64,000 nt of DNA, from positions 20,949,120-21,013,119 of the forward strand of contig CM057235.1 of assembly GCA_029891385.1 (NCBI GenBank), read 5' to 3'. Below, one piece after another: positions 1 through 64,000 of the stretch (within the stretch, counting starts at the first letter, position 1; every line of letters starts with the position of its first letter). Position numbers and translations under genes: made by a program. The stretch comes from Erythroxylum novogranatense (Eukaryota; Streptophyta; Magnoliopsida; Malpighiales; Erythroxylaceae). Under the pieces are notes generated by a model that was given only the letters and a program-made list of their open reading frames with translations, ran no database searches and was not told where the DNA came from.

Positions 1-1284
1 TTGAATTCAAGCCAAATATCATCTCAATAGCACAACCATATCAAAAGTTATGAGTAAAAATCTGAAACCTACACAAAGTAAAATTTTCTAGATTTCATGT
101 TTAACTCAACTCCTTTCATTCCCTCACCATTCCTACATCGATAAGCATTCCATTTAATCAAGAAACCAACCACAAGTTCATCAGACCATTCATTTGTGTA
201 AGTAATCACAAATTGGCAGCACACACTCACAAGTTTCTTACTTGAATTTACCACTCAATAACATCATTCTAATATCAAAACCAATCCAAAACCAATCCAC
301 AACATGTTCATCATTCATCCTCATATATACATACATTCATACCCAAACAAGCCAACCACAAGCTTTATGAAATTTATGCACAATTAATCACAATAAATAC
401 TTTTAACTACCAATTAAAGAATACAATACAAAATTCTCACCTACACAAGTTTCAAGCTTTAATTCTTCAAGTCTTCAAATTACTCCCACTCTCTACCTCT
501 CACCAATACCTACGGCCATCACTCACACCCACAAGAATCATCATCATCCCAAAGCTTAAGGTTGGTTTTGTATGTGAAGGAAGAAGGAGCAAGCAAGTAG
601 ACAAGAAAAATTCTTGTATGAAGGAAGAACAAAAACCAACGAAGTAAGGAGAAGGAAGCACCTACGGATGGAAGAGATTTTTACCTTCCAAAGTGATTTT
701 TAAGTCTTTACAAGGAGAAGTGTCGTAAGTGTCTTGCCAAGATTAAGATAAATACAAAGCCATTAACTCTAAGACACCCTTAGGCAAGTGGCAAGTGACA
801 AGTGTCACTTTCCACTTGTCTTCTTCTTAGACACTCTTTAGGTTCTTTCTACTTTCAATTCAATTTCTAATCCAATTTGTCTCCAAATTCCAATGGCTCA
901 AGGTTCATAATTTCTAAAATCATGTATCTAATTTTTCAGTTCCATTGGACAGTCATTTTCAGTATCGAAAATCTCATCAGTCCACCATTGAGCAATTTTT
1001 CCAGTCCGAAAATTTTCCAAAAAAAAAATCTAGAAAAATTTCTAAATATCCCTAAAAATAAAAAAACATACATAAATCACTCCAATTCAGGTTTTCAAAC
1101 ACAAATATCACATATTTCACAAGACCAATTACCTTTAGACACATATGTCGGGATATGTCATGAATGCATGTACAATCGTGTGCATGTGCAAAAATTATCA
1201 TTCATCTATATTTAGAGGCCATCTAAACTACTAACCCATCCCGAATGACTAATTTACCCTTCCCATCGGTGATGGGATTTTACA
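1..1284 (-). mobile_element. Ty3 LTR of element F, cut by window start
   Basis: AT-rich, non-coding. The right edge reads GATGGGATTTTACA, a decayed form of the CGGGATGTTACA edge that closes the other reverse-strand Ty3 LTRs here (ends at 39390, 43049 and 60794). The stretch around 1140-1240, with ATGAATGCATGTAC, matches the same part of those LTRs. Gag follows directly instead of a polypurine tract, so a deletion has joined this LTR to gag. Inference: it is the 3' LTR of a reverse-strand element. The short open frames inside have no recognisable domain. Confidence 0.65.
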
Positions 1285-1800
1285 TCATAGTCCGCCACGG
1301 ACATCTTGCCTTACTTCAGTTCCAAGAACTCTTGCATCTTCATGTGACCTTGGGCATGTAGTTGTCTCTGAATACTCTCAGAAAGTCTTCCCACTTCAAT
1401 TGACAAGGCCTGGTGGTACTACCTGGGATAGTCTTTCACCACTGGTAAACTGGGCCCTGCAGTAATGATACTGCATAGTCAAACCTCTCATCAGGCTTAC
1501 AGTCCATCTGATCAAAGACTCTCCTGTCCTCTCTAACCATCCCTCGGCCTCATCCGGGTCTGTTATGCCATAGAAGTCTACAGCTCCCTACATTCGCAAC
1601 CTATCATACTTCCTCTCCCTTCTCTCGGGAGCTCTAGGAAGCAACCCCTCAGATCGAGGTACCGAGGACTCTCTACTAGCTCCCACCAATCCTTGGTCAG
1701 CTGGTTGATCAATCTGATCACCTAGGGTGGATGACCTATAAAAATTAATAACTTCAATCATTATCCGCATTGTTCAAGATATTTCATACTTATCATTCCT
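1285..1800 (-). pseudogene. Ty3 gag fragment (element F)
   Basis: On the reverse strand this reads the N-terminal and central part of a chromovirus gag capsid protein, which would form the particle that packages element RNA. The frame near 1588-1770 contains the RRERKYDRLR motif that precedes the capsid domain. Further left come fragments equivalent to AVDFYGITDPDEAEGW and to the conserved SLLQG...WW block, in several frames. The same block is far better kept in element C (19665-20141), which served as the guide. Stops and frameshifts make it non-functional, and all sequence from the zinc knuckle through integrase is missing between this gag and the LTR on its left. Confidence 0.75.
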
Positions 1801-1826
1801 ATATGTCCCAACAGATGCTAAACCTG

Positions 1827-1838
1827 GCTCTGATACCA
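1827..1838 (-). other. Primer-binding site of element F (tRNA-iMet type)
   Basis: Reverse strand TGGTATCAGAGC, the standard initiator-methionine tRNA primer site of plant LTR elements. It lies six bases inside the LTR edge and fixes the orientation of element F. Confidence 0.85.
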
Positions 1839-1844
1839 CCTAAA

Positions 1845-2637
1845 TGTAGCGCCCCCTTACTGTAAGGTATACACCGGGATACCTGAAGGTCATTCCGATA
1901 CATATCCTACGATAAGGGTGAGCTACGATCGATCACTACATTCCCTTCATATAGCATGATAACATAATTCACTTAAAGCATCATAAGAAGATCACAATAT
2001 TTTAAAACCAACTTTTTCCTCATTGCATTTCACCAAAACCGAAGTCTACATTGTCTTTCAATATTATCTATATGTACATCATCAGAAACCTAATACAAAA
2101 GGACTACATGAAAGAGGAATAATATATGCAGTCTATCTAAACTGTCCACAAATTCCAACTGACCGACCTTTGAGCCATGACTTCTCTTGCCAACACACAA
2201 CCCACACGGCTGGTAGAGCCTCTCAGTAGCTAGAATCGTCTTTCGGTCCTGAAAAGATAACGTTGCAATTTTGATGAGTTTTGCGAACTCAATGAGGTAA
2301 CCATCATCGATGGTTTACTCAATTCATTCATCACATCATTGCACATAACATAATATGTCACATTGTTCATACAAAACACACATCAATTATAATTGGTAAT
2401 GCACTTGAGACTCACTTTCATTTATTATTGTCGTTATGACCGAGTGCCTTTTTACCAGCTCATCCCTTCATGGATGTCGAGCTTTTTCGTATAACGTCCC
2501 ATATCTCTTAGTGGATACTGGGGACATTCGCACTCGAGCCCAAGGCTCTATTCACGTTCTAAGCTTTAAGCTCTTTGGTCTGGCTACTCCGGTCATAACT
2601 TCCTTTATCTTTCATGCATTCATGTAATGAATGTTTC
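1845..2637 (-). mobile_element. Truncated 5' LTR of element F
   Basis: Begins TGTAGCGCCCCC, the same edge as solo LTRs B1 (40424) and B2 (48352), and can be followed against them through the conserved hairpin box at 2276-2320 and the GAGC/GCTC hairpin at 2536-2548. Homology stops near 2637, where LINE sequence starts, so roughly two thirds of the LTR is missing. Element F is therefore of the same LTR family as B1 and B2 but older. Confidence 0.75.
2276..2320. repeat. Conserved LTR hairpin box (F copy)
   Basis: Two adjacent dyads: a GAGTT...AACTC stem with a TGCG-type loop, then AACCATC-atc-GATGGTT. The same pair occurs in LTRs C, B1, B2 and E at matching positions. Confidence 0.7.
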
Positions 2638-2649
2638 TAATAGGCATAA

Positions 2650-3235
2650 AATTAATAAAAATTGGGAAGGAGGGGGAATGATATACAGGCATTTGTCTAC
2701 CTAATAAATTCATTAGGGAATCGCAAGGTCTCCAAACTCTGTAGAATAAAGTCCCATTCAAGGTAGTCAAAAGCTTTTTGAAAATCAACTTTGATGAAAT
2801 AGTTAGGAGAGGAATTCTTTATCTGATCCCCCTTCATCATCTCCTGAACAATAGAGACATTATTCCCAACAATTCTTACTTAAATAAAGGCACTATAGTT
2901 ATCATAAATTAGTGAATGTAAAATAGTCTTCAATTTGTTAGTTAGGATTTCAAAAATTACCTTACATAAAAAATTTATAGCAAAAAATTCAAATTCCACA
3001 ATTGTAGGATCATAACCTATAATAATTCTCTCAAGCCCATAAGCTTGATGGATAGAAATAAATTTCCACCTATAGCCCAATTTATTTAGAGTTTTAAGAT
3101 TCTCAAATCTAATTTTAGTTTTCAAAATAAAAAAAATTCATGGATTTGTATTATAGACAAAATCCTTAGAGCTAATAGCTTTCTAGGAAACTAATCCCCT
3201 TTATATTCCCTGTGATGATTTCCATTTATCAATAA
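2650..3235 (-). pseudogene. LINE (L1-type) ORF2 remnant: endonuclease start and reverse transcriptase
   Basis: Read on the reverse strand, ORF2 begins near 3225 with MEIITGNIKG, the degenerate start of an L1-type AP endonuclease (MKIISWNVRG in intact plant LINEs). Within about 100 bases it passes straight into reverse transcriptase, so nearly all the endonuclease is deleted. The RT part has FFAINFLCKVIFEILTNKLK (family pattern RPISLCNVxYKIISKVLANRLK), a degenerate SIVQEMMKG block, and KVDFQKAFDYLEWDF with the first RT catalytic Asp region, then FPNEFIR...NACI. It stops near 2650, before the YADD motif, with no poly(T) on the left. Frameshifted and inactive. Confidence 0.85.
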
Positions 3236-3249
3236 ATTTATTTTTGGAG

Positions 3250-4156
3250 CCCTTATATTTGCTCATGTTGAATTTCCTTTTAGTAATTAACTAAAATTCC
3301 CTACTTAGGATTTCATCCTCCTTACTCACACCAAAGGGCGAAGGATTTGTGTCCATCTAATAAGGATCATTAGCCTACTCTTTAACAATCTGATTAAGAT
3401 TAGTGTTAATATATTATCCCATATTAACCAAGTTTTAGCAATAGTTGTATCATTTTCTATGTGAACCTCCTCTCTAGAAAGGCAAGGAGTTGTTTCCTCT
3501 ATTATGATACTTATTCCTTAACCTTGTTCAACATTCACCTCCCTTATTAACTCCTCATAATCACCTATTAAAAAAACCCTATTCGTAGATATCCATCTCT
3601 TTTCATGGGAATAAGAGAGGGCTTCCAATGATAGCAGATCATCATATTGTCTTCATCAAGGGCTCCACCAAGTCCCAATCATATTACTAGGATGGTTTCA
3701 GGTAAATTCTTGGAGAGCTCCATATTAATACAAATTTTAGAATATCTAAGTCTTTACCTTTTAGTTGTATTGTCATCCAAACAAAAAGGTTTGCCTAGGA
3801 AGCTAGCATTTAAGAGGTACATTATATAAATTCACCCATAAAAGAATGACTTTATGTCTATTGGACTCAATTTGGAATCCAGATTATAAGGGTTGTAAGA
3901 AAAGTGGGAAGTTAGAGACATGTTATGGTTCTTCTTCAATGATCTCAAGGGCTTGAGCTTTAGAGAAAAAGGTAAATATAATATATTTATCTTCTGCTAT
4001 CAATTCATCTAATCATCATTTTTTTTCCATAATGATGTTGTCGTTCTCTATATTACAGGGAAAATAGGTCTTTTATCCCAAAAAGAACCCTATTAGGGAG
4101 TTCTCCTATGACTTAACTTCCTCATAGATAATTTCCAAATCTATGGAAACAACAGC
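3250..4156 (-). pseudogene. LINE ORF1 remnant (DUF4283-like), interrupted by element C
   Basis: Upstream of ORF2 on the reverse strand lies degenerate ORF1. Near 4060-4140 it reads a run such as VVSIDLEIIYEEVKS then NSLIGFFLG, resembling the DUF4283 RNA-binding region of plant LINE ORF1 proteins (WxNxLVGYFLG pattern). Around 3600-3830 come blocks resembling the LPG/KIG portion. Many stops. Element C is inserted exactly at 4156 with duplication ACAGC, and the 5' part of ORF1 continues at 39396. The assignment rests on pattern similarity and on the adjacent, clearer ORF2. Confidence 0.6.
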
Positions 4157-4517
4157 TGCAACATCCCACTACCATAGGGTATATACCCAAACATTCGGGT
4201 ACATAACCTATGATAGTGGTATGTTAGAGCAAAAACAAATCCAACTTACACATGGCATCAACTAACATCATTTAAAAGTCAACAAATTTTAAAACCATCC
4301 ATTGCATTCATTCACAAAGTTTACACTGTTTCTAATAGACAAATATTCACAAAACCTTATACAGGTTCTAACAAAAATTGCAAAATAAAAGCTATAACTC
4401 TCTGACGTCAGCTGACAGACCTCTGAATCATAACTTAGTCCAAAAAATGTTCTTCTAATCTAGAATAAATACTAAGTCTCCTATCTCGTACCTGAAAAAC
4501 TACATTACATTTTTTAT

Positions 4518-4560
4518 GAGTTTTGCGAACTCAATGAATAAACCATCATTGATGATTTCA
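4518..4560. repeat. Conserved LTR hairpin box (C left LTR)
   Basis: GAGTTTTGCGAACTC dyad followed by an imperfect ACCATCATTGATGAT dyad, equivalent to the boxes in LTRs F, B and E. Confidence 0.65.
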
Positions 4561-6576
4561 CCGGATTCACATACACAAATCACATATTTCACAATTATTT
4601 ATACAGAACATGAATATTTCAAATACTCACACTGTCATGGCACATCATTTAATAAACACGAATCAGATCATATATAATCACATACAGATGCATATGAGAC
4701 TCCACATTCGTTATTAATGTTGTGACCGTGTGCCTATCACATATATAAATGCTGGCTCATTGGGCTCAGTCAGAAACATATATCACGGAGCATAGCTCTA
4801 CGTGCCGAATCATATATTATGGAGTAAAGCTTTATGTGCAAGCGCTTGATACTGGTAACTCCGATCACAATTCCTTTATTTGAGCATGCATTTTATGAAA
4901 TGCATCAATTCAGAGTTTACCATATATCACAATCATTTATAAAGCACAGTTAGAATTTCATAATCATCAGACCTAAGTCTGGCATTCAACTTTCGTTGAG
5001 AATTCACATTTCATACATAATGATCAAACAAAGCAAACAAATCAGAGCACTTCCAATAAAGTCCTAAATATTTACTCCTTGGACTTTAAGTCTAGAATTC
5101 AGAAAAAATCGCAACAATTTAATAATTGGCAAATGAAATCAAATCAATCCTAGGAAATTCATCGAGTTTGACTCACAATACACTCTAAGAAGCTATTGCC
5201 TGGATGGTCTGGCAATGTCCGACTAGCGTCCGATGTGGTCTTTTATAACATACACAACACATTCATAAATATCACATTTTTGCACAAATGTACAAATATT
5301 GTTTTATGCACATCAATGTATAGAAAGTACACATAATGCATATTCAATGACAATTTCGGGTATCTTATTGTAATTTTCATCATCAAATCGATTAGATATC
5401 AAAGCCCTCATTAATATCATTTGGTACTTATAATTTGGACCATAATAAAACAATGTGAAATCCATTACATAACTTAATTGGCCACTTCAGATTTTCTACC
5501 CACATGATTTCGGGTCAACTTTGCATAATTAATCTGATAGGGTAAACGATAAAATTAGGCAAAACTCTCTTCTAAAAAGTTGTTCTCCAATGTCTTAAAT
5601 TTATAATGACTCCAAGATCATCCAATTTGATTCAGTATTTTATGATTTATTCTCACAAAACCACAGACTATGCATATTCGAACATTTGGCTAGTACATGA
5701 TCATACCCTCTAATTGTACAACTCAAGTCTTTCAGATCAGATATCCAAAAATTACAACCTTTATACCAATTTAAAGATAAGAGAATAAGCTACAACTTTG
5801 GTGAAGACACCTCAGTCTAAATTGGCCTAAATCAATATAGTTTATTCAATAACCATAAGACATGATTTCCGTCCCTGGTAATGCTACTGCCTAAACTAAG
5901 ATGCAGTTTCATGCCAAATTTGAAAGTCTTAGAGACAGAATTAAAATTCTACTTATTCACAAACGTTGTAGAAATAAGTCTCTAGTTTAATATGAATCAA
6001 AAATCAACTCATTCAGAAATCTTCAGCTCAAGTTATAATCAGAATAAAGAAACATGTTCACGAAAATTTCCAGTTCATAACATTCCAGCAGACTTCCACA
6101 CTTTCATTCTATTGACCACTTTCAAATCAATTCAGATAACTCTAAATTTTTATAGAGAGAAAGGAAAATGTCTTAGGAATCCATTGGTCCCAGTTTCAAG
6201 TTATTGGAGCTCAGATCAAAAATTTATATGCAAAAGACTTAGGGCCGTTTAATGAAAAACTCTAGTTTTTAACTCACACAGATAAACCATCACCTTTTCT
6301 CTCTCTAGCACACCAACTTCATTTTTTCACCAAACCCAGATCACCGAACTGCACTTCTCATCTTCTTCTTTCTTTCTTTTTTTTTTTGGCTTCCTTCCTA
6401 CACATCACAGCTAATGCATCTGCTACATAAACCACTTTGTTTTCTACTTCCATTACAATTAACCTCAACATAAATAAATCCAAAAATCCAAAATTCTATA
6501 CATACATAACAAACATTGTCCTGTTCACGTTAGCATATTCCATTTTCTGCATCTTTCTTTTTTTTCCATCACAACA

Positions 6577-7925
6577 TGTTGGAACCCGAGTCAAAAAGAA
6601 CATATACATCAGAATGAAAGAGCTGTGCCATACCAGTTACAACCTCAGGTGCGGCTGCAGCCTCCTCTCGAGTCATAGCAAATACCCGAGCCTGTGCTTG
6701 CCCTCTCAGTCTCCCCGAGGAATGGGCTTCTTCACGCACCCAGGCGCCCACCTGTGGTCGGTCCGTCCCCACTGTCTCCACTCTCCTCTCGAGCTCAGAA
6801 TCGTGATCCCGCCTCGCCCCAGAGAGACGATTACTAATCAGTGTCCTTCTCTCCACACTTGAAACAGCACTGTCAACTCATGACATACTCCCGATGTGGA
6901 TTCCTACAATGCTCACATAGAGGGGTCAGTTCTTGCTTCTCTCGCCTCGCTATTTCTCCCACCGAGGAGGCTCAGACCGACTCGCTCTCAAATCGCACCT
7001 TTCTCGCTGAGGGCACTCTTGCCTCCTCGACTCGCACTCCGAAACTCTTCTCACCTCGAAGGCAGTCTGAACACTACCCCCTCTCCTAGGAAACTGCTCT
7101 CTGCCCTTTCTTTTCCTGCTCACCTCCTGTCTGATATTCTCTAGTTTTTCTGCCTGGAGTGCCGCATCCACTAGCTGCTGATAATCAGTGAAATTATGAA
7201 TCACTACCTTCTCCTCGATTCCCGGATGGAGGCCTCCTCAAATTTTCTGCACTTATCTTCTTCATTAGCTACCATATATGCTGCATACCGAGACAGTTGG
7301 GTGAATCTCAGTTCATACTCACTAACAGACAGCTCCCTCTGAGCCAAATTCATAAACTCTCTGGCCTTTTCTTGCATATAAACCCGGGAGAAGTACTTTT
7401 TCTGAAATAATTCCCCAAAATCTTTCCATGACAACACAGGAGGTACCGCCTGACTCTGTGGTACCGACTCCCACCAATGAAGAGCATTCCCCTGCAAAAG
7501 ACTCACTGCATACTCCAACTTCTCTTCATCTGTGCATTTCATCTGCACCAGAACCCTTTCTGTTCTTTTCATCCAAGCCTCAGCTTCCTCAGGATTGGTG
7601 GTACCATGAAAGTCCACCGCTCCATATTTTCGCAACTTATCATACTGCCCGCCCCTAATCACTGGAGCTGGCGCTGGAGCCTGAGATCCCTGTCCCAAGG
7701 CTACGGTAAATGCCTGGGCAAAAGCCTGGAAAAACTGCGGATCCATCGCAGGCATAGCAGGGGAGGAGGAGGAGGTTGCTCCTCAGGTTGCACACTAGGT
7801 GCCTCAGAGCCAGGGGCTGAGTGTGTCCCTGCATCTTGTGGGACATGAGACTCATCAGCGCTCCCCTGGCGAGAACTAGAGCGAGAAAGAGTGCCGCGGG
7901 ACCTACGCCGAGGTGGCATATTCAC
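6577..7925 (-). pseudogene. Element D gag and start of protease
   Basis: Reverse-strand gag starts at MPPRRR near 7919 with a Ser/Arg and Pro-rich leader (7701-7925). The capsid frame follows at 7204-7755, with the conserved YDKLRKYGAVDFHGTT and SLLQGNALHWWESV blocks (183 residues). Next is a basic linker (6950-7204), a degraded zinc-knuckle pair near 6840-6930 (CEHC...H, then CFKCGE with a stop between), and a protease lead-in (QARVFAMTREEAAAAPEVV) that ends at VLFDSGS, the aspartic protease active site. Protein stops there because the inversion breakpoint is at 6577. The gag is split among three frames, so it is inactive. Confidence 0.88.
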
Positions 7926-8103
7926 TCCTTCAAAATAAAACCAAAGAAAACTTTAGTTCAAAAGAACTCATGCTAAAATCAAAGTTACAATTTATCATGT
8001 AGTCAAAAGTACCATATAGGCATGGTAAAATCGGTGAAAACAATACAAAAGGACACAAATCATGCAATCCCTAACATTTTCCTTCTACCCAACCTAAACC
8101 GAA

Positions 8104-8114
8104 GCTCGATACCA
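8104..8114 (-). other. Primer-binding site of element D
   Basis: Reverse strand TGGTATCGAGC, the initiator-Met primer site with a changed CAGAGC (CGAGC). It sits four bases from the LTR edge. The change is another CAG to CG difference. Confidence 0.75.
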
Positions 8115-8118
8115 TAAG

Positions 8119-11100
8119 TGTTGGAACCCTCCTCAGTGCGACACGAGTCGGACGTCCCGATTGACATCTAGACGCAGCGTCACGAGGAAGGATTCTCACC
8201 ATTAATTGCATCTCAAATGGACTTAGTTTCACTTCATCCAAATAAAGTTGGAAAGCTCGACCTAAGTCTCTTCCAATAGCTTTGATCCGCTTAGGTCCCA
8301 TCATTGCTCCTATACTTAAACTACTACAAAAACCTAGACCTCTAGGTCAAATGAAATCGAAAACGCCCATCGGATCTTTGTAGGTCACAAGATGACCTTT
8401 CGCAAAACCGACACTTATCGACCCTAAAATCCAACTAAACCCGACACTCTCATTTTTCCAAAAAGGATGGAAGATTGAGCTAGTTAAATAATAATTCAAA
8501 ATTCATGTGAATCAAGGTCAAAAGACAAAGATACAAAGAAAATAAGAAAACGATTATTATAGGTTTACTTAAAATCCAACTTGATCTATTTATAATCTTT
8601 TACCCAAATACGAATTTTGCCAAATAAAATTAAACGATCAAAACTTACTTATAAACATAGAAAAAAATCATCCATGAATTGTTTAAGAGGTTCACCAAGC
8701 TTACTTTTCATACCTTTGCAAAAGTTGAAAATGTATAACATTTTAACCAAAAGGAAATCAAGTATGACCTATAGAACTATATCGTAAAGATATAAGGTTA
8801 TTTAAAACAATTAGTAAGGAAGTAAAAGTCATATCTATCATTAAAAGAAATGGAAACTCGTTTAAGGTTGGTATTTAGTAAATTACCAAATGCATAGTAA
8901 CATTTACCAAATGAATAGTAATCTGGAAATTTCAAACGCCCATAACTTTTTCATCCTAATTCGAAATTTAACTCTTTTTATCCCGTTTTAAAGATCTTGC
9001 CAAACTCTATCAACTTTAAGAAATACCTTTTATCCAAATTTTAACTCTAAGATGGTCTAATACACGCTACAAGGTGGCTGCCCATTTTTAAAAAATGGAC
9101 AGCACCTCCCTAAAAACGCCTAGCCCAAAATTTACAACCTAACTCCTACCGCATGAAAACACTTCTATCTTCCAATTCACAAACTTAATCAAGAATCAAA
9201 CCATCCCAACTCCAATTGGCAACAACGCAAGCCTAAGTATCTAGCAATTCATCAATTTAAGTTCTTTAAGACATACCATTCCATCTTTACTTTTACTTAA
9301 CTCAAACATGAAATCTTATAATCATACATAACCATACATTCAAACATATACAATGAAACTTTAAAACCTTCAAACTGTACATGAAATGGACAATTACAAT
9401 GCTTTAACGAAATGCTTTTAGCCCGAATACATCCAAAAACCAAAGAACGGTTATAAAAGCCCAAAATGCTAGTTAAAGCATTGGTTTCAAAAGTAAGACT
9501 TTAAAAACAAAAGCATCGGAGTAATTCTTCATTCCCGATGCGACGACCCGCCGCTCTAAACCCGTGGAGGAAAGGAGGGTGAGCACAACGGCTCCGTGGG
9601 TAACAGGTTAATAATTAAACATAAGCTAATCATGCATCAACAATTTCATTTCAAGTTAACATTCAACAACTTCAGTTTTAATATCATACAACATTTACAG
9701 CAAGATCAAAGAATGTCATATAATAACACAATTTCACATATCAGATGGTTTGAGTGATCCTAACAGATGTACTCCACATGTCCGAATAAGCGACCATGTG
9801 TAGTCAGGAATGAGGGGAGTCCGATTGAACTCCTATGCCACTAGCGGGCAAAGGGAGAAGCCTAAAAGACAAGTGCGCATTTGTTAACAGAGGGGATCAC
9901 TACAAACCCAAGAAAAATCATGCAATTTCATCTTAGGCATTCATCCAAACCACATATTCACATCTTTCTCATTTAAACTCAAGTTTCCAAACATTACAAC
10001 ATTCATAAGTATTTGCCACAAATGGCCATCACAACTAGTTACTTTCACATGATCATCAAAGTATCATATTCGGCACTTTAGTACTTGTCAAACATTTTCA
10101 TGAATCTTTACACAATATAGTTCATACAAAGGCACATACTACATGTTTACAATTCCACAAACAAGAATACATTCAAAGTTTGAAAGTCATAGAAAACCAT
10201 TCAAGAAGTAATTAAGTAGCTTATTACTTAACTATTAAAAAGTTACCCACCTTGACTTCGATGGCTAGGAATTGGGTTAACTTGCCCCAATGGATTGTTT
10301 TGACCTCCTCAATTTCCAAACGTCTTAATTGACCTTAATTCAATCATAATAAGGCTAATTAATTAAAAGAGTAAAGTGCTGGAATTTTAAATAACAAATG
10401 AAAACTTACATTCAAGCTAATCTAATCTTCCTTATATCTCCAATTATGTTAATTTACCTTAACCAAGGCATACAACCCTTCATTAACACATAATTAGGCC
10501 AATTTCTCAATTGTGCCTATGCTGGAATTTTTAAAATCATAGTAACTTAACTTTAATCTAACCTAACCATCCCTAAACATTTCCTAAGCTATACCAACAT
10601 AAAACCTCCATCAAAACTACTCTAAAAGTTCAAAATTTCTCACCCTAAGCCATGAACACATGCTGGAATTTTAACAAAACTTTCTAATGTTTGCTTCTTT
10701 CATTTTCTTTCACCAATACCTTTCAAACCACCATTATTAACCAAACTAACATTAAAACCAATCAAATTTCAAATCCATTTAACCATCACGACATCCCCTT
10801 CTATTTTCTATAGAAACCTACACAAAACACTTCCCTTTCTCATTCTTTCACTAAACCCTCATCCAATCATCCATTTAAACATGAAAGAAGATAAAACATC
10901 AAACAAACCACTCTAAAATTTGAAACCTTAAACTAACCTAATCTGATTTTTTATCCTCCAACAACATCTCCTTCTAATCACTCTTCCAATCACCAAAATG
11001 AAACAAGGAAGGTAAAATCCCTAACAATCTACCAAAAAATTCGAATTTCCTCTTACCTTGTAGGATCCCACGAAAACCTCTTTTGCTTCTTAAGATGGAA

Positions 11101-11954
11101 AGAACTCCTTCCCTTCCTCTTTTTCTTACATAACTCACGTGGATCTCCCTTGCTCAAGCTTGAAACACCTTCTTCTTCCCTTCTTTCTTGGATGGCCGAA
11201 TGTCTCCTCCCTTTTTCTCCTTTGAAACTTTCGAAATCCACTCCCTTCTCTCTTCTTTGTGTATTTTCGTATAGCTTGAAGAAGACCTAAGTTTTGTCTT
11301 CTTCTCACTAATTCTATAAGTCAAAAACGACAACACTCACCTCTCCCTCTCAACATTTTCGTAGGTCACTAATTAGGTTGGTCAAATCTTTAAAAAATGG
11401 TCAAAGATGGAGCCTTAGGAAATTTAGAAAAACCTAAGCATTTACATGAAACCTAAGCCCAAATTTTCAAGTCCAAGCCTTTTCCCTCCTTCTAACTTTC
11501 ACCAAAATTTCATTTCCCTCCTTCCATTTCAAACTTAACTTTTGTGGGCTCCCACTTAAAAGCCCATAAGCTCCCTTCCTTTTTCCATTTAATCTTCCAT
11601 ACAAACCCTAGCCCACTAAATTAATAAACCTAAAGCCCTATAACCATTTAAACAAATTCTAATTTATTCCTAACATGACCTAATTTAATAATTCTTATTC
11701 TTTGATAATATAACACGAAAATTAAAATTCTAATTTAACTAAATTCCTGAAATTTAATATTATTGCTATAAATTCTAACTCTCAATTTCTTCAATTACTA
11801 ATTATTGCTCTAAAAATCCCAAATTATTCTAACCAATCGGAAATCCAATAAAACCCTAATTGAAACCCTAATTACTTCAATTAATACTAGCCAAGAGATA
11901 ATGAACTTACCAATAATTTAAACAAACCTATTTAATAAAGAAAAAGGGAACGGG
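8119..11954 (-). mobile_element. 5' LTR of element D, inverted, nearly full length
   Basis: Begins TGTTGGAACCC, the U5 edge, and is the reverse complement of the LTR at 14648-16646 along its whole shared length. Its other edge should close as TCTAACA but breaks off at GGGAACGGG, next to RT sequence, about ten bases short. At about 3.84 kb it is the complete version of this LTR; the forward copy lacks the part equivalent to 9652-11515. A compact conserved block near 9540-9900 precedes AT-rich sequence. No coding function is seen in its open frames. Confidence 0.9.
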
Positions 11955-12610
11955 ATGACTTGTTTTTCAGCTGCAGGGAGCAACGGTCTTCTCCAAGATT
12001 GATCTCAGGTCTGGCTACCATCAACTCAGGATTAAGGAGTCTGATGTGAGCAAGACAGCCTTCCGGATTCGGTATGGCCATTATGAATTTCTAGTTATGC
12101 CTTTCGGACTGACCAATGCTCCTGCTGCTTTTATGGATTTGATGAACAGGGTCTTTAAGGAATTTTTGGATCGATTTGTTATCGTGTTCATCGATGATAT
12201 TTTGGTGTATTCCAGGAGTGAGAGAGACCATGAGGAGCACTTGAGAATTGTGTTGCAGAGACTGAGAGAGAGAGAGTTGTATGCCAAATTCACAAAATGT
12301 GAATTTTGGCTACGTGAAGTGGTCTTTCTTGTCACATTGTTTCGAGAATGGGGTGCATGTAGACCCAAAGAAAGTTGAAGTCAGAGTGAATCGCACGCCC
12401 GACGACAGTGAAAGAGGTGAGGAGCTTTCTGGGTTTAGCTGGTTATTATAGGAGATTTGTGGAGGGATTTTCCTTAATTGCTACTCCTTTGACTAAGTTG
12501 TTAAGGAAAAATCAGAAGTTTGTCTGGAGTGATGAATGCCAGAGAAGTTTTGAGGAGCTGAAGCACAGATTGACTAGTGCTCCAGTTCTAGCTTTGCCCA
12601 CAGGAGATGG
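11955..12610 (+). pseudogene. Element D reverse transcriptase (partial)
   Basis: Ty3-type RT that would copy element RNA to DNA. It starts inside the finger/palm region at [19 protein letters not shown], so the N-terminal part of the domain is missing because of the inversion junction. The 12046-12378 frame continues with [20 protein letters not shown] and the catalytic VFIDDILVY (xxDD). After a frameshift near 12344 (TTTCGAG where other elements read CAGAG) the thumb/connection follows at 12408-12610, with FLGLAGYYRRFVEGF and SAPVLALP. The catalytic Asp pair is intact but the frame is broken. Confidence 0.9.
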
Positions 12611-12965
12611 GAGTTTTTCAGATATCAACATGCTTCCGTAAAGGGGTTAGGATGTGTGCTTATGCAGGAAGATAAGGTGATAGCATATGCCTCACGGCAG
12701 CTAAAGCCTTATGAGGTGAATTATCCGACCCATGATTTGGAGTTAGCAGCAGTTATCTTTGCTTTAAAAATCTGGAGACATTACCTATATGGGGTTCAGA
12801 CGAGGATCTTTACAGATCACAAGAGTCTCAAATACTTGTTAAGTCAGAAGGAGCTAAATTTGAGACAGAGGCGATGGATTGAATCGCTTATGACTATGAC
12901 CGTTGATCGAGTATCATCCGTAAGGCAAATATTGTTGCAGATGCCTTGAGTAGGAAGTCTTCCAT
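12611..12965 (+). pseudogene. Element D RNase H domain
   Basis: Ty3 RNase H, which removes template RNA during cDNA synthesis. The recognisable order is [39 protein letters not shown] (with the catalytic Glu), and [10 protein letters not shown] with the catalytic Asp. The first catalytic Asp region (YSDAS in relatives) is damaged around 12620-12640 by a frame change. The [14 protein letters not shown] tail is frameshifted near 12910-12950. It lies directly between RT and integrase, the normal Ty3 order. Confidence 0.88.
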
Positions 12966-13224
12966 AGCATATGTTCAGACAGTATATCTGCCGCTATTGG
13001 AAGAGATGGCTAAGCTCAGGATCAGTTTGAAGCAGGAAGAGTCTGAGTGCATGGTTGCTACTTTCAGGGTAAGGCCGATTCTTCGAGATAAAGTAAAAGA
13101 GTTGCGGGCCGGGATGCGAATCGAGTCGATTATGGAAGAAATTCGAAGGGTAAGAAGTCCGACATGATTATGAGTGATGATGGGCTTCGACGATCGAAAT
13201 AGGTCAGCATTCCAGATGTCAAGG

Positions 13225-14620
13225 AGGTGAGGGATGAGATTCGGATGAAGCGCATAATGCATCAGATGCTATGCATCCAGCAATACCGGGATGTCTGTGG
13301 ATCTCCGAGAACATTTTGGTGGAGAGGTATGAAGAAAGATGTGGTGAGTATGTGAGTAAGTGTTTGGTGTGTCGCTAGTTAAGGTGAGCATCAAGCACCT
13401 TCGTGATGCTTAAAGCCTTTATCTATTCCAGAGGAAGTGGCGTAAGGTGACTATGGACTTTCGATGGGATTGCCCAGACCAAGAGGAAGCATGATGCCAT
13501 ATGGGTGATTGTGGATAGATTGACAAAATCAGCCCATTTTCCGCAATAAGACGTATGGATCCTCTGCATGTGCTAGCTAAGAAGTATATCGAGGAGGTAG
13601 TAAGATTGCATGGGATTCCGGATTCGATAGTGTCTGATCGGGATCCTCGATTTACTTCTAGATTTTGGGGCAGTTTGCAGGAGGCTATGGGCACTAAGTT
13701 GAGTTTCAAGATCGCTTTTCATCCTCGCACCGATGGTCGATCGAGAGGACCATTCGGACTCTCGAGGGAATGCTCAGGGCTTGTGTGATGGATTTTCGAG
13801 GAGCTTGGGATGAACACTTGCCATTGATCGAATTTGCTTACAACAATTCGTATCATTCGAGCATTCAGATGGCTCCTTATGAGGCTCTGTACGGGAGGAG
13901 ATGTCGGACGCCGGTGTGTTGGGATGAAGAGGGAGACAGGAAACTTTTGGGTCCAGAGTTGATTCAGATGACAGTAGATAAGGTCAATGTGATTAAGCAC
14001 AGGCTGAAGGCAGCTCAGGACAGGATAAAAGCTATGAGGATGCTCATAGGAAAGAGATGGAGTATGAGGTCGGTGATAAGGTGTTTCTTAAGACCTCTCC
14101 GTGATTAAGCACAGGCTGAAGGCAGCTCAGGACAGGATGAAAAGCTATGAGGATGCTCATAGGAAAGAGATGGAGTATGAGGTCGGTGATAAGGTGTTTC
14201 TTAAGACCTCTCCGTGGAAAGGGATTCTGAGATTTGGAAAGAAGGGTAAGCTGAGTCCGAGATATGTGGGGCCGTATGAGATTCTGGAGAGGATTGGTCC
14301 GTTGGCTTATAGGTTATCCTTGCCTCCAGAGTTATCTCAGATACATGATGTATTTCATGTCTCTATGCTGAGGAGATATCGATCAGATCCGTCCCATGTC
14401 ATTCAGGCTGATGAAGTTCAATTGAGTGAGGATTTGAGTTATGAAGAGCTTCCAGTGCAGATTTTGGATACAAAAGAAAAGGTGCTTAGGAATAAGACAA
14501 TACAGTTAGTAAAAGTGTTATGGAGAAACCATTCGGTGGAAGAAGCCACGTGGGAACCATTGGAAGCTATGAAAGAGAAGTATCCTCAGCTCTTCCGTGA
14601 TTCAGGTAAGAATTTCGAGG
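13225..14620 (+). pseudogene. Element D integrase with chromodomain
   Basis: Integrase inserts the cDNA. The HHCC zinc-binding part (13240-13390) is degraded. The core follows at 13435-13830 with the three DDE positions visible in pieces: TMDF, VSDRDPRF and the Glu region after a frameshift at 13735-13745. Then comes AYNNSYHSSIQMAPYEALYGR, the GPF/Y-like region (KGKLSPRYVGPYEILERIGPLAY) and HDVFHVSMLRRY. The tail at 14450-14580 (LVKVLWRNHSVEEATWEPLE) is the chromodomain fold typical of Tekay-clade chromoviruses, thought to target heterochromatin. A 112-bp tandem duplication and several stops disable the gene. Confidence 0.92.
13989..14213 (+). repeat. 112-bp tandem duplication in integrase
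   Basis: Two direct copies (13989-14100 and 14101-14213) start at GTGATTAAGCACAGG. They differ by about one base (ATAAAAG against ATGAAAAG). They duplicate the stretch around KHRLKAAQD and VGDKVFLKTSP in the integrase C-terminal part. Near identity implies a recent or assembly-generated duplication. Confidence 0.95.
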
Positions 14621-14631
14621 ACGAAATTCTT

Positions 14632-14647
14632 TTAAGGGGGGAAGAAA
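14632..14647 (+). other. Polypurine tract of element D
   Basis: A TTAAGGGGGGAAGAAA run directly before the LTR start TGTTAGACCCC. It primes plus-strand synthesis and follows the last integrase codons without a gap. Confidence 0.85.
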
Positions 14648-16646
14648 TGTTAGACCCCGTTCCCTTTTTTTTTATTAAATAGGTTTGTTTAAATTATTGG
14701 TAAGTTCATTATCTCTTGGCTAGTATTAATTGAAGTAATTAGGGTTTCAATTAGGGTTTTATTGGATTTCCGATTGTTTAGAATAATTTGGGATTTTTAG
14801 AGCAATAATTAGTAATTGAAGAAATTGAGAGTTAGAATTTATAGCAATAATATTAAATTTCAGGAATTTAGTTAAATTAAAATTTTAATTTTCGTGTTAT
14901 ATTATCAAAGAATAAGAATTATTAAATTAGGTCATGTTAGGAATAAATTAGAATTTGTTTAAATGGTTATAGGGCTTTAGGTTTATTAATTTAGTGGGCT
15001 AGGGTTTGTATGGAAGATTAAATGGAAAAAGGAAGGGAGCTTATGGGCTTTTAAGTGGGAGCCCACAAAAGTTAAGTTTGAAATGGAAGGAGGGAAATGA
15101 AATTGTTGATGCATGATTAGCTTATGTTTAATTATTAACCTGTTACCCACGGAGCCGTCGTGCTCACCCCTCCTTTCCTCCACAAAGTTTAGAGCGAGAA
15201 TCGGGTCGTCGATCGGAATGAAGAATTTCTCCGATGCTTTTGTTTTTAAAGTCTTACTTTTGAAACCAATGCTTTAACTAGCATTTTGGGCTTTTATAAC
15301 CGTTCTTTGGTTTTGGATGTATTCGCTAAAACGCCGTTAAAGCATTGTAATTGTCCATTTCATGTACAGTTTGAAGGTTTTAAAGTTTCATTGTATATGT
15401 TTCAGAATGTATGGTTATGTATGATTATAAGATTTCATGTTTGAGTTTGTAAAAGTAAAGATGGAATGGTATGTCTTAAAGAACTTAAATTGATGAATTG
15501 CTAGATACTTAGGCTTGCGTTGTTGCCAATTGGAGTTGGGATGGTTTGATTGCTGATTAAGTTTGTGAATTGGAAGATAGAAGTGTTTTCATGCAGGTAG
15601 GAGTTAGGTTGTAAATTTTGGGCTAGAGCGTTTTTAGGGGAGGTGCTGTCCATTTTTTTAAAATGGGCAGCCACCTTGTAGCGTGTATTAGACCATCTTA
15701 GAGTTAAAATTTGGATAAAAGGTATTTCTTAAAGTTGATAGAGTTTGGCAAGATCTTTAAAACGGGATAAAAAGAGTTAAATTTCGAATTAGGATGAAAA
15801 AGTTATGGGCGTTTGAAATTTCCAGATTACTATTCATTTGGTAAATGTTACTATGCATTTGGTAATTTACTAAATACCAACCTTAAACGAGTTTCCATTT
15901 CTTTTAATGATAGATATGACTTTTACTTCCTTACTAATTGTTTTAAATAACCTTATATCTTTCTTGATATAGTTATATAGGTCATACTTGATTTCCTTTT
16001 GGTTAAAATGTTATACATTTTCAACTTTTGCAAAGGTATGAAAAAGTAAGCTTGGTGAACCTCTTAAACAATTCATGGATGATTTTTTTTTCTATGTTTA
16101 TAAGTAAGTTTTGATACGTTTAATTTTATTTGGAAAATTCAGATTTGGGTAAAAGATTATAAATAGATCAAGTTGGATTTTAAGTAAACCTATAATAATC
16201 GTTTTCTTATTTTCTTTGTATCTTTGTCTTTTGACCTTCGATTCACATGAATTTTGAATTATTATTTAACTAGCTCAATCTTCCATCCTTTTTCGGAAAA
16301 ATGAGAGTGTCGGGTTTAGTTGGATTTTAGGGTCGATAAGTGTCGGTTTTGCCCGAAAGGTCATCTTGTGACCTACAAAGATCCGATGGAGGCGTTTTCT
16401 GATTTCATTTGACCTAGAGGTCTAGGTTTTTGTAGTAGTTTAAGTATAGGAGCAATGATGGGCCCTAAACAGATCAAAGCTATTGGAAGAGACTTAGGGT
16501 CGAGCTTTCCAACTTTATTCGGATGAAGTGAAACTAAGTCCAGTTTGAGATGCAATTAATGGTGAGGAATCCCTTCCTCGTGACGCGCGCGTCTAGATGT
16601 CAATCAGGACGTCAGACTCGTGTCGCACCAGGGAGGGGTTCCAACA
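14648..16646 (+). mobile_element. 3' LTR of element D with 1.86-kb deletion
   Basis: Starts TGTTAGACCCCG and ends GGGTTCCAACA, followed by the CAACA duplication. Compared with the inverted copy it lacks the sequence equivalent to about 9652-11515. In the full copy that segment is bounded by the direct repeat AATTTCATTT (9642-9651 and 11506-11515), so the loss looks like slippage or illegitimate recombination between short repeats. Confidence 0.92.
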
Positions 16647-18002
16647 CAACAGCCCACATTTTCTATCATTTTCCTCCTTAAAACACCACACCTCATTATA
16701 CTCTATGTTTTCTTATACTTTAACTTCACATAAATCCATCCCTAACATTTCCCAAACATTAATGCATATATCATAGAAACAAAGCATGTTCATCAACTGC
16801 GCTTTGCATTTTTTTCCTTCCATTTTCTCCAGACTATACACAACCCTTCTAACTTTTTAATCATGCATTTCTAACTTCAAATCAATCTCTAAATAAGTCA
16901 GAATCACATTTACACTTCAACAGTCATAAATCTGAAATCCCATATATTCCCTCTCTCTCTCTACTGCGTTTTCATGCTTACTACACTTGTTTTTTTTTTG
17001 ACTTTCTGCACTCTTTCTAAACACAGTTTAAAGATTCCACTTGCTCGAAATTTACCTCAACACTACCTTATGGCATATTGTTCCATAAACATGCAAAAAC
17101 AACATATCCATATTTTTACAAATCTTTCATTTAGTTCATTCAATAGCGGAACTACACTTCTCCAACCTCTCATACACATATTCATTTACACAGTGGAAAC
17201 AACATTAAAATCACTTACTTGAGTCAACAATTACTCCAACACTGAAAGGGAAATCAACAACACAAAAGTATAATAAGTTGCTATTCGGTGATGAACAATA
17301 CAAAGCTCTCTGCTGTATGCTTTCGATGAATACCAGAAGCTACAGTGATCTTTTGTTAATCCCAGCATAAACCACGCGTAGACATAAGTTACGTGTAGTC
17401 TTGCATTCCTAACACTTGTCTCCATTGCATGTCTTCCACTTGTCCACTAGATAAGCTACCATTTGTCTCATAACTATAGGTCCACATGTCACACATGATT
17501 TTATCCATTTGTCACTCTATAATTTGTCCATTTGTCAACTAATTTCCAATACAATTGTCACATTTTTAATTGTCCCTTATTTCAATATTTTTCCTAGTCT
17601 AAAATACCTCAAATTTTTTTGATAAAATTTTAAAATATCCAAAATGTCTCCAAAAATGTGAAATAAATTCTAATACACACCAAATTTAATTTTCAAGATA
17701 ATTAATCCATAATTCACCAAAAAATCTGAAATAATAACTATTATCACCAAATAAATTTTCAGCTCAAATAATTCACCAAAATTTCAAAATATCCAAAATA
17801 TACCTAAATTGTCAAATCTACAATTTTCACTTATAAATCAAATGTACCCGGAAATGCCAATGAATGCATGTACAATCATATGAATGTGCAAAATAAATGT
17901 GTATGTCACAATTAACTTATGCATGACGTGCATTTTCCTAATTTCACAATACTTTCTCATAAATTACTATTCTAGCCTTAACATGGGTAACATGATGTTA
18001 CA

Positions 18003-18018
18003 ATTCTCCTCTCCTAAC
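18003..18018 (-). other. Polypurine tract of element C
   Basis: Reverse strand GTTAGGAGAGGAGAAT directly beside the LTR edge. It is nearly the same as the tract of element E at 62093-62107. Confidence 0.85.
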
Positions 18019-18290
18019 AAAAATTTCATCCTCGAAATTATTATCTAATTGATCAAAAAAGGTAGGGGTACTAATTTCTCACATCATTCTTCGCTTTACC
18101 ATGTGGCTACCTCATGAAGTAGATGCCAAATGCGGTGCAATGGATGAATATATAAATCCTAGATCTTCCAATGCATATGCTTCAAAATAAAAAATACTCA
18201 ATACACCAGCTACCACATCTGGAGAGTTCGACGCTTCCTATGTGGTGATGGCATAAACCCTAGCCTGAGATTATGGATGGTTACTCCGCA
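18019..18290 (-). pseudogene. Element C protease start fused to integrase/chromodomain tail
   Basis: Reverse strand, from the right: a protease lead-in (ARVYAITT, then SPDVVAGVLSI) reaching LEDLGFIYSSIAP, where the active-site DSG/DTG reads DLG. It then passes within a few dozen bases to HEVATW (chromodomain) and to the terminal FEDEIF block next to the polypurine tract. RT, RNase H, integrase core and most of the chromodomain are therefore absent. Either this is decay, or C moved as a gag-only non-autonomous derivative. The deletion joint lies near 18115-18145. Confidence 0.75.
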
Positions 18291-18299
18291 CCTCGGTCC

Positions 18300-20198
18300 T
18301 GACACTAGGCTTTGCTGACTAAGTTCTGCCTCTACCTCTGCCTCTCTGTGCAGACCTACCAGCTCTACTATGCTAAACTGTAGTCTCAGTTATAGTTCCT
18401 TCTCTATCTCCAAACTGTGATCCTAACATCTCAGGACAATCTCTGATCAAATGTTCTAACGAGCCATAATGGAAACAAGCTCCAGTTTCCCACCAACATT
18501 CACCACCATGCTTTTTACCACAGTGTTCACAATCGGGCAGCTGTTGAGACTGGTTGGAGGACACTTATCCACTACCTCTCCTAGTCTGAACAAATTCACC
18601 TCTTGAATGGGATCTGGATTGTCTCGATCTAGTCTGGAATTGAGACGATGTTGGACCCCAACCTTTTCTTGTAAGTTAGAAAAATTGTATGTGAAATGTT
18701 AGAATTCATAAGCTGGAAAATGTAGTTGGAACATGTTCATTGCACATACTTCGGTGTTTTAGCTATAACTTTTTCTCTAGTTATCCAAATGAGACGATTC
18801 TTAATTTGGATTAAACTAGAGAAATAGGGCTACAAATTATCTAATAAAATTGAGTTTTAATTCAGACTTTAAGAGTTTTAATATTTGGATGGAAGATGAG
18901 CACGAAATATTGTTTCAGTATAAGGATAGTTCAGAAATGTTTGGAATATAACTGTTCAATTTTTGAACCAAATTGAATGATTTTGATGTCATTAGAAACT
19001 TACAACAATGAGGAACATTTTTCTAGAAGGAAGTGTTAGCAAATTCCTTCAATTGTCCCATGATCATTAGTTAAGAAGTTAGAAGTATAAAATGTTAGTT
19101 TTAAAGACCAAAGGAGGGCAAAATGGGAAGGACAAACTTAATGAGGGGCAAAATGGGAAAGACAACTAAAATGTTGTCTTGAAATAAGAAGGAAGCACGA
19201 AATTGAGAGGAGATAAGAGAGAGAGAGTCATAGAGAAAGATGAGAAGAAGGACAAAATCGTGGAAGAAGAGAGAAAAAGGAAGAAAGAAGAAGAAAGAAG
19301 AGGAAATCAAGTTTTATTAAGGTAAGTTCATCTTTTCTTCTTGCTTATTAGAGAAATGAGTTGTATTGAGGATGAAGGGATTAGAGAGAGAATGGGTGTT
19401 GTGTTAAAGGAAGATGACAATGAACATGTAACGGACGATGGCTAATGATGGTGCAAAAAAAACCTTCAAGGTAACATGCACGCACTTACGCGTTTCATGA
19501 TTTTTGCAAGAGGGTTGGGTTCCAAAATCGGGATCCAACAGTTATGGTATTAGGGCAAGAAAATGAAGAGCATATATAGGTGTCATGGTTTTGTTAAGCA
19601 GTTGGGTTTTGGTCCCAACAGACGATCTGTTCTGACGTTTCCTGAAACTTCTGTTAGAATCAATCTAAGATTCATCCTGCCTCTTACCTCTATCTTCCTG
19701 TCTACTCTTTCCTTGATTATCCTTCAACAACTGTTCAATTCTGATCGAGGCTGCTCGGAGTTCCGTAAAACTACCCAAATTAGAAATAGCAAGCCTCATT
19801 CTGATCTCCATATTCAAACCATCCTCAAATAGTCTACATTTTTCTTCTTCATTTGGGATCAATGCAGTTGTATATCCTATTAGCTCATCGAATTTTATCT
19901 CATATTCTACCACTGTGAGTCTGCCTTGCTTCAAATATAAAAATTCTTTCGTTTTCGTATCCATATAAATCTTCATCATGTAGTTCTCTCGGAACACTCT
20001 CAGGAAATCCTCCCAGGTCAAACTACAAGATCTGGTGGTACTACCAGGTATGGTATTCCACCATTGGTATGTCGGACCTTGCAGTAGTGAGACTGCATAA
20101 TCAAATCTCTCATCTGCTTCACAGTCCATTTGATCGAACACTCTTTAGGTTCTCTTTAACCATCCTTCTGCTTCAGCTAGGTCTGTATTTCTATAGAA
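18300..20198 (-). pseudogene. Element C gag (central and C-terminal part), split
   Basis: Reverse-strand gag interrupted by an LTR derivative (18649-19620). The best frame, 19665-20141 (158 residues), has the full retrotransposon gag core: VFDQMDCEADERFDYAVSLL, WWNTIPGS, LRVFRENYM, then EEEKCRLFEDGL and IRIEQLLKD. The zinc-knuckle frame at 18373-18564 has CEHCGKKHGGEC (complete) and CFHYGSLEHLIRDC (second Cys replaced by Tyr). This two-knuckle layout is usual in Tekay-type gag. The N-terminus continues at 30099 beyond copia-1. Stops near 20145 and 18600 show it is dead. Confidence 0.88.
18649..19620 (+). mobile_element. Ty3 LTR derivative: one LTR, primer site and 3' LTR end
   Basis: Bounded by duplication GACGA (18644-18648 and 19621-19625). 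An 892-bp LTR (TGTTGGACCCC to GGATCCAACA at 19540) is followed at once by TTATGGTATTAGGGC, a decayed initiator-Met primer site. About 45 bases later a second LTR-like end (GTTGGG...GGTCCCAACA) closes the insertion. So the internal region and all but the last bases of the second LTR were lost after insertion. It lies in gag of element C. A purine-rich stretch fills 19190-19320. No gene. Confidence 0.85.
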
Positions 20199-20203
20199 GT
20201 CTA

Positions 20204-22170
20204 TGTAGGTGTAAGTCGACTTGTATTGAGATGTAAGTCGACTTATACCAGTTCGGTACTAATAAGTCGACTTGTATACCCGTGTAAGTCGACTTATGCG
20301 TGTACAGTACCGTGAGATTGTTAGAGTAGTGCCCTAAAGGCAATCCCCTTTAGCGCTTTTTGTTCATAGTCATGTACAGACTTTATGAATAAATAAAGAA
20401 AGGCATGTTTCATTTATTTGATGTTCTTTATGAATTGATATTGATCTTTAATCAAATTAATGAAGTCCATGATATATGACATAGCATGAAGGAAATTATG
20501 ATGTGATCATAATCCTGAGATTCCTATCATGTGCAATTATGTCAAGATCTAAATTCTCCTAGTCATAGGATTAATGAGACTGGACATCATTAATCCGGAT
20601 GACTAGCATATGTTATACTCTTTGATTGGATCAAGCAGTGGATCTCGGAAACTGTAAATATGGGATATTTAGAGTTGACATGTGGATGCTTACTAGCGGT
20701 AGTAAGTACATTGGATGACCTGCCATGAGATCATCACATGGATGTCCTATTCTAATGTCAGTGATAATCTCATCATAGCAATGGTGCAAGTATCCTTAGA
20801 CTTGAGGTACTCAAGGATATCTTGGATATTGATTATGTGCTTTGACTCCATTCCTTGTTGCCTTTCAGAGGTTACTCATAGGGTGGTGCTTGGGTACAGC
20901 TTGAGGTATTCGAAGGTAATTGAGTAGCCAATAAAGGATTCATCACTTCTGTGATAGCAGAAGAGATACCCTGGCCTCTTGTCAGGATCATTACTTTAAG
21001 TCTCTGGCCAGAGCATAAATATGTCATGAAGAGTGTCTTCATGGACATATAAAGTAATGAGTCCTATGACAGGAACTGATATCACTTGGGCTAGACTTAG
21101 TCTAGTAAGAGTTGACACTTTGACCATACTCATAACCAAGTGGGGTATAGGATGATGAAAGGACGAATTGCACGGTAATTGTCTATGGAAGGGTTCGTGA
21201 TCTGGTTCGTGATGAATTCATCAAACCAATTACTTTCTGGTCAATTGGGGATCATGATGTGTTGCTAGACGCCGCTCATGACTTGCTCAGATTAAGTGTT
21301 AATCTAAGTGGCCAACATAACCGGAACCTAAAGGGTCACACGATAAGAGTGTTTCAGAGAATCCGTAAAATAGTATTGGACAGAGTTCCAATTATGGAGA
21401 GCATTAGGATTAAATGGATCCCGATGAGATCGAGATATGTCCCATGAGATCGCGACATCAATATTGCTAAGAAAGGTTTCGAGTCAAGTTTGATCGGGGG
21501 GCCAAAGAGTTTGGTAAGACCAACCCAGTTTGACTGGACCTCTTTAGCAATTATATATATATTAATTAATTAATTAAGATTAATTAATTATATATATATT
21601 TAATTAATATATATATATATAGCATTTACGTGGATTGATGGGAGAAGATGGAAGAACCTTCCATTTCCATGCTTAGTCACCAAAGTCATTAAATGACTAA
21701 ATGACAAAAAGAAAGATGGATGAAGTGATGCTCGTTGGTGAGGAAAGTGAGAATATACGATGCTCATTTTTCTTCATCTATGAGAAAGGCTTATGGAGAA
21801 AGGAAAAAGGATTGATGATCGTGGGTTGATGAAAGAGTTTCAAAAACCTAAGGTTCATCATCTTTCATCCAAGGCTTCATCTCTTCTTCACCAAGCTCTT
21901 CTTTCTTCTCCATTGATTCAAGCTCTCCAAGGACAGAGGTAGGGTCTAGCAGCCTTTACTTTGTTCTAGCTATTCCCGGGTCAAAAGAGTTTGTCCCGGT
22001 TAGGTTTTCTGATCTCTGCGTGGATACTTTTAGAGATAGTCTCTATTGGCTATTCAGGTTTGAGTCTTCATACCGACACATAGATCTTGGCCTTCGGGAA
22101 GGTCTCGGTGACAAAAATTTTTGTTTTCCGCACCTGGTACATGTGATGTACCTCCCGGGATTTTCCTACA
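20204..22170 (+). mobile_element. 5' LTR of copia-1
   Basis: TGTAGG...CCTACA, perfect 6-bp inverted ends, 1,967 bp. The first part (20204-20317) carries four AAGTCGACTT palindromes and is absent from copia-2 LTRs. From TGTTAGAGTAGTGCC (about 20318) on it matches copia-2. Inside are several small hairpins (20688-20706, 20795-20825, 21020-21049). A TATATA/TTAATTAA stretch at 21549-21622 is the best candidate promoter region. No coding function. Confidence 0.93.
20213..20295. repeat. AAGTCGACTT palindrome array in copia-1 5' LTR
   Basis: Four perfect copies, starting at 20213, 20235, 20264 and 20286. The 3' LTR has the same four at 28171, 28193, 28222 and 28242. Confidence 0.97.
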
Positions 22171-22171
22171 G

Positions 22172-22184
22172 TGGTATCAGAGCC
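22172..22184 (+). other. Primer-binding site of copia-1
   Basis: TGGTATCAGAGCC, one base after the LTR end: initiator-Met type and undamaged. Confidence 0.95.
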
Positions 22185-24243
22185 ACTTGTGTCAAGTATG
22201 AAGCTAAAACCCTAGCTATGTCGGACTTCCTATTTGAATTTGACGTTGATGCATGCATGCTGTCCAAATTTCGAATTAATATAGGGATATGTTTTTCGAA
22301 AATTTTCTGCCCAAAATTGTTCATAACATGTTATAGAATATGTCCGTGAAAGATGAGAATTTATCAATTTGATTTGATATAGTTTTGCTAATTTATTCCC
22401 TAAGGTTCTAGATGTTGTTTTGTGACACATTCTGTGAACAGGCATGTATATAAATTCGATAATAAATTCTAGAAAAATTTTTTTTCGTATTGGCCTTCAC
22501 CAACATGTCCCTAATATGTTTGTGAATGTCTATGTGGATGGAAAAGTGTTTTCAAGGTGATTTGCTATTTATTCACGAATTTATTCTATGCTGTTGGGAA
22601 TAGCTGTGTTGATGAACACAGATTTTGAATCGGTTTTGTTGCTTAGGTTGACTGAGTTTTTTATGGCTATAAATTCTGGAAAAATTCATGAGGCATTTTT
22701 TGAACATTTAGTAACCTGTGTAATTTTCTCAGAATTTATTGAAATTTTTTCAATGATTATTTCGAGCAATGTGTAGTACTTGGCAGTTTTGTGAACATTG
22801 CTGGGACTGTTTTGCTTGGCATAATTGAATGTGTATTTTTCAGTTCCAATGCCTTGGACCATTTTTAATGTGATTGAAAATGAGTTATATTGATGTAGTA
22901 TGCTTGCCAAACTGAATTGCTTGAATTTGGTTTTCCAAGAATTTTCGGATGCCGAATAGGTCACATTAGCGTCTCGTTAGTGTATTTCATTATCTTGTTT
23001 GTTTTGGCCGTCATAATTTTTTGTGACTTGTGCCGAAGTAATTTGATAACGTATGGACTAGCTAGAGATGCTTAGGGTGATAATTTGGTGTTTCCTAAAT
23101 TGTTTGGATATTTATGAGTAATGACTCATTTTCAAGCTTTTCTTGTATGGTTTGATCAGATATGGCAATCATGTAACAATGAAGTGTTCATTGGTACATC
23201 AAATTAACAGATATTACCTTAGGTATGTTGGTATTGTGAATTGGGACTACGGATTGAGAAATTAGCCGATTAGATAGCAATTTAACTTGGATAAGTCGAC
23301 TTACACAATGTACAAGTCGACTTGTCTGCAGCTCGTAGACGATAAGTCGACTTGCACAATGGTACAAGTCGACTTGTTAGTACGCATTACTGCAATCGAC
23401 TTACACATGCATAATTCGACTTACAGAGGCATAAGTCGACTTATACATACACAAGTCGACTTATAATATGCAAAGGTGGGATGATGGATGATTTTAGGTA
23501 TAAATTCAATGTGATTGATGAAGTACCCTAAGTCATGCCATATAGTCATGGTGACTATAATCCTACGGCTTGGAGAAGAAGAAGATGAGACCTGAAAATC
23601 CTTAAATCATATGAAAACTAATGCCTTCCATTAATATGGTAAGAACCAGTGTTCTTATAGGGTTGGGTTGTTGGGTAAACCCAAGCTCGCTCTATACGGA
23701 TATGTTCGAACCATGAAAATGTGATTTTTCGGATTAATGGGTTGGTTTTCACTAGAAGCGTTGGTTTGTTGAGTAAACTCAAGGTCAACGTGGACGAGGC
23801 GAATTGGGTAGCATACATCGATGTATGCGCATCAAAGAGTTGATAACCCAATGTAAGTGCACACATCAACAAGTTGATAGCACTGATCGATAGTTGTGTC
23901 TAAGATGTAATTGGTATATCTAATACCTCCCGAGACATAAGGTGGCTTGTTGGGTAAACCCAAGGTCATTCTTAATGTCAGTTATTGATGATGCAATTGG
24001 TATGTTCGATACCTACCGATTGACCTAAGTTGTGGCTTGTTGGATAAACCCAAGGTCATTCTTAGCAATATCGGATATCAACCCACTAGGACATTATCTC
24101 ATCTTGTTTCTTTGGATTCGTAATGAGGGTTATGGATTCTATGAAACTAGTGAGAGCTTTTTGCATATCATTCAAGTCCTTATGATTATGCATCTATTCC
24201 TATTCTAACATTCTTTCTCTCTTTCCGTTTAGGTTGGTTGAAG
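22185..24243 (+). other. Long non-coding leader of copia-1
   Basis: About 2.06 kb between primer site and gag, with no open frame matching a known domain. Copia-2 has an equally long homologous leader, so it belongs to the family. It contains the AAGTCGACTT array (23293-23462) and four repeats centred on TTGGGTaaACCCAA-type hairpins (23671, 23769, 23950, 24040). Copia leaders are usually much shorter. Confidence 0.8.
23293..23462. repeat. AAGTCGACTT palindrome array in copia-1 leader
   Basis: Six perfect copies (23293, 23314, 23344, 23366, 23433, 23453) and two one-base variants (near 23392 and 23413). Spacing is irregular, about 20-65 bases. Confidence 0.97.
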
Positions 24244-25090
24244 ATGTCTTCCAGTGTGAACTTACGCTCGCTAATGGATTCCAACAAGTTAACTGGACCG
24301 AATTTTCTTGATTGGCTAAGGAATCTGAGAATTGTTCTCAGATCTGAGGAACTGGGATACATCCTAGATGTTCCACTTCCAGATGCACTCTTGTCGATGC
24401 TTCGATGAGGATCGAAGACATATCGAAGCATCTAAAGGATGTTGACATGGCTACTTGCATTATGCTTGCCTCGATGTCACCAGAGTCTGCGTAAAAGACG
24501 AGTCCATGGATGCTCACACTATAGTATTTCATCTTAGGGAGTCGTTTGATGAGCAAGCTCGATGCGAAAGGTTCGAGACCTCGAGGCTTCTCTTCACCAC
24601 AAAGATGGCTCTAGGACATCTGGCATGCGCAAGATGCCCTCAAGATGAATGGCTATATTGAGAGATTGGCCGTCTTAGGTTTTGTAATGGATTATGAGTT
24701 AAGTATAGACTTAATTCGGTTGGATTATCCGAGAGTTATTCACGGTTAGTGTTAAACTATCGGATGAACCAAATATCCACAACAATACCGAGTTGATCAA
24801 TCTGCTCAAGACAAGTGAGCGAGCTATCAAGAATGATAGCAAGCAAGTGCTAATGGTGGTGCTTCTTCTTCCGGTTCAAAGAAGAAAAGAACCCAAAGAA
24901 GAAGAAGGCCAAGAAACCAAAGGAAGCGCCATCAAGAAGAAGACCAAAGAAGCTGCCCGAAAGGAACTTGCTTCCATTGTGGTAAAGATGGCCATTGGAG
25001 GCGCAATTGCAAAGTCTATTCGAGTCACTTTGAAGCGTAAGAAGGCATCGATGCCTCAACTACTTCGGTATGTATGTCATCGAGGTTAAT
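24244..25090 (+). pseudogene. copia-1 gag
   Basis: Copia-type gag (capsid and nucleocapsid). The ATG at 24244 opens MSSSVNLRSL, followed by NKLTGPNFLDWLRNLRIV, the usual copia gag start. The frame breaks near 24400, and DAHTIVFHLRE appears in another frame around 24510. Lys-rich sequence (24870-24960) leads to a complete CCHC zinc knuckle, CFHCGKDGHWRRNC, at 24969-25010. Several frame changes near 24403 and 24490 prevent translation. Gag is followed without a gap by protease. Confidence 0.88.
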
Positions 25091-26590
25091 CTGCTTCGAT
25101 CACAACATTTGGGTATTTCATACTAGTTGTGGCTCACATATGTAATGATATGCACGGGGCCTAAGGGACGATGATGTACTCATGAAGGAGAAGTAGACTG
25201 CGTGTTGGAAATGGAGCAAGAGTTCTTTGCATTAGCCGTAGGAACCTATGTTTTGTCTCTCCTCTTGGCTTGTACTCGAATTGGATGATTGTTATTTTGT
25301 ACCCGTTTTGACAAAGAACATATTGTCTGTTTCTTGTTTAAATAGAGCTGGTTTCCATTTGAATTTTAATAGCAATGGTTGTTCTATTAATTCTAATGGA
25401 ATGCTTTATGGTAATCTTGGTACATTATGCAATGGTATTTACATATTAGATATGTCTCATCCAATTATGAATGTCAATGACACCAAAAGACATAAAAGAG
25501 ATAATTTAAAGTCAACTTACTTATGGCATTGTCGAACGGCCATATAAATGAGACACGCATCGCTAAACTCCATAAGAGTGGCAGTTTAGGGTCATTTGAT
25601 TATGAATCATATGACACATGCGAATCTTGTTTATTAGGCAAGATGACTAAGTTACCCTTCAAGGGAAAGGGTGAACGAGCGACTGGAGTATTAGACCTAA
25701 TACATTCAGATGTATGCGGTCTGATGTCCATCCATGCTAGAAGTGGTTGTCGTTACTTCATTACCTTTATCGATGATTATTCTCGATATGGATACTTGTA
25801 TCTGATGAGATACAAATCTGAAGAGTTTGAAAAGTTCAAACAATTCAGAAATGAAGTAGAAAACCAGCTTGGTAAAAGTATCAAGGCATTACGATCCGAT
25901 CGTGGTGGAGAATACTTAGACCAACAGTTTATGGATTATCTCAGAGATAATGACATTTTATCTCAGTGGACTCCTCCTTACACACCACAACACAATGGTG
26001 TGGCTGAAAGGAAAAATCAAACCTTGTTGGACATGGTACGATCAATGATGGGTTTCGCACAGTTACCAAAATCGTTTTGGGGGTATGCGCTAGAGACAGC
26101 TGTTTACTTGTTAAACAGAGTTCCCTCTAAGACAGTTGATGTTACTCTATATGAGATGTGGACTAACAGAAAACCTTATCTTTCTCATTTGAAATTTTGG
26201 GGTTGTCCTGCTTACGTAAAGCGGATTCAGTCAGATAAGCTTGAAGCAAAGTCTGACAAGTGTTTGTTTGTAGGATATCCTAAAGAGACCATGGGATATC
26301 AATTCTACCTTACTGAGGAACAAAAGGTGTTTGTTTCAAAGCATGCTGTCTTCTTAGAGAAAGAGTTTCTTCTGCAAGAAGACAGTGGGAGCAAAGTCGA
26401 ACTTGAAGAAGTTCAAGATGCTCAAACAGACACAGATCAATTGCCTGAACCTGAGACTGTCACTCATTCAGATGAAGTAACAGTTCAACCTTCTACTACA
26501 CACGAAGATCGTAGGTCAAGTAGGATACGCACTGTTCCCGAGAGATATGGATTTCTCGTAAGTGAACAGAATGACGTATTGCTCATAGAA
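25091..26590 (+). pseudogene. copia-1 protease and integrase
   Basis: The protease region (25100-25300) is frameshifted; its active site reads FHTSCGSH where copia-2 keeps LDT, so the catalytic Asp is lost. VPVLTKNILSVSCLNRAG and the pre-integrase zinc region (WHCR...GH, CESCLLGK) follow. The integrase core lies in the long frame 25523-26764 (413 residues): LIHSDVCG, FITFIDDYSRYGYL, ALRSDRGGEYL and NGVAERKNQTLLD supply the DD35E residues, then WGYALETAVYLLNRVPSK and FWGCPAYVK. It is the longest open frame in the window, with an intact catalytic core. Confidence 0.93.
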
Positions 26591-28146
26591 GATGATGAGC
26601 CTGCTACTATGAAGAGGTTACGAAAAGTTCAGAGAAAAATGGCTTTGTGCCATGAAAGCGAAATGGATTCCATGTACCAAAACCAAGTATGGACTTTGGT
26701 TGATGCACCAAGGATAAAACCTATAGGGTGCAAATGGGTTTTAAGAAGAAACCGACGTGGATGATAATGTGATTACTTATAAAGCTAGGCTTGTGGCGAA
26801 AGGATTTCGCCAAAGACAAGGAGTTGACTATGACGAGACCTTGACCCGTAGCAAATGCTTAAATCCATTAGGATACTCCTAGCCATTGCCGCTCATTATG
26901 ATTATGAGATATGACAAATGGATGTGAAGACAACTTTCCTTAATGGAAATCTGGCCGAGGATGTGTACATGACACAACCAGAGGGCTTCACTTCCATCGA
27001 TGGCGAAAAGGTATGCAAGCTTCAGAAATCCATTTATGGATTGAAGCAAGCATCCAGGAGTTGGAACATCCGTTTTGATGAGTCAATCAAAGAGTTTGGT
27101 TTCTCACAAAATCCGGATGAACACTGTGTGTACAAGAAGGTTAATGGGACTGCAATCGTATTCCTTGTGCTATATGTGGATGACATATTATTACTAGGAA
27201 ACGATGTCTCGATGCTACAATCAGTCAAGATTTGGTTGTCCAAACAATTTGCGATGAAAGACCTTGGTGAAGCAACTTTTATCCTCGGGATAAAGATTTA
27301 TAGAGATAGATCGAAAAGGTTGCTTGGTCTTTCACAATCATCGTACATAGACAAGATGCTAAAGAGGTTTAGCATGGAGCAATCCAAGAGAGGGTTTCTT
27401 CCCATGTCTCATGGGATAACACTCGAAATCTATGTCCTAAGACACAAGATGAGAGGATCGCATGGATCGATCCCGTATCGTCTGCGATAGGATCGATCAT
27501 GTATGCTATGTTATGTATGAGGCCCGATGTATCGTATGCTCACGAGTGTCACGAGCGGATACCAATCGGATCTGGTGAGGGTCATCGGGTGGTCACAAGA
27601 ACATCCTCAAGTACTTGCGAAGGACTAAGGATGTTTTCTTGATATATGGAGATGGAAATCTCCAGTGAGCGGCATACGGATGCCGTTTTCAATCTGATAA
27701 GGATGATTCAAAATCCCAACAGTTATGTTTTCACATTGAACGACGGAGCGATCGGTTGGAAGAGTTCCAAACAAGAGACGATGGTGATTCAACGATCGAG
27801 GTAGCGGTACATTCTTTGCATCGAGGCAAGAAAGGAAGTCGTTTGGATCAAGAAGTTCATTTCTGAACTTGGTGTGGTTCCTAGCTGTGATGGGCCCATA
27901 CAGTTGTATTGTGACAACAATAGAGCTATTGCTCAGGCAAAGGAAACAAGGTCTCAACAACGATCTAAACACGTACTCCGCAGATATCATCTGATTCGAG
28001 AGATTATTGCCAGAGGTGATGTCGCGATCGAGAGAATTCCCACAGAGCAGAACATTGCTGATCCGTTGACAAAGCCATTGTCACAGAAGAGTTTTGATTC
28101 TCATGTACTCGCTTATGGTATTAGATACCAAGGCGATTGGCTTTAG
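26591..28146 (+). pseudogene. copia-1 reverse transcriptase and RNase H
   Basis: The RT lead-in at 26640-26760 ([25 protein letters not shown]) is frameshifted; the next block ends in YDYEI followed by TGA. The 26918-27490 frame (190 residues) opens with MDVKTTFLNG and contains KLQKSIYGLKQASRSW and the catalytic LYVDDILLLGND. RNase H is badly broken at 27500-27870, but its C-terminal end is clear at 27874-28146: YCDNNRAIAQAKE, SKHVLRRYHLIRE and NIADPLTKPLS. The stop before MDVKT is shared with copia-2. Confidence 0.93.
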
Positions 28147-28149
28147 GTC

Positions 28150-28161
28150 AAGTGGGAGATT
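28150..28161 (+). other. Polypurine tract of copia-1
   Basis: AAGTGGGAGATT, directly before TGTAGG; the same tract precedes the shorter LTR start in copia-2. Confidence 0.85.
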
Positions 28162-30093
28162 TGTAGGTGTAAGTCGACTTGTATTGAGATGTAAGTCGAC
28201 TTATACCAGTTCGGTACTAATAAGTCGACTTGTATACCCGTAAGTCGACTTATGCGTGTACTGATCGTGAGATTGTTAGAGTAGTGCCCTAAAGGCAATC
28301 CCTTTAGCGCTTTTTGTTCATAGTCATATACGCACTTTATGAATAAATAAAGAAAGGCATGTTTCATTTATTTGATGTTCTTTATGAATTGATATTGATC
28401 TTTAATCAAATTAATGAAGTCCATGATATATGACATAGCATGAAGGAAATTATGATGTGATCATAATCCCGAGATTCCTATCATGTGCAATTATGTCAAG
28501 ATATCTAAATTCTCCTAGTCATAGGATTAATGAGACCGAACATCATTAATCCCACGGACTAACATATGTTATACTCCTTGATTGGATCAGCGGTGGATCT
28601 CGAAACTGTAAATATGGGATATTTAGAGTTGACATGTGGATGCTTACTAGTGGTAGTAAGTACATTGGATGACCTGCCATGAGATCATCACATGGATGTC
28701 CTATTCTAATGTCAGTGATAATCTCATCATAGCAATGGTGCAAGTATCCTTAGACTTGAGGTACTCAAGGATATCTTGGATATTGATAATGTGCTTTGAC
28801 TCCATTCCTTGTTGCCTTTCAGAGGTTACCAATAGGGTGGTGCTTGGGTACAGCTTGAGATATTCGAAGGTAATTGAGTAGCCAATAAAGGATTCATCAC
28901 TTCTGTGATAGCAGAAGAGATACCCTAGCCTCTTGTCAGGATCATTACTTTAAGTCTCTGGCCAGAGCATAAATATGTCATGAAGAGTGTCTTCATGGAC
29001 ATATAAAGTAATGAGTCCTATGACAGGAACTGATATCACTTGGGCTAGACTTAGTCTAGTAAGAGTTGACACTTTGACCATACTCATAACCAAGTGGGGT
29101 ATAGGATGATGAAAGGACGAATTGCACAGTAATTGTCTATGGAAGGGTTCGTGATGAATTCATCAAACCAATTACTTTCCGGTCAATTGGGGGTCATGAT
29201 GTGTTGCTAGACGCCGCTCATGACATGCTCAGATTAAGTGTTAATCTAAGTGGCCAACATAACCGGGAACCTAAAGGGTCACACGCATAAGAGTGTTTCA
29301 GAGAATCCGTAAAATAATATTGGACAGAGTTCCAATTATGGAGAGCATTAGGATTAAATGGATCCCGATGAGATCGAGATATGTCCCGATGAGATCGCGA
29401 CATCAATATTGCTAAGAAAGGTTTAGGAGTGTTTGATCGGGGGCCAAGCCGCCGTAAGACCAACCCAGTTTGACTGGACCTCTTTAGCAATTATATATAT
29501 ATTAATTAATTAATTAAGATTAATTAATTATATATATATATATAGCATTTACGTGGATTGATGGGAGAAGATGGAAGAACCTTCCATTTCCATGCTTAGT
29601 CACCAAAGTCATTAAATGACTAAATGACAAAAAGAAAGATGGATGAAGTGATGCTCGTTGGTGAGGAAAGTGAGAATATACGATGTTCATTTTTCTTCAT
29701 CTATGAGAAAGGCTTATGGAGAAAGGAAAAAGGATTGATGATCGTGGGTTGATGAAAGAGTTTCAAAAACCTAAGGTTCATCATCTTTCATCCAAGGCTT
29801 CATCTCTTCTTCACCAAGCTCTTCTTTCGTCTCCATTGATTCAAGCTCTCCAAGGACAGAGGTAGGGTCTAGCAGCCTTTACTTTGTTCTAGCTATTCCC
29901 GGGTCAAAAGGGTTTGTCCCGGTTAGGTTTTCTGATCTCTGCGTGGATACCTTTAGAGATAGTCTCTATTGGCTATTCAGGTTTGAGTCTTCATACCGAC
30001 ACATAGATCCTGGCCTTCGGGAAGGTCCCGACGACAAAAATTTTTGTTTTCTGCACCTGGTACATGTGATGTACCTCCCGGGATTTTCCTACA
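28162..30093 (+). mobile_element. 3' LTR of copia-1
   Basis: 1,932 bp. It is colinear with the 5' LTR, including the palindrome block, and differs by scattered small changes and a shorter AT run at 29491-29543. Ends CCTACA at the GTCTA duplication. Confidence 0.93.
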
Positions 30094-30098
30094 GTCTA

Positions 30099-30260
30099 CA
30101 GCCCCTTGCTTCCTCAATTTATCATATCTTCTTTCTCACCTCTGGGGAATTCTCGGAGGCTTCTGAGCAAACTCAGGTACAGGAGACTCTAAATTGACTC
30201 CTACAGACTCCTTGTCAGCTGACTCACCAATTTGATCTCCTATGAAAGGTGACCTACAAT
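30099..30260 (-). pseudogene. Element C gag N-terminal part
   Basis: Reverse strand GDQIGESADKESVG, then PEFAQKPP, a stop, and RRYDKLRKQGAV, which joins in register across copia-1 to the capsid fragment ending at 20198. This confirms that copia-1 inserted into gag. Some 85 bases of untranslated leader separate it from the primer site. The start codon is not clear. Confidence 0.8.
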
Positions 30261-30343
30261 AAACAAAAGTTGTGATCACTATCGGAATATCTCACTAATT
30301 ATCATATCTCAACTCATATTTGTCCTTAAAAATGTCAAACCAT

Positions 30344-30355
30344 GCTCTGATACTA
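30344..30355 (-). other. Primer-binding site of element C
   Basis: Reverse strand TAGTATCAGAGC: the initiator-Met primer site with one change (TGG to TAG), four bases from the LTR edge. Confidence 0.85.
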
Positions 30356-32324
30356 AAAATGCAACATCCCACTACCACAGGGTACATACCCAAACATTCG
30401 GGTACATAACCTATGATAATGGTATGTTAAAGCAAAAACAAAACCAACTTACACATGGCATCAACTAACATCATTTAAAAGTCAGTAAGTTTTAAAACTA
30501 TTCATTGCATTCATTCACAAAGTTTACACTGTTTCGAATAGACAAATATTCACAAAAACCTCATACAGGTTCTAACAAAAACTGCAAAATAAAAGTTATA
30601 ACTCTCTGACGTCAGCTGACAGACCTCTGAGCCATAACATAGTCCAAAATGTTCTTCTAATCTAGAATAAATACTAAGTCTCTTGTCTCGTACCTAAAAA
30701 ATCACGTTGCAATTTTTTTATGAGTTTTGCGAACTCAATGAGTGAACCATCATTAATGATTTCACCGGATTCACATACACAAATCACATATTTCACAATT
30801 ATTCATACAGAACATGAATATTTCAAATACTCACACTGTCATGGCACATCATTTAATCAATGCAAATCAGATGATATATAAACACATACAGATGCATATG
30901 AAACTCCACATTCGTTATTAATATTATGGTCGTGTGCCTATCACATATATAAATACTAACCCATTGGGCTCAGCTAGAAACATATATCATAGAGCATAGA
31001 TCTACATGTAAGTGCTTGATATTGGTCACTCTGGTCACAACGCCTTTATCTAAGCATGCATTTTATAAAATGCATTAATTCATAATTTACCATATATCAC
31101 AATCATTTATAAAGCACAGTCAGAATTTCATAATCATCAGACCTAAGTTCGGAATTTAACTTTCGTTGAGAATTGACATTTCATACAAAATGATCAAACA
31201 AATCAGAGAACTTCCAATACAGTCCCAAATATTTACTCCTCAGACTTTATGTCCAAAATTCAGAAACAAATCGCAACAATTCAATAATTGGCAAATTAAA
31301 TCAAATCAATCCTAGGAAATTCATCTAGGTTGACTCACAGTACGCTCCAAGAAGCTATTGCCTGGATGGTCCGGTAATGTCCGACTGGCGTCCGATATGC
31401 TCTTTTATAACATACACAACACATTCACAAATATCACATTTTTGCACAAATGTACAAATATTCTTTTATGCACATCAATGCATAGAAAGTATGCACAATG
31501 CATGTTCAATGACAATTCTGAGTACATTATTGTAATTTTCATCATCAAATCGATTAGATATCAAAGCCCTCATTAATATCATTTGGTACTTATAATTTGG
31601 AACATAATAAAACAATGTGAAATCCATTACATAACTTAATTGGCCACTTCAGATTTTCTACCCACGTGATTTCAGGTCAACTTTGCATAATTAATCTGAT
31701 AGGGTATATGACAAAATTAGGCAAAAATCCCTTCTGGAAAGTTGTTCTACAATGTATTAAATTTCTAATGACTCTAAGATCATCAAATTTGATTCAGTAT
31801 TTTATGAGTTATGCTCACAAAACCATAGACTATGTACATTTTAACATTTAGCTAGTACATGATCATACCCTCTAATTGTACAACTCATGTCTTTCAGATC
31901 AGATATCCAAAAATTACAACCTTTATACCAATTTAAATATAAGAGAATAAGCTACAACTTTGGTGAAGATACCTCAGTCTAAATTGGGCTACATTAATAC
32001 AGTTTATTCAATAACCATAGGACATGATTTCTGTCCCTGGTAATGCTACAACATAAGCTATGATGCAGTTTTATGCCAAATTTGAAAGTCTTAGAGACAG
32101 AATTAAAATTCTACTTATTCACAAACGTTGTAGAAATAAGTCTCTAGTTTAATATGAATCAAAAATCAACTCATTCAGAAATCTTCAGCTCAAGTTATAA
32201 TCAGAATACCGAAACATATTCATGAACATTTCCAGTTCATAATATTCCAGCAGACTTTCACACTTTCATTCTATCAATCACTTTCAAACCTGTTGCGACC
32301 CAATCCGGTGACCGGATCCCAACC

Positions 32325-32560
32325 GTAAAACGAAACGAACGTATCGATATATAACGAATTGGAACGGAATCGGAAACGAAAATCGAATAGCAAAAGCGGA
32401 AACATATGCATATCGGATAACAGAATGCGAAAACGAACTCGAAAACGGAAAGCGAATTCGAATCGAATACGGATAACAAAGCGAATCACAAAGAAAACAA
32501 CATGCAAATCGAAAGCGAAACAAAAACGGAGTCAAATGAAAACAAACAAAATGAAGACGA
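32325..32560. repeat. Degenerate GAAAACG-type repeat
   Basis: A purine-rich run built from variants of CGAAAACGAA, CGGAAACG and GCGAATCG with few pyrimidines besides C and T in CGAAT. It sits at the U5 end of the 5.3-kb LTR. It creates overlapping Arg- or Phe-rich open frames that are not genes. Confidence 0.75.
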
Positions 32561-35500
32561 AAGCGGATCCGACATCCGATACATACACTTATCGAAATAC
32601 AATCGCGTTGGAAACCTAGACTAACCTATCCGACATCCGGTATAATTTTTTTTTATTTATGACCATCTTGTTTCAAACTCATGCAAATCTATATAATTTC
32701 CCCTTTTCTTGGAAATATCCCCAATCAATTTCTCAATTCATAACAAAATTCTTAACAATCATATAGGTCCCAATAATCCATCTTTTACATATCTTATTCT
32801 TATTTTTATTCTTTTTCAACTTATTATCTAACAAAAATTCGGCAGCATAACGGCTGCATTTGTAAAAACCCAAAACCTGCAAAGGTTTAAAACACTTCTA
32901 TAATACTCAAACAATCATCAAAATCATCGGACACTCCCGTCCAGAATCCAAACACCAGCAAAACGCAAATCTATACGTAACACTTCCATAATCCTCAATT
33001 CAATATACCAATGTCATTATCTAATCTAATCCCCAAATCAATCATAAATATATATTCCAAAATCATACATAATTTTATATACAAATTCCAAAATCATTTA
33101 CAATTACAAATCTCAAATCCGTACATAATTTCCTCATTCATATACATCAACTCAATTATACACAAATTCATAATCCTCATACATTCTGAAATACATGCTC
33201 GAAATACATCAATGGCAATTCAACCATATACCATAGCAATACCAAAATCAACTTTACACAAAATACACGCTATACACAATCGAACAAATAGTCTTGACAA
33301 TCTTTCATCCGATCTCCTACTCTATACCTGGAGATGGGGATGAAAGGGGGGAGGGGGGGGATGAGCTTATTGCTCGTGGATAATATATTTATAAATTGAA
33401 TGATAAGCGAAAACAATTGCAAATCTTTTTGCCATTTCTTTCAAAAGTTCCTCAGTAGAAAATTTTTCAAATTTCTTATTTCTCAATCCTTTTAAAACAT
33501 TGCAAAAATAATTTCAATCATATCACTGCTAAAAATCCACAACGAGCTTAATTCTCAAAATTTCTCACATTTTTCACTTTTCATAAACAAAATCAAGATC
33601 GTGTAAATCTTCATTTATTTCATATTTCTTAAACATCGTTCAAAATATGCAATGCATCACACTTATAAACAAAACGAACACTTATAAACAAAACGAAACG
33701 CACAACATATCAAATGGTCTGGTTAGGTACAAATCAAAACGTACTGCACATTCCCGCATAGCGGTCCTGTGCAGCCGTAAACGGAACGTACTACACCTTC
33801 CCGCATAGCGGTCCGGTGTAGCCGTGACTTATGGGAGTCCGAGATCGAAACTCCAGTGCCACTAATGGGCAACCGAGAGAAGGCTATAAAAATAGACAAG
33901 TACGCACTCGTCCCACTTATGAGACCTGTCCAAACCCACATAACACATAATCGAAAACGAAAATTCGAATTGCCCGAAGCACTTTTCGAAAATCTTGATT
34001 TTCACATTTTCATACACATCGTTTCATAAACGACACAATCACATATCCACAATTTCACACACATTCATATAACAATTCAAAAGCAAACTCAATGCATCAA
34101 TCGTTCTCATATACAATCAAGTACATGTTCAAAGTCTCAATCATGCACAAACAAGGAAAATACAAAATCATAGCAATTTCTTAAAAATAACAAATTTTCT
34201 TACTTCAATTATAAGTAACGAATTTCAGAACTTTTCTTAATTTTTCAAAATCCTTTAAAACTTGTAACATTTCTCCAAAGCATTCGGAAACCATAAATTT
34301 CAAAATACTTTCTCTCTAAATTTTTTTATCAATAACATAACTCCTTTAAAAACAAAGAATTAAACCTTTGTAGCAATTTTTTTAAAACATTCGAAACAAT
34401 AAATTTCATAAATATTTTCCTTTCTTGATTTTTCAAACTTTCTTTCTACATTTCTCGATCAATATTAAAATCATTTAAAAACAAAGAATTTAACTTTAGT
34501 AACAATTTTCAAGTCATTTTAAAACCAAATGAAAGTAACAATTTTCATAAATTTTGACATTTTCTTAATTTATCAAAACATTTAAAACTTATAACAATTT
34601 GTCAAAACACTCAAACCCATTGAATGTAGCAATTGAATCATTATATTTAATTTGCCGAAACAACTTCAACAATAATTCAAATCATTCAAAACAATAATTT
34701 GAAACATTTTAAACTTCTTCTTGACTTTTCAAAACTATAAACAATAAATTTATTAAAACAATTTACTTCTTGAAAGCAACCCTTTCATAATTTTCCAAAT
34801 CATTCAAAACATAAAGAATACATAATTCATAGAAATTTCTTTAAATCATAATTCAAACATATTCACATACACAAATCACATCAAATCATATAGCAATTCA
34901 CATTCAATTTAAAATCATCAATTTAATCACATATTCACATATCACATCAATTCATATAAAATTCACACATCATTTCATATGCACATTTCAAATCATCAAT
35001 TCATCAATCAACTTATCACTAAGAATGCAATTATTTCTTTAAATCGAAATCAAAACATATTCAAAATCACAATACACATTTTTCAAAATTTTCAAATAAT
35101 TCGAAAACCATGAATTTCATATATCTCGTATTTTCTTAAAAACATTCCGAAAGCATTGAAATTAATCCTTTGAATATCATAATTTTCAAACATTTATATA
35201 AAAATTAATTTATCAAAAATTTGCTTCTTAAATTTTCAAAATCACATACTTAGCTTATAATTCAAAATATAAATACACTACCCACCTCCTATCTATGCTA
35301 ACAACTTGCTTGTTGCCTCAATTGCTCCAAAGCCTCCTTCTTTCTTCCACATTAAAATTTTCTAAACCAAAATTACCCAAATTCAACATCATAAAACGCA
35401 TAACTACTCAAATTGAGCTTGGAAAACTCAAATCCCTTATATTTCCAAGCTATCTAAATCAACAATTTTCAAAAATCCCAAAATTCCAAAATCATAAAAA

Positions 35501-36594
35501 TGGCATAACCCTAATTAACCTCCAATCTAACAAACTTATAGTTCCTATAGGTTAGAAACTCCAATACTTAGCTTAGAATTCAAAAACTCCTTTAAAAAAT
35601 CAACATGTTCTTCCTCCTCTAACCATTTCTCTCTCTAGGTTTTTTTTCCATAACAAAACCATCATCTATTTCAAGCAAAACAAAGATGAAACTTACCTTG
35701 GAAGCTTGAATCTTCTATTCTTTTCCACGAAAATCCCTAGCTTTCCATGAAAATCTCCTTCTCTTTGATTCTTCTCCACTCCACCGAAGCTTCTCTCCTT
35801 TCTCCTTCTCTTTTCGGTCTTTCTTTTTTTTTCTTGCTTTGTTCTGGAATTTTCGTGCTTCTCCCTCTCATAACCGACCTCCCTCATGTCTTTCTTGCCA
35901 TGTCATTAAAATGAGTGGCTAAAGACTGAATTGCCCCTCCATCAAAGCCTTGCAATATAACCTTTTAAGTGAACTTTCAAATTTGCCCCTGAAACATTCT
36001 TAAAAATCTGACATCTTACTTCGATATTTTTAGTAGGTAAACGAAATTATTTGGTAACACTTTCTTCTAGAGAAATGTTCCTCTATGTCTCATCTTTAAA
36101 ATGACACAAAAATCACCCAATTCGGTTCAGAATTGAGGAAGTTATGGCCAAAATACGTACAAACCATACAAAACCGTGACTGAACAATAACACCAACTTT
36201 AACTCAAAAATTGACAATCTTAGAGACTAAATTGAAACTCTATCCCTTCACATGATTTGTAGCCTCATGTCTCAATTTTATTTTGCCTCAAGAATCAACT
36301 CAATCGGAGCTCCATAGCTCCCGAATTTCTCAAAATACTGAATCACGTTCAGAAAATTATCTAACTCATAACCTTTAACCAAACCTCTCCTTTTGGTTCA
36401 ATCAATCTCTTTCCATTTAATCTCCTAAAAATCATAATTCCACACGAAAAATCTTAGGAATTCAACGCTTCAAAAATCTAATCAATCGGATGTCGGACGA
36501 GACAGTTATAAATAAAAGATTGAAAAATGGTAGGATTAGGGGAGGAGAATGGCAAAAGCAAAAGATTTTTCATATACATATCTAACCGAAATTG

Positions 36595-37290
36595 CCAAAA
36601 ATCATAACTCTTGATCCCGAACTCCGAATTTGACAAATTTGGTATCAATAAAAAGATCAAAGGAAGCTTTACAACTTCCCTGAAGAACAAAAAAATCAAT
36701 TTGTCCTCTAAGGGAGTCAAAAATCTACTCAAAGTTTCTGTCCTTATCAATTCTTCCTAAACAACTTCCAAATTTCAGTCGATCATAACTCCTAGTAACG
36801 ATATTGAAAATTTTCATACTTTACACCAATGGAAAGATAAAAACATCATCTACAACTTTCACGAAGAACTTAAAAGCAAATTCAATCTCTAACTAGGTCA
36901 ATTTTCTAGTCAAAGAGTCCACCTTGCTGTGGTCATCTTATACCAACTCCAAACTTTAAAATTTCATATCTCCCAATTTCCACATCTAAAAATTTCATAC
37001 TTTATAGCGTCGGAAAGATGGACAGACAAGCTACAACTTTCATGTAGACCACTTTCTCCAATTCAGACTAAATCCATACAACAAGTGGCCTCAAAGTCGA
37101 GTACTCGCAAATGTACACTTATGGTCATTTTTACAAAACAAAACTAAATAACACTTAACTTCGAAAAATCATAACTCTCAATCCCGACATCGAAAAATAT
37201 CATACTTTATGGCGACAGAAAGCTTTTGACTGAAGCTACAATTTTGATTCAGATTATTTTCTCAAATTATGCCTAGATCAAAATTTAACT
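36595..37290. repeat. Degenerate tandem repeat, about 180-200 bp unit
   Basis: Four units begin near 36600, 36781, 36958 and 37166. Each has a CATAACTC/CATATCTCC start, a TTTCATACTTTA-like middle, GAAAG(ATGG), and an AAGCTACAACTTTCA-like end. They are strongly diverged from one another. Confidence 0.6.
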
Positions 37291-39395
37291 TTCTTACTCC
37301 AAAAAGTCAAACTTTTCTAATTTAACAACTTTTCACACTTTCTCTCTTTATTTCTCAATTTCAACTTCTATTTCCATCAACTTATTCACTTTACTCTAAT
37401 AACCCATACAAATCTACTCAAATATCAAATTCATCAAAACTAATCAATTCTTTTCTCATAAATTTTCTTAAAGCACAATTCATCTATAACATAATACATA
37501 TACAAAAACACTCATTTAAATTCATTTTAATATTTCTAATTTCTACTAAAAGTTCGGGGTCCAACAAAACCAATTCAGATAACTCTAAATTTTTATGGAA
37601 AGAAAGTAAAATGTCTTAGGAATCCATTGGTCCCAGTTTTAAGTTATTGGAGCTCGGATCAAAAAGTTATAGGCAAAAGACTTAGGGCTGTTTAATTAAA
37701 AACTCTAGTTTTAAACCCACACAGATAAACCATCACCTTTTCTCTCTCTAGCACACCAACTTCATTTTTTCACCAAATCCATATCACCGAACTGCACTTC
37801 TCATCTTCTTCTTTCTTTCTTTTTTGTTTGGCTTCCTTCCTACACATCACAGCTAATACATCTGCTACATAAACCACTTTGTTTTCTATTTCCATTACAA
37901 TTAACCCCAACATAAATAAATCCAAAAATCCAAAATTCTATACATACATAACAAACATTGTACTGTTCACGTTAGTATATTCCATTTTCTGCATTTTTCT
38001 TTTTTTCCATCACAACAGCCCACATTTTCTATCATTTTCCTACTTAAAACACCACACCTCATTATACTCTATGTTTTCTTATACTTTAACTTCACATAAA
38101 TCCATCCCTAACATTTCCCAAACATTAACACATATATCATAGAAACAAAGCATGTTCATCAACTGCACTTTGCATTTTTTTCCTTCCATTTTCTCCAGAC
38201 TATACACAACCCTTCTAAATTTTTAATCGTGCATTTCTAACTTCAAATCAATCTCTAAATAAGTCAGAATCACATTTACACTTCAACAGTCATAAATCTG
38301 AAATCCCATATATTCCCTCTCTCTCTCTACTGCGTTTTCATGCTTACTACACTTGTTTCTTTTCTTTTTTTGACTTTCTGCACTCTTTCTAAACTTAGTT
38401 TAAAGATTCTACTAACTCGAATTCACCTCAACACTACCTTATGGCATATTGTTCCATAAACATGCAAAAATAACATATCCATATTTTTACAAATCTTTCA
38501 TTTAGTTCATTCAATAACGAAACTACACTTCTCCAACCTCTCATACACATATTCATTTACACAGTGGAAACAACATTAAAATCACTTACTTGAGTCAACA
38601 ATTACTCCAGCACTGAAAGGGAAATCAATAACACAAAAGTATAATAAGTTTCTATTCAATGATGAACAATACAAAGTTCTTTGCTGTATGCTTTCGATGA
38701 ATACCAAAAGCTACAGTGGTCTTTTCTTAATCCCAGTATAAACCACGCGTAGACATAAGCTACGTGTAGTCTTGCATGTCTAACACTTGTTTCCATTTCA
38801 TGTCTTCCACTTGTCCACTAGATAAGCTACCATTTGTCTCATAGCTATAGGTCCACATGTCACACATGATTTTATCCATTTGTCACTCTATAATTTGTCC
38901 ATTTGTCAACTAATTTCTAATACAATTGTCACATTTCTATTTGTCTCTTATTTCAATATTTTTCCTAGTCTAAAATACCTCAAATTTTTTTTTTGATAAA
39001 TTTCTAAAATATCCGAAATGTCTCTAAAAATGCAGAATAAATTCTAATACACACCAAATTTAATTTTCAAGATAATTAATCCATAATTCACCAAAAATTC
39101 TGAGATAATAACTATTATCACCAAATAAATTTTCAGCTCAAATAATTCACCAAAATTTCAAAATATACCATAGTTGCCAAATCACAATTAATATACTCCA
39201 ATTTAATCCACAATTTCCACTTATAAATCAAATTTACCCAAATGCCAATAAATGTATGCACAATCATATGAATGTGCAAAATAAATGTGTATGTCATAAT
39301 TAACTTATGCATGATGTGCATTTTCCTAATTTCACAATACTTTCTCATAAATTACTATTATATTCTTAACATGGGTAACGGGATGTTACAACAGC

Positions 39396-39498
39396 TCTCC
39401 CATCTTCCAACTTAGGAGGGCAGAAGTGTAATGGGAGGAAGATGAAGGAGCCTGTATTGTGCCACAACAGGGTAAAGTAAGAAAATCCTATCTGACAA
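39396..39498 (-). pseudogene. LINE ORF1 remnant, continuation
   Basis: After the ACAGC duplication the sequence rejoins the LINE ORF1 piece that ends at 4156. Together they place element C inside ORF1. Only about 100 bases remain before a different repeat starts near 39499. No start codon is identified. Confidence 0.5.
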
Positions 39499-39869
39499 GA
39501 ACTAACAATGTAGTTGGTTTGGTGGTCTATGTAGATTTATAAGGACTAACCTTAATGCAAAAGCAATTGATCGATTCTTTATTTGACGGTTGACTACTAG
39601 AGTCCCCGATTAATCCACGCCCCAAACTCAAATCCTTTGATAGTGTGATTCACGTGAATGAAGAAGAATGAATAAAGTGTTTATCTTCTAAGAAAGAGAG
39701 AAAAATAACCAAAACCTATTTGGTTTCTAATGTTTTTGTTGTCTTAAGAAAGATACCCTTTCACAAGCCAACTTCCTCTTTTTATATTAGAGAAAAACAA
39801 ACTGAATGGGTGTCATATATATGTGGCTATTCGTTTATATATATGTGGCTGTTCATATAACTGACAACA
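39499..39869 (-). mobile_element. Probable reverse copia-type LTR
   Basis: The right edge ...CTGACAACA is followed by ACTCCCACTCGGCC, the reverse complement of a copia-like polypurine tract (GGCCGAGTGGGAGT). In reverse, the sequence reads TGTTGTCAG... with a TATAAAAAGAGG promoter-like box (near 39778) and a possible end TTCTTGTCA at 39499. The left boundary is uncertain because no partner LTR or duplication is in the window. Confidence 0.45.
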
Positions 39870-40112
39870 ACTCCCACTCGGCCACATAAGCCACGAGTTA
39901 CATCTTCTCTCTAAAATTTCACGTGTCATACTGAGAATGGGGCGTGCGACCAATGAAAGAACTAGTAGTGTTATATTAAGTCACCATCTAACTAACATAA
40001 CACTTTCACACAGACATGATACCCCAAATCATCCAAAACATCACTGACGCATACACTGTCCCTTTATGCTCATAGATATATCATGTGATTATACACCAAG
40101 TATAATTGCCCG
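39870..40112 (-). mobile_element. Short internal stub beside the copia-type LTR
   Basis: A polypurine-like start, then about 230 bases without recognisable protein motifs. It ends abruptly at the TGTCACATCCC edge of element E, which has truncated or landed in it. It probably belongs to the pol-LTR spacer of the same reverse copia element. Confidence 0.35.
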
Positions 40113-40826
40113 TGTCACATCCCGTTACCCATGTGAGGGATATAATTGTGAATTACGAGAATTATTGAGAAATTAGAAAGTGCGATTCATGTTTATGCTA
40201 ATGTTGATATGCACATTTTTGCACATTCATATAATTGTATATGCATTCTTTGACATTTCCGGGTATAATTGAGTTGTTAAATATGATTAAGTTGTGATTT
40301 GGCAATTTTGGTATTATTTAGGATATTTTGGAATTTTTAGTAAATTTTGTGAAAAATCTTGATTTTCGGGCTAATTATAGAGTGACAAGTGGATAAAATT
40401 ATGTGGGACATGTGTACCTATAGTGTAGCGCCCCCTCACCGTAGGGTACACATCGGGACGCCCGAAGGTCACTCCGACACGTATCCCACGATAAAGGTGC
40501 ACTACCAGAAAATCCGACTGTTAATCCACATGGCATCACAATAATTAATACCATAATATATCAGAAATCAGAAATTTTAAAAATCTAAAATAATCTTGAT
40601 ACAGTCATCCAATATCAGAATAGACAAGTCTATCAGTCCCCTAAACAACACCAAAAAGGAAACTGATACAAGCATCTATCCTAAGTCATCCGCAAAAGTC
40701 CAACCCAGCTGACCGACCTGTGTGCCATCGCTTCTCTTGTCAACACGCTCGCACGGCAGGAAAAGACTATCTCCGGAGCTAGGGCCCTAATCTATCAGTC
40801 CTGAAAAATAGGTTGCAATTTTGGGT

Positions 40827-40869
40827 GAGTTTGCGAACTCAGTGAGAAACCATCATCGATGGTTCACTC
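40827..40869. repeat. Conserved LTR hairpin box (B1)
   Basis: GAGTTTGCGAACTC followed by AACCATCATCGATGGTT. The B2 copy at 48759-48800 is identical in these two cores. Confidence 0.75.
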
Positions 40870-41995
40870 AAACCATGCATTACGCATATTGCGTACAGCA
40901 CAACAGTATTCAATTTATCATATAACAATTTACAATAGCATGTAACAATTTACAGTATCATATCACCATTTACAGTAAATCATGCCATCACGTAATCAGT
41001 CGTTGTCACAAATCAGTTAATCATGAAATTGCAATGCATATGTGACTCTTTTCCAGTTATTCAGTGTTGTGCCCAAGTGCTCAGTCAGTATCAGTATTCA
41101 GTGGGGACGCATCAAGGATTTCTCCCCTCGGGCTTGAGGCCCGGTAAGTACAGTATTAGAGCTCGAGGCTCATTTCAGTAAAAATCGCGACTTGGGTCAC
41201 AACGTTCATTATCTGATCATGCATTTATGCATGTAATGCGATGTTCAGTAATTTACAGTGTACGACTATAAAAGCCCAGTATTGAAATTTTCAGTTTCAT
41301 ACAGTAGTCCAATCCAATACAGTAAAAGCATGAAATTCGCTCCTATACATTTCAGTAATCATGTAGTTCACCTTTGCATGTAATTATACAGAGCATTTAA
41401 GCAATCAGGAATTTGAGAAACTAACTAGGTTACTCACCTGTAACTTCCGAGCTACTGCCTGGAAGTCCCAGCAATGTCCGTAGAATGACGATCCAACGGC
41501 GCCTCTATAACAGTTAAATACAGTACCATTACTAAATGCTCAATTAAACAATTCAGTGATGCATATGTCTCAATGGAATTATGTACAATGCATGTTCACG
41601 ATTTCTGGCGCTAAAACCCAATTTTGAACTCTTATGCCCCATTCTAACTCTTCGCTCTATTGATCGACAATAATTGATCCATTCCTAAAGATTCAGTTCA
41701 ATTTCCTCAATTCATACTCCCTATAGCAATTCCCTATTCATTGGGTCCAAACCTCTATTAAAAATCCCAATTAAAACTCCAATTATCACACTTCAATACT
41801 TAAGTCACTATAGGAACCATAATTGACCTTAATCTCGATAAATCAATACCATTTAAATTAAATTCTAACTTCCATAATTATCCTCAATTGTAGACCTCTT
41901 TTCCTAGTTCATAATGAATCAGGAATCACCTTAATCGGAGGTCTATACCATAAGTTATGCCCAATAAACTAAAAATTAACCCATCAGAAAACTGC

Positions 41996-42165
41996 TCTTC
42001 GTCGCGGCGTACAGAAGGTCGCTCGCCGATGCGTGAAGGACGTTCGCCGTGGCGTGAAACCATGCGCTCGCCACGGCGTCTCGCTGCGCTCGTCGCAGCG
42101 AACACTTAATTACTTGCCGCGACGAGGTTGCGCCAGACGTCGCGACGTGCGGGTCGCGCCTCCGT
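41996..42165. repeat. CGTCGCGACG-type palindrome array (B1)
   Basis: About nine variants of TCGTCGCGACGA / CGCCGTGGCG in a GC-rich island inside AT-rich LTR. Irregular spacing of about 15-25 bases. Confidence 0.8.
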
Positions 42166-43071
42166 CTTCTCCGATCGCTTTTTCCTCTTCTCTCTCTAAA
42201 AACCAGCATTAAACACTCCCATCTACCCATTCAAGCACATTAAATACCATAAATGCATCAAACAACCATTAATAACAACAATAAAGCCATTAACTTACCA
42301 AATCAAGCCTCAAATCCACAAATCTCTCAAGTCACCGTAAACCCTAACATCCTTCAATATCAACGATTAACCACTCTCAAAGCTTCTCAACCTTCATCAA
42401 TCACAATAAACAAGTTAGCTTTGCACAATGAGGAGAAAACCACAAGGAAAAATCAAAGAACCTCACCGATGGGAGGAATCGATGAACACCGTGGGAGGAG
42501 GAAGAGAAGAAACGGTAATGCCTTAGGAAAATCCCCAAATTTCAAACCTAAGTATTTATAGACATAGGTCTCCAAATCAGTTCAAATTTCAGTCTCTAAA
42601 TTTCAATGGCTCAACACTTTCAATTTCCTAACAGTATCACTCTAATTTTTCCATCGCCATTGGACAATTCTTTCAGTACTATACAGTCAATCGGTCTGTC
42701 ACTCGAAAATTTCCGGTCCGGGCATTTTCTCCCGAATTTCCAGAAAATTTCCTATAAGCCACTATCAATTGCCAATCACTCTTAAACTTTTCTAACTCAG
42801 TCATTCGAGCCCAATTACTCCTAATTTCTCAATCAATCGTAATCCAGTTCACAATCTAATCAATTTGTACTCACAATTAAAATACCGGAAAACCATGAAT
42901 GCATGTACCTATGAATAAATGCATATGCAATAAACCTGTTCCTCTATAATTAGAGGTCAGTAACATGCTCAATCAGTGAACGCAATGAAACCTATCAGTC
43001 TGAGCCAATATTACCATAATGCCCTTGCTAACAATAACGGGATGTTACATATAGTATATGTATATATGTGT

Positions 43072-43114
43072 CACGTGGCAATTTATAATAGCGGCAATTG
43101 ATGGGAGACACGTG
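43072..43114 (+). promoter_or_regulatory. Two CACGTG (G-box) motifs in U3 of E
   Basis: CACGTG at 43072-43077 and 43109-43114, 37 bases apart; the 3' LTR has the same pair at 62436 and 62473. CACGTG is the core bound by plant bZIP and bHLH factors. A role in element transcription is an inference. Confidence 0.5.
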
Positions 43115-43617
43115 TATATGATGCAAAGAACCCACGTATTTTAAGGTTGCAATGAAAATATCTTAGGACGAGTTACTGAACTTTGTTCATCGGAAGCATG
43201 CATGTTCTACTTGGTTTTGTTCATCACCGATCATGGAGTTGCTCTCGGTGGTCGCTCTCACGAGTTGCTCATATTCTTTGGAATCGGTGAACCAAGTAAG
43301 TGTTGTTTTCATGCGATTCAGTGACTATGGTCTGTTTCCCACGATACATGCATGGATATTTGAGTGTTCATAGAAATGAATGAGATAAGTCTGATGATGC
43401 TCGGGTGATTGATACAGAAGTTGTGCATGCATTTTGTTAGAAGTGAAGTTGCATGTGTGAGGATCAGATTCTGATGTTTTAAGTGAATCTTGAGTTTGAT
43501 CTTATGTAAATATTTCAAACTAGATTAGGAATTAATTAGAGTGAAGTTTTAGAGATTATTTTGGGTATAGAAGTGAAAAATCTGGAAAAAGAAATCGGGG
43601 AAGATGAGTTGCAGAAC

Positions 43618-43850
43618 CAGACGTCGCGACGTGTTTTTATTTATTCGTCGCGACGTGTTTTTGTTTATTCGCCGCGACGTCAATCTTCTTCCTCGCCGCG
43701 ACGTTCATTTTCTTCCTTGTCGCGACGTAGGTGATTTCCCCCCTTGAATTCGTCGCGGCGAACGTTGTAAAAATCCCGGGAAAATCAATTTTTTGGGTTG
43801 TTCGTCGCGACCTCATATTTTCCCCTCGTCGCGACGAGCACCCATCCTTT
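43618..43850. repeat. CGTCGCGACG palindrome array (E 5' LTR)
   Basis: Eight copies of TCGTCGCGACGN or close variants. The 3' LTR has seven at 62985-63180; the difference is one repeat unit, and the 3' copy shows several C to T or G to A changes at CpG. Confidence 0.85.
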
Positions 43851-45047
43851 GACTGCTCGAACACGCTTTCGTATTTTGACCATAACTTTCTCTATACTGA
43901 TCCAATTTAGGTTATTCTTGATTACCTGTAAACTAGAGACATAGGCCTACAATGTTTATGAAGAAATGGAGTTTTAATTCTGTCTCTAATAGTTTCAAAG
44001 TTTGGTTGGAAGGTGAGGTATAAATTTTGCTGGAACTTATGAACCATCTGGAATATTTTGAGGATATCTCTTGGTATAATGATCCAAATTAAATGATTTT
44101 GGTTTCCTTAGAAAGATAAGAAATGAGAGAACAACTTTACAGAAGGAAGTTTTGTCTAATTTGGTCATTTACCTGATCTAATTTAGTATGGAAAGTTGAC
44201 CCGAATATGTTCTATAGGAAAAATCTGAAGTGGTCAATGAAGCTATGAAATTATTTGACATTGTTTGGTCCAATTCAATTGTAAGAATACATGGTATTAA
44301 TGAGGGCTTTGATTCCTAAATGATTTTTGATAAGGATCACATTATTGCACCCCAAAATTGTCATTGAACATGCATTGTGCATACATTCTATACATTGATA
44401 TTTTTATGAAAGAACATTTGTGCAATTGTGCAAAGTGTGATATTTGTGAATGTGTTTTGCCTATTTTAGAGGAGCATATCGGACGCCAATCAGACATTTC
44501 CGGACCATCCAGGCAATAGCTTATTGGAGCGTATTGTGAGTCAACCGAGATGATTTCCTAGGATTGATTTCATTTGATTTGTTTAAGCTTCCAATATTAT
44601 TATATTGCTTGCGATTTGATTATAAATTCTGGACTTTAATTGTCCGAGGAGATCAATATTCGGGAATGCATTAGAAGTGCTTTGATTGTGACTTTGTTTG
44701 CTATGGAATTCTGAACGTTATTATGAATGTTATGTGAATCCTAAACGAAAGTTGAATGCCGGACTTAGGTCTGATGATTATGAGTTTGGTTTGAGCATCC
44801 TATGTGATTGCCATATATGCCATATTCAGTTTTGATGCATTGGAAGTGTTCCAAGTTGATGTGAAACTCCTATGATATGTGAATTCTCAACGTATGTTGA
44901 ATGCCGGACTTAGGTTCGATGATCATGAGTTTCTGATTGAATATCATATGTGATTGTCTGATATGGCATAATCAGTATTTGATGCATTTCATAAATGCAT
45001 GTTCAGATAAAGGCGTTGTGACTTGAGTAGCCAGTATGAAGCGCTTC

Positions 45048-45136
45048 CACGTAGAGCTTTGCTCTGTGATATATTTGTTTGCACGTAGAGCTTTGCTCCG
45101 TGATATATGTGTTTGCACGTAGAGTTATGCTCCGTG
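45048..45136. repeat. Three tandem hairpins with CACG...CGTG arms (E LTR)
   Basis: 34-bp period; units start at 45048, 45082 and 45116. Each has outer arms CACG and CGTG (or TGTG) and inner arms GAGC and GCTC around TTT. The third unit has lost one inner pair (GAGTTATGCTC). Confidence 0.8.
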
Positions 45137-45380
45137 ATTCTGTTCTGATTGAGCCCTATGGGCCAGTATTTCTATAAGTATATGATAGGCACTCAGTCAC
45201 AACAATAAGAACGAATGTGAGTCTCATGCATGTAGCATTCATATAAGATTGAAATTCTTGAATGATTTGCAAAGTTGTAATGAGTGACCATATGTTATGC
45301 CTTGTTATATGAGTGTCTGAAAAATAGTTATGTTCTTAATGAATATCTGTTATATATGTGATGTTGTTTGTAATCCGGTG

Positions 45381-45420
45381 AAATCATCAATGATGGTTCA
45401 CTCATTGAGTTGCAAAACTC
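45381..45420. repeat. Conserved LTR hairpin box (E)
   Basis: AATCATCAATGATGGTT dyad and GAGTTGCAAAACTC dyad, in forward orientation; about 475 bases before the LTR end, as in F, C and B. Confidence 0.7.
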
Positions 45421-45897
45421 ATCAAAAATTGCAATGTGGCTTTTCAGGTTCTGAGGAATTATTTCAGCTAGGCTAAATGGAGTATAGCTACTGAGGTCTG
45501 TTATGGACTAGGGGTCGGGATTAGTTTGCACCTGCACATGTCTTCATTGATTTTTATTTTTGAATTATGTTCCATAAGAATTGTACAAAGTGTATATATA
45601 CGATTTGGTAAATGAAATGACTTCATGGTTTCAAGTGTTTTGTATCTGAAATGGGCCCAACTTTAAAGTTGAATACTAATGTTTGTAAAGATTGTAGCTT
45701 AGAAATGGAAATGTTTTCAAATGAAATGGGCCCAATTTGATTAGTATTTTCTGTTTGCATGTTCCTTATTTTAAAGAAACAAAAGTTTTGTAATAAATTT
45801 TAACTGAATGATCGTTTTAACATGCCACCCTCGCGGGGTACGTACTCGGATATCACCATGGATGTTAGGTACGTGTCTTGTGAGAGTGCTTACATTT

Positions 45898-45910
45898 TGG
45901 TATCAGAGCC
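45898..45910 (+). other. Primer-binding site of element E
   Basis: TGGTATCAGAGCC, three bases after the LTR end; undamaged initiator-Met type. Confidence 0.92.
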
Positions 45911-47639
45911 CAGAGTTAGTATCTTACATGGGCAATTTTCGACATATGTGTTAAGTTACGTGCATTTCAATCATGTCATAGCAGGCAGTAGCAACTGATC
46001 CCTGGTATAAGTTGCATTTATATGAGTCACATACATGAGTATTTGTTAAGTGTTTGAATTGATGGAATTAGTTGGAAGAATGATGATCTGTCTGACTATG
46101 AGAAAATGAAAGTTTGTGGATATTTAGAAAGAGAAAATAGTATATGGTTGGATATGACGAATAATGATGTAATATATTTGTATTGGTGGATGTATGACGG
46201 CATACGATATTGAGATTGTACTGTGGGCAGATATTCCTGAATGTGCTATAAATGTGAATACATTGTCTTGAATTGATTAAGGAAAGTAATGATATAAGGA
46301 TGAATGACGAGATTTAAAGTGTACAAGCCAAGTTGAAAGAAGAAAAAAATTTCTATGACTTTGAGAGGTCAAAGTTGGACTTGAAATGATTGTCAAATAA
46401 ATGTGATATGAGTTATGTTTCACTATAAGAATATGTTGGTGGAATTGTGATCAGAATTTTAGGATGATTATGTATCGATAAGTCTGAATTGATGGTGAAA
46501 ATACGTATGTATGATGATATATTGGTAATTGGATGATGAGATACAGATAGTGAGAATTGTAAAAGTTGTCATGGTTTGGTTAAATTGTTATTTTGTGAGC
46601 ACATATTAAGAATGGGATTACTATGACAAGTGTGAGAATCGAGCACATAAGAATTATATGTGTGGAGAGGATATAAGAAGCAATCTATGGGATATGAATA
46701 AATATTTAGTCATAGTTCCCATAATTTAACGTCTATGATGAATTAGAGTAATGAATGAAAGTGCTTATGGTTGTCGATCGAGGATAGATTGAGGGTGTTA
46801 AAGATGATATTGTGTGTGATGAAATCGAGGAAAAGAAGAAGGGAAAGATTGTGGCATAGTTCCCACGACCGAGGTTAGGTGAAAAAAAAAGGAGAAGAGA
46901 TAAGTGTTTTCCTAAATCAAATGAGATTAAGATATTCTGAGCATAAGTTGTTAATTAGTGAATTGTTTTAAATACATCTCTAGATGAGATGTGATGTTTA
47001 TGAATAGTTGAAATGACCTTTTGGGGTACTAAGAATGTTTGATAAGCAATGATGGGAATAGTTGATTGATAAGGATTAGATGAACAATATAGTTGATCGT
47101 AGTAAGAAATCTTCTTTGCCAGAAGAAGTTCACCGAATATAGTTAAGTTGACCTAATGGTTTGATGAAAACGGAATAGATTAAAAGAAGAATATTGGAGT
47201 TCTATGCCCGATGAAGACTTAAGCATAAGATGTAAAATATGCTACAGAGAGAGTGTATGTATTTTGTTTGAGGCAAAGTATCCAACTATGAGATTAGATT
47301 CTGAAATTTGAGGTGGCGCTATTGCTAATATGAGGAGAACTTAGACCCACATTACGTTATATGAAAATATGCTCTGGGAATACAAATTGATTTGATGAGT
47401 ATGTTGCCAATACAAGAAGTTAAATTTGTGAATGTATTGAAACAAGAGGAGAAACTAGTTAGAATGGTTCAACATTATGCCAATGTGAAATCAGAGGAAA
47501 TAATAGGAATGGAAGGATCATTCGAGAAAATAAGTCAATTGAGAAATTAACAAAATATGAGATAATTGTACGTCATTGGGGAATTAAGTGCGTAAGGAAT
47601 TATGAGAACTAATGATGGGTACATAGAGTTTTGGCAATA
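45911..47639 (+). pseudogene. Decayed gag-protease-RT N-terminal region of element E
   Basis: Position between primer site and RT implies gag and protease, but stops are so dense that I cannot place a firm domain. No open frame of 60 codons or more occurs. AT content is high, with many TGA/TAA/TAG codons that look like C to T and G to A decay. Treated as dead coding sequence on context alone. Confidence 0.5.
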
Positions 47640-47760
47640 TTTGTTAGAGTTAACTTCACCCCTGAAAGTGTCATAGTATTGAAGAATAAAGTGATCCAAT
47701 TTTGTTTGGATCAGTTAGTGGCTGTGATTATAGATGATGTTTTTGAATGTATTTGAAGAG
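47640..47760 (+). pseudogene. Element E reverse transcriptase remnant
   Basis: One frame reads VNFTPESVI...KNKVIQFCLDQLVAVIIDDVF, aligned by eye to the Ty3 RT segment LTNAPA...MNRVF...VVFIDDIL that is intact in element D at about 12110-12210. The catalytic DD pair survives. A stop follows within a few codons. Confidence 0.65.
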
Positions 47761-47874
47761 TTGAAAGGAATATTGTGCCTACTTAAGAAAATCTGTGGTT
47801 TTGAATGTATATGAAATTCTGTTTATGCATTAAAGAGAAAGCTATGCATAGCATATTTTGTTATTTGATACATA

Positions 47875-48060
47875 TTATATAATGCATGTTCTGATAAAGA
47901 TGTTGTGATCAGAGTAGCTAGTCTAAAAGAGCTTTAAGCTCAGAATTCTGCACGTAGAGCTTTGCTCCGTGATTCCTGTTTCTGACTGAGCCTAATGGCC
48001 AGTTCATGTATCGGTATTTGAAAGGCACTCGATCACAACAAATAGTATCAAATTGGAGAT
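47875..48060 (+). repeat. LTR-derived fragment inside element E
   Basis: Sequence between the RT and RNase H remnants matches the E LTR around 45000-45230: GTTCTGATAAAG..., one CACG/GAGC hairpin unit near 47950, GACTGAGCC...GGCCAGT, and GGCACTC...TCACAACAA. LTR sequence is not expected inside pol. Confidence 0.7.
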
Positions 48061-48189
48061 TATGTAGTATTCAATGATGTTTCACATCATAAATTAAGAT
48101 GCACTTGTTGTAGCATACCAAACTGATCTTGTATGCATAGAGGCAATTAAATTCTCATAAGTTGAATGTTTGACAAATGATTTGAAATT

Positions 48190-48345
48190 TGTTGAAATAG
48201 CCACTGCTTTTTAAGCTTGGAGACGCTATATGTATAGCGAAACATTTTGGATTTTTTTTTATTCAGATAAATAAAGTTTGAGGTACTTATTGAGTTTGAA
48301 ATAATTTTTGTGCGAGACTGCGATAATAGACAGAAGTATTGAAGG
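48190..48345 (+). pseudogene. Element E RNase H remnant
   Basis: Reads VEIATAF, stop, AWRRYMYSETFWIF, then SLRYLLSLK, aligning to the [15 protein letters not shown]...[16 protein letters not shown] region of element D. Interrupted by solo LTR B2 at 48351. The catalytic residues are mostly lost. Confidence 0.7.
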
Positions 48346-49434
48346 ACTATGTGTAGCGCCCCCTCACCGTAGGGTACACATCGGGACGCCAGGAGGTCGC
48401 TCCGACACGTATCCCACGATAAAGGTGCACCACCAGAACATTCCCACTAATAATCCACATGGCATCGCAATAATTAAACCATAATATAACAGAAATCAGT
48501 AACTTTTAAAATCCAAAATAATCATCTGGTACAATCATCCAGAAGCAGAATAGACAAGTCTATCAGTCCCCTAAACAAAACCAAAAAGGAAACTGATACA
48601 AGCATCTATCCTAAGTCATCCTTAAAAGTCCAACCCAGCTGACCGACCTGTGTGCCATCGCTTCTCTTGCCAGCACGCTCGCACGGCAGGAAAAGACTAT
48701 CTCCGGAGCTAGGGGTCTACACTAACGATCCTGAAAAAAATTAGATGCAATTTTGGGTGAGTTTGCGAACTCAGTGAGAAACCATCATCGATGGTTCACT
48801 CAAATCATGCATTACGCAAATTGTGTACAGCACGGCACAGTAAGATACAATTAGTATATAACAATTTGCAGTAGCCTATAGCAGTTTGCAGTATCATATT
48901 ACGATTCACAGTATTATGCAACAGTTTATAGTAGCATGTAACAATTTGCAATCTCTCATGTCATCACACAATTCAGTAAGTGTCGCAATTCAAACAGTCA
49001 TGTGTATACAATGCATATGAGACTCTTTTCCAGTTATTCAGTGTTGTGCCCAAGTGCTCGATCGAGATTCGATGGGGACGCGTGATTTTCTCCCCTGGGC
49101 TCGAGGCCCGCGATCGATGTTCGAGCTCGAGGCTCTTTTCAATGATAATAGCACTTGGGTCACATATCCATTATCTGATCATGCATTTATGCATGCAATG
49201 CAGTGTTCAGTAATTCAGTGTATGGCTATAAAAGCCCAGTATTGCATTTCTTAGTGTCATGCAGTAGTCCAATCCAATACAGTAGAAGCATACCATTCGA
49301 TCATGTATATTTCAGTAATCATGCAATTTCACATTGGCAAGTAATTCACATTGAGCATTTATACAATCAGTAATTTGAGAAACCAACTAGGTTACTCACC
49401 TGTAACTTTCGAGCTATTGCCTGGAAGTTCCAGC

Positions 49435-51285
49435 TGTTAGAGTAGTGCCCTAAAGGCAATCCCCTTTAGCGCATTTTGTTCATAGTCATGTACAGACTTT
49501 ATGAATAAATAAAGCAAGGCATATTTCATTTATTTGATGTTCATTTTATTATGAATTGATAGTGATCTTTAATCAAATTAATGAAGTCCCTGATACATGA
49601 CATAGCATGAAGGAAATTATGATGTGATCATACTATTGAGATTCCTATCATGTGCAATTATGTCAGTATCTAAATTATCCCTAGTCATAGGATTAATGAG
49701 ACTGGACATCGTTAATCCGGATAGACTAGCACATGTCAAACTCCTTGATTGGATCAGCGGTGGATCTCGAAAACTGTAAATATTGAGATATTTAGATTTG
49801 ACATGTGGATGCTTACTAGTGGTAGTAAGTACATTGGATGACCTGCTATGGGATCATCACATGGATGTCCTATACAAATGTCGGTGATAATCTCATCATA
49901 GCAATGGTGCAAGTATCCTTAGACTTGAGGTACTCGAGGATATCTTAAATCTTGATTACGTACTTTGACTCCATTCCTTGTTGCCTTTCGTGAGGTCGCC
50001 ATAGGGTGGTGATTGGAGTGCAGCTTGAGGTATTCGAAGGTAATTGAGTAGCCAATAGAGGATTCACCACTTCATTATAGCGAAGAGATACCCGTGCCTC
50101 TTATCGGGATCATTACTTTGAAGTCTCTGGCGCCGAAAGCATACATATGTCATGAAGATGGTCTTCATGGACATATAAAGTAATGAGTCTAGGGCGAGAA
50201 CCGATTACACTTGGACTAGATTTGATCGATCGGTCTAGTAAGAGTTGACACATTGCCCATACTCAAACCAAGTGGGGTATAGCATGGTGAAAGGACAAAT
50301 TGCATGGTAATTTTTTTAATGGAAGGGTTAGTGATATGGTTTCATTAGTCAAACCAATTACTTTCCGTAAATTGGGGTCATGATGTGTTGCTAGATACCG
50401 CTCATGACTTGCTCGATTAAGTGTTAATCTAAGTGGCCAACATAACAAGGAACCTAATGGGTCACACGATAAGAGTGACTCGGAGAATCAGTAAAATAGT
50501 TTGAGACGAGATCCGATATCCGGAGAGCAATAGGATTAAATAGATCCCGATGAGATTGGGATATGTCCCGATGAGATCGCGACATCGACATTCTTTGAAA
50601 ACCGTTTCGATGATTTTTTGCGGCGGGGCCCATGAGCGGTAGGATCGACCCCAGTTTGACTGGACCACTTCAGCAATTATATATATTAATTAATTAAGTA
50701 AATAAATAAATAATTATATATATATAAAGTGATTTTCGGTGGAGCCATATGAATGGAGAAGTAAGTTAAGTTTGAAAAGTCAAAAGTAATGATTATTTAG
50801 CAAATTAAGACATTTTTTATGTCTTATACGTGGATGCCCATTCCACCAAAGCTTATATATGTATTTTAAGTGTTAAAATACATAGAAGTAGGAATGGAAG
50901 AAGGCTTGCACGGTTTTGGTAGAGGGAAGAACCGAAAGCTTAAGAGTTAAGCTTTGAAAATTTGATTTTCCATCTTCTTCACTTCATCCTCTCCATTGGC
51001 TTCTACTTCTCCAAGGCTCCACTAAGATCATTTCACTTGCTCTCCAAGGCTAAGGTAAGAGCTAGCACTCTTCTCTTTAGTCTAGCTATTCCCGGGTCAA
51101 AAGAGTTTGTCCCGGTTAGGTTTTCCGACCTTTGCGTGGATACCGTTAGAGACGGTCTCCTTTGGTCGTTATGGTTTGATTGTTTATACATACACATAGA
51201 TCCTGGCTTTCGGGAATGTCCCGGGACTCAAAATTTTAAATTCCGCACTGTGGGCATGTGATTCCTACCCCGGGATTTTCCTACA
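49435..51285 (+). mobile_element. 5' LTR of copia-2
   Basis: 1,851 bp. It lacks the AAGTCGACTT block found at the start of the copia-1 LTR. It shares the TAGTAAG and TATGTC...GACATA hairpins and the TATATA stretch (about 50674-50727). It differs from its 3' partner by many CAG/CTG-to-CG-type changes. Confidence 0.93.
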
Positions 51286-51286
51286 G

Positions 51287-51299
51287 TGGTATCAGAGCC
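51287..51299 (+). other. Primer-binding site of copia-2
   Basis: TGGTATCAGAGCC, one base after the LTR end. Confidence 0.95.
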
Positions 51300-53348
51300 A
51301 CTTGTGTTGTATAAACAGTCGAAATGATAACTAGGTCGGAGTTCCTTTGTGAAGTGAGCTGCTAATGCATGTTATTTGTGTGAATTTCGAATCAGTATAG
51401 AGATGCATGTTTTCGAAATTTCTTGCCCAGATATGTTCACAAGGTGTTGTAGTTTATGTCTGTGGAAGCTTGAAATTTATTAATTTGATTAGCTATGGTT
51501 TTGCTAATTTTATTCCCTAAGTTTCAGATGCTGTCTTGTTGAACATTTCTGAAACAGGCATGCTTGTAAATTCGAGAATAAATTCTAGAAAAAAAAATTT
51601 TCGGCTTGGTTTTCACCGACATGTCCCTAAGATGTTTGTGAATGTCTCTGTGGATGGAAAAATGTTTTCAAGGTGATTTACCATTTATTTCCGAATTTCT
51701 TGTGTGCTGATGGGAATGTTTGTGTTGTAGAACACAGATTCTGGTTCGCTAGATTGCTGAGGTTCAATGAGTTTTGTGGAAATAAATCCTGGAAAATTCA
51801 TGGAGCATTTTGGGAACATGTTTTAACCTCTGTAATTTTCTCAGTATTTATTGAAAGTGTTTCAATGGTCATTTTGAGCAAAATGTTGAGCTTAGCAGTT
51901 TTGAGAAACTTGCTGGGGCTGTTTTGTTTGGAATGATTGATCGTGTTATTTTCTGTTCCAATGCCATGAATCATTTTATAGTGATTAAAATGTGTTATAT
52001 TGATGTGGTATGCATGCCAAGTTGAGATTCTTGAATTTAGGTTTCCAATAATTTTTGGATATCGAATAGGTCACTTTAGCGTCTCGTTAGCTTATTCCGT
52101 TATCTTGGTTATTTTGGCCGTCGCAATTTTTTGTGACAAGTGCCGGAGTAATCTTGATAACGTGTAGTCTACCTAGAGATACTTAGCTTGATAATTTGGT
52201 GTCCTTGAATTATGTGGAAATCTAGTGATTAATGGTGGATTAATCGGTTTCAAGGTTTTCATATATAGTTAGACTATATGGCATGCATGAGTTGATGAAA
52301 ATGTTTCATTAGCACATTAATATAAAGGTTTATATACTTGTTATATTGGTGTTGTGAATTGGAAATGCCTGGATTAAGAATTAGCCGATTAGATAGCAAT
52401 TCCATATGGACAATGAATAAGTCGACTTATATGTTCATAAGTCGACTTGTTTGATCTGCATCAGACTAATAAGTCGACTTGCACAATGGTACAAGTCGAC
52501 TTGTTCATGCACAGTTGCACAAGTCGACTTACACATGCATAAGTCGACTTATACAGAGCCATAAGTCGACTTATACATATGCAAGTCGACTTATAACATG
52601 CAAAGATGGTATGATGGGTGATTTTCGGTATAAATTCAATGTGATTGATGCAATGCCTTAAATCAGACCATATAGTCATGGTGACTATGATCCTTGGATG
52701 AGATTAATTAGATGAGACCTAAAATCCCTCACTTAAAATATGAAAACTAACACCTTCCATTAATATGGTAAGAACCAGAGTTCTTATAGGGTTGGGTTGT
52801 TGAGCTAACCTCAAGCTCACTCTATACGAATATGTTCAAACCATGAAAATATGATTTTTAGATTAATGCGTCGGTTTTCCTAGAAGCGTTGATTTGTTGA
52901 GCTAACCTCAAGGTCAACGTGGACAGAGGCGAAGTTGGGTAGTGTACATCAGATGTACACGCATCAAGTGTTGATAACCCAATGTATGTGCATACATCAA
53001 CCGCTGATAAAGACTGGCGATAGTTGTGTCTAAGATGTAATTGGTATGTCTGATACCTCCCGAGACATAAGATGGCTTGTTGAGCTAACCTCAAGGTCAT
53101 TCTTAATGTCGGTCATCGATGATGAAATTGGTATGACTGATACCTACCGATTGACCTAAGGTGACTTGTTGACCTCAAGGTCATTCTTAGCAATGTCGGA
53201 TATCGACCCACTAGGTTAATGTGCCATTTTGTTTCATGGATTCTGTTGAAACTAGTGGGAGCCATATGTATGTCATTTAAGTCCTTATGAGCATACATTT
53301 AATCCTATTCTAACTTTCTTTCTCTCTCTATGTTTAGGTTGATTGAAG
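51300..53348 (+). other. Long non-coding leader of copia-2
   Basis: About 2.05 kb, homologous throughout to the copia-1 leader. It holds the palindrome array (52419-52592) and four hairpin repeats (52800, 52897, 53080 and a truncated one at 53169). No protein domain is seen. Confidence 0.8.
52419..52592. repeat. AAGTCGACTT palindrome array in copia-2 leader
   Basis: Eight perfect copies, starting at 52419, 52439, 52471, 52493, 52521, 52541, 52563 and 52583. Spacing is about 20-32 bases. Confidence 0.97.
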
Positions 53349-54180
53349 ATGTCGACTAGTGAATCTTCGCTCACTAATGGATGCAAACAAATTAACAGGA
53401 CCAAATTTTCTTGATTGGTCATGAATCGAGAATTGTTCTCGAGATCTAAGGATCTAGGATACATCCTTGATTTTCCGCTTCGGATCCACTTCTGAAGGAG
53501 CTTCGATGATGATCGGAAGGCATATCGAAGCATCTAAAAGACGGTGACATAGCCACGCATTATGCTTGCATCGATGTCACCGAGCTGCGAAGCGGCCGAG
53601 TCTATGGATGCTCACACGATAGTGTTTCATCTTAGAGAGTTGTTTGATGAGCAAACACGGTCCGAGCAGTTCGAGACCTCAAGGTTGCTCTTTACAACGA
53701 AGATGACTCTGGTTCATCTGCGATTGCAATATGCATTGAAGATGAATGGCTATATTGAGAGGTTGGTCGTCTTAGGTTTTGTGATGGATTACGAGTTAAG
53801 TATAGACTTAATTCTTGTTGGTTTGTCGATATTTATTCACGGTTTGTGTTGAACTATCGAATGAACCAAATATCCACCACAATTCCCGAGTGATCAATCT
53901 GCTTTCAAGGCAATGAAACAAATTTGTCAAGCAAGATAGCAAGGCGTTGCTATTGGTGGATTCTTCTTCCTCTGGTTCCAAGAAGAAGAAGAAGAAGAAA
54001 AAAGGCTCGGAAGCGAAAGGAAGTGCAGCGAAAGGCAAGAAGAAGACCAAAGAGATGCACCAAAAGGTACCGCTTCCATTGCGGTAAGACCGGTCATTGG
54101 GGCGAATCGCAAAGTTTATCTGGAAGAATCGAAGCGAAGAAGGCATCATTGCCTCGACTTCTTCGGTATGTTTGTCATTG
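53349..54180 (+). pseudogene. copia-2 gag
   Basis: ATG at 53349 (MSTS...), then frameshifted; LTGPNFLDW is readable around 53390-53420. ESMDAHTIVFHLRELFDEQ is clear in the 53562-53852 frame. A poly-Lys stretch (53980-54010) precedes the zinc knuckle FHCGKTGHW near 54073-54105, whose last Cys region is altered. Frame breaks at 53585-53600 fall where two CAG-like codons read CG. Homologous to copia-1 gag. Confidence 0.85.
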
Positions 54181-55420
54181 AGGTTAATCTGCTTCGATCA
54201 TAACATATGGGTATTAGATACGGTTGTGGCTCACATATGCAATGATATGCAGGCCTCGAGGGACGATGGCTGACTCATAAAGGGAGAAATGGACTGCGTG
54301 TTGGCAATGGAGCAAGAGTTCTTTGCATTAGCCGTAGGGACTTATGTTTTGACACTCCCAGTGGGCTTGTACTTAACTTGGATGATTTTTATTTTGTACC
54401 CGTGTTAACAAAGAACATCTTGTCTTTCTTGTTTAAATAGAGCTGGTTTCCATTTGTCTTTTGGTAACAATGGTTGTTCTATTAGTTCAAATGGAATGCT
54501 TTATGGTACTTGGTACATTATGCAATGGAATTTACATATTAGATATGTCACATCCGGTTATGAATGTCAATGACGCTAAAAGACATAAAAGAGATAATTT
54601 AAAATCAACTTACTTATGGCATTGTCGCCATGGCCATATAAATGAGAGACGATCGCTAAGCTCCACAAGAGTGGAAGTTTAGGGTCATTCGATTATGAAT
54701 CATATGACACATGTGAATCTTGTTTATTAGGCAAGATGACTAAGTTACCTTTAAGGAAAGGGTGAGCGAGCGATCGGATTATTAGACCTAATACATTCAG
54801 ATGTATGTGGTCCGATGTCCATCCATGCCGGAAGTGGCTACTGCATACTTCATTACCTTTATCGATGATTATTCTCGATATGGGTACCAGATGTCGATGA
54901 GATACAAATCAAGCGTTTGAAAAGTTCAAACAATTCAGAAATGAAGTAGAAAAACAACTTGGGAAAAGTATCAAAACATTACGATCCGATCGTGGTGGTG
55001 AATACTTAGACCAAGATTTTTGATTATCTCGTAGATAATGGGATATTATCTCGGTGGACCCCTCCTTACACACCACAAAGATAATGGTGTGGCTGAAAGG
55101 AGAAATCGAACCTTGTTGGACGTGGTACGATCTATGATGGGCTTTACACGATTACCAAAATCCTTTTGGGGATATGCACTTGAGACAATTTGTTTACTTG
55201 TTAAGCGAGTTCCATCAAAGACAGTTGATGTTACTCCATATGAGATGTGGACTAACAAGAAACCTTATCTTTCTTATTTGAAAGTATGGGGTTGTCTGGT
55301 TATGTGAAGCGGACACGGTCGAGATAAGCTTGGAGCAAAATCGACAAATGTTTGTTCGTAGGATATCCTAAAGAAACAAGAGGATATCAATTCTACTTTC
55401 TTTGAGGAACAAAAGGTGTT
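54181..55420 (+). pseudogene. copia-2 protease and integrase
   Basis: The protease active site VLDT is present near 54210 but a one-base loss shifts the frame before the following Gly. The pre-integrase zinc region is at 54500-54740 (GIYILDMSHP, YLWHCRHGHINE, CESCLLGK in pieces). Integrase catalytic blocks are scattered over frames: LIHSDVCG-like at 54795, RSDRGGEYL at 54980, and NGVAERRNRTLLDVVRSMMG in the 55038-55307 frame. More damaged than copia-1 integrase. Confidence 0.9.
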
Positions 55421-57235
55421 TGTTTCGATGCATCGCTGTCTTTTAGAGAAAGAGTTTCTTTTAAAAGAGGACGGTGGGAGCAAAGTTGAACTTGAAGAAG
55501 TTCAAGATGCTCTCGGACAGACGCGATCAATGCTGAACTCAAACGTAACTCATACAGATGAGGTAACAGTTCAACCTTCTACTACACACGAAAGTCGTAG
55601 GTCAAGCAGGATACGCTCTGTTCCTGAGAGATATGGATTTCTCGTGAGTGAACAGAATGACGTATTGCTCATAGAGGATGATGAGCCTACTACCTATGAA
55701 GAGGTTCTGAAGAGTTCAGAGTCTGAAAAATGGCTTCGTGCCATGAAATCTGAAATGGATTCCATGTATGAAAACCAAGTATGGACTTTGGTTGATGCAC
55801 CTGAAGGGATAAAACCTATAGGGTGCAAATGGGTTTTCAAGAAGAAAACCGACATGGATGGTAATGTGATTACCTATAAAGCAAGGCTTGTGGCCAAAGG
55901 CTTTCGTCAAAGACAAGGAGTTGACTATGACGAGACCTTCAGTCCAGTAGCAATGCTTAAATCCATTAGGATACTCCTAGCCATTGCCGCTCATTATGAT
56001 TATGAGATATGACAAATGGATGTGAAGACAACTTTCCTGAATGGAAATCTGGCTGAGGATGTGTACATGACACAACCTGAGGGCTTCATTTCCGTTGATG
56101 GCGAAAAGGTATGCAAGCTTCAGAAATCCATTTATGGATTGAAGCAAGCATCCAGGAGTTGGAATATCCGTTTTGATGAGACAATCAAAGAGTTTGGTTT
56201 CTCACAAAATCCGGATGAACACTGTGTGTACAAGAAAGTTAATGGAACTGCGATCGTATTCCTTGTGTTATATGTAGATGACATATTGTTGCTAGGAAAC
56301 GATGTCTCAATGCTGCAATCAGTAAAAATTTGGTTGTCCAAACAATTTGCCATGAAAGACCTTGGAGAAGCAACTTATATCCTTGGGATAAAGATCTATA
56401 GAGATAGATCGAAGAGGTTGCTTGGTCTTTCACAGTCAACGTACATAGACAAGGTGCTAAAGAGGTTTAGCATGGAGCAATCCAAGAGAGGGTTTCTTCC
56501 ATTACTCATGGATAACACTCTCGAAGTCCATGTGTCCCAAGACACGGGATGAGAGGATGCGTATGAATATGATCCCGTATGCATCTGCGATAGGATCTAT
56601 TATGTACGCAATGTTATATACGAGACCCGATGTATCATATGCTCTAAGTGTTACGGCGAGATACCAATCGGATCTGGTGAGGGTCATTTGGGTGGTGTCA
56701 AGAATATCCTAAAGTACTTGCGAAGAACTAAGGATGTTTTCTTGATATATGGAGATGGAAGTCTCAGTGGCGGGCATCGGATGCGATTTTCAATCGATAA
56801 GGGCGACTCGAGTCCCAATCAGGTTATGTTTTCACACTAAATGGTGGAGCGATCATTGGAAGAGTTCCAAACAGAGACGCTCACGATTCAACGATCGAGG
56901 CGAGTACATTGCGCATCGACGCAAAGAAAGGAAGCGGTTTGGATCGAAGTTCATTTCGAACTTGGTGTGGTTCCTATTGTGATGGACCCATCTGATTGTT
57001 TTGTGACAACACTGGGGCTATCGCGCAGGCAAAGGAGCCAAGGTCTCATCAGCGGTCCAAACACGTACTCTGCCGATACCATTTGATTCGGGAGATCATT
57101 GCTCGAGGTGATGTCCTGATAGAGAGAATTCCGAGAGCGAATATTGGCGATCCGTTGACAAAGTCGTTGCCACAGAAGAATTTTGATTCTCATGTACTCG
57201 CTTATGGTATTAGATACCAAGGCGATTGGCTTTAG
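55421..57235 (+). pseudogene. copia-2 reverse transcriptase and RNase H
   Basis: The 55416-56012 frame carries the acidic linker and the RT N-terminal part ([45 protein letters not shown]) and ends at YDYEI with TGA. RT continues in the same frame at 56016-56552 from MDVKTTFLNG through LYVDDILLLGND (catalytic). So one stop codon divides an otherwise open RT of about 375 codons. RNase H (56560-57235) is shifted repeatedly; the end SKHVLCRYHLIREIIARGDV and the DPLTK region are readable. Confidence 0.93.
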
Positions 57236-57237
57236 GT

Positions 57238-57249
57238 CAAGTGGGAGAT
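57238..57249 (+). other. Polypurine tract of copia-2
   Basis: CAAGTGGGAGAT before LTR start TGTTAGAG. Confidence 0.85.
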
Positions 57250-59095
57250 TGTTAGAGTAGTGCCCTAAAGGCAATCCCCTTTAGCGCATTTTGTTCATAG
57301 TCATGTACAGACTTTATGAATAAATAAAGCAATGCATATTTCATTTATTTGATGTTCATTTTATTATGAATTGATAGTGATCTTTAATCAAATTAATGAA
57401 GTCCCTGATACATGACATAGCATGAAGGAAATTATTATGTGATCATACTATTGAGATTCCTATCATGTGCAATTATGTCGATATCTAAATTATCCTAGTC
57501 ATAGGATTAATGAGGCCGGACATCGTTAATCCGGATAGACTAGATACGTCAAACTCCTTGATTGGATCAAGCGGTGGATCTCGAAACGTAAATATTGAGA
57601 TATTTAGATTTGACATGTGGATGCTTACTAGTGGTAGTAAGTACATTGGATGACTGCTATGGGATCATCACATGGATGTCCTATACAAATGTCGTTGATA
57701 ATCTCATCATAGCAATGGTGCAAGTATCCTTAGACTTGAGGTACTCGAGGATATCTTGAATCTTGATTACGTACTTTGACTCCATTCCTTGTTGCCTTTC
57801 GAGGTCGCTCATAGGGTGGTGATTGGGTGCGACTTGAGGTATTCAAGGTAATTGAGTAGCCAATAGAGGATTCACCACTTCATTATAGCGGAAGAGATAC
57901 CCATGGCCTCTTATCGGGATCATTACTTTGAAGTCTCGCATCGAGCATACATATGTCATGAAGATGGTCTTCATGGACATATAAAGTAATGAGTCCTAGG
58001 ACGAGAACTGATTACACTTGGACTAGATTTGATCTGATCAGTCTAGTAAGAGTTGACACATTGCCCATACTCAAACCAAGTGGGGTATAGCATGGTGAAA
58101 GGACAAATTGCATGGTAATTTTTTTTAATGGAAGGGTTCGTGATATGGTTTCATTAGTCAAACCAATTACTTTCCGGTCAATTGGGGGTCATGATGTGTT
58201 GCTAGATACCGCTCATGACTTGCTCAGATTAAGTGTTAATCTAAGTGGCCAACATAACCGGGAACCTAATGGGTCACACGCATAAGAGTTACTCGGAGAA
58301 TCTGTAAAATAGTTTTGGACAGAGATCCGATATCTGGAGAGCAATAGGATTAAATGGATCCCGATGAGATTGGGATATGTCCCGATGAGATCGGGACATC
58401 GACATTGCTGAAAACCGTTTCCGGTGATTTTTCGTCGGCGGGGCCGATAGAGTGGGACCGAATTCCCAATTTGATGGACCACTTCAAAGAATTATATATA
58501 TTAATTAATTAAGTAAATAATTAATTAATTATATATATATAAAGTGATTTTCGGTGGAGCCATATGAATGGAGAAGTAAGTTAAGTTTGAAAAGTCAAAA
58601 GTAATGATTATTTAGCAAATTAAGACATTTTTATGTCTTATACGTGGATGCCCATTCCACTAAAGCTTATATATGTATTTTAAGTGTTAAAATACATAGA
58701 AGTAGGAATGGAAGAAGGCTTGCGGTTTTGGTAGAGGAAGAACCAAAGCTTAAGAGTTAAGCTTTGAAAATTTGATTTTCCATCTTCTTCACTTCATCCT
58801 CTCCATTGGCTTCTACTTCTCCAAGGCTCCACCAAGATCATTTCACTTGCTCTCCAAGGCTAAGGTAAGAGCTAGCACTCTTCTCTTTAGTCTAGCTATT
58901 TCCGGGTCAAAAGAGTTTGTCCCGGTTAGGTTTTTCGACCTCTGCGTGGATACCGTTAGAGACGGTCTCCTTTGGTCGTTATGGTTTGATTGTTTATACA
59001 TACACATGGATCCTGGCTTTCGGGAATGTCCCGGGACTCAAAATTTTAAATTCCGCACTGTGGGCATGTGATGCCTACCCCGGAATTTTCCTACA
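57250..59095 (+). mobile_element. 3' LTR of copia-2
   Basis: 1,846 bp, colinear with the 5' LTR; AT run at 58493-58543; ends CCTACA at the CCAGC duplication. Confidence 0.93.
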
Positions 59096-59627
59096 CCAGC
59101 AATGTCCGTGGAATGACGATCCAACGACGCCTTTATAACAGTAAAACACAGTCCCATTACTAGATGCTCAATTAAGCCATTCAGTAATGCATATGTCTCA
59201 GTAGAATTATGTACAATGCATGCTCACGATTTTCCCGGCGCTAAAACCCAATTTATAACTCTTATGCCCCATTCTAACTTGCAGTTCAATTGATGGACAA
59301 TAATTGATCACATCCTAAAATTCAGTTCAAATTCCTCAATTCATACTTCCTATAACAGTTCCCTATTCATTGGGTCAACACCTTTATTGAAAATCCCATT
59401 TAAAACTCCAATTGTCTCAATTCAATATTTAGGTCATACTAAGAACCATAATTGACCTTAATCTCGATAAATCAATACCATTTAAATTAAATTCTAACTC
59501 CCATAATTATCCTCAATTGTAGACCTCTTTCCCTAGTCCGTAAAGAATCAGGAATCACCTCAATTAGAGGTCTACGCCATCAATTATACCCAATAAACAA
59601 AAATCAATCCAATCAGAAAAATCCCTT

Positions 59628-59875
59628 CGCCGCGACCTACAGCCCTCGTCGCGACGTACAGAGGATCGCTCGCCGGGACGTGAATGACGCTCGCCGCGAC
59701 GTGAATGACGCTCGCCGCGGCGTGCGCCCTTTTCATGCTCGTCGCGACGTAAGCCAGAAGGCTCGTCGCGACGTACCTCCAGGCGCTCGTCGCGGCGTCC
59801 CGCTGCGCTCGTCGCGGCGAGCACTATATTTTCTCGCCATGGCGAGCACACCGATTTATCGCGACGTGCGAGTCG
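59628..59875. repeat. CGTCGCGACG-type palindrome array (B2)
   Basis: About eleven variants of TCGTCGCGACGT and CGCCGCGGCG in 250 bases, the densest array here. It produces an Ala-Arg-Arg-Asp-Val repeat in one frame, which is a by-product of the array. Confidence 0.85.
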
Positions 59876-60799
59876 CCCATCGCCTTCTCCGATCGATTTC
59901 CGCCCATTTCTCTCTAAAACCTCCATTAAACACTCCCATCTACCCAACTCAACCATAATAAATGCCATAAATGCAATAAAAACCATTAATAACAACATTA
60001 ATGCCATTAAAACTTACCAATCGAAGATCAATCCACAAATTTCTCAAAAATCACCGTAACCCTAAAATCTTTCAAACTCAACGATAACCCACTCCAAATC
60101 CTTCTCAACCTTCATCAATCACAATAAACCAGTTAGGCTAGCATAATGAGAAGAAAACCATAAAGAATGATCAAAGAATCCTCACCGGTGGGAGGAATCG
60201 AAGATCGCCGTGGGAGGAGGAAGAGAAGAAGAAATGTTCAAGCCTTAGGGTAAATCCCCAAATTTCAAACCTAGCTATTTATAGGCATAGGTCTCTAAAT
60301 CAGTCCAAATTTCAGTCTCTAAATTTCAGTGGCTCAACATTTTAATTTCCTAACAGTATAACTCTAATATTTCCTTTGCCATTGGACAATTCTTTCAGTA
60401 CTATACAGTCAATCAGTCGGTCACTCCAAAATTTCCGGTCCGGCATTTTCTCCCGAATTTCTCGAAAATTTCCTATAAATCACTATCAGTAGCCAATCAC
60501 TCTTAGACTATTTTAAATCAGTCACTCAAGTCCACTTACTCTTAATTTCTCAATCAATCAATCAAAATCCAGTCAGTTCAGTCAGTTTCTAGTTCACAGT
60601 CCAATCAATTCATAATCACAATTAAAATGCCGAAAAATCATGAATGCCTGTACCTATGAATAAATGCATATGCAATAAACCTGTTCCTCTATAATTAGAG
60701 GCCAGTAACACGCTCAATCAGTGAATGCAATGGAACCTATCAGTCTGACCCAATATTACCATAATGCCCTTGCTAACAGTAACGGGATGTTACACTATG

Positions 60800-62092
60800 G
60801 GTATTCAAATGAATACTAATTTGGTAAAACTAGTGTACATATTTGTTGCTTGACCATAAAATTCAATAAAGGAATAGTACAAATTCAGATATTGTGGTTA
60901 CTAAATCTAGTGCAATGAAGAGCATAAAATATTGAGTTGCCTTGTGGGCAAATCAAAGTACTATTAGCAAACGAATGTAAAATCAGTTTTGCATGAGCAG
61001 ATAAGCAAAGCCCAACTTGAGGATTAAGAAATTATGAATTTTATTGAGGAAAATTGGAAGTCGATAATGAATATGAATTTTGAGTTGAACAGGGAAAGAG
61101 TACCATGTGATTGTAATATGAAGTTTGTGTGCACAATAAAGATGATTGAGTAAAAGATTGTAAGAGATAGCATAAATAACAGCCTATGCTATACATCCTG
61201 GTAGGTATACGATGAAATAATGTCGATGGCTATCGATGTAAAAACAAGTGGTCACAGGAAATTGTTGCCAACAATCTTAACTGTTGGAGATACGTTTAAG
61301 GGTTATATTTTGGAATTCATAGAAACATAAGGTCAATGCTTAGTTTTAATTGACTTGAGCACAACAATCAATATCACAGTGATATCATTTGAAGCTCATA
61401 TAAGAGGTTACATGACAGAATTAGTCGACCACCTTTATATTTGGGTGAATAAGGCCTAAAAATAGTTTAAGGCCAGAAGTGATAGGAGACGTTTATGATA
61501 AGTGAAATTGATGTGTATTAGAATTAAGTGACTCAAGAAAGACGAATGAATTAGGTGGATCAACACCAAAGATTGGAATAAAGTGAGCTAGACACATGAG
61601 TTAAGTGTTTTAACACAAAAGAGATATGAAATATCAAGCAAGAGATGAATTGTTTTTGATAGTATCACCTTGCCAAGGCATACTTAAGATAGGAAAAAAA
61701 AGGGTGAGTTAACCCGACATGAAACTGTCCATAGGAAAGTTTTGTAAGAAAAAGGCTATTAACGTAAGTTTGTAACACCAACAAAGAGGACTTATATGCA
61801 TTAAGTATGATGTGTGAGTATGATAAGAAATCATGATATGATCTGATCCAGATGTAATGTGGAACTAGAAGTGAAAATTTTGAATGATCTGAAATATATT
61901 GAGGAGACAAACAAGATTGCGTGATATCTGAATAAGTAACGGGAAAATCGATTGATTCCATTGACTAGTCAAGTAAAAGAAATTATTCGAGTGATAGTAC
62001 CAAAAAAAGGGACAAGGTAGAGCGTGTGATGAAAACACTTACCCCTACCTGTTTGATTAATCAGGTAAGAATTTCAAGGACGAAATTTTTTG
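60800..62092 (+). pseudogene. Element E integrase remnant
   Basis: Decayed pol after B2. Near 61180-61215 a frame reads AYAIHPGRYTM, matching the zinc-binding YAMHPG...KMY part of Ty3 integrase. Near the end, NQVRIS/FKDEIF-like sequence matches the C-terminal GKNFEDEIL of element D just before the polypurine tract. Between them only scattered similarity and many stops; the DDE residues are not identifiable. Confidence 0.65.
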
Positions 62093-62107
62093 TTAGGAGG
62101 GGAGAGT
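62093..62107 (+). other. Polypurine tract of element E
   Basis: GTTAGGAGGGGAGAGT, directly before the 3' LTR start. Confidence 0.9.
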
Positions 62108-64000
62108 TGTAACATCCCGTTACCCATGTGAGGGATATAATTGTGAATTACAAGAATTATTGAGAAATTAGAAAGTGCGATTCATGTTTATGCTAATGTT
62201 GACATGCACATTTTTGCACATTCATATAATTGTATATGCATTCTTTGACATTTCCGGGTACAATTGAGTTGTTAAATATGATTAAGTCATGATTTGGCAA
62301 TTTTGGTATTATTTAGGATATTTTGGAATTTTTACTGAATTTTGTGAAAAATCTTGATTTTCGGGCTAATTATAGAGTGACAAGTGGATAAAATTATGTG
62401 GGACATGTGTACCTATAGTATATGTATATGTGTGTCACGTGGTAATTTATAATAGCGGCAATTGATGGGAGACACGTGTATATGATGCAAAGAACCCACG
62501 TATTTTAAGGTTGCAATGAAAATATCTTAGGACGAGTTACTGAACTTTTTTCATCGGAAGCATGCATGTTCTACTTGGTTTTGTTCATCACCGATCATGG
62601 AGTTACTCTCGGTGGTTGTCTACGAGTTGCTCATATTGCTGGAATCAGAGCTGAACCAAGTAAGTGTTGTTTTCATGCGATTCAGTGACTATGGTCTGTT
62701 TCCCACGATACATGCATGGATATTTGAGTGTTCATAGAAATGAATGAGATAAGTCTGATGATGCTCGGGTGATTGATACCGAAGTTGTGCATGCATTTTG
62801 TAAGAAGTGAAGTTGCATGTGTGAGGATCAGATTCTGATGTTTTAAGTGAATCTTGAGTTTGATCTTATGTAAATATTTCAAAATGGATTAGGAATTAAT
62901 TAGAGTGAAGTTTTAGAGATTATTTTGGGTATAGAAGTGAAAAATCTAGAAAAAGAAATCGGGGAAGATGTGTTGCAAAACCAAACGTCGCGACGTGTTT
63001 TTATTTATTCGTCGCGACGTCCATCTTCTTCCTCACCGCGACGTTCATTTTCTTCCTCGTCGTGACGTAGGTGATTTCCCCCCTTGAACTCGTCGTGGCG
63101 AACGTTGTAAAAGTCCCGAGAAAATCGATTTTTTGGGTTGTTCGTTGCGACCTCATATTTTCCCCTCGTCGCGACGAGCACCCATCCTTTGACTGCTCGA
63201 ACACGCTTTCGTATTTTGACCATAACTTTCTTTATACTGATACAATTTGGGTGATTCTTGATTCCCTGTAAACTAGAGACATAGGGCTACAACTTTTATG
63301 AAGAAATGGAGTTTTAATTCTGTCTCTAAAAGTTTCAAATTTTAGTTGGAAATTGAGGTATAAATTTTGCTGGAACTTATGAACCTTCTGGAATATTTTG
63401 AGGATATCTCTTGGTATACTGATCCAAATTAAATGATTTTGGTGTCCTTAGAAAGCTAAGAAATGGGAGAACAACTTTACAGAAGAAATTTTTTGTCTAA
63501 TTTGGTCATTTACCTGATCTAATTTAGTATGGAAAGTTGACCCGAATATGTTCTATAGGAAAAATCTGAAGTGGTCAATGAAGCTATGAAATTATTTGAC
63601 ATTGTTTGGTCCAATTCAATTGTAAGAATACATGGCATTAATGAGGGCTTTGATTCCTAAATGATTTTTGATAAGGATCACATTATTGCACCCTAAAATT
63701 GTCATTGAACATGTATTGTGCATACATTCTATACATTGATATTTTTATGAAAGAACATTTGTGCAATTGTGCAAAGTGTGATATTTGTGAATGTGTTTTG
63801 CCTATTTTAGAGGAACATATCGGACGCCAATCGGAAATTGTCAGACCATCCAGGCAATAGCTTATTGGAGCGTACTGTGAGTCAACCGAGATGATTTCCT
63901 AGGATTGATTTAATTTGATTTGTTTAAGCTTCCAATATTATTATATTGCTTGCGATTTGATTATGAATTCCGGACTTTAATTGTCCGAGGATATCAATAT
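62108..64000 (+). mobile_element. 3' LTR of element E, cut by window end
   Basis: TGTAACATCCCGTTACCC start. Matches the 5' LTR (40113-40423, then 43055 onward) with few differences. It has G-boxes at 62436 and 62473 and a seven-unit palindrome array at 62985-63180. The remaining 1.25 kb or so of LTR lies outside the window. Confidence 0.92.

What the first reader, a model, noticed from the sequence alone, without database searches (positions are those of the whole stretch)
22185..53348. Arrays of the palindrome AAGTCGACTT in a copia leader
Copia-1 has six perfect and two near copies in 170 bases (23293-23462), copia-2 has eight perfect copies (52419-52592), always between primer site and gag. 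The 10-mer is fully palindromic and is conserved while spacers vary, which suggests selection for the motif. Many short identical sites in non-coding DNA resemble the motif clusters bound by VANC anti-silencing proteins of Arabidopsis VANDAL transposons; a dimeric host or element protein could bind here. The binding idea is inference.
Basis: partly seen in the sequence, partly recalled or inferred. Interest (0 to 1): 0.78.

Follow-up and report, generated by a model that had tools for sequence, protein, structure and literature searches.

The report
Palindrome arrays in plant copia elements
Two decayed plant copia retrotransposons carry clusters of one short palindromic DNA word in their long leader, and one of them also at the start of its terminal repeats; the word has stayed nearly unchanged while its surroundings drifted, so it is probably a protein-binding control site, which remains to be tested.

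Summary
All 22 exact sites fit YAAGTCGACTTR. Between the two leaders the motif differs at 3 of 80 positions, the spacers at 13-27 of 83-89 depending on the alignment (P 4e-6 to 0.016), the rest of the leader at 377 of 1869. All 24 motif CpGs are intact although CpGs in the LTR pairs decay by about 22-25% per copy.
Best reading (about 0.5): binding sites for a sequence-specific, probably dimeric host protein, acting as internal enhancer or boundary, like the Su(Hw) array in the Drosophila gypsy leader or the palindromic repeated motifs of Sireviruses. Main rival (about 0.25): structure of the genomic RNA; but both leader arrays fold better on the minus strand and hide the palindromes in stems. 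VANC-like anti-silencing is possible by analogy only. New variant of a known kind. Only two elements could be compared; no binding or methylation data, and the whole-genome search did not complete.

The parts
20204..22170 (+). copia-1 5' LTR (TGTAGG...CCTACA), target-site duplication GTCTA at 20199-20203 and 30094-30098
   Evidence: ends read by hand (scripts used 22172)
20204..20318 (+). U3 extension present in copia-1 LTRs and absent from copia-2 LTRs; ends in a PPT-like remnant before TGTTAGAG
20213..20295 (.). U3 array of copia-1 5' LTR: 4 exact AAGTCGACTT, spacing 22, 29, 22
22172..22184 (+). primer binding site TGGTATCAGAGCC, one base after the 5' LTR; tRNA-Met type by likeness to the printed Sirevirus PBS
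23293..23462 (.). copia-1 leader array: 6 exact and 2 near sites, spacing 21, 30, 22, 27, 20, 20, 20
23541..23559 (+). conserved leader hairpin TATAGTCA-TGG-TGACTATA
23811..23828 (+). leader hairpin with two compensatory pair changes against copia-2 (52942-52960)
   Evidence: pairs counted by hand
24244..24246 (+). gag start codon of copia-1, 11 bases after a conserved splice-acceptor-like site
28162..30093 (+). copia-1 3' LTR
   Evidence: end read by hand (scripts used 30095)
28162..28273 (+). U3 extension in the copia-1 3' LTR
28171..28251 (.). U3 array of copia-1 3' LTR: 4 exact sites, spacing 22, 29, 20
49435..51285 (+). copia-2 5' LTR (TGTTAGAG...CCTACA), target-site duplication CCAGC; no array
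52419..52592 (.). copia-2 leader array: 8 exact sites, spacing 20, 32, 22, 28, 20, 22, 20
52521..52592 (-). sites 5-8 of copia-2: near-perfect inverted repeat with 33-base arms and 6-base loop, best paired on the minus strand
53349..53351 (+). gag start codon of copia-2
57250..59095 (+). copia-2 3' LTR; no array

Best explanation
The arrays are clusters of binding sites for a sequence-specific DNA-binding protein of the host that recognises the symmetric word YAAGTCGACTTR, probably as a dimer. In the leader they act from inside the transcribed element as an enhancer or boundary for the LTR promoter. The copia-1 subfamily also took such an array into the start of U3, so that the promoter of its 5' LTR has arrays on both sides. 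Shown: the arrays, their places, the excess conservation of the motif, the intact CpGs. Inferred: that a protein binds, that it is a dimer, that it acts on transcription. A candidate only: the central hexamer GTCGAC is the PLACE entry CRTDREHVCBF2, core CRT/DRE motif (as quoted in a table of PMC9138379, passages), which would suggest AP2-type cold/drought factors.
For: Motif changes 3/80 against spacers 27/89 and rest of leader 377/1869; the spacer contrast holds in three other alignments. The same word appears in leader and U3 with spacers of little likeness (LTR against inverted lead1 P 0.008, against lead2 P 0.30). Flanks: pyrimidine before 23 of 24 sites and purine after 24 of 24, a symmetric but degenerate extension as a dimer site would have. 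The copia-1 insertion with the array in U3 made a proper target-site duplication, so the array-bearing LTR could still transpose. Motif CpGs intact in 24 of 24 sites where LTR-pair CpG decay predicts 5.7 losses (P 0.0014; 3.5 expected and P 0.023 if only TG/CA products are counted), which could reflect low methylation or a bound protein. 8 of 8 aligned motif CpGs kept in both leaders against 20 of 51 elsewhere in the leader. Precedents: gypsy leader with 12 Su(Hw) sites in 340 bp (PMC2374998, passages); palindromic repeated motifs in 13 Sireviruses (PMC2829016, section 9).
Against: No binding, methylation or expression data. Only two elements could be compared. Spacers 3 and 5 are as conserved as the motif, and with free gaps the spacers (16/86) change no faster than the leader. 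One gap column falls in the motif in the full alignment. Spacing is not under visible constraint: gap columns 5 of 94 in spacers, 75 of 1944 in the rest of the leader; spacings of 27-29 do not fit helical phasing with 20-22. The CpG test assumes that LTR CpGs are a fair standard and is a small sample; with the counts, extension included, P is about 0.004 (by hand). The leader also bears a structured-RNA signal, and the GTCGAC match is only six bases.
Confidence: 0.5

Rival explanations
1. RNA function: in the genomic RNA the arrays fold into long hairpins, or pair between two RNAs, and serve dimerisation, packaging or control of splicing and translation.
For: The lowest folding z-scores of each leader lie over the arrays (120-base windows mostly over them: -3.2 to -11.2; two-sequence windows -5.9 to -9.2). 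With motifs kept and spacers shuffled, the real leader spacers still pair better: copia-2 plus P 0.010, minus 0 of 500; copia-1 plus 0.036, minus 0.004. Some hairpins elsewhere in the leader show compensatory changes, and many, not all, two-sequence windows have low z on the plus strand. Ty1 has palindromes PAL1/PAL2 in RNA dimerisation (PMC8396678, passages); BARE2 keeps dimerisation and packaging signals (PMC3735527, passages).
Against: In both leaders the array folds better on the minus strand (-77.3 vs -64.0; -94.8 vs -78.2); in the LTR arrays the plus strand is better. In the two windows over the array, double changes on the plus strand are 0 and 1 against 0.8 and 0.7 in shuffles. Motif bases are 87% and 99% paired in the predicted leaders, mostly with other motifs (0.79 and 0.99), so no loop is exposed for kissing; homodimer gain is only -9.3 and -4.7 kcal/mol. 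The LTR arrays gain nothing from their spacers (P 0.18-0.51). RNA pairing alone does not explain why one particular 12-mer is kept.
Confidence: 0.25
2. Neutral: palindromic words multiplied by slippage or inverted duplication during reverse transcription, and look alike without function.
For: Spacers within leader arrays are more alike than shuffled ones in both orientations; parts of the arrays are larger inverted repeats.
Against: Eight sites align one to one between the leaders, so the array is older than the split of the two elements (inference); since then the motif changed at 3.7% where coding DNA changed at 14% and LTRs at 20%.
Confidence: 0.1
3. The arrays are hairpin sources of small RNAs, as reported for palindrome clusters of maize Sireviruses, kept as a by-product of another function or as a target of the host.
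For: Strong folding on both strands. PMC10760457 (passages) reports that an excess of small RNAs mapped to structured Sirevirus regions with clusters of palindromic motifs and that cis-regulatory regions of elements are often arrays of sometimes palindromic repeats.
Against: Gives the element no reason to keep the motif; intact CpGs do not suggest heavy methylation at the arrays. No small-RNA data here.
Confidence: 0.08
4. VANC-like anti-silencing: a protein of this or another element binds the arrays and removes DNA methylation.
For: Clustered short motifs with diverging repeats in non-coding DNA are the targets of VANC proteins (PMC5735166, passages; PMC10398659, passages). Motif CpGs resist decay.
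Against: No shared extra ORF of 90 aa or more in the two elements. The printed VANC motifs are different. The same CpG result fits any bound host factor.
Confidence: 0.07

Closest known systems
Sirevirus palindromic repeated motifs (RM), Bousios et al. 2010, PMC2829016 (abstract, sections 9 and 19, passages)
   Same: Copia elements with 8-32 copies of one palindrome in non-coding DNA with diverged flanks; the Vitis RM CGGTCGACCG shares the central GTCGAC.
   [quoted passage not shown] Here in the leader, and in one element at the very start of U3, of elements that miss three Sirevirus features.
Drosophila gypsy insulator, Su(Hw) site array, PMC2374998 (passages)
   Same: An array of one binding word in the 5' untranslated region of an LTR retrotransposon, embedded in AT-rich DNA.
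   Different: Gypsy sites share a degenerate 12-base consensus, not a full palindrome, and are bound by a known zinc-finger protein; here the binder is unknown and the host is a plant.
VANC target repeats of Arabidopsis VANDAL transposons, PMC5735166 (passages)
   Same: Short motif repeated in non-coding DNA of a transposon, repeats diverge.
   Different: VANDALs encode the binder and are Mutator-like DNA transposons (the latter recalled); motifs YAGTATTAY and AGTTGTCC/AGTTGTAC are not palindromes.
Ty1 PAL1/PAL2 dimerisation palindromes, PMC8396678 (passages)
   Same: Palindromes in the 5' region of an LTR element RNA.
   Different: Two named palindromes within the first 580 nucleotides; here eight copies about 1.1 kb after the LTR, predicted buried in stems.
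Drosophila copia leader (ULR), PMC2443393 (passages)
   Different: No palindrome array was seen in the passages read; a repeat-based enhancer there is recalled, from no call.

Membership tests
Sirevirus | Multiple PPT copies upstream of the 3' LTR | tested here: not met
   Only 15 bases lie between the pol stop (28146) and the copia-1 3' LTR (28162), holding one PPT (counted by hand).
Sirevirus | 5' LTR/PBS junction CA/ATTGG-TATCAGAGC | tested here: not met
   CA/GTGG-TATCAGAGC in both elements against the printed motif.
[quoted passage not shown]
   Core is AAGTC-GACTT; array begins 9 bases into the copia-1 LTR and is absent from copia-2 LTRs. Tnd-1 is a published exception for the core.
Sirevirus | At least 8 near-identical palindromes per element | tested here: met
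   16 sites in copia-1 (14 exact), both LTRs counted; 8 in copia-2. Likeness, not membership.
Sirevirus | Position in a copia polyprotein tree | not tested
   No named reference set was at hand; Pfam domains were found in 4 of 8 ORF pieces.
VANC/VANDAL anti-silencing system | Element encodes a VANC protein | tested here: not met
   No extra ORF of 90 aa or more shared by the two decayed elements; VANC in trans was not excluded.
VANC/VANDAL anti-silencing system | Motif clusters in non-coding repeats | tested here: met
VANC/VANDAL anti-silencing system | Loss of DNA methylation at the motif | not testable with these tools
   Only the indirect CpG-decay test.
gypsy-type leader insulator | Array of protein sites in the 5' leader | tested here: inconclusive
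   Array and place met; binding not testable.
Retroviral/Ty1 dimerisation signal | Palindrome exposed in a loop or single strand (recalled criterion) | tested here: not met
   Motif 87% and 99% paired in predicted leaders; prediction only.

The most novel reading that the evidence does not exclude
The arrays recruit a trans-acting factor that keeps the element's own CpGs unmethylated, so that a copia retrotransposon without any anti-silencing gene borrows protection from a host or foreign protein; the unchanged CpGs in 24 of 24 sites of two decaying copies would be its fossil trace, and the CpG palindrome arrays of the second repeat family in the window a parallel case.
Probability: 0.1. Interest if true: 0.78.

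Novelty: new variant of a known kind. Interest (0 to 1): 0.5.

Why it matters
Palindrome arrays in copia elements were described as a Sirevirus feature of LTRs and env flanks (PMC2829016). Finding one in the leader of elements that fail three of four Sirevirus features tested, and seeing one at the start of U3 in one of two related elements, suggests that such arrays are an exchangeable control module. It gives a 12-base word that can be tested at once for binding, methylation and enhancer or boundary activity.

Tried and rejected
Helical phasing as proof of DNA binding: spacings 20-22 and 30-32 would fit two and three turns, 27-29 do not; dropped (by hand). Constraint on spacing: not seen. 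LTR array as a plain copy of the leader array: weak, only against inverted copia-1 (P 0.008; copia-2 0.30). Known RNA family: copia-1 region only (20100-30200), 6 matches with E up to 1, none at gathering score. Other carriers of spaced motifs: one viral contig (L001), where a stretch read shows a short direct repeat that I did not annotate, and six bacterial contigs (L002-L007); L002 was read in part and shows a 21-base tandem repeat unlike the array, L003-L007 were not read. No relative of the RT or IN/RT pieces confirmed in viral contigs. Plasmid tblastn gave three records, two of them like this pol; the motif was counted in L008 only and is absent there (L009 was not read by the script). 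Literature: the exact 10-mer occurs in 80 papers; of the 20 listed none has a title on plant retrotransposons, the other 60 were not seen. Searches listed no paper whose title describes leader palindrome arrays in plant copia outside Sireviruses; this covers open-licence papers only. Element lineage: passages of PMC6317226 gave no usable test; not assigned.

On re-reading the sequence I moved three LTR ends by two bases (22170, 30093, 51285). Counts made by hand from printed sequence: LTR ends, extension lengths, the 15-base linker, compensatory pairs, helical fit.
Full report
What is there. The window (36.8% GC) holds two Ty1/copia elements that share their layout. Copia-1 has LTRs at 20204-22170 and 28162-30093, target-site duplication GTCTA and a tRNA-Met type primer site; copia-2 has LTRs at 49435-51285 and 57250-59095 and duplication CCAGC. 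Of 8 ORF pieces given to Pfam, 3 match the copia reverse transcriptase, 1 the integrase and 4 nothing. Of the best 120 of 7953 RT relatives, 8 rows name an organism: 7 plants and one Bifidobacterium record. Both elements are decayed. LTR pairs differ by 2.5% and 4.7%; between the elements the LTRs differ by 20% (copia-1 without its extension), coding DNA by 14% and the leader outside the arrays by 20%. Each leader is about 2.06-2.07 kb, with 70 and 78 upstream ATGs.

The arrays. AAGTCGACTT occurs 22 times exactly, all in four arrays; with one mismatch allowed there are 25 matches against 1.95 expected. The leader arrays begin 1.12-1.13 kb after the LTR and end about 0.76-0.78 kb before gag. 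They lie in a stretch of 115 and 112 bp that copia-2 lacks. In copia-2 the PPT runs straight into TGTTAGAG; in copia-1 a PPT, a new LTR start TGTAGG, the array and a PPT-like remnant precede the same TGTTAGAG. The copia-2 state therefore looks ancestral (inference), and since copia-1 inserted with a proper duplication, the extended LTR was functional.

Motif against spacers. In the full leader alignment the motif differs at 3/80 positions plus one gap column, spacers at 27/89, the rest of the leader at 377/1869; Fisher motif vs spacer 3.8e-6, motif vs rest 6.6e-5, spacer vs rest 0.03. Eight random 10-column blocks outside the array are rarely so well kept (6 or more identical: 0.0002). Anchoring the sites and aligning each spacer freely gives 16/86, 24/89 and 13/83 for spacers, P 2.9e-3, 3.3e-5 and 0.016. 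So the size of the contrast depends on the alignment, its direction does not. Spacers 3 and 5 are identical in both elements. Within a leader array, spacers are about half alike, more than shuffled ones, in direct and in inverted comparison; in the LTR array this is not clear. The arrays thus grew partly by old duplications, and the motif outlived the spacers. The word extends to YAAGTCGACTTR (Y 23/24, R 24/24; the one exception is a near copy).

CpG clue. Each site is centred on TCGA. In the LTR pairs, apart from the U3 extension, 23 CpGs are shared and 15 are in one copy only for copia-1, 33 and 19 for copia-2, a per-copy loss of 0.25 and 0.22. For 24 motif CpGs this predicts 5.7 losses; none is seen (P 0.0014; counting only TG/CA products, 3.5 expected and P 0.023). 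The copies look dead, so selection on the element should not act after insertion; low methylation or occupancy would explain it, but so could chance or local context. I treat this as a lead.

Structure. The arrays fold strongly on both strands, as any palindrome array must. With the motifs held and spacers shuffled, the real leader spacers still add pairing (P 0.036 and 0.010 on plus; 0.004 and 0/500 on minus), those of the LTR arrays do not (0.18-0.51). Sites 5-8 of copia-2 form a near-perfect inverted repeat with 33-base arms on the minus strand. The spacer between sites 2 and 3 folds into a small hairpin in both leaders (P 0.013 and 0.014 against shuffles) and, less clearly, in U3 (0.044 and 0.055). 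In the leader as a whole 22 of 61 hairpin entries of copia-1 recur at the same place in copia-2, against 0-9 at 12 shifted registers; entries include nested variants (about ten distinct places, two of them in the array), and sequence likeness alone raises this number, so the compensatory changes, such as two in the hairpin at 23811, are the better evidence. Two-sequence folding is low in many windows and near zero in some. The leader thus probably has an RNA role; but the leader arrays fold better on the strand that is not the genomic RNA, show no excess of double changes, and bury the motif in stems, unlike an exposed dimerisation loop.

Mechanism. I weigh a protein-binding DNA array at 0.5, RNA structure at 0.25, neutral growth 0.1, small-RNA hairpins 0.08, VANC-like anti-silencing 0.07. 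The main points for DNA are that one exact word is kept in two element regions with little-related spacers, that its flanks follow a symmetric but degenerate rule, and that U3 is a normal place for such sites (general knowledge). Both roles may coexist.

Comparison. Sirevirus repeated motifs (PMC2829016; abstract, sections 9 and 19 and passages) are the nearest in kind; three Sirevirus features were tested and not met, one was met, so this is like them, not one of them. The gypsy insulator (PMC2374998, passages) is the nearest in place. VANC repeats (PMC5735166, PMC10398659, passages) are the nearest for the anti-silencing idea. No genome-wide count could be made because the genome search did not complete.

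Noticed in passing
window 42000-43836 and 59647-63176: A second clustered CpG palindrome, CGTCGCGACG (10 exact, 20 within one mismatch; 0.12 expected), many copies 24 bp apart, in a different repeat that copia-2 appears to interrupt. It is the only other word family with four or more copies in 200 bp in the scan.
   Followed up: partly
window 24232 and 53337: Strong pyrimidine tract plus TAG just before gag in both elements, with 70 and 78 upstream ATGs in the leaders: gag may be translated from a spliced RNA. Conserved donor-like GT sites lie both before (22557) and after (23639) the array, so the array may be intronic or exonic.
   Followed up: partly
window 23671-24053 and 52800-53094: Repeated small hairpins, four units in copia-1 and three in copia-2; in two of the units TTGGG/CCCAA stands against TTGAG/CTCAA, a compensatory change, seen by eye.
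   Followed up: no
L008 and L009 (NZ_CP115302.1, NZ_CP115454.1): Two small linear 'plasmids' of Streptomyces camelliae and Kitasatospora cathayae encode a copia pol about 52% identical to this one, probably plant contamination (inference).
   Followed up: partly
L002:6016-6193: A Tannerella MAG contig carries AAGTCGACTT in a 21-base tandem repeat, unlike the array.
   Followed up: partly
window 25509-25518: AAGTCAACTT, one base from the motif, in the copia-1 pol region; probably chance.
   Followed up: no
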